A DNA stretch of 26,877 nucleotides from a virus. The stretch spans positions 1 through 26,877 of the IMG/VR virus record IMGVR_UViG_3300031787_000700. The stretch is one strand, 5' to 3'. Positions 1 to 26,877 of the stretch are shown piece by piece (the first letter of the stretch is position 1; each line of letters opens with the position of its first letter). Both the position numbers and the translations under genes were made by a program. The notes beneath the pieces are model-generated. The model made no database searches and was not told where the DNA came from. It saw only the letters and a program-made list of their open reading frames with translations.

Positions 1-960
1 CAAATAAAAGAGTATATTGAATCTGATAAATTACCTTTAAATGATAAAGGAGAATTAGTAAATTCTAAAGGAGAAGTTATTAATATTACTCAGGAAGATT
101 CTAGACCTATTGTAGATGTTATTAGAGAAGATTTAGGAGTACAATTAGGAATTGAATTACCTCAAGATTTTGTAGTAGAAGATAATTTAGAAGGAATTAC
201 TAAATTAGTGCAAGAAGCTATTAAAACTGCTAATACTAAAAGTATTGTTAATTTTTTAGATAGTAATCCTATTATGAAAGATTTTTATCAACATTTAAAA
301 TTAGGATATAATCCTTCTGATTTTACTGCTGAAAATATTGATTATAAAAGTATTGATACTACTACATTAGATAATATTGCTAAATTAGATTTTATTAATA
401 AATATTATAAAAAACAAGGAATTATAAATACTAGTAATTTACTTGAAGCTTTGAAAAAAGGAGGAGATGATGTAGTTAATGCTGAATTAACAACTGCTCT
501 TACTTATTTAGATAATAAACAAAAAGAAGAAAGAACTAATAGAGATAATCTTTTAAAACAACAAGCTTTAGATGAAGCTAAACAAGTAGAAGATTATTGG
601 GATAAAGTTAATAATACTATTACTAAAGGTAAACTTGGTAATATTAATATTCCTATTAAAGAAAGACAAGCATTTTTTGATTATTTATCAAGACCTATTG
701 ATAAAGAAGGTAATAGTGCTGTTATGAAAGATATTGAAAATGAAGATTTAGAATTTCAATTAATGACAGATTTTTTAAGATTTAAAAAATATAATTTATC
801 TGAATTAGTTGCTGTTCTTGCTAAAGAAAATAAAGTACTTAGTTTAAGAGATAAATTAGAAAAATCTAAAAAAGAATTTCAAACAGGAAAAGGTGTACCT
901 ACAACTGGAGGTTCTAATAGAGATACTAATGTACATCCTACTCTTGATACTATTGCTTAA
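1..960 (+). CDS. Charged protein upstream of the capsid gene, 5' partial (scaffold-like position)
   Basis: The reading frame is open from base 1, so the gene starts upstream of the window; the GTG at 208 is probably an internal Val codon. The visible 319 residues are rich in Lys, Glu, Asp and Asn, largely helical in character (for example around KQQALDEAKQVEDYWDKV), have no membrane segment, and end in a flexible Gly/Thr/Asn tail. It ends 39 bases before the major capsid gene. In tailed phages this position is usually held by the scaffold or prohead protease, and the charged helical composition fits a scaffold better than an enzyme. That role is inferred from position and composition only; I recognise no domain. 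It could also be another head protein. Codon use is the strongly A/T-ended type seen in the rest of the window. Confidence 0.75.
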   Translation, partial: QIKEYIESDKLPLNDKGELVNSKGEVINITQEDSRPIVDVIREDLGVQLGIELPQDFVVEDNLEGITKLVQEAIKTANTKSIVNFLDSNPIMKDFYQHLKLGYNPSDFTAENIDYKSIDTTTLDNIAKLDFINKYYKKQGIINTSNLLEALKKGGDDVVNAELTTALTYLDNKQKEERTNRDNLLKQQALDEAKQVEDYWDKVNNTITKGKLGNINIPIKERQAFFDYLSRPIDKEGNSAVMKDIENEDLEFQLMTDFLRFKKYNLSELVAVLAKENKVLSLRDKLEKSKKEFQTGKGVPTTGGSNRDTNVHPTLDTIA

Positions 961-999
961 TATACTCTAAATTAATATTAATTTTAAATTCAATTTATT

Positions 1000-2511
1000 A
1001 TGATTGGTACACCTAACAGTACTTTTGCTTTACAAGGCTCCGCTCCTTATAGAATTGTACAACATGAAACTTTTGGAGATGAAGGATATACAAATAATCT
1101 TTCTCTTACTAAAGCTCGTATGACAAATCCTGATACTCTTAATCCTGTTATTACTCATATGATGGGTAAAGAGAGTAAAAAATTCCCTCTTTTGTTTTTA
1201 ACTGAAGGACAAAAAAAAGGTGTTAAATATGTAGAAATTCAAGATGTTGAATATGACTGGCCTGTATTTGGTCGTTTAAGACGTACTGATGCTGTTGCTA
1301 GTACTGATTATGTAGCTGGTGATAAACCAGGTCTTGGAGGTACTCCTGTTTATGTTACTTTTAAAACTCGTTGGTTAAAATATCAACATAATATTGTTTC
1401 TCCTCTTGGAATTAAAGCACGTATTATGTCTAGACCTGAAAAAGTAGCTAATGGTTATAGATATCAATTAGATATTATTAGAAATAATAATACTACTTTT
1501 ATTCCATTAAGTGAACTTGCTCCAAATACTCTTTGGGCTATGTCAGGTGGTGCTAACGTTTCTGAAAGTTATTCTGTTGGAAATGAAAGTAATAAACAAT
1601 TTCCTGGAAAAGTTAAAAATCAATTAGGTATTCTTCGTAAATCTTATGAAGTAGGTGGTAATGTTAGTCAACGTATGATGACTTTTCATTTTCCTAAAAG
1701 TGGTGGTGGTGAAAGTAGCTACTATTTACCATTTGAAGAATGGCAACATGAGATGAATTTTAAACAAGATTGTGAAGAATCTTTATGGGAATCTGAATAT
1801 AATAGAGATGAAAATGGTACTATTATGAATATAGACCCTGATACTCAACTTCCTATTCCTTATGGTGCTGGTGTTAAAGCTCAAATTCCTAATAGAGATA
1901 CTTATGGTATTTTAACTGCTAGAAAAATTAAAAGTATTGTAAGTGAAGTTATGTATGGAGCTACTGATACTGATAATATGAATATTACTTTATTTACTGG
2001 TATGGGTGGTAAAGAAGAATTTTCTAATGCTATTATGAATGAAATGAGTGGATGGTCTGCATACGATGGTGCTTTAAATAGTACTGTTACTGGTGGTCCA
2101 CGTAATTTAGTTTATGGTGCTTTCTTTACTGGATTTAGACACGTAGATGGTCATATTATTAATGTTGCACACCTTCCTTACTTAGATTTTGGAGGTACTG
2201 CTGAAAATGCTCCTAGACATCCTATTTCCGGTAAACCTATTACTTCTTATGAAATGCACTTTGTAGATATGAGTGTATATGATGGAGAAAATAATGTTCA
2301 ATTAGTAACTCAAAAAGGTCGTTCTTTAATTAGAGGTATTGAACAAGGTATGACTTTATTAAAAGGTCTTAATTACGGAGATTATAGAGGTAATCAAATG
2401 GATATTCAATTATCTACTTCACAAGATAAAACTGCTATCCATTATCTTAAAACTCTAGGAGTTGCAATTAGAAGAAATACTCATTGTTTTTCATTATATT
2501 GTTCATTATAA
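1000..2511 (+). CDS. Major capsid protein (HK97 fold, crAss-like)
   Basis: This 503-residue protein should be the main shell subunit of the icosahedral head. Length and N-terminal sequence (MIGTPNSTFALQGSAPYR, then a region with TNPDTLNPVITHMMGK) match what I know of crAss-like phage capsid proteins. The body is rich in Gly, aromatic residues and beta-type segments, with no signal peptide or membrane segment. It uses CGT for Arg and other C-containing codons more than its neighbours, which fits high expression. It starts at an ATG after an A/T-rich leader without a Shine-Dalgarno motif and is followed at once by a strong terminator, so it can be transcribed as the end of a head operon. Identification rests on pattern recognition of the family plus position, not on a database search. 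The fold assignment is family knowledge. Confidence 0.9.
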   Translation: MIGTPNSTFALQGSAPYRIVQHETFGDEGYTNNLSLTKARMTNPDTLNPVITHMMGKESKKFPLLFLTEGQKKGVKYVEIQDVEYDWPVFGRLRRTDAVASTDYVAGDKPGLGGTPVYVTFKTRWLKYQHNIVSPLGIKARIMSRPEKVANGYRYQLDIIRNNNTTFIPLSELAPNTLWAMSGGANVSESYSVGNESNKQFPGKVKNQLGILRKSYEVGGNVSQRMMTFHFPKSGGGESSYYLPFEEWQHEMNFKQDCEESLWESEYNRDENGTIMNIDPDTQLPIPYGAGVKAQIPNRDTYGILTARKIKSIVSEVMYGATDTDNMNITLFTGMGGKEEFSNAIMNEMSGWSAYDGALNSTVTGGPRNLVYGAFFTGFRHVDGHIINVAHLPYLDFGGTAENAPRHPISGKPITSYEMHFVDMSVYDGENNVQLVTQKGRSLIRGIEQGMTLLKGLNYGDYRGNQMDIQLSTSQDKTAIHYLKTLGVAIRRNTHCFSLYCSL

Positions 2512-2530
2512 TACTTTTGGTTTAAACTTA

Positions 2531-2570
2531 AATAAGGTTACTAATTATTTAGTAGCCTTATTTTTACTTT
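2531..2570 (+). terminator. Intrinsic terminator after the capsid gene
   Basis: A 12-bp stem (AATAAGGTTACT at 2531-2542 pairing with AGTAGCCTTATT at 2551-2562, one G-U pair) closes an 8-base loop and runs into a T-rich tract. It begins 19 bases after the capsid stop codon. Confidence 0.88.
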
Positions 2571-2596
2571 TAATAATATAAAAATAAATAAATTTT

Positions 2597-3691
2597 ATGG
2601 AAAATAATGCACAAAGTGGTACAGCTACAAGCAATCCTGAAAAAACTATTAATCCTAATACTTTAAGTGTTAAAGATATTTTAAGTGCTAATATTAATAA
2701 ACAAACTAATTCTCATTTAATTACTATTGAAGTAGCTCTTAGAAGAAGACCCGGAATGACAGGTTTACCTGGTCTTGACCCTGCTGAAAGAATTTATTGG
2801 TTAGGTGCTGCTTTAGATATAAGAACTAAAGGTAATTTAAAAGGAATTGTAGGAGAATTAGAAAAAACTTTTATGCCTAGTATTGTAGGTCATAGTCATA
2901 ATGCACCTGAATTTAAAGCTAAAGTAGAAGAATATTGGTCTTCTTTTGGAGTTAAAGTTCCTCATGATGAAGAATTTTTAAAACCTCATAAAAGAGGAGT
3001 TCCTATTAAAATTCAAGTTAATGTTACCGGTAGTTTACTTAAAAATAGAATAGATAAAGTTTCTAGTATAGAAACAAAAATGGAAATTATTAATGAAGCT
3101 TTAGTAACTTTAAATACTAATACTAATAGTAATTTTGCTTCTTTATTAGATGAATCTATCTCTGATTTTTTACTTCTTAATTTTGCTTTAAAACATTCTA
3201 GAGTTGCTAATAATTTTGAAGATATTGGTAAATCTCCTAAAATTGAATTTTATATCTATGAAAAATCTAATGCAATAAAAGCTGCTGATAAAGATATTAA
3301 AAATAAAACTAAAGCAATGGCTTTATATCAAAGTTTAACAGGAGATGATAGAAAAATTGATGCAGTTCTTATTTTATTTAAAGAATCTCCTGGAGATTAT
3401 GATGATGAAATGGAAAAATTAATTAAGATTTTTGAATTATATAATTTATCTAGTCAAAATCTTAATAATTTTATTTCTTTTGTTCAAGATGAATCTTGGG
3501 AAACTAAATATTTAATTAATTTAGCTGTAATTAAAGGAAAATTATCTAATCCTGTAAATACTACTGCTTACTATTATAATCAAACTATGATAGGTAGAAC
3601 TTTAGAAGATGCTGTATTAGAATTAACTTCTGATAAAGAAAATATGAAAGCTATTAAAAATACTTTATTAAAAGAAGTAGGTTTAGTATAA
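2597..3691 (+). CDS. Putative virion protein downstream of capsid, unknown fold
   Basis: A 364-residue soluble protein starting with a flexible Asn/Ser/Thr-rich segment (about residues 1-20), followed by a better-ordered region containing RRRPGMTGLPGLDPAER and KRGVPIKIQVNVTG, then a helical, charged C-terminal half. There is no signal peptide, membrane segment or catalytic motif I can name. It lies between two strong terminators with the next two genes, forming a three-gene unit 2597-5694 directly after the capsid gene, a place where crAss-like phages carry conserved head and connector proteins. A structural or head-completion role is therefore inferred from context only. The start codon follows an A/T-rich leader typical of Bacteroidota and their phages. 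A short bulged inverted repeat (about 2747-2776) lies in its early coding region, without a T tract. Confidence 0.72.
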   Translation: MENNAQSGTATSNPEKTINPNTLSVKDILSANINKQTNSHLITIEVALRRRPGMTGLPGLDPAERIYWLGAALDIRTKGNLKGIVGELEKTFMPSIVGHSHNAPEFKAKVEEYWSSFGVKVPHDEEFLKPHKRGVPIKIQVNVTGSLLKNRIDKVSSIETKMEIINEALVTLNTNTNSNFASLLDESISDFLLLNFALKHSRVANNFEDIGKSPKIEFYIYEKSNAIKAADKDIKNKTKAMALYQSLTGDDRKIDAVLILFKESPGDYDDEMEKLIKIFELYNLSSQNLNNFISFVQDESWETKYLINLAVIKGKLSNPVNTTAYYYNQTMIGRTLEDAVLELTSDKENMKAIKNTLLKEVGLV

Positions 3692-3707
3692 ATTAATAAT
3701 TAAATTA

Positions 3708-4757
3708 ATGACTACACAAGAGTTACATATAAATATAGATTTACTTTTACAAAAAGTTTCTAGTAATTGGAATAGTAATTTTTTGCCACAAGAAAAAGAT
3801 ATATTTATAAATAAAGAAATATTAAAATTTGTTAAACAACGTATTAATCCTTTAAGTAATATTAAATTAGAAGGAAGTTATGATACAATTAAAAGAACTC
3901 AAGATATTAATAGTTTAACAAAAACTGTACCTCTAAATGTAATTGATTTAAATCAAAAGGAAGCTATTGTACAGCTTCCTTTTGATTTTTTATATTATGT
4001 TAGTGGTAGTTTAGATGTGTGTTGTAATTGTAATAATATTAATATTTCTACTTTTACTAAATATATTGCTACATTTTCCCCCATAGATGATAGTGTTGAG
4101 GATTTAAGTAGTGAAATATTAAGTCAATTAGACACTCTAATAGAAGGAGAAGATATTATAGATTTAGTTAATACTGTTAATTTACCTGAAAATTATTTTC
4201 CTAGTGATAATTTACCTAATTATCGTAAATATTTTATTTATAATAATTTAATATTTAATAGTATTAAACGAAATCTTCCTATTGGTTATGAAATTAAATA
4301 TGATAAATTTAATAATAAATTTATTATTAGTTCTAATACTCCATTCGAAATAACTTTTTCTATGGGGGAAATAGATTTTGACATAACATATACTCAAGAA
4401 ATTAATAATACTTATAATTTAACTAATTCATTAGAATCTGAATTACGTATTATAGATGAAGAATTTAAAACTCATGTTAAAAAATCTTATTTATCAGGTA
4501 ATAAAGATGAAAGTAGAATAGGTTATTTAAGAAATAATAGTATTATTTTACCAAAGTCACCTAATGTTATACTAGATACCTTAAATTTAACATATCGTTG
4601 TTATCCTAGTAAAGTAGATGTATTTTTACAATATAATTCAGAACTTACTGATGAAGCACTTGATGAAGTAATTAATAATGTTGCTCAAAATTTAAAAGGT
4701 GTTATTTCTGATGATGGTTATGAAAAATTTATTAGAGAAAATTTATTAATTGAATAA
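3708..4757 (+). CDS. Putative crAss-like structural (neck/head) protein
   Basis: This 349-residue protein begins with a helical segment (LLLQKVSSNWNSNFLPQEKD, then INKEILKFVKQRINP) of a type I associate with conserved structural proteins of Bacteroidota phages that follow the capsid gene. A Cys cluster (C105, C106, C108) sits after a beta-type segment; the remainder is Asn/Ile-rich and beta-like. No enzyme motif or membrane segment is seen. A head-tail connector or ring role is an inference from position and weak resemblance. Two DNA features lie within it: a perfect terminator-like hairpin at 3951-3991 that forces rare codons (AAG, CAG), and two copies of a C-run element in opposite orientation (near 4078 and 4369). 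Both suggest that the DNA or RNA here does more than encode protein. Confidence 0.72.
   Translation: MTTQELHINIDLLLQKVSSNWNSNFLPQEKDIFINKEILKFVKQRINPLSNIKLEGSYDTIKRTQDINSLTKTVPLNVIDLNQKEAIVQLPFDFLYYVSGSLDVCCNCNNINISTFTKYIATFSPIDDSVEDLSSEILSQLDTLIEGEDIIDLVNTVNLPENYFPSDNLPNYRKYFIYNNLIFNSIKRNLPIGYEIKYDKFNNKFIISSNTPFEITFSMGEIDFDITYTQEINNTYNLTNSLESELRIIDEEFKTHVKKSYLSGNKDESRIGYLRNNSIILPKSPNVILDTLNLTYRCYPSKVDVFLQYNSELTDEALDEVINNVAQNLKGVISDDGYEKFIRENLLIE
3951..3991 (+). terminator. Terminator-like hairpin inside a structural gene
   Basis: A perfect 15-bp stem (AATCAAAAGGAAGCT at 3951-3965; partner at 3973-3987) with a 7-base loop is followed by four to five T. It lies about 245 bases into the coding region beginning at 3708. 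The stem uses AAG and CAG where this genome normally uses AAA and CAA, which suggests selection for the structure. Confidence 0.75.
4074..4094 (+). repeat. C-run element, copy 1 (+)
   Basis: Sequence TTTTCCCCCATAGATGATAG, followed by TGTTG. It belongs to a family of five dispersed copies sharing CCCCATAG (see also 4355, 13570, 19352, 20781). It lies inside the gene at 3708 and encodes Ser-Pro-Ile-Asp-Asp with the otherwise rare CCC codon. Function unknown. Confidence 0.7.
4355..4374 (-). repeat. C-run element, copy 2 (-)
   Basis: Read on the minus strand this is CTATTTCCCCCATAGAAAAA, the core of the element without the TGATA extension. With copy 1 it forms a 13-bp inverted repeat about 280 bases apart within the same gene. 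Confidence 0.6.
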
Positions 4758-4770
4758 TTAAATTTAACTT

Positions 4771-5694
4771 ATGGAAAATGTTTTTATTGTTAATGCTATC
4801 GGAACTAAAGAATCTTCAACTACTGCTAGTATTGAAGGTTTAGCCGCTAGAGAAGTTCTTGTAATAGGAACTAATAATGTTGTACTTGCTACTCCTGCTG
4901 ATTGTGTAGGTGTAGATGGTTTTTATTTTGTAACTAAATTAACTAGTGGTAAATTTAGAACTAGTGCTGTTATTAAAAGACGTAATGTTACTTCTATTAA
5001 AAAGAAAGACTATGTTGCTTTTACTTTGCCTCAATGGCGACTTGCATCAGGAAGTAATGGACTTAATGTAGAAACTACAGGAGAAGCACAAATTGGTATT
5101 ACTAATAAATCTTATAATAGAACTATTAATTACCAAAGAGTAAATGTAAATGTAGTTAAATTAGCAGGAGAAAGTACTGCTACTTATTTAGCTAAAGTAG
5201 TTGCAGCTTTAAATGCTGAAAATAGTAAATTATCTCAAACTTTATTTACAGCTACATTAGGTAATACCAGTTCTAATTATTTTATAACTATAGCTTCTAC
5301 TAATAGAAATGCAGATATTTCTATTACAATGGATGGTATGTTTGCCGGTACTGAAATTACTAATACTGTTGTTGCTGTAACAGGTAATGGTTTTGGTGCT
5401 GATATTGTAGCTCTTGAAAAAGACCATTCTAAAAATTTAGGTAATCAAGGTTATGAAAGATTAACAGAAGCTTGGTATAATGCTCCTACTGAATCTTTAG
5501 CTACTGAAAATTATGATATTCTTAATTTAGCTTGGAAAGGTGAATCACCTACTGCAAGTTCTAGTATGACTGTAGCTAGTAATACTATTACTTTAGGATT
5601 TCCTACAGGAGGTACTGTAATTGATAATGTAGAAACTTTACTTAGATATTTATCAGGAGATACTTATATTGATGAAACTCCTATTGAACCATAA
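4771..5694 (+). CDS. Putative abundant virion protein (beta-rich)
   Basis: A 307-residue protein with many short Val/Ile/Thr beta-type stretches, Gly and Ala turns and few charges; the middle holds two related-looking strands around YRTINYQ-type and YFITIAS-type segments. There is no signal peptide, membrane segment or Cys. It uses relatively more non-A/T-ended codons (CGT, GCC, TTG) than most genes here, as the capsid gene does, and is followed by the second strong terminator in the window; both fit high late expression. In crAss-like phages an auxiliary capsid or connector protein is expected near here, so an auxiliary head or ring protein is my best guess. I recognise no named domain, so the function is inferred from position, composition and codon use only. 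Confidence 0.72.
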   Translation: MENVFIVNAIGTKESSTTASIEGLAAREVLVIGTNNVVLATPADCVGVDGFYFVTKLTSGKFRTSAVIKRRNVTSIKKKDYVAFTLPQWRLASGSNGLNVETTGEAQIGITNKSYNRTINYQRVNVNVVKLAGESTATYLAKVVAALNAENSKLSQTLFTATLGNTSSNYFITIASTNRNADISITMDGMFAGTEITNTVVAVTGNGFGADIVALEKDHSKNLGNQGYERLTEAWYNAPTESLATENYDILNLAWKGESPTASSSMTVASNTITLGFPTGGTVIDNVETLLRYLSGDTYIDETPIEP

Positions 5695-5720
5695 TATTTT
5701 ATTTATTTGTTGTTAATCCT

Positions 5721-5760
5721 AAAACTACTGATACTGATTATCTTTATCAGTAGTTTTTTT
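5721..5760 (+). terminator. Intrinsic terminator before the adhesin gene
   Basis: A perfect 13-bp stem (AAAACTACTGATA at 5721-5733; partner at 5745-5757) with an 11-base loop and a run of seven T. It lies between the stop at 5694 and the start at 5774, splitting head genes from fibre and lysis genes. Confidence 0.9.
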
Positions 5761-5773
5761 AATTTAAACTAAT

Positions 5774-8035
5774 ATGAACACAATAATAAATAATATTCAT
5801 TATACTTTAAAAAAAATAACTAATAATTATATTATTACTAAAAATACTAATAATTTAGTAGTATTATCTTATAAATTTAGTATTTATAATTGTAATACTA
5901 ATTTATTTGAAATTACTAATGAAGGTATTTTAGAAGATTTTAATGAAGTTGCAGAAATTACATTAATTAAAGATGGTAAATATAAATTAGAATTTAATAT
6001 TGAATCTGATGTAATAGGAGATTCTAGTATTGCTAATACTTTTATAGGTTTTTATCATTTCAATAATTTAAAAACTCAATTAGTTAAAGAATTAAAAGCA
6101 TTTTTATGTGATGATTGTAATTGTAAGTGTAAAGATAATTCTGATTGTACTTCTAAAGAAGCTAAATTTTGTTTAAAACATAAAAAATTATTTAGTAAAT
6201 TAGAAACTTATAGATATAATTTATCTGGATTTTTAATTAATTCTTATGTTATAGATAATATTAAATTATTTAGATTTATACAAACAGTTATTTCTAATAA
6301 TAGTTGTTTATTAACAAAAGAATTATGTAAAGAATTATTAGAAATTAGTTTAGGTAAACCTTATACTAATGAAAAAACTTATAAATTTTATATAGCTTTA
6401 TATTATTTAGGTATTTATTTTACAGAAAAATATATTGATACTGAATTATCAGAAGCAGATAATTTAATAAGATTAAACTATTTAAATACTAGTTATAATT
6501 ATAATGAAATTATAAATTGTATTTGTGGATTAGGTTTAGATATTAATACATTAGAACAATTATATAATAATATTTCTGGTGTTATTAATGATAATATTAA
6601 TATTAATTTACCTCCTATTCAAGCTAGTTTAATTACTATTTTTCCTTTAATAAATGAAAGTGAAACTCAAACTTTTATTTTAACTGCTGATAATTTTTTA
6701 GATAATTATTCTGACCCTGAAGATAATGCACCTTTTTATATAAGAATTAGTAATTTTACTTTACCTAATACTATTAGATTATTATTAAATAATAATCAAG
6801 TAGAACCTAATAGTATAATTAATTTTGCAGATATTTATAATGGATTATTATCTATTGAAGTAGATGAAATTACTAATCCAATTGTATATAATATTCCTTA
6901 TAATATTGCAGATGAAGGAAGTAATCAATTAGGAGCAGGTAATGTAATAAATATATTAGTATCTTCAGAAGATACCTATGAAAATTTACCTCCTATATCT
7001 ATAGGAGATATTAATGTATTAGTTGAAACTAATGATGATTATTTTTTAACTATACCATTTCAACAAGCATTAGATAATTATATTGACCCTGAAAATGATG
7101 AAATAGAAAATATTATTTTTACTCAAAATTATCCTAGTAATATTAATATTTTAAATATTATAAGTGAATTAGGTATTCCTTCTCAAACAGATATTCCTTA
7201 TAATATTATAACTCAAGGACAATTAGGATTATTTGTTAGTTCTACTAAACCAGAAGGAGAATATATATTACCTTTTAAAGTATCTGATATAGGTTCTAGT
7301 ACTTACGGTGCTACTGGTAATATTAATATTACTGTTAAAAGACCTGCTACATATGATGTAGTTATTAATTCTGTAAATGGTATAAATGTAATAGATAATA
7401 TTATAACTTTACCTAATAATATAACATTAGCTAATATTATTGCTACTGAAACTTCTAACATTAATACAACTAGTATAAATTGGACTTTAATATCTACACA
7501 TAATCATGTAATTACTATAAATAATAATACTACTTTATTTCCTACGGTTGTAGGATTACAACAAGGTAATACTTATACACTTAGATTAACAGTAATTAAT
7601 GATGGTAATACTTATATAAAAGAGATTAAAATAATTGTTACAGCAATTATAACTACTCCTTTTCAAAAAAGTACTGGCATAAATTTACAATTACAATCTG
7701 AAGGTAGTAATAGAGTTGGAATTACTGAAAATTTAATGAATACTTTACTTAATAATTATTTTCATCCTAATGGATTATTACCTACAAATATTATTATTGT
7801 AACTACACCAGGTATTGGATTTTTAGAAATAGATGGTGGTTTATCTCCTATTAATGCAAATAATACTATTATATTAGATTATAATCCTGGACAAACTAAT
7901 GATAGATTTCAATATGTTTTTGATTATCCTATTGCTGTTTCTGTTCCTTTAAATACTAATTTTTATTTTTATTTTACTGATATTAATGGAAATATTAGTA
8001 ATATTGCTTTATGTCAAATTAATTTACTTACTTAA
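5774..8035 (+). CDS. Multi-domain Ig-like/cadherin-like adhesin or fibre protein
   Basis: A 753-residue protein. Residues 1-270 form an N-terminal region with a Cys cluster (C112, C115, C117, C119, C125, C133), possibly metal-binding, followed by helices. Two tandem repeats follow at about 279-403 and 405-535; each opens with a Pro-Pro pair and contains a D-N-Y-x-D-P-E motif (Asp-Pro at 314 and 438), resembling cadherin-like or Ig-like repeats. An Ig/PKD-type domain follows (about 535-625), and the C-terminal domain (630-753) carries a related N-N-Y-x-x-P motif near 664. Such strings of beta domains on phage particles usually bind surface glycans or decorate the head or fibres. Location between the head and receptor-binding genes agrees. 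The exact place on the particle cannot be told. The gene is strongly A/T-biased. Confidence 0.78.
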   Translation: MNTIINNIHYTLKKITNNYIITKNTNNLVVLSYKFSIYNCNTNLFEITNEGILEDFNEVAEITLIKDGKYKLEFNIESDVIGDSSIANTFIGFYHFNNLKTQLVKELKAFLCDDCNCKCKDNSDCTSKEAKFCLKHKKLFSKLETYRYNLSGFLINSYVIDNIKLFRFIQTVISNNSCLLTKELCKELLEISLGKPYTNEKTYKFYIALYYLGIYFTEKYIDTELSEADNLIRLNYLNTSYNYNEIINCICGLGLDINTLEQLYNNISGVINDNININLPPIQASLITIFPLINESETQTFILTADNFLDNYSDPEDNAPFYIRISNFTLPNTIRLLLNNNQVEPNSIINFADIYNGLLSIEVDEITNPIVYNIPYNIADEGSNQLGAGNVINILVSSEDTYENLPPISIGDINVLVETNDDYFLTIPFQQALDNYIDPENDEIENIIFTQNYPSNINILNIISELGIPSQTDIPYNIITQGQLGLFVSSTKPEGEYILPFKVSDIGSSTYGATGNINITVKRPATYDVVINSVNGINVIDNIITLPNNITLANIIATETSNINTTSINWTLISTHNHVITINNNTTLFPTVVGLQQGNTYTLRLTVINDGNTYIKEIKIIVTAIITTPFQKSTGINLQLQSEGSNRVGITENLMNTLLNNYFHPNGLLPTNIIIVTTPGIGFLEIDGGLSPINANNTIILDYNPGQTNDRFQYVFDYPIAVSVPLNTNFYFYFTDINGNISNIALCQINLLT

Positions 8036-8037
8036 TT

Positions 8038-8514
8038 ATGAAATTAAATATTAATAATAGAATTTTTGATATATTTAGATTACCACTTAAATTATTAAAA
8101 ATTCCTTTAGCAGATGATAATGAAGATAATAAAATATTAGTAGTTAATCCTAAAGGAGAAGTTAGATATACTAATAATTTACCTTCTAATTCTAATACTG
8201 AAACATTTACTAAATTAGTTTATTATGTAAATAGCCAAGATGCAACAGGTTTACTTAATATAAGTAAAGTAACATCTAATGTTGATATTGATTTTTCTTT
8301 TCCAAGACAAGAAGTTGGTATTTTTAGTTTAAATTTTGATTTTCCTGGAGATTTTTATATAGATTTTAAAGGAGCAGTTCAAGGCAGAAATGATTGTATT
8401 GAATATAATAAAGAAGAAAATAATTTTAAAACTTATGATAATTTAGGAAATTTAAGTGATTTTTATGCTTTTGAATTTGGAGGTTGGATTATTATACATT
8501 TATTAAATAATTAA
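8038..8514 (+). CDS. Small fibre-like virion protein, unknown
   Basis: A 158-residue protein starting two bases after the preceding stop. The N-terminal part, with PLKLLKIPLADDN then NKILVVNPKGEVRYT, has a short Leu/Pro strand, an acidic stretch, and a strand ending in a Lys-Gly-Glu turn; this layout resembles the N-terminus of the fibre at 9722 and N-terminal anchors of Bacteroidota phage fibres. The C-terminal half (about 75-158) is beta-rich and aromatic, with no repeats, and resembles a compact jelly-roll-like tip, though I cannot name it. A minor fibre, fibre tip or cap protein is inferred from context. No signal peptide or membrane segment is present. Confidence 0.65.
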   Translation: MKLNINNRIFDIFRLPLKLLKIPLADDNEDNKILVVNPKGEVRYTNNLPSNSNTETFTKLVYYVNSQDATGLLNISKVTSNVDIDFSFPRQEVGIFSLNFDFPGDFYIDFKGAVQGRNDCIEYNKEENNFKTYDNLGNLSDFYAFEFGGWIIIHLLNN

Positions 8515-8534
8515 TTAATTTAAAATATTATTAT

Positions 8535-8870
8535 ATGGAAGGAATTTTTGTAAAATTATCATTAAGTATTTTAAGTATATTATTATATACTTTATTAAAA
8601 GCTTTACCTTATATTCAAAATAATAGTTTTGATATTAAATATTTTTTAAATCATAATTATAAAAAATGGATATGGTCTTTAATTACTATTATTATAGTAG
8701 TTATTATTATTAGTTTAGAACCTGCTACAGGAGAATTAATAAAAGTATTTTTAGGATTAGATATATTAGATACTCCTGCTTCTTTTTTTACTTTAGGTTT
8801 AGGTATATCTAATCTCGTTCAAGATGTAAGTAAAAGTAATAAAAAACAATTAGAAAAACATGATGGATAA
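8535..8870 (+). CDS. Holin-like small membrane protein
   Basis: A 111-residue protein with hydrophobic segments at about 5-24 and 45-61 and a weaker one near 82-94, ending in a charged tail (KSNKKQLEKHDG). It lies two genes before the amidase and overlaps the next small membrane protein, the arrangement of a phage lysis cassette. Holins permeabilise the inner membrane so that the endolysin reaches the peptidoglycan. No family signature is recognised, so the holin call depends on size, membrane segments and position. It or its neighbour at 8863 could equally be an antiholin. The stop codon overlaps the next start, suggesting translational coupling. Confidence 0.66.
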   Translation: MEGIFVKLSLSILSILLYTLLKALPYIQNNSFDIKYFLNHNYKKWIWSLITIIIVVIIISLEPATGELIKVFLGLDILDTPASFFTLGLGISNLVQDVSKSNKKQLEKHDG

Positions 8871-9099
8871 TTCAGATTTTACTATTACAAGTATTAAACC
8901 TTTAATAGTATCTTTACTTGGATTAATTATTAGTTATGTTAATATTAATCAAATTCTTAGTATTATTGTATTAATTTTATCTATTATATATACTGGTTAT
9001 AAAATAGAAGAAATGCATAATAAAAGAAAAACTAGATTAAAAGAAGAAAAAGAAGTTAAATCTAAATTAGAAGAAAATGATAACAACAATAATAATTGA
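8863..9099 (+). CDS. Second holin-like membrane protein
   Basis: Two adjacent ATG codons (8860 and 8863) can start this 78-79-residue protein; both overlap the previous gene. It has two membrane segments (about residues 13-27 and 31-46) joined by a tight turn, then a very charged Lys/Glu tail ending in a run of Asn. Two close hairpin-like membrane segments plus a charged tail are typical of small holins. It ends with TGA, inside the start of the amidase gene (23-base overlap), which strongly links it to lysis. Family not recognised; the holin role is inferred. The Asn run comes from the same bases that encode the start of the amidase in another frame. Confidence 0.66.
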   Translation: MDNSDFTITSIKPLIVSLLGLIISYVNINQILSIIVLILSIIYTGYKIEEMHNKRKTRLKEEKEVKSKLEENDNNNNN

Positions 9100-9715
9100 T
9101 AGAGGTCATGGTTTATTAGATAAACAAGGTAATTATGTTACTCCTGGTAAAAGAGCTACTCTCCCTGATGGGAGAGTAGTTTTTGAAGGTTTAGAAAATA
9201 ATAAATATGCAAAAGCTATTGCTAAAGCTGCTAAAGAAGCAGGATTTAATGTAATTTTTACTGTACTTACTACTGATTTTAAAGATGTATCTTTAGTAGA
9301 AAGAGTAAATAAAGCTAATAAACATCCTAATAAAAATAGTGCTATATTTTTATCATTACATAATAATGCCGCTAATGGTAAAGCTTTTGGAACAGAATTA
9401 TTTACTTCTAAAGGTCAAACATTATCTGATATATATGCACAACATATTATTGATAGATATAGAATTAGTTTTCCTAACAGACGTATGAGAACTGATAAAA
9501 CAGATAAAGATTGTGATAAAGAATCTAATTTTTATGTTTTAGCTAGAACTATTATGCCTTCTATATTATTTGAATTTGGATTTTTTGATAATCCTACTGA
9601 TTATGATTGGTTAAGTAATGAAAAAAATATAGATTTATTAGCAAAATGTACAATAGATGGTATTGTATCTGCTAATATTGATTTATATGGAGAGCATATA
9701 TATCCACTTAAATAA
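9077..9715 (+). CDS. N-acetylmuramoyl-L-alanine amidase (Amidase_3 type endolysin)
   Basis: This 212-residue enzyme should cut the bond between MurNAc and L-Ala in host peptidoglycan during lysis. The motifs of the zinc-dependent Amidase_3 family are visible: IDRGHG near the N-terminus with His11, an acidic site at Glu37/Glu40 (FEGLEN), FLSLHNN with His95, and ILFEFGFFDN with Glu166 as the likely catalytic Glu. His11, one of the two Glu and His95 would hold zinc. It is a single domain of normal family length, with no separate wall-binding domain and no signal peptide, so it would need a holin, consistent with the two holin-like genes just upstream. The start overlaps the preceding gene by 23 bases. 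A GC-rich terminator-like hairpin lies at 9156-9184 in its early coding region and may damp its expression. Confidence 0.93.
   Translation: MITTIIIDRGHGLLDKQGNYVTPGKRATLPDGRVVFEGLENNKYAKAIAKAAKEAGFNVIFTVLTTDFKDVSLVERVNKANKHPNKNSAIFLSLHNNAANGKAFGTELFTSKGQTLSDIYAQHIIDRYRISFPNRRMRTDKTDKDCDKESNFYVLARTIMPSILFEFGFFDNPTDYDWLSNEKNIDLLAKCTIDGIVSANIDLYGEHIYPLK
9156..9184 (+). terminator. Terminator-like hairpin inside the amidase gene
   Basis: A perfect 10-bp stem (CTACTCTCCC at 9156-9165; partner at 9170-9179) with a TGAT loop and five T. It is one of the most GC-rich spots in the window and lies about 80 bases after the amidase start. It uses rare CTC and GGG codons. An attenuator or premature terminator is possible. 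Confidence 0.75.
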
Positions 9716-9721
9716 TTAATT

Positions 9722-11041
9722 ATGAATGATTTTTTAAAAGTACTTAAAGGTAATTTACAATTTCCAAATATTAATATTTTTAATAGAAATAAAACTACTA
9801 ATAATATTAAATTTCTTTGTATTACTAATGAAGGAAAACTTTTAATATTAGAAGATATAAATACTTTTAATGAAATTGTAAAGTTTTATAAAAATGTAGA
9901 ATTTCATAATTCTAATTTAATATTTTATAATAATTTAGGAAAAGAAGTTGCTGCAATAACATTAAGTAATGGAGTTTTAGATTTATTATCTAATGATGTA
10001 GCTAAAGTAAATGGAGCTAATATTATTACAGATATTAATGGAATTACTGCTGATGCTAATGGTTCTGTTACTTTAAATTTAAATTCAGCTCCTAGAGTAG
10101 TAAATTCTAACACTACTGCTATAAATGATGAAACTATTATTATAGTTGCTGATAGTACAATTTCTAATCCTTCTATACCTGTAGAGGGTAAAGGATATAA
10201 AGTTATAATAGTTAACGGTATAGCTACTATTAATGGAATTAATTATGGAGAAGGTAGAATTATTACTAGATTTTTTCATAGTGGTTCTTGGAGAACAAAA
10301 GTTTATGTAGATGAAACAATTATTGGAAGTGCTGTACAAACAGCTTTAAATAATAAACAAAATACATTAGGTTATACTCCTGAAAATGTAATAAATAAAA
10401 CTAATTTAATTACAAGTGGAATAGGGACTTATCCTAATACCCCAACTGTTAAAAATTATGTTGATTTAGATGAATCTTCATTTGGAGTTAAAAATAGATA
10501 TGTTAGTGTATTGTCTATACAATCTACAATTACAACTTCAAATTTAGGTTCTAGTGCCGCTAATACAAATAATAGAGTAACTTTTATACCTTTTAGAGTA
10601 GGTAAAGATATAAATATTAAAAATATTGCAATTTTACAAAATGCTGAAAATAATGGAGCAAATTCTAATTTAACTTTTTATATATATAATGATAGTAATG
10701 ATGGATTACCAGGTATTAAACTTCATCAAGTTATAAGTTCAAATGGTATATTTATAGGAGCAACTAAAGTAATAGATTTACTAACTAATTTTAATTTAGT
10801 TAGAGGAAATTATTGGATAGGTATACATTTAAGAAGTTTAAATACAGTAGGTACTAATCCTACATTTGTTGGAGGAAATGTAACTTGGAATAGTGTATTA
10901 GAAGATACTTTAATCTATTCAAATAATAGAAATAATGTTTTAGTAGTAGCTAATCAATCTACTGATTTAGGAAATAATCCTATCTTATCTAATAGTTTAT
11001 CAGCAACTATTTCTTTACCACAAATTTTTATAAAATTATAA
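9722..11041 (+). CDS. Tail fibre / receptor-binding protein
   Basis: A 439-residue fibre. The N-terminus (about 1-50) has the same strand-turn-strand layout as the protein at 8038 and may attach to the particle. Residues about 100-190 hold short beta repeats (for example NGITADANGSVTLNL) common in fibre shafts. LGYTPEN at 216-222 followed by a Tyr-Pro-x-x-x-x-V-K-x-Y-V-D segment is a typical tail-fibre motif marking the start of a receptor-binding head. The C-terminal part (about 255-439) is a beta-sandwich-like domain with LTFYIYND and GLPG (about 330), of a type I associate with Bacteroidota phage receptor-binding domains. It lies next to a small partner gene at 11063. Shaft and tip roles are inferred from motifs; the receptor is unknown, probably a surface glycan or protein. 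Confidence 0.85.
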   Translation: MNDFLKVLKGNLQFPNINIFNRNKTTNNIKFLCITNEGKLLILEDINTFNEIVKFYKNVEFHNSNLIFYNNLGKEVAAITLSNGVLDLLSNDVAKVNGANIITDINGITADANGSVTLNLNSAPRVVNSNTTAINDETIIIVADSTISNPSIPVEGKGYKVIIVNGIATINGINYGEGRIITRFFHSGSWRTKVYVDETIIGSAVQTALNNKQNTLGYTPENVINKTNLITSGIGTYPNTPTVKNYVDLDESSFGVKNRYVSVLSIQSTITTSNLGSSAANTNNRVTFIPFRVGKDINIKNIAILQNAENNGANSNLTFYIYNDSNDGLPGIKLHQVISSNGIFIGATKVIDLLTNFNLVRGNYWIGIHLRSLNTVGTNPTFVGGNVTWNSVLEDTLIYSNNRNNVLVVANQSTDLGNNPILSNSLSATISLPQIFIKL

Positions 11042-11068
11042 TGAAATTATAATTAAATTATAATGAAA
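11033..11068 (+). repeat. 14-base direct repeat spanning the fibre stop and next start
   Basis: AAATTATAATGAAA occurs at 11033-11046 and again at 11055-11068, 22 bases apart. The second copy supplies the ATG of the gene at 11063; the first creates a three-codon ATG-AAA-TTA-TAA at 11041. It looks like a small local duplication. Confidence 0.6.
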
Positions 11069-11494
11069 CATATAGTTAATATAACAGGTAAATATTTAGG
11101 AATAGCAGGGTCTAAAACAATATTAATTGATGGACAAATAGAAGTTCCTAATGCTCCTCCTAGTAATTTAATAAAACCTATTTGGGATTTTAATAATAAT
11201 ATTTATTATGAATCTGCAACAGAAGAAGAAATTCTTTTAAATAGAGAAATTCCTAATGAAGTTCCTTTATGGGCATTAAAGATTATTCTTAATGAAATGA
11301 AAATTATTAATAATGTAATTAATGCTTTTAATTTATTAGAAGAACCTACTAAAAGTAGAGTTAATTTTGTATGGGAATACGGTAATTCAGTAGAACGTAA
11401 TAGTAATACAGTTAATTTTATTAAATCTGTATTAAATTTATCAGATATTACTTTAGATACTATTTTTATTGAAGCAAGTAAAATTAAACTTTAA
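11063..11494 (+). CDS. Small tail-fibre-associated protein (chaperone-like)
   Basis: A 143-residue protein directly after the fibre gene. The N-terminal part has KPIWDFNNNIYYESATEEEI (about 38-57), a pattern seen in small phage proteins paired with fibres. The C-terminal part (about 67-143) has VPLWALKIIL, an inner VWEYGNSVER segment and LSDITLDTIFIEASKI, an all-helical domain of the kind that recurs at the end of small tail-fibre or fibre-assembly proteins. It may help fold or attach the fibre, or be a minor fibre component. The partner role is inferred from adjacency and motif layout. No membrane segment or signal peptide is present. The start codon lies in a small duplicated sequence. Confidence 0.7.
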   Translation: MKHIVNITGKYLGIAGSKTILIDGQIEVPNAPPSNLIKPIWDFNNNIYYESATEEEILLNREIPNEVPLWALKIILNEMKIINNVINAFNLLEEPTKSRVNFVWEYGNSVERNSNTVNFIKSVLNLSDITLDTIFIEASKIKL

Positions 11495-11498
11495 GATT

Positions 11499-11924
11499 AT
11501 GAAATATATAAATAAAATTATTGAATTTTTTAAATATGTAACACAAACTTCTAATTGGTTATTACATATTATATTAGGTATAGGTATTGGTAATATGTTA
11601 CTTTGTTATGTTAGAAATACTTTTCTACAATTAATAATTGCTGTTTTATTTACTACTGTTATTGCAGGACTATTAGAAAAAGGACAAAGTATAGTACTAA
11701 AAGTAAAACCTGATATTAGAGATGTTATTGCTACTGGTATATTAGGAGGTTTTATTAGTTTTTTAATTAATATTACTTTTTATGGTATTCATTTTGATAC
11801 TGCTAAAATTGAAAATAAAGAATTTCTTTCTATAATATTTTATAGTGGAGTTATTTTAGTTATTTATTCTATTATACATTGGACTATTATTCAATTTATT
11901 AAATTAAAAAAAGAAAATAAATGA
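11499..11924 (+). CDS. Four-helix membrane protein, unknown
   Basis: I place the start at ATG 11499, five bases after the previous stop, instead of a TTG at 11469 that would overlap it. The 141-residue protein has membrane segments at about 20-38, 42-59, 75-96 and 109-134 and a Lys-rich end. Between the second and third lies DIRDVIATGILGG, a motif I associate with small membrane proteins in Bacteroidota phages, often near lysis genes. It ends in TGA overlapping the next ATG, so the two genes are probably translationally coupled. It could be an additional holin, an antiholin or a superinfection-exclusion protein; the sequence alone does not decide. Confidence 0.72.
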   Translation: MKYINKIIEFFKYVTQTSNWLLHIILGIGIGNMLLCYVRNTFLQLIIAVLFTTVIAGLLEKGQSIVLKVKPDIRDVIATGILGGFISFLINITFYGIHFDTAKIENKEFLSIIFYSGVILVIYSIIHWTIIQFIKLKKENK

Positions 11925-12289
11925 TTTGGATATTATTAACTTTAATAGCTTATATACTATTTAATATTCTATTTATAGTTAATTTTTTTGCAGTAATTTA
12001 TAAATATGGTTTTAAATGTTCTGTAATTATTGGTTTTTTTAAACAAACAGCTATTGATTTAGATAGATATGGAAATCATAATTACAGAACTTTATTTAAT
12101 ATTGCATTAAAAAAAGAAAATGGTTATAAATTTGGTAATGTTAATGAAACTATAAGTAGTGTTTTAGGTAAAAATAAAAGAGATAGTACTTTATCTAAAA
12201 TAGGTATAATTGTTTGTACTATTTTAGATTTTTTAGATGAAAATCATTGTATAAAAAGTATTAATAATAATATATATAATTATGAATAA
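11921..12289 (+). CDS. Small phage membrane-anchored protein with ETISSVLGKN motif
   Basis: A 122-residue protein with one N-terminal membrane segment (about residues 2-28) and a soluble part with conserved-looking blocks: NYRTLFNIAL (54-63), FGNVNETISSVLGKN (71-85) and DENHCIKSI (106-114). I recognise this block order from small proteins of many phages, including phages of Bacteroidota, often placed near lysis or tail genes, but know no proven function. It overlaps both neighbours by a few bases and so is coupled to the membrane protein upstream and the spanin-like gene downstream. The His-Cys pair (109-110) and the invariant-looking Gly-Lys-Asn could be functional. A role at the membrane during lysis is an inference. 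Confidence 0.75.
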   Translation: MIWILLTLIAYILFNILFIVNFFAVIYKYGFKCSVIIGFFKQTAIDLDRYGNHNYRTLFNIALKKENGYKFGNVNETISSVLGKNKRDSTLSKIGIIVCTILDFLDENHCIKSINNNIYNYE

Positions 12290-12965
12290 AAATATTAAAA
12301 ATATAGCAAGAATTGTAATAATAATAATTTTATTATTATTTGTATTTCATTTAGCAAAAGATTGGTTAAGACCTAAAATTATTAAAACTTTAGGAGGTTA
12401 TACTGATAAAGAAGTATCTAGTAAAATTGATACTTTAGAAAGACGTTATGATACTTTATATTTTGATTATCAAAATATTATTAGTAATGCTAGTATTAGT
12501 AAAAGAGATACTCTAACTAATTATGTTATCAAATGGGAAACTAAATTTATAAATTCCGGTCAAATTTTTACTAAGGACACGATTACACGCATTTCGGAAG
12601 CGTATATTTCATTCAATACCATAGATGATACTTTAATATCAGGAAAGATAAAAACCGTTATAAACGCTTCAAATTGCGAAATTGTTGAACAAAATTTGGA
12701 TTATAAACCTAAATTCCCTACATTAGTAAAAGAATATATTACTGTTAAAGAAACTATTACTGAAACTTTAACTAATGAACCTAAAATTAAATTAGGTATT
12801 GGTGCAGATGCTACTTTTAATAGAGATTTTAGTTTATTTGGAGTATATCAAAGTAAAAATAATTGGCAAATTCAAGGTGGTTATCAATGGAATACTGAAA
12901 CATTTGATAGAAATAATATTAGAAATACTGGTGCTATAAAAGTAGGATTAGTTAAATTATTTTAA
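12282..12965 (+). CDS. Membrane-anchored periplasmic protein, spanin-like
   Basis: A 227-residue protein with an N-terminal membrane segment (about 9-25), a region with coiled-coil character (about 40-75), a middle part, and a beta-rich C-terminus (about 170-227) that alternates hydrophobic and polar residues and ends in Phe, like strands meant for the outer membrane. An inner-membrane anchor plus periplasmic stalk and outer-membrane-like end suggests a spanin that disrupts the outer membrane in lysis; the place after other membrane genes fits. No lipobox is seen, so a classical Rz1 partner is not evident. Residues about 91-146 are encoded by a patch (12553-12720) using ACG, CGC, TCG, GCG and ACC codons that are rare elsewhere, with an inverted repeat inside. 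The spanin role is inferred. Confidence 0.65.
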   Translation: MNKNIKNIARIVIIIILLLFVFHLAKDWLRPKIIKTLGGYTDKEVSSKIDTLERRYDTLYFDYQNIISNASISKRDTLTNYVIKWETKFINSGQIFTKDTITRISEAYISFNTIDDTLISGKIKTVINASNCEIVEQNLDYKPKFPTLVKEYITVKETITETLTNEPKIKLGIGADATFNRDFSLFGVYQSKNNWQIQGGYQWNTETFDRNNIRNTGAIKVGLVKLF

Positions 12966-13709
12966 ATGAAAACATTAAATCAAATAGCAGAAAATATTGC
13001 TTTTAAATTAGGAGATCAATTTAATCATACTTTACAAGAAAGTATAAAAGATACTCTAATAGATTGGAGAGCTAAATTTTTAAGAGATGATGCAGATAGA
13101 AATTTTATATCTGATATTCATTTTTCTCAAACTATTACTATACAATTTCAAAAAGTTAATTTATTAACTGAATTTAATGCTAATTTTGATTGTATTAATA
13201 GTATATGTAGTGGTATTCAAGAACAAGAAGAATATATGATTCTTAAAAGTACTAAAAAAATACCATTACCTATAAGAACTAAAATTAGTCATACAAATCC
13301 ATATAATTATATAGGAAGTATTGATGGTTTTAGAAGTTTTAAATATACTACTATTGATAAATTTCCTTATTTAAAACATTTAAAATATAATAGTAGAGTT
13401 ATTTATTATATTATTATAGATGGATATTTATATATAATAAATAATTTAGATTTGTGTGATATTAATAATACTTTAAATATTTGTAATGTTATGATTCGTG
13501 GAGTTTTTGAAAATCCTAGAGAAGTATTTAAAGTTTGTTCTGTTAATAATGGATTTGCAGATGATGCTATTTTCCCCATAGGTGTTGATATGTTGATGCA
13601 AATTAGTAATGGTATTGTAAGAGGTGAATATCCTCTTAAATCTAGTAAAGGTGAAGAAATAAATATTAAGAATAATGATAACAATCAAAACAATGTTCGA
13701 ACTTCATAA
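12966..13709 (+). CDS. Putative ring/tail adaptor protein A
   Basis: A 247-residue soluble protein starting right after the previous stop. It has a helical N-terminus (KDTLIDWRAKFLRDDADR, about 28-45) and a C-terminal motif DDAIFPIGVDMLMQI (199-213) that I associate with conserved neck or tail adaptor proteins of crAss-like phages, of the P22 gp4 type. Such proteins form rings between portal and tail. Its place before two further neck genes and the muzzle protein agrees. The C-terminus is Asn-rich and overlaps the next gene by up to 35 bases. The Pro-Ile of the motif is encoded within a copy of the C-run element at 13570. Confidence 0.75.
   Translation: MKTLNQIAENIAFKLGDQFNHTLQESIKDTLIDWRAKFLRDDADRNFISDIHFSQTITIQFQKVNLLTEFNANFDCINSICSGIQEQEEYMILKSTKKIPLPIRTKISHTNPYNYIGSIDGFRSFKYTTIDKFPYLKHLKYNSRVIYYIIIDGYLYIINNLDLCDINNTLNICNVMIRGVFENPREVFKVCSVNNGFADDAIFPIGVDMLMQISNGIVRGEYPLKSSKGEEINIKNNDNNQNNVRTS
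13570..13595 (+). repeat. C-run element, copy 3 (+)
   Basis: TTTTCCCCATAGGTG, followed by TTGATATGTTG, fits the family with a two-base insertion in the TGATA part. A weaker match (TTCCCCATTTAG on the minus strand) lies about 280 bases downstream near 13852, mirroring the spacing of copies 1 and 2. Confidence 0.6.
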
Positions 13710-14463
13710 TACATTAATTAATGTAGAACTTGAAGAATTAGATAAAGAAGTTAAAAAACTTAAAGTTACATTAAAAAGTATTAATGATTTTTTTGAAAAT
13801 AATAGAGATAAATTAGTAGGTTGTGTAGACTACAACCTTCTTCTAAATGGGGAACATCAATATATTAAAACTCCATTAAATGCAACAGAAGAATATGCTA
13901 ATATTAATTTAATAGCTTTAAGAGATACTACTAAATTAATTAATAATAAAGAAGCTAGACTTAAAGTTATTAAAGGTCAAAAATTACATATTAAAGTTTT
14001 CTTTTATATTATTAAAAGAATTAACGAATTAATAGTAGATGCATTAATATATAAAGGTTATCAATTAAGAGATGATTTTATAGGTACTATTAAAATTATT
14101 AATGCTAAAGATAAAAAGAAAAGACCTGATTGGAATAAAAGTCTTATTAATAAACAAAAATTAATAGAACAAGGTAAAATTCCTTATATGAAAGCTGATG
14201 CTGAAAAAGCATTAAAAGAAAATAAACCTTATAATGGAGTTCCTTGGCTTGTTTATCATAGTAGTGAAGATAGTCTTTGGTTTAATTGGAGTTATGGTTT
14301 AAGACCTGCTTTAATTTTACCTAATATTAGAAATTATGTTTTTGTTCCTTTAAGAGGTACTACAGGAGCTGTTGCTAAATTACAAGAATTTAGAAAAAGT
14401 TTAAATAAAGATGCATTTAATGAAAGATTTAATAATCCTAATAAATTTAAAATATGCACGTAA
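13675..14463 (+). CDS. Conserved neck/tail-module protein, unknown
   Basis: A 262-residue protein (or 256 from the second ATG at 13693). The N-terminus is a coiled coil (about 12-45), followed by a region with YIKTPLNATEEYANI, another helical stretch (around residues 85-130), and a C-terminal part with PDWNKSLINKQKLIEQGKIP, YNGVPWLVYH and WFNWSYGLRPALI. It is basic and soluble with no membrane segment. It lies between two ring-type genes and overlaps both, so it is probably co-translated with them and part of the same assembly. I do not recognise an enzyme. A hairpin (13819-13837) occurs in the early coding region and uses rare GAC, TAC and AAC codons. Its role is unknown. Confidence 0.7.
   Translation: MITIKTMFELHNTLINVELEELDKEVKKLKVTLKSINDFFENNRDKLVGCVDYNLLLNGEHQYIKTPLNATEEYANINLIALRDTTKLINNKEARLKVIKGQKLHIKVFFYIIKRINELIVDALIYKGYQLRDDFIGTIKIINAKDKKKRPDWNKSLINKQKLIEQGKIPYMKADAEKALKENKPYNGVPWLVYHSSEDSLWFNWSYGLRPALILPNIRNYVFVPLRGTTGAVAKLQEFRKSLNKDAFNERFNNPNKFKICT
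13819..13837 (+). other. Short hairpin in early coding region
   Basis: GGTTGT and ACAACC pair across a short loop that can itself pair in part. It is followed by TTCTTCT and not by a clean T run. Rare GAC, TAC and AAC codons are used here. Confidence 0.45.
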
Positions 14464-15128
14464 ATTATATAAGTACTAAACAATTAATTGGTAGAATTTT
14501 AAATGGTATTGGATTAGAATCTACTAATTTTGTTGATAGTTTTCCTCAATGGATTGAAGATGCTATTAGTATTATAGGTATTCCTAAATATTATATACAT
14601 AAACATTATGTTATAAATATTAATCAACATAAAGGAAGTTTACCTTGTGATGTTGAAAGTATACATAGTTTATGGGTTGATACTAATTTAAATTCTTTTT
14701 CTAAAAGAAGTTGTTTAAAACATTTAACTATTAGAAATAACCCTCTTATAGGACATGAAATTAAATTACCTCAACATGAAAGTGTTTATGGTAATATAAA
14801 TGGTAGATTTTTAGAAACATCATTTTATAACGGTAAGGTGTTATTAATATATAAAGGTATTCCATGTGATGATGAAGGATATCCTTTAGCTCCTAGTAAT
14901 GCTGATTTTATTCAAGCTTTTGAATATTATGTTATTATGAGATTAGCTTTAATAGGTTATAAACATCCTATATTAAATTATGAACAAGCATATCAATTAT
15001 GGGAAAAACATTATCCTAGAGCTGGAAATTCTATTAATTGGATGAGTTTACCTGAATATCAAGAATTTACTGAAATGTGGAATAATAGTATATTAGGAGA
15101 CTTACAAAGTCTTAATTATATACATTAA
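14454..15128 (+). CDS. Putative ring/tail adaptor protein B
   Basis: A 224-residue soluble protein overlapping the previous gene by 10 bases. The N-terminal half holds ISTKQLIGRILNGIG (6-20), SFPQWIEDAISIIGIPKYYI (29-48) and a beta pair ending in GSLPCDVESI (61-70). This layout (helix, Trp-containing helix, Leu-Pro loop) is one I associate with P22 gp4-like adaptor or collar proteins conserved in crAss-like phages. The C-terminal half has helical segments with PLAPSNADFIQAFEYYVI and ends with a Trp-rich part. It stands just before the muzzle gene, where crAss-like phages carry ring proteins. It is probably one of the rings joining portal to tail. The order of the rings cannot be read from sequence. 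Confidence 0.75.
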   Translation: MHVNYISTKQLIGRILNGIGLESTNFVDSFPQWIEDAISIIGIPKYYIHKHYVININQHKGSLPCDVESIHSLWVDTNLNSFSKRSCLKHLTIRNNPLIGHEIKLPQHESVYGNINGRFLETSFYNGKVLLIYKGIPCDDEGYPLAPSNADFIQAFEYYVIMRLALIGYKHPILNYEQAYQLWEKHYPRAGNSINWMSLPEYQEFTEMWNNSILGDLQSLNYIH

Positions 15129-15140
15129 CATAATAATAAT

Positions 15141-18100
15141 ATGGAACAATTTAAAGGTTTAAGTAGAGATACTACTAGAAGTAAAACTCCTGCAGGAATG
15201 TGGGAGTTTGCTCGTAATATATTATTAACAAAAGGATTTACTTCTGTATCTAATGAATATGGATTTATAGAACAAGTTGATATTCCTGGAGAAGTTATTG
15301 GAGTTATAAGTACAAATGAAGAAACTGTTATATTAAGTATAGATGGTGATTTTTCTTGTATTGGGTACTTTAATAATGAAGAATTAATATATATTCCTGT
15401 AATAAGAAGTATTTATCTTGGTTTTAAAATTAATCATCCTATTGAAGGAGTATTTTTTTATAATTTTAAACAAGAATTAATAATAGCTTTTTGTGATGGT
15501 GTAGCATTAGATAGTAATACTCCTAAATTAATTAATCTTAATAATTTAGGTTTTGAAGTAGATGTTAATTATGAATTAGTTAATCCAGATGATATAAATT
15601 TATTAAATTTATTTATTAATACAATAGAAGGTAATATAAGAATATCATATGGTACAAATAGTACTATTCCTATAGATATAGTTTATATTACTTTTTGTTA
15701 TGTATTACCGGATAATATATCTACTACTCCTTATTATCCTGTTCATCATATAGCTTATCCTACTTTTCAATGGAATGAAAAAAATAGAAGACCTGTAATT
15801 ATTAATTTAACTGAATTAGATAATAAATATGATCAACTTAAAATTGGATTAATTATTAATACTGATAATGGTTTAGTAGGATATGAAAGTTTTCCTATTA
15901 ATTATAATAATAGTCAATTAAATTATACTATATCTTCTTTAACTGATTTTACTATTACAACTTTAGATAATTTAATAGTACCTACTATATTTTATAATAG
16001 AGTTAAAACTATGACTACTCAAAATAATCAATTAGTTATAGGTAATATAGCAATAGAAGAAGAAATAAAAATACAAAAATATGTAAATAGATTAGAACTT
16101 AAATTACAATATATAATTGATGAAGAAGAAAAATTTACTCATCCCACTCTTTGTCCTGATGAAGTTTATGCTATTTATATACAACCTCAATGGTTAACTG
16201 GTGAATTTGGTAAAGCTTATCCTCTTATTGGTCCTGAACCTAATAATAATACTGAAAGAAATATATTAACTCAAACAGATTTAAATAATTTAGGTTTAAA
16301 TGAATTAGATGCTAATGAATATAAAAAATTTCATATTATTAATTCAGGAGATTGGGTATTACCTCCACCTTTTATATCTAATGGAGATAGTTCTCAAGTA
16401 GCTCTTAAATGGGGTTTTTGGGAAAATGAAGAAGTTTATCCTAATATAGAAGATTTTAATAGTACAATTGATTATAATAATAATCCTTTAGGAGGAACAG
16501 ATTTAAGAAATACTCCTATTAAATATTTTAGAGTTCCCGGATTAGATAATATTATTAAAAAAATACCTTGTCCTTTAGGACATACTCATAAAAATGATTT
16601 AAATAATTCTGTAACTTTTCAAGGTTATATTCCTAAATTTGGTGTATATTTAAATAATTTTAATACTGTTTTTCCTGAAAAAGTTAGAGAAAAAATGCAA
16701 GGATATAGATTATTAATAGTTAAAAGAAAACAAGGAAATAGATTAGTAGAAGATATACCTTTTATACATCATGGAGAAACAAGAACTATGGATATAGATG
16801 GTACTAATCGTGAATTTATTCATGCTAATTATGATAATCCTCAAGCAGATGGAGGACAATCTTTAAGACATATTTATATTCAACATGGTTTTTCAAAATT
16901 ATGGAGTTCTACATTATCTTATTATAAAAATACAATATCTGCTAAAATTATTAAAGCTAATTATGGAATAACTCATACAAGAGTAAGGAGTGGAAATGAT
17001 ATAGAAATAGAATTAGATGATAAAGGTACTTTTGAAAGTGTAAATTCTATTTCTAATTTTACCGGTTATTGTAAAATAAAAGAAACACAAAAATATGGAA
17101 TTATTAAAGATTTAATTTATGTTCCTGGTAATAATATTGCTGCTAAAACTCAATTTCTTGAAGAAGGTATATTTTTAAAAGCTAAAAATTATCTACAAAC
17201 AGATGATGGGGGTTACACAGATTTACCTGATGAAAAATGGAATCCTTTATTAATTTATAGTCCTAATGGTCTTAGTTCAAGAATTGATAATATAGAATTA
17301 TATAATAGTACTACTAGATTATATGAAGATTTTGATATAACTGAATCAGATGGTTGTTATAAAAAAACATTATCTGTTACTTTATTAAATTTACAAAAAA
17401 ATTTGTATAGTGGATTTAATCCAAAAGAATTTATATCTTTAGGAAGAGTTAATATTAATGAATCTAATAAAATATTATCAGATAATGGAGATATTTTTAC
17501 TAATAATATTATTAGGGTTCCTACTGGTATACTTTTAGGTACTTCTATATTTGGAAGAATAATATATAATGATTTATATATAAAAGGTATTTGGAATATT
17601 AATAATAATTCTAGTGTTTTTATAGAAAAAGATAGACCTTATAATCGAATTTATGAATTAGATGGAGATGGTAGTGAAAGTGGTTTAGTTAATACATTTG
17701 AATTTAATTTAAGTTTTTTTAATGAAGATGTTTTTAGAAGTTTAAATGATTTAATTGTTGCAATAGCTAATAATAGTTTAAAACCTTTTATTAATTATTT
17801 TCCTTTTAGAGTAGCAAGAACTCCTAAAATTCCTAATGAAAATTTACAAACTAATGTATTAAGAACTTTTAGAGCTAATGATTATTATGAAATGCTTAAT
17901 GATAGAGGAGAAATTATAGCAATAAGAGGTACTAATAAACAATTATTTATTCAACAAAAATATAGTTTATTTGTAGCTACTCTAAAAGATAAACTTAATA
18001 CAGATGGTACTAGTACTTATTTAGGAGAAGGAGATATATTTGATAGAACACCTGATGAAATTAAATTTAATACTAATAAAGGTTATATAGGATGTACTAA

Positions 18101-19535
18101 TCAATTTGCTTGTATTATTTGTCCTAGTGGTTATGTAGTTGTAGATCAAATTAAAGGTAAAATATTTTTAATAGGTGATGAATATACTGAAATTAGTAAA
18201 GCTAATATGATTAATTGGTTTGAAGCTAATTGGGATACTAAATTTTATTATATTTTAGATAGATTTAGTAAAAAACAAAGAGTTGATAATCCTTTTAATA
18301 GTATTGGTCATTTAGTAGGTTATGATGAAGATAATAATAGATTATTATTTACTAAAAAATATTATGAATTTAAATTTCCTGAATTAGTAGAAAATGATGA
18401 AGAAGTAGGACCTTTTACTTATACATTTGATGGAGAGTTTTATTATAATAAAACAAGTTTAGTTAATGGTATTCAAGTAAATGTAAATAATCAACCTTCA
18501 AATGGTAATACTACTTCTTTAAATTATAGAGATATTAATAATGTTCAATTATTTAATGTATCTTGTATATTTGTAAATACTGTAACAGACCCTAATCATG
18601 TTTTAATAGGTATTAATCGTTTTGCTACATTTGTTAATTATATATCTTATATAAATTTAAAATTAAGTGAAGCTAATTTAATAGAAGGTAAAGATTATTA
18701 TTTAACTATTAGTAATAATGGAGTAGATACTCCTTATTTTATATTAACTATTTTTAATAACACTGTATTAGTTTCTAATGATAATAATGTTACTGGTTTT
18801 ACTTTTAATTATCCTGTTATTGAAATACCTTTTCCAAAAAGACTAATATATAATGATGAACGTTATTTTATTAATAAAAGTAAAACTTTATCTTTTCAAT
18901 TAGATGATAAAGTATGGGTATGTGAACATGATTATTATCCTAATGCTTATTATTTTAATCAATTAGGTTTATTTAGTATTTATAATAACCCTACTTTTGA
19001 ATTAGATGAAGAAGGAGCTGTAATTAATATTAATTTTAATTTTAGTAATTATATACATAATCAAAAATCTGTTAATAGAGGATTATTTTATAATAAAAAT
19101 TATCAATCTTATATTGATTTAATATTTAATGGAAGATTAGATTTAAGTAAATTATATCAAGCTGTAACTTGGGAAAGTGTTGTTTATACAATAGAACAAG
19201 CTAGATTATATAATAATACTATTGATGCTATAATGATTTATAGTGATTATCAATGTAGTGGAGTTATTAATTTAGAACAATTTGTAAATTGTAGAAATGT
19301 AGAAGGTGTTTGGAATTTTAATGAATTTAGAGATGTTGTAATTAATTCTAATTTCCCCATAGTTGATAGTGTTGGAGACTTAGTTGAAAATAATGTAAAT
19401 TTTAACAAAAGTTTTTTTGATAAGTCAAAATTTATTGGTACATTTGTAGTTATACGCCTAATTATGTTTAATAATAATACTAATGATGTATATATTAATC
19501 AAGTTAATGTAAAAAGTAGAATTTCTAAAAGATAA
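15141..19535 (+). CDS. Muzzle / tail stabilisation protein (crAss-like)
   Basis: A 1464-residue protein that should form the distal tail knob. The N-terminus (EQFKGLSRDTTRSKTPAGMW, then EFARNILLTKG) is the pattern I know from the very large stabilisation proteins of crAss-like phages, called muzzle in structural work. The sequence is beta-rich throughout with many Asn, Tyr and Gly-Asp turns, consistent with propeller and sandwich domains; no signal peptide or membrane segment is seen. It lies between ring proteins and internal cargo proteins, as expected. By analogy it closes the tail channel and binds other tail parts. The start is the first ATG after a 12-base gap. A 7-bp stem near its start (15184-15209) and a copy of the C-run element near its end (19352) lie within the gene. 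Confidence 0.85.
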   Translation: MEQFKGLSRDTTRSKTPAGMWEFARNILLTKGFTSVSNEYGFIEQVDIPGEVIGVISTNEETVILSIDGDFSCIGYFNNEELIYIPVIRSIYLGFKINHPIEGVFFYNFKQELIIAFCDGVALDSNTPKLINLNNLGFEVDVNYELVNPDDINLLNLFINTIEGNIRISYGTNSTIPIDIVYITFCYVLPDNISTTPYYPVHHIAYPTFQWNEKNRRPVIINLTELDNKYDQLKIGLIINTDNGLVGYESFPINYNNSQLNYTISSLTDFTITTLDNLIVPTIFYNRVKTMTTQNNQLVIGNIAIEEEIKIQKYVNRLELKLQYIIDEEEKFTHPTLCPDEVYAIYIQPQWLTGEFGKAYPLIGPEPNNNTERNILTQTDLNNLGLNELDANEYKKFHIINSGDWVLPPPFISNGDSSQVALKWGFWENEEVYPNIEDFNSTIDYNNNPLGGTDLRNTPIKYFRVPGLDNIIKKIPCPLGHTHKNDLNNSVTFQGYIPKFGVYLNNFNTVFPEKVREKMQGYRLLIVKRKQGNRLVEDIPFIHHGETRTMDIDGTNREFIHANYDNPQADGGQSLRHIYIQHGFSKLWSSTLSYYKNTISAKIIKANYGITHTRVRSGNDIEIELDDKGTFESVNSISNFTGYCKIKETQKYGIIKDLIYVPGNNIAAKTQFLEEGIFLKAKNYLQTDDGGYTDLPDEKWNPLLIYSPNGLSSRIDNIELYNSTTRLYEDFDITESDGCYKKTLSVTLLNLQKNLYSGFNPKEFISLGRVNINESNKILSDNGDIFTNNIIRVPTGILLGTSIFGRIIYNDLYIKGIWNINNNSSVFIEKDRPYNRIYELDGDGSESGLVNTFEFNLSFFNEDVFRSLNDLIVAIANNSLKPFINYFPFRVARTPKIPNENLQTNVLRTFRANDYYEMLNDRGEIIAIRGTNKQLFIQQKYSLFVATLKDKLNTDGTSTYLGEGDIFDRTPDEIKFNTNKGYIGCTNQFACIICPSGYVVVDQIKGKIFLIGDEYTEISKANMINWFEANWDTKFYYILDRFSKKQRVDNPFNSIGHLVGYDEDNNRLLFTKKYYEFKFPELVENDEEVGPFTYTFDGEFYYNKTSLVNGIQVNVNNQPSNGNTTSLNYRDINNVQLFNVSCIFVNTVTDPNHVLIGINRFATFVNYISYINLKLSEANLIEGKDYYLTISNNGVDTPYFILTIFNNTVLVSNDNNVTGFTFNYPVIEIPFPKRLIYNDERYFINKSKTLSFQLDDKVWVCEHDYYPNAYYFNQLGLFSIYNNPTFELDEEGAVININFNFSNYIHNQKSVNRGLFYNKNYQSYIDLIFNGRLDLSKLYQAVTWESVVYTIEQARLYNNTIDAIMIYSDYQCSGVINLEQFVNCRNVEGVWNFNEFRDVVINSNFPIVDSVGDLVENNVNFNKSFFDKSKFIGTFVVIRLIMFNNNTNDVYINQVNVKSRISKR
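15184..15209 (+). other. Hairpin near the start of the muzzle gene
   Basis: AAACTCC at 15184-15190 pairs with GGAGTTT at 15203-15209 around a 12-base loop holding the palindrome CCTGCAGG in part. GAG is used in place of the usual GAA. No T tract beyond three bases. Confidence 0.45.
19352..19382 (+). repeat. C-run element, copy 4 (+)
   Basis: TTTCCCCATAGTTGATAGTG, followed by TTGGAGACTTAG. It matches copy 5 over about 30 bases although copy 5 is on the other strand of a different gene. It encodes Phe-Pro-Ile-Val-Asp. Confidence 0.72.
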
Positions 19536-19538
19536 AAT

Positions 19539-21992
19539 ATGCAACAACCTGATAAAAATAAAAGTAAAATTAAACCAGTAACTAGAGGAGATAGTTTAGT
19601 TGTTTATAATAGTACAGTTAAATTTGAGAATAAACTTAAAGAATTAAAATATAAAAAAACTAGTTCTTTTAAATCAGATATTAATAATAATTCTCAATTA
19701 TATGGTAATATATATTCTTTTAATAATAATGATATTAAAATAAATCCTAATTATGTTGATTTAGAAGAATTAAAAAAAAATATATATAAAGATAGTAAAG
19801 GAGATATTTATTTAAAACCTACAGTACCTCGTAAAGGTACTACTAATTATGGTAATATTAATGTAAATAATAAACCTGTTTTAAAAAAAATAGATGATAA
19901 TCGATATTTAACTATTGAAGATTTAGCTTATATAGGTTATAATACTGATTTACCTAATATTATATTAGATAAAAGAATTAAGCCTCAAAAAATAGAAGGA
20001 TATGATTTAAATGATGGAAATAAAAGAGATGTTATAAGTTTTAGTAAATATGATAAACTAGCTGTTAAACCTTTTGATTTATTAACAGAAAAAGAAAAAG
20101 TTAAAAGAGTAGAAGAATATGGTACTGATGGAGTTCCTCAAAGTTATTTGAATAAAACTAAAAATAATACAAGTACAAATACAAATACTACTAATAAACC
20201 ATATACTAATAAACCAACTGCTACATATAGTACTAAACCAACTGCTACATATAGTAAACCTAGAGAAAAAGTTGAAGCTATTAAACCTTTACCTAGTGCA
20301 TCTATAAAGACTGGTAGTAATACTTTATATTCTGATGTTAAGGTTATTCGTAAAGCTAGAACCCCTAAAGCTTATAAAGTAGAAACTAGTGGAGGTAGTA
20401 AATCTAACAAATGGAGAACAACACAAACTGTTAGTACTCCTGATAATATAGGAGCTAATGATGGAGATACAAGAAAAATAGTTCCTCTTTTTGGTGATGG
20501 TGGTAAAATTAATACAATAAATGTTATGAGAAAACCAAGATTAAATAGTAGAAAAAGATATATTTCTCCTGCTGTAATTGGTGCAGGAGTTAATGTAGGA
20601 ATGGGATTAATTCAAGGAGCATTACAAAGAGGTGCTCCTATTAAAGCTAGAAGTAATGCTTTAAATCAAATGTGGAAAGAAAAATCTGTTAGTGATGCTC
20701 AAAGTTTTGATGATTATACTAAAAATATTGATGATGTTATTGATTATTATGCTGATGGTGGTAAACTTCCAACATTATCATCTATGGGGAAATATAACAC
20801 AACAGGAGGTAAATTAAAACCTATTGCTGATGGAGTTGTTGAAGTACAAGGTAATAAACATGGAGAAAAAACTATTGATAATTCTTATGGAGTTACTTTA
20901 CATAAAGGTAATCAACCAATTGCTGAAGTAGAAGATAAAGAAGTTATGGTAGAACAACCTGATGGTGATATGGTTTTTAGTGCAAGATTAAAAGATGAAA
21001 AAGGTGTATCATTTGCTAATAGAATGAAACAATTAGCTAAAAAACGTAATAAATTAGAAAAAGATTTAGATAAAAATTATGATACTAAATCTCGTAATAG
21101 TATTGAACGTAAATTAGCAGGTCTTAATATGGCTGAAGAAGTTCTTAAAATTAAACAAGAAGAAGTTAAATTTGAAGAAGGTCAAGCTGAATTAGATAAA
21201 CTAGCTAATGGTGGTAAAATTCCTAAATATGCTAATGGTACTATGAATTTAGGAGATACAGATAATTATTTATCTAAAAATAATAAACAAATGTGGAAAG
21301 ATATATTACCTACTTTAGCTGATAATGCAGGTAATATGTTATTAACTCTTAATACTCCTAAATTAGCTAAACCTATTAGAAAAAGTGCAGTTAATTTAAA
21401 TACTAACTATAATATTAATCCTCAATTATCAGAAGTTAAAAATGAAATAAATGCTATTACAGATAATATTTATAAAAATACATCTAATAGTAATATAGCA
21501 AGAGCTAATATATCTTCTGCTAGATTAAGAGGTTTACAACAGACTAATAATATATTAGGACAAAAAGAAAATATTGAAAATCAATTAAAGAATCAAAATA
21601 AATTAAATAAACAACAAGTAGAACATATTAATATTGATGCAGATAATAATAATAATATGTTAGAATTTACTAGAGCTAATGATATTCATAGTAGAATTTC
21701 TGCAAATTTAGCAGATATGAGTAGTGATTTTAAAGAAGGACAAACTAGAAGAGATTATAATGCATATTATGATGAATCTATGTTATTAGAATTACTTGAT
21801 GACCCTACTGGTGTTAAAGCTAGACATCTTATGAATAATCCTTATTTAAAAGCTAAATATGGTAAATATTTTACAAAACCTAGTAATACTGTTAATCCTA
21901 GACGTAAAAGAATAGATACTAATTTTAATAATAATAATACTGTTATTGGTACTACTTATTTACCTAGAAGAATTGATGCTAATTTTAATTAA
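19539..21992 (+). CDS. Internal virion (cargo-type) protein with GGK motifs
   Basis: An 817-residue protein starting three bases after the muzzle stop. The N-terminal third is basic and disordered, with a Thr/Asn/Pro linker holding a tandem repeat (KPTATYST, about 225-240). Three (D/N)GGK(I/L) motifs follow at 320, 406 and 557, plus a related TGGKL at 422. Residues about 429-484 form a small beta domain containing GNQPIAEVEDKEVMV and VFSARL, a pattern I know from large virion proteins of Bacteroidota phages where Gly-Gly motifs precede an acidic beta unit. A coiled coil (about 495-555) and a helical C-terminus follow. In crAss-like phages proteins at this place are packed inside the particle and probably ejected with the DNA. 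The cargo role is inferred from position and composition. No enzyme is recognised. Confidence 0.78.
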   Translation: MQQPDKNKSKIKPVTRGDSLVVYNSTVKFENKLKELKYKKTSSFKSDINNNSQLYGNIYSFNNNDIKINPNYVDLEELKKNIYKDSKGDIYLKPTVPRKGTTNYGNINVNNKPVLKKIDDNRYLTIEDLAYIGYNTDLPNIILDKRIKPQKIEGYDLNDGNKRDVISFSKYDKLAVKPFDLLTEKEKVKRVEEYGTDGVPQSYLNKTKNNTSTNTNTTNKPYTNKPTATYSTKPTATYSKPREKVEAIKPLPSASIKTGSNTLYSDVKVIRKARTPKAYKVETSGGSKSNKWRTTQTVSTPDNIGANDGDTRKIVPLFGDGGKINTINVMRKPRLNSRKRYISPAVIGAGVNVGMGLIQGALQRGAPIKARSNALNQMWKEKSVSDAQSFDDYTKNIDDVIDYYADGGKLPTLSSMGKYNTTGGKLKPIADGVVEVQGNKHGEKTIDNSYGVTLHKGNQPIAEVEDKEVMVEQPDGDMVFSARLKDEKGVSFANRMKQLAKKRNKLEKDLDKNYDTKSRNSIERKLAGLNMAEEVLKIKQEEVKFEEGQAELDKLANGGKIPKYANGTMNLGDTDNYLSKNNKQMWKDILPTLADNAGNMLLTLNTPKLAKPIRKSAVNLNTNYNINPQLSEVKNEINAITDNIYKNTSNSNIARANISSARLRGLQQTNNILGQKENIENQLKNQNKLNKQQVEHINIDADNNNNMLEFTRANDIHSRISANLADMSSDFKEGQTRRDYNAYYDESMLLELLDDPTGVKARHLMNNPYLKAKYGKYFTKPSNTVNPRRKRIDTNFNNNNTVIGTTYLPRRIDANFN
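19823..19841 (+). other. Short hairpin in the cargo-type gene
   Basis: AGTACCT at 19823-19829 pairs with AGGTACT at 19835-19841 across a 5-base loop. The stem is short and lacks a T tract, so it may be chance. Confidence 0.35.
20211..20256 (+). repeat. 24-base tandem repeat in linker
   Basis: AAACCAACTGCTACATATAG plus TACT, at 20211-20234, is repeated at 20235-20256 (last copy two bases short), giving Lys-Pro-Thr-Ala-Thr-Tyr-Ser-Thr twice in a low-complexity linker. Confidence 0.85.
20781..20796 (-). repeat. C-run element, copy 5 (-)
   Basis: On the minus strand this reads TATTTCCCCATAGATGATAA, with TGTTGG following (down to about 20765). The gene is on the plus strand, so here the element is antisense and encodes Ser-Ser-Met-Gly-Lys. 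Confidence 0.72.
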
Positions 21993-22001
21993 TATATAAT
22001 T

Positions 22002-25000
22002 ATGTTACAACCTCAAAGAAGTAAATTATTAGGGGATTTATATTATGATAATACTCCTAGACCTTTTGTTCCTCCTCCAATAGAAGAACGTAAAGCATTT
22101 TTTAAACAAAAAGAAGATGATTATCTTTTTGCTAAAGATTCAAAAAATGAATTAGAAAATATATTAAAAACAATGCCATATTTAGAGTCCAATACGGACT
22201 CTAAATCTGTTTATGATGATATGATTAGAAAATCTAATAATGTATTATCTAAAATAAATGCAGATAATTATGAAGATAATGTATTAAATGTTAAACAGTT
22301 AGCTCATGATATTTATAATAAATTTGGTGGTTATGAATTAGTAACAGAAGCACAACAAATGTCAGATTTAGATGCTCAAATAGATGAAGCTATTAAAGAC
22401 CCTGAAAGAGCTAATTGGACTAAACAACAAAATAGATTAAATCATAAAGGAATAAGATTTAATGAAGATGGTACTATTACTAGACCTAAAGTAAGTGGAA
22501 GACCTATTATTAAAGATGTTAATGTACAAGAAAAATTGTTAAAATTAATGGATGATTGGAAAGCTGATGGTTATGTTGTTACAGACCCAACTACAGGTAA
22601 ATTAATTGTTAATAGAGAAATACCAGGATATTTAGGTTTTAAAAAAGGAGAAGTTGTTACAGAAGATGAATTAGCACAAGCAGGTATGGCTTATATGGAA
22701 GCTGATTTAGAAACTAAACAATATTTAGATGAATATGCTCAATTTAAAGCTTCTCAAATTCCTCCTACTGCTGAAAATCTTAATAGAATTTTAAGTCCTA
22801 CTGTAAAAGAAGCAGTGTTTGGTAATAGTAATATTAGTGATGGAGAAATACAAGCTAAAATAGATAATGGTGAAATAAATCCTTCTGATTTTATTAATCA
22901 ATATATTAAACAAACTGAAAAAGTTAAAGCTTTAGAAGCTCCTGTTGCTAAATATGGTTATAGAAAAGAAGAACTTACTACATTAGAAGATAAGTTATTA
23001 ATGGAAGCTTTAAAAACTAGTGCTTCTAATAATGCTGCTAAAACACAAGAAGAAAGTAATGTTGCAATTAGTGTTGAGCCTTTTAAAGTTAAACCTAATT
23101 ATAATACTATTGATATTAATAATATTAATACTCAAAAGAAACAATTATCTGATGAAAGATTAAAAGTTCAAGCTGAAATAGCTTCTTATAATTTACAACT
23201 TAATGAAGGTAAAGGTATAAGTCCTCAACAGTTAGATTTAATGAATAAACAAGTAACTGAATTAGATAATAAAATTGCTGCTTTTGAAGAACAAGAAAGA
23301 ATTATTAATAAACAATTTGAAGATTTAGCTAAAAAATCTAATGTTGGATTAACTGAAACTTATAATAAATATTATAATGAATCTGTAAATGAAACTATTA
23401 AAACTAATAAAGAAATATTAAATAATGATAGAGATTCTTTAATAGATGTAACATCTTTATATAACAAAGAAAATAACACATTATTTAATAAAAAATTACC
23501 TGATGGAACTGGTAAAATGAGAAGTAGTTATGATAATGATATTATTATAAAAGATGGTAAATATTATTTAAGACCTTCTGAAATAGGTTATGATAAAGAT
23601 TTATTAGATATTTTAGAAGATTATGCTTTTAATTCTAGTGGTAATATTAATAATACTATAGTTAAAAGTTCTGCTAGTTTTTATGATACTCCTGAAGAAG
23701 AAGAATTTAAATCTATGGCTGTACAAGCATATGCTAATAATGAATCTTCTACAAATTTTGGTGTTCCTAAATCTTTTTATAAAGATTATAAAAATAAATT
23801 ATTATTTTCAGGTGCTTTATTAAATGCAGTAGATAAAGTTAAAAAACAACATGGTAGTATTGATGAAATAGGTGGTTTAAATGGTACTCAAGATATGAAT
23901 TACTTTATGGTTGAAGGAGAAACTACTAAAAATACTTCTAAACAATATGTTAGTATGAGAAGTATACTTAACCAATCTTTTAAAAAGACACCTCAACAAT
24001 ATGAAGTTGATGGTAGAAGTATAGCAGATATATTAGTTAATGATTATGGTTTACCTGATATTAGTGATAAATATATTGATTGGGATAAAACTTCTGCTGA
24101 ATATTTAATTCAAAGAGATAGAGTTAATGGAACTCAATATGGATTAGATATTAAATTAACTAAAGAAGGTAAAGAAAAATTAGATAGTCTTTGGTTTACT
24201 AATGCTACAATGGATAAAAATGCTAATAGTATTAAATTAATAGCAAATAATCCTACTAAAAATAAACCTGAAGAAGATGCTAAAATTAGAGATTTAATGT
24301 TTAGTTTATATGCAGAAGTTGCCGATACTAGTACTTATTATAAAGAATCTCTTGCTAAAGATATGGGAGAACTTTATTTTAATACTAAACCTGAAGGAGA
24401 AAAATTAGATAATTTAAATCTTTATGTATTACCTAATGGAGAAGAAGCTAAATTAAAAATTAATGAAGGTACTTCTAATGAAGAACAATTAAATATTAAA
24501 AGTATTGCTCGTTCTACTAGACAAAGTAATATTAGAAATGTTGATTATGAAGTTAGTAGATTTAGAAATAATACTAGGCAAATATTTGCAACTGATAATA
24601 AAGGTAATACTGGTTGGATTAGTGATACTGAAGTTGGTGTAGATAAAAATTATAATTCTGTTTATTTTAAAACTCCTTCTGATATTAAACAAGTATTAGG
24701 TGCTACATTATTAGCTTCTGATTATAAAAAATATAAAACAGCAGATGCAGTTAATCCTTATGCTGATTATTTAGAATCTTTAAAAACTAATGGTTATACT
24801 CAAACTAGTAATGCTAGTGTACAAAGAACTGATTATAATAGTTATTTAAATAATTTAAAAAATATTTACAATAATAATTCTTATAATATTAATATAACTA
24901 ATACAACAGGTAATAAAGTTACTATAGAATCTAAAGTTCCGGCAGAAGATTTATATGATTTAAGAACTAAACATAAAAGTAAAGTTTCTAATTTTGTTTC

Positions 25001-25307
25001 TTATCCTTATGTACATAAAGATATTTCTACTTATGTAGATAAAATTCTTGAAGAAAATAATTTAATTGTAAGTGGTGGTTTTAGAGGAGAAGCTACTCAT
25101 TTTGGTTTAAAAGAATCTGCTCAAAATAGTACACATAAATATGCACATGGAATTGATTTTAGAGCTGATAAAGAAGGAGAAGATTTTTATACTAGAGTGT
25201 CTACTAATCCTGATTTATTAAAACAATATGGCATTGCTAAAATTTATCGTCATGTTGTTGATGGAGTTCCTCATATACATACAGAATTTTATAATACCCA
25301 ATTATAG
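22002..25307 (+). CDS. Large virion protein with C-terminal M15-type Zn peptidase
   Basis: An 1101-residue protein. Most of it is helical and charged (coiled coils around 375-460), fitting an internal or tail-tip virion protein. The last 60 residues hold the signature of M15 peptidoglycan peptidases (VanX/DD-carboxypeptidase type): Ser-x-His at 1043-1045, Gly-Ile-Asp with Asp1052 exactly seven residues after His1045, and PHIH with His1093. His1045, Asp1052 and His1093 are the likely zinc ligands. Such a domain would cut peptide cross-links locally as DNA is ejected. It is distinct from the amidase at 9077. The gene is the only one here ending in TAG; reading through would add eight residues before a TAA at 25329. 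A perfect hairpin without a T tract lies at 22180-22206. Confidence 0.82.
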   Translation: MLQPQRSKLLGDLYYDNTPRPFVPPPIEERKAFFKQKEDDYLFAKDSKNELENILKTMPYLESNTDSKSVYDDMIRKSNNVLSKINADNYEDNVLNVKQLAHDIYNKFGGYELVTEAQQMSDLDAQIDEAIKDPERANWTKQQNRLNHKGIRFNEDGTITRPKVSGRPIIKDVNVQEKLLKLMDDWKADGYVVTDPTTGKLIVNREIPGYLGFKKGEVVTEDELAQAGMAYMEADLETKQYLDEYAQFKASQIPPTAENLNRILSPTVKEAVFGNSNISDGEIQAKIDNGEINPSDFINQYIKQTEKVKALEAPVAKYGYRKEELTTLEDKLLMEALKTSASNNAAKTQEESNVAISVEPFKVKPNYNTIDINNINTQKKQLSDERLKVQAEIASYNLQLNEGKGISPQQLDLMNKQVTELDNKIAAFEEQERIINKQFEDLAKKSNVGLTETYNKYYNESVNETIKTNKEILNNDRDSLIDVTSLYNKENNTLFNKKLPDGTGKMRSSYDNDIIIKDGKYYLRPSEIGYDKDLLDILEDYAFNSSGNINNTIVKSSASFYDTPEEEEFKSMAVQAYANNESSTNFGVPKSFYKDYKNKLLFSGALLNAVDKVKKQHGSIDEIGGLNGTQDMNYFMVEGETTKNTSKQYVSMRSILNQSFKKTPQQYEVDGRSIADILVNDYGLPDISDKYIDWDKTSAEYLIQRDRVNGTQYGLDIKLTKEGKEKLDSLWFTNATMDKNANSIKLIANNPTKNKPEEDAKIRDLMFSLYAEVADTSTYYKESLAKDMGELYFNTKPEGEKLDNLNLYVLPNGEEAKLKINEGTSNEEQLNIKSIARSTRQSNIRNVDYEVSRFRNNTRQIFATDNKGNTGWISDTEVGVDKNYNSVYFKTPSDIKQVLGATLLASDYKKYKTADAVNPYADYLESLKTNGYTQTSNASVQRTDYNSYLNNLKNIYNNNSYNINITNTTGNKVTIESKVPAEDLYDLRTKHKSKVSNFVSYPYVHKDISTYVDKILEENNLIVSGGFRGEATHFGLKESAQNSTHKYAHGIDFRADKEGEDFYTRVSTNPDLLKQYGIAKIYRHVVDGVPHIHTEFYNTQL
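22180..22206 (+). other. Perfect 11-bp hairpin without T tract
   Basis: ATTTAGAGTCC at 22180-22190 pairs with its perfect complement at 22196-22206 across a five-base loop. It is made from rare codons (GAG, TCC, ACG, GAC) about 180 bases after the gene start. There is no following T run, so it is not a terminator. Confidence 0.65.
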
Positions 25308-25337
25308 ATTATATATAAATTTTATAAATAATAAATT

Positions 25338-26877
25338 ATGGATAATTTAAAAGAATCTACACCAAATACTGGTACAGATTTAACAAGTGATTTATTAGCT
25401 GAAATAACCTCAAAGAATTCTTTGGGGTTTTCTGCTGATAATAATAATGATACTGACCCTAAAAAGAAAACTAGTAAAGTAGAAACACCTACTGATAGTA
25501 AAACATTAGGTATGCCTACTACTTCTTCTATAAGTTTATTAGATGGTATGTCAAGATTTGCACATCAAAGAGTAGAAGCGGGAGCAGAAAGAGATACTAA
25601 AGTTAATTTAGATGAATTAGCTGGTTATCTTAATACTGATTTTATTAGTTCTCGAGAAGCTGCTTTTGGTGAACGTGCTAGAAATCAAAGTAATTGGGAA
25701 CAAGCACGTAATATGTTTGGTAGAATTGGTGCTAATGTATTACCTGAAGTTTTAAGTAATATAGTTAGTGCTTTTGACATTAATAGTTATTATGAAAATG
25801 AAAGCCAAATTAATAATACTGTTGTAGAGTATTTAAAATCTATACAAGATAATGTTAATAAAACATTACCTATATATAGAGAAAATCCGGATAAACCATT
25901 AGATATTGGAGATGCTGCTTATTGGTTTGAATCAGGAGGTAATTTAGTTACTTCTGCTGTAGGATTTGTAGGAGCAGGTTACGTTACAGGTGGTGGAGTA
26001 GGTACTATTTTTAGTAAAGCTGGACAAGCAGCTAAATGGATAAATACATTAGGTAAAGCTACTAGATTAGGAGATAAAGGTATTAATACTGTTAGAGGTG
26101 CTACTACTTTAACTAATGCCTTAATGTTAAATCAAGCAGAAAGTTTTGGAATAGGAGTAGATACTTATAATCAAGTTTATAATAATAAACTTACTGAATT
26201 AAGAGCAAATCCTGAAAATTCTAAATTAAGTGATGTTGAAATTGATACTCTTGCTAAACAAAAAGCTTCTGAAGCTGCTGCAAGTGCTATTAATTTTAAT
26301 AGAATTAATATTTTATTAAATCTTAGTAGTGCTAATTTATTCCTTAAAACTCCAATAGGAACTAGAGCTTTAATTGAAGCTCCTAGTAGATTAAAAACTT
26401 TAAAAGGTATTGGATTAGAAGGTTTACAAGAAGCTGCTGAAGAAAATATTAATATGATTGCTCAAAATCAAGCAGTAGAAGAAAATTATACATTTAAAGA
26501 TGCATTAAATGATGTTGGTAGTAGAGAAGGTCTTGAAAGTACTATATTAGGATTTATTGGTGGTGCGGGGCAAACGGCATTAACAAAAGCCGGTAAAATG
26601 TTACCTATTTATAAAAATACGGCTTTCAGGAATGAATATAATAACGCCTATTCAAAGTTAATACAAGAGGGGTACTCTAGTGAGGAAGCGGATGCAAAAA
26701 GTCAGGAAATCGCTTTAAATAAGGTCAAGTCTAGTAGTAATCGTGTATCTGATAACTTTATAAGACAACAAAGGTATATATTACAACAACAACAAATAGA
26801 GGAAAATAATAATTTAGGTAAAGTATCTAAAATTAATGATGTTACTTCTGTATTTTATAATGCACAAGAAGAAACTG
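25338..26877 (+). CDS. Giant internal virion (cargo-type) protein, 3' partial
   Basis: The frame is open from ATG 25338 to the window end, giving at least 513 residues; the true protein is probably much longer. The N-terminus (about 1-75) is disordered and Ser/Thr/Asp-rich. Hydrophobic Gly/Ala-rich stretches occur at about 195-230 (including GGNLVTSAVGFVGAGYV) and 402-415 (LGFIGGAGQTAL), and helices fill the rest (for example LEGLQEAAEENINMIAQNQA). Ejected phage proteins that cross or line the host envelope often have such glycine-rich hydrophobic stretches. It follows two other large virion proteins as in crAss-like phages. Codon use changes abruptly from about 26565 to 26780 (GCG, ACG, GGG, AGG, AAG, CAG). 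A hairpin (25406-25429) lies near its start. The ejection role is inferred. Confidence 0.78.
   Translation, partial: MDNLKESTPNTGTDLTSDLLAEITSKNSLGFSADNNNDTDPKKKTSKVETPTDSKTLGMPTTSSISLLDGMSRFAHQRVEAGAERDTKVNLDELAGYLNTDFISSREAAFGERARNQSNWEQARNMFGRIGANVLPEVLSNIVSAFDINSYYENESQINNTVVEYLKSIQDNVNKTLPIYRENPDKPLDIGDAAYWFESGGNLVTSAVGFVGAGYVTGGGVGTIFSKAGQAAKWINTLGKATRLGDKGINTVRGATTLTNALMLNQAESFGIGVDTYNQVYNNKLTELRANPENSKLSDVEIDTLAKQKASEAAASAINFNRINILLNLSSANLFLKTPIGTRALIEAPSRLKTLKGIGLEGLQEAAEENINMIAQNQAVEENYTFKDALNDVGSREGLESTILGFIGGAGQTALTKAGKMLPIYKNTAFRNEYNNAYSKLIQEGYSSEEADAKSQEIALNKVKSSSNRVSDNFIRQQRYILQQQQIEENNNLGKVSKINDVTSVFYNAQEET
25406..25431 (+). terminator. Weak terminator-like hairpin near a gene start
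   Basis: AACCTCAAAG at 25406-25415 pairs with CTTTGGGGTT at 25420-25429 (one G-U pair) around AATT, followed by only a short T run (TTTTC). It uses rare ACC, TCA, AAG, TTG and GGG codons about 70 bases after the gene start. Confidence 0.5.

Follow-up and report, generated by a model that had tools for sequence, protein, structure and literature searches.

CrAss-like phages are among the commonest human-gut viruses, yet to our knowledge little is established about how they replicate and package their DNA. A 26,877-nt stretch of DNA from one such phage (IMGVR_UViG_3300031787_000700, positions 1 to 26,877; the whole stretch is called the window here) repeats a short C-run motif, CCCCATAG, on both strands. 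This raises the question of whether the repeat is a signal in the DNA itself and, if so, what might read it.

A repeated asymmetric element in the window

The original prediction of a dispersed, over-represented C-run element with five copies is confirmed. The exact sites lie at 4079 (+), 4360 (-), 13574 (+), 19355 (+) and 20782 (-), within 10 bases of the positions first proposed. Dinucleotide shuffles of the window gave an expectation of 0.23 copies, and none of 100 shuffles reached five. Under an order-2 Markov model, 0.044 copies were expected (P 1.4e-9, or roughly 5e-5 by our own arithmetic after correction for about 32,900 strand-merged 8-mers), and CCCCATAG was the strongest 8-mer of the window among those with at least three G/C and at least three copies. 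The 81-kb record of the same phage contains ten copies. The relaxed pattern TTTCCCCATAG, allowing up to two mismatches, was found in the window at the chance level (6 found, 6.6 expected), so the signal there rests in the exact or profile matches.

The tail shared by the copies at 4079, 19355 and 20782 is real, and the natural reading direction of the element is CTA-N-GGGG, the reverse complement of the motif as first described. Read in this way, the repeat is an asymmetric element of about 25 bp with the form (pyrimidines)-CTA-N-GGGG-A. A profile search with a threshold of 14.3 bits, a score reached in none of 20 simulated windows, revealed a sixth copy, near 13847 and on the other strand from the 13574 copy, and the window set therefore consists of three opposite-strand pairs. 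A looser match proposed at 12619 was dropped because, with its letters present, it scored below 8 bits on the profile. Strands below refer to the CTA-N-GGGG direction.

Copy 1, 4074..4098, minus strand: CTATGGGGGAAAA; exact 8-mer, 42.2 bits; pairs with copy 2; place homologous in G002 (G001 71453)
Copy 2, 4348..4372, plus strand: CTATGGGGGAAA; exact 8-mer, 29.4 bits; about 280 bp from copy 1; place homologous in G002 (G001 71737)
Copy 3, 13569..13593, minus strand: CTATGGGGAAAA; exact 8-mer, 26.9 bits; pairs with copy 4; below the cut-off used for mapping sites from G001 to G002 and left out of it
Copy 4, 13831..13855, plus strand: CTTCTTCTAAATGGGGAAC; profile match only, 17.9 bits; about 270 bp away from copy 3; record G001 has it at the same place (position 137)
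Copy 5, 19350..19374, minus strand: CAACTATGGGGAAA; exact 8-mer, 32.2 bits; pairs with copy 6; place homologous in G002 (G001 5646)
Copy 6, 20770..20794, plus strand: CATCTATGGGGAAA; exact 8-mer, 30.7 bits; about 1.4 kb from copy 5; place homologous in G002, G009 and G011 (G001 7076)

The plus copies of the motif encode Pro-Ile and the minus copies Ser-Met-Gly, as had been noted, and CCC and GGG are indeed rare (6 and 12, respectively, among 8817 plus-strand codons). These data support the view that the likeness belongs to a DNA element dispersed in both orientations rather than to protein homology.

Species-specific spelling at conserved places

CCCCATAG is absent from the relatives, which carry their own spellings instead, including TATTGGGG, TATAGGG and TACGGGC. 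The human-gut crAssphage is among the carriers, p-crAssphage having CTCYACGGGG and also using CCAC. The pattern YTACRGGG, chosen beforehand, was run on 15 further genomes with the reversed pattern as a control. It occurred 11-37 times in 12 of them, including all eight Intestiviridae, against 0-2 times for the control; crAss001 and two Suoliviridae were negative. Across phages the element has 10-37 copies per genome, its spelling differs by species, and its information content is about 19-31 bits in 13 of 14 profiled genomes. All ten copies in W01 share TGGCCACAAGGG. The ten weak matches in G014 (TTATAGGG) represent a weak element at best, and none was detected by the same scans in W05 (phi14:2) and W06 or seen in the 25-kb fragments G005 and G010. 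In W07, about 50 copies of CTTCTGGAG are present on both strands, unevenly spaced (CV 0.69-0.79).

Match counts depend on the search used. For G003, wide profiles gave 997 and 95 matches and a stricter run 34, some surely false, with a minimum same-strand gap of 54; for W08, the search swelled to 166 matches. In a seed scan, the seed with the most matches had nothing to do with the element or was codon-periodic in G001, G002, G003, G008, G009, G011, G013, G014 and G017, and the two seeds shown for G008 and G009 did not include the element. In a viral collection, an exact long pattern matched only the same phage, and another pattern matched 51 stretches.

A search of 84,980 genomes of bacteria and archaea with the p-crAssphage spelling yielded 42 stretches. 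Two assemblies hold 16 of these (5 in Chitinophaga silvisoli, 11 in one Clostridia MAG), and one contig was read from each. On the Chitinophaga contig is a gene for a protein related to the window's major capsid protein (32% identity, E 3e-75), and on the Clostridia contig are genes for proteins related to two of the window's late proteins (E 1e-5 and 3e-11), for which reason the 16 stretches were taken to lie on crAssphage contigs. Of the remaining 26 stretches, two share an assembly and the others are in one assembly each (25 assemblies in all); their number is near the chance level of about 30 (our own arithmetic, with equal base frequencies), and a host-borne element was rejected.

Conservation of place was assessed through homologous proteins. 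For the two closest full genomes, G001 and G002, 16 of the 21 G001 sites could be mapped, and 15 of these meet a G002 site that points the same way, the offset being at most 1 bp for 14 and 23 bp for one. The sites persist in proteins that are 50-76% identical, while the element core itself has changed between the genomes; over 14 site pairs, core identity is 0.82 versus 0.63 for the flanks. Between G011 and G008, 9 of 11 mapped sites are at the homologous place, whereas in farther relatives only 2 of 15, 16 and 18 mapped sites coincide. The checks proposed with the original prediction, namely a genome-wide scan, a comparison with relatives and persistence under protein change, were all favorable: this asymmetric, phage-specific element of about 25 bp keeps its place between close relatives and its spelling drifts in concert. 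We infer that a phage-encoded, co-evolving protein reads the element and works from it in a single direction, with possible roles in replication, packaging, partition or recombination. The species-specific spelling makes the element usable as bait for this protein, and spellings swapped between species provide a built-in specificity test.

Spacing, strands and position relative to genes

The sites are found all round the genome, and are not confined to late genes as had been suggested, at a density of about one per 5-8 kb on each strand. Per-strand spacing was even in 8 of 9 genomes (P<0.003 versus uniform placing), and 7 of the same nine had no same-strand neighbours within 2 kb; cut-offs for the G sets in this test were set by hand at 26 bits (19 for G009). 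In looser site sets, same-strand gaps below 2 kb occur (minima 54-1909) in G003, G013, G014, G017, G018, G020, G021, W02 and W04. Even spacing was not significant in W01, G013, G017, G018 and W11, the W11 result (P 0.50) being for the CTAC spelling alone. Such regularity on each strand is unusual in itself and constrains any mechanism; a partial literature search found no described counterpart of a genome-wide metric signal in phages.

Both strands are used in all nine genomes (for example, +11/-10 in G001, +11/-12 in G002 and +12/-12 in G009). Over 20 genomes the strand alternates 320 times against 227.4 expected, a value reached in none of 5000 shuffles, and alternation is individually significant at 0.05 in 11 of the 20. 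It follows in part from the even per-strand spacing and does not count as a wholly separate line of evidence. Mates on the opposite strand within 600 bp are in excess in the window's clade (16 of 21 sites in G001, null 3.2, P 0.003); pairing was not significant in W02, W04, G013, G014, G015, G017, G019, G020, G021, W12, G016, G024 and W11.

Among 333 sites, 144 lie in ORFs in the sense orientation, 102 in ORFs antisense and 87 outside ORFs. Most sites are therefore inside genes and nearly neutral in orientation to them, with an in-ORF lean to sense (P 0.009). The 26% outside ORFs, where ORF coverage is 91-95%, amount to a roughly 3- to 5-fold enrichment. Between tandem genes, 37 of the sites in the gaps follow the gene direction and 28 oppose it.

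Candidate functions of the element

The partial literature search returned no description of the element. The most far-reaching reading, put at somewhat less than even odds, is that Intestiviridae, Crevaviridae and environmental relatives, including p-crAssphage, carry previously undescribed, evenly spaced, strand-alternating oriented sites that are read by a co-evolving phage protein and set the starts of new strands (or genome cutting, recombination or folding) every 5-8 kb per strand.

More specifically, and more tentatively, new DNA strands may start at these distributed sites, the likeliest of the mechanisms considered here. As a guess, each site would start a strand whose priming would come from a short RNA initiated at the G run or else from nicking of the CTA/GGG step, and even, strand-alternating sites would allow both strands to be served during genome replication. 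Counted in favor were the genome-wide species-specific enrichment, the concerted drift at fixed places, the even spacing, the strand alternation, the mate excess in the window's clade, the near-neutral gene orientation and the presumed likeness of the core to T7-class promoter starts. Distributed origins might leave a step in GC or AT skew; none was found at the 333 sites (z -1.0 to 1.4 at 1-3 kb), a weak test that leans against strand starts. Also counted against them were the negative search for a T7-type polymerase in 31 crAss-like records (some of them partial) and the non-significant mate pairing or even spacing in several genomes; a pure replication signal, moreover, needs neither the sites outside ORFs nor the sense lean. 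A putative primase family, assigned by likeness and neighbourhood, is present in 16 of 17 element-bearing genomes (the weak cases G003 and G013 counted in) and in all five others, so having a primase does not account for the element. From the element map one can predict the places at which strand starts, breaks or bound protein should appear.

It is less likely, though still worth weighing, that the sites are localized nicks like those known from phages T5, phiKMV and tf, with one strand cut per element in virion DNA by a phage nickase. One study describes 14 nicks in tf, at TACT/RTGMC, and the sequence CGACxxxxxCCTA/CTCCGG in phiKMV-like phages; relatives have sites at similar places with a different consensus, and the authors suggest that nickase and site co-evolve (PMC3517423). 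The crAss element is likewise short, asymmetric and dispersed, often within genes, with conserved places and drifting spelling. However, the nicks described there are on one strand only, and 11 of the 14 annotated in tf fall in the left half, whereas the crAss element is even and alternates between both strands. No nickase candidate emerged.

A protein with an architectural, packaging or partition role that arranges the genome evenly is an unlikely reader, but it would fit the even spacing over the whole genome and the concerted drift. DUF932 (TIGR03299) occurs in all 17 element-bearing genomes and a family of about 215 residues in 16 (missing in the partial G008; E only 1e-4 in W01), and neither has a match in G014 or W05-W08. 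About two evolutionary events underlie this correlation, however; we know of no DNA binding by either family, and a scaffold needs neither strict asymmetry nor strand alternation.

Chi-like signals, oriented sites at which a phage exonuclease/helicase would change over to recombination or by which DNA would be marked as self, seem a little less probable again. Like Chi sites of RecBCD/AddAB, the element is oriented, present on both strands and spread genome-wide, with a spelling tied to its presumed enzyme; it is evenly spaced and neutral to gene direction. RecD-like and RecB-like proteins occur in 17 of 17 element-bearing genomes and a RecT-like protein in 16 (missing in the partial G008), and W05-W08 lack all three, the RecD, RecB and Pfam RecT matches being below curated cut-offs. 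G014, on the other hand, combines all three proteins with an element that is weak at best, and known Chi sites have 5-8 bases, shorter and less informative than this element, as the invariant sequence in W01 illustrates.

Promoters from which a phage RNA polymerase makes mRNA are doubtful. T7-class single-subunit polymerase promoters are about 23 bp long, with a TA-rich step and then a G run, are uniform within a genome and drift between phages; the element core presumably resembles their start region, and the enrichment outside ORFs and the sense lean agree with such a role. In contrast to these promoters, the element points against genes nearly as often as with them, also in tandem gaps, so the regulatory site for the phage RNA polymerase that had been proposed is not supported in its ordinary form and mRNA promoters were rejected. 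A T7-type polymerase (PF00940) was found in none of 10 records (window included, several partial) and none of 21 further crAss-like records, with T7 itself as the control (E 9.9e-110), and promoters for such an enzyme were rejected too. Phage phi14:2, whose virion RNA polymerase is known, gave no comparable element in the scans used here. The stoperators of mycobacteriophage L5 share the many dispersed asymmetric copies in one genome, but they follow the direction of transcription and the 333 sites do not. Chance, codon bias or protein homology, which could be argued from an 8-mer picked after the fact and a relaxed pattern that alone is at chance, has practically no probability left: it is refuted by the scan of 15 further genomes with a pattern set beforehand, and sense and antisense copies with parallel change at homologous places speak against it as well.

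The element in the window and in its complete phage genome

The original prediction described five copies of the 8-mer CCCCATAG in the window, in both orientations, and all five were confirmed at the places it had named (0.23 expected); this is the most over-represented window 8-mer among those with at least three G/C. For the genome-wide scan that it had proposed, we used G001 (IMG/VR record IMGVR_UViG_3300042691_032784, 81,152 bp), which is the same phage as the window (major capsid gene 100%; identical across 25,000 compared positions). G001 contains 10 copies of CCCCATAG, compared to 0.157 (order-2) or 0.507 (order-3) expected. Profile runs located between 21 and 25 sites in it, distributed around the whole genome. 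With a profile built from this complete genome, six copies are detected in the window, organized into three opposite-strand pairs:

Window profile sites (strand of the G run)
4082, minus, and 4364, plus: element pair 1
13577, minus, and 13847, plus: element pair 2
19358, minus, and 20786, plus: element pair 3

On the G-run strand the element reads approximately CAACACT..C.TCTA.GGGG(G)AAA. By coordinates, the two ends of the G001 record both overlap window 13712-13780 (~69 bases), and the genome therefore looks circular and complete at ~81.1 kb. Its positions 11627-26824 form a single ORF of 5065 residues, by position a giant protein of the crAss-like transcription block. A second over-represented G/C-rich word, GACCCTGA/TCAGGGTC, has four window copies (0.047 expected); in the relative G011, TAATGACCCT has seven copies.

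Spellings in relatives and a pre-set pattern

The other 11 records of the first set of environmental relatives, several of which are short, together contain a single copy of CCCCATAG. The top repeats of these relatives include other spellings of the element: TCTATTGGGGA in G002, TTCTATAGGGAAA and TGTAGAGGGAA in G009, CTACGGGCAA in G011, CTCTTACGGG in G008, TCTAAAGGCAA in G003 and CTATGGGCAG in the fragment G007; no element was seen in the fragments G005 and G010 by the same repeat scans. In eight further relatives the element is clear in six (G015, G017-G021), weak in G013 (TACCGGGA, 25 matches) and doubtful in G014. A GenBank sample of eight Crassvirales genomes yielded both-strand spellings of the element in cr127_1 (Crevaviridae; TGGCCACAAGGGCGAGAGG, 10 copies), cr271_1 (TTCTTCTACGGGGGAGC, 19), 'Rudgehvirus jaberico' (TCCTYTACAGGGGA, 30) and p-crAssphage BK010471 (CATCCTCYACGGGGRGTC, 32), and a weak, ambiguous TTACTTTGG repeat in cr1_1; the same scans did not find the element in phi14:2 or ProJPt-Bp1. 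PhiCrAssBcn2 (W07, OQ221537) carries a different repeat, with ~50 unevenly spaced copies of CTTCTGGAG on both strands, possibly another dispersed signal.

The pattern YTACRGGG was set in advance and then sought in 15 genomes new to the element scans, including another strain of p-crAssphage. It has 11-37 copies in 12 of the 15 (reversed control, 0-2), namely eight Intestiviridae records (MK238400, MH552500, MT774386, MT774383, MT774384, MT774377, MT774381, MN917146) and G016, G022, G023 and G024. Negative for this spelling were crAss001 (10 copies, control 9) and two Suoliviridae (3 and 1 copies, control 1 each).

Visual inspection of the core shows complementarity between the pyrimidines preceding TA and the purine tract past the G run in G009, G021, W03 and some W02 copies (CTTTC..GAAAG, CTTC..GAAG, CTCC..GGAG), and none in G011, W01 and G013; where present, such tracts could form a small hairpin. 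The gut spelling was also encountered on small contigs of Chitinophaga silvisoli (L241, L248, L251, L262, L267) and at 11 further loci, e.g. L254, in the Clostridia MAG CANORX. Of the two contigs that were read, one per assembly, the Chitinophaga one encodes a capsid protein and the Clostridia one other late proteins; the small contigs of both assemblies look like p-crAssphage-like DNA, likely present through contamination or binning error.

Conserved places, spacing and strand

Homologous proteins made 16 of the 21 G001 sites mappable onto G002, and 15 of the 16 match a G002 site in the same orientation (14 at ≤1 bp, one at 23 bp), the surrounding proteins being 50-76% identical; the sites thus persist while the protein changes, the check originally suggested. 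From G011 to G008, 9 of 11 sites lie at the homologous place. Site places turn over with distance, since farther pairs retain few within 60 bp (G001 to G009, 2/15; G001 to G011, 2/16; G002 to G009, 2/18). In 14 of the G001/G002 site pairs the 13-base core is more conserved than the flanks (identity 0.82 and 0.63, a result that none of 5000 resamplings reaches), although the two spellings differ in the base preceding the G run and over a large share of the upstream sequence. Fixed places and core identity despite changed bases indicate that selection targets the DNA, with the target shifting in step at all sites. Judged from sequence, such concerted change is a sign of a putative trans-acting reader that would co-evolve with the element.

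Sites were called with our own profiles (thresholds by simulation or by hand) and genes by a simple longest-ORF rule; because the genomes are related, none of the counts across genomes are independent. Same-strand gaps have a CV of 0.22-0.80 across nine genomes, and spacing is evener than random in eight of them (P<0.003; W01, P 0.058). No same-strand sites lie <2 kb apart in seven of the nine; G009 and W04 have two each. In a second set of 14 genomes (five repeated from the first) with looser site sets, evenness was not significant in G013, G017 and G018, and the looser sets include some closer same-strand sites; in a third it was significant in W12, G022, G016 and G024 and not in W11. Strand changes between successive sites number 320 in 20 genomes, compared to 227.4 expected (0 of 5000 shuffles reach 320; significant singly in 11 of 20), in part a consequence of even per-strand spacing. 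Opposite-strand mates <600 bp apart exceed a rotation null (P<0.05) in G001, G002, G009, G011, G008, W01, W03, G003, G018 and G022, with no significant excess in W02, W04, G013, G014, G015, G017, G019, G020, G021, W12, G016, G024 and W11. Of the close pairs, 16 face each other and 32 point away from each other. Among 333 sites in 15 genomes with 91-95% ORF coverage, 144 are in ORFs in sense, 102 antisense and 87 outside ORFs; in tandem-gene gaps, 37 are directed with the genes and 28 against.

Possible function and accompanying genes

These properties call for a one-way process of limited reach (5-8 kb) that serves both strands and ignores gene direction. The start of new DNA strands at each site fits best; either an RNA primer initiated at the G run or a nick would begin the strand. 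Against it, no skew step was found at the sites, and a T7-type polymerase was detected in 0 of 31 crAss-like records, some partial (T7 control positive). A directional nuclease or recombination signal also fits, as do scaffold sites.

The closest described phenomenon is the localized nicking of T5, phiKMV and tf, which, in the portion of PMC3517423 consulted, resembles the element in its conserved places and drifting consensus; those nicks are confined to a single strand, whereas the element occupies both. In tf, 11 of 14 nicks lie in the left half, an uneven distribution, whereas the element is evenly spaced in most genomes. A partial literature search found no description of this arrangement, nor did the sections consulted of PMC7886860, on crAss-like genomes, mention a promoter, repeat or origin of replication.

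Several genes accompany the element and are leads only to a link with it. If G003 and G013, where the element is weak, are taken as bearing it, and G014 and W05-W08 as the five without a clear element, a DUF932/TIGR03299 gene (G001 28354-29379) is found in 17/17 bearing genomes and 0/5 others, and an unnamed ~215-residue family (G001 41266-41913) in 16/17 (missing from the partial G008) and 0/5. RecT-like (16/17), RecD-like and RecB-like (17/17 each) genes also occur in G014 and in none of W05-W08. The DUF932 gene itself harbors a site in G001, G002 and G011.
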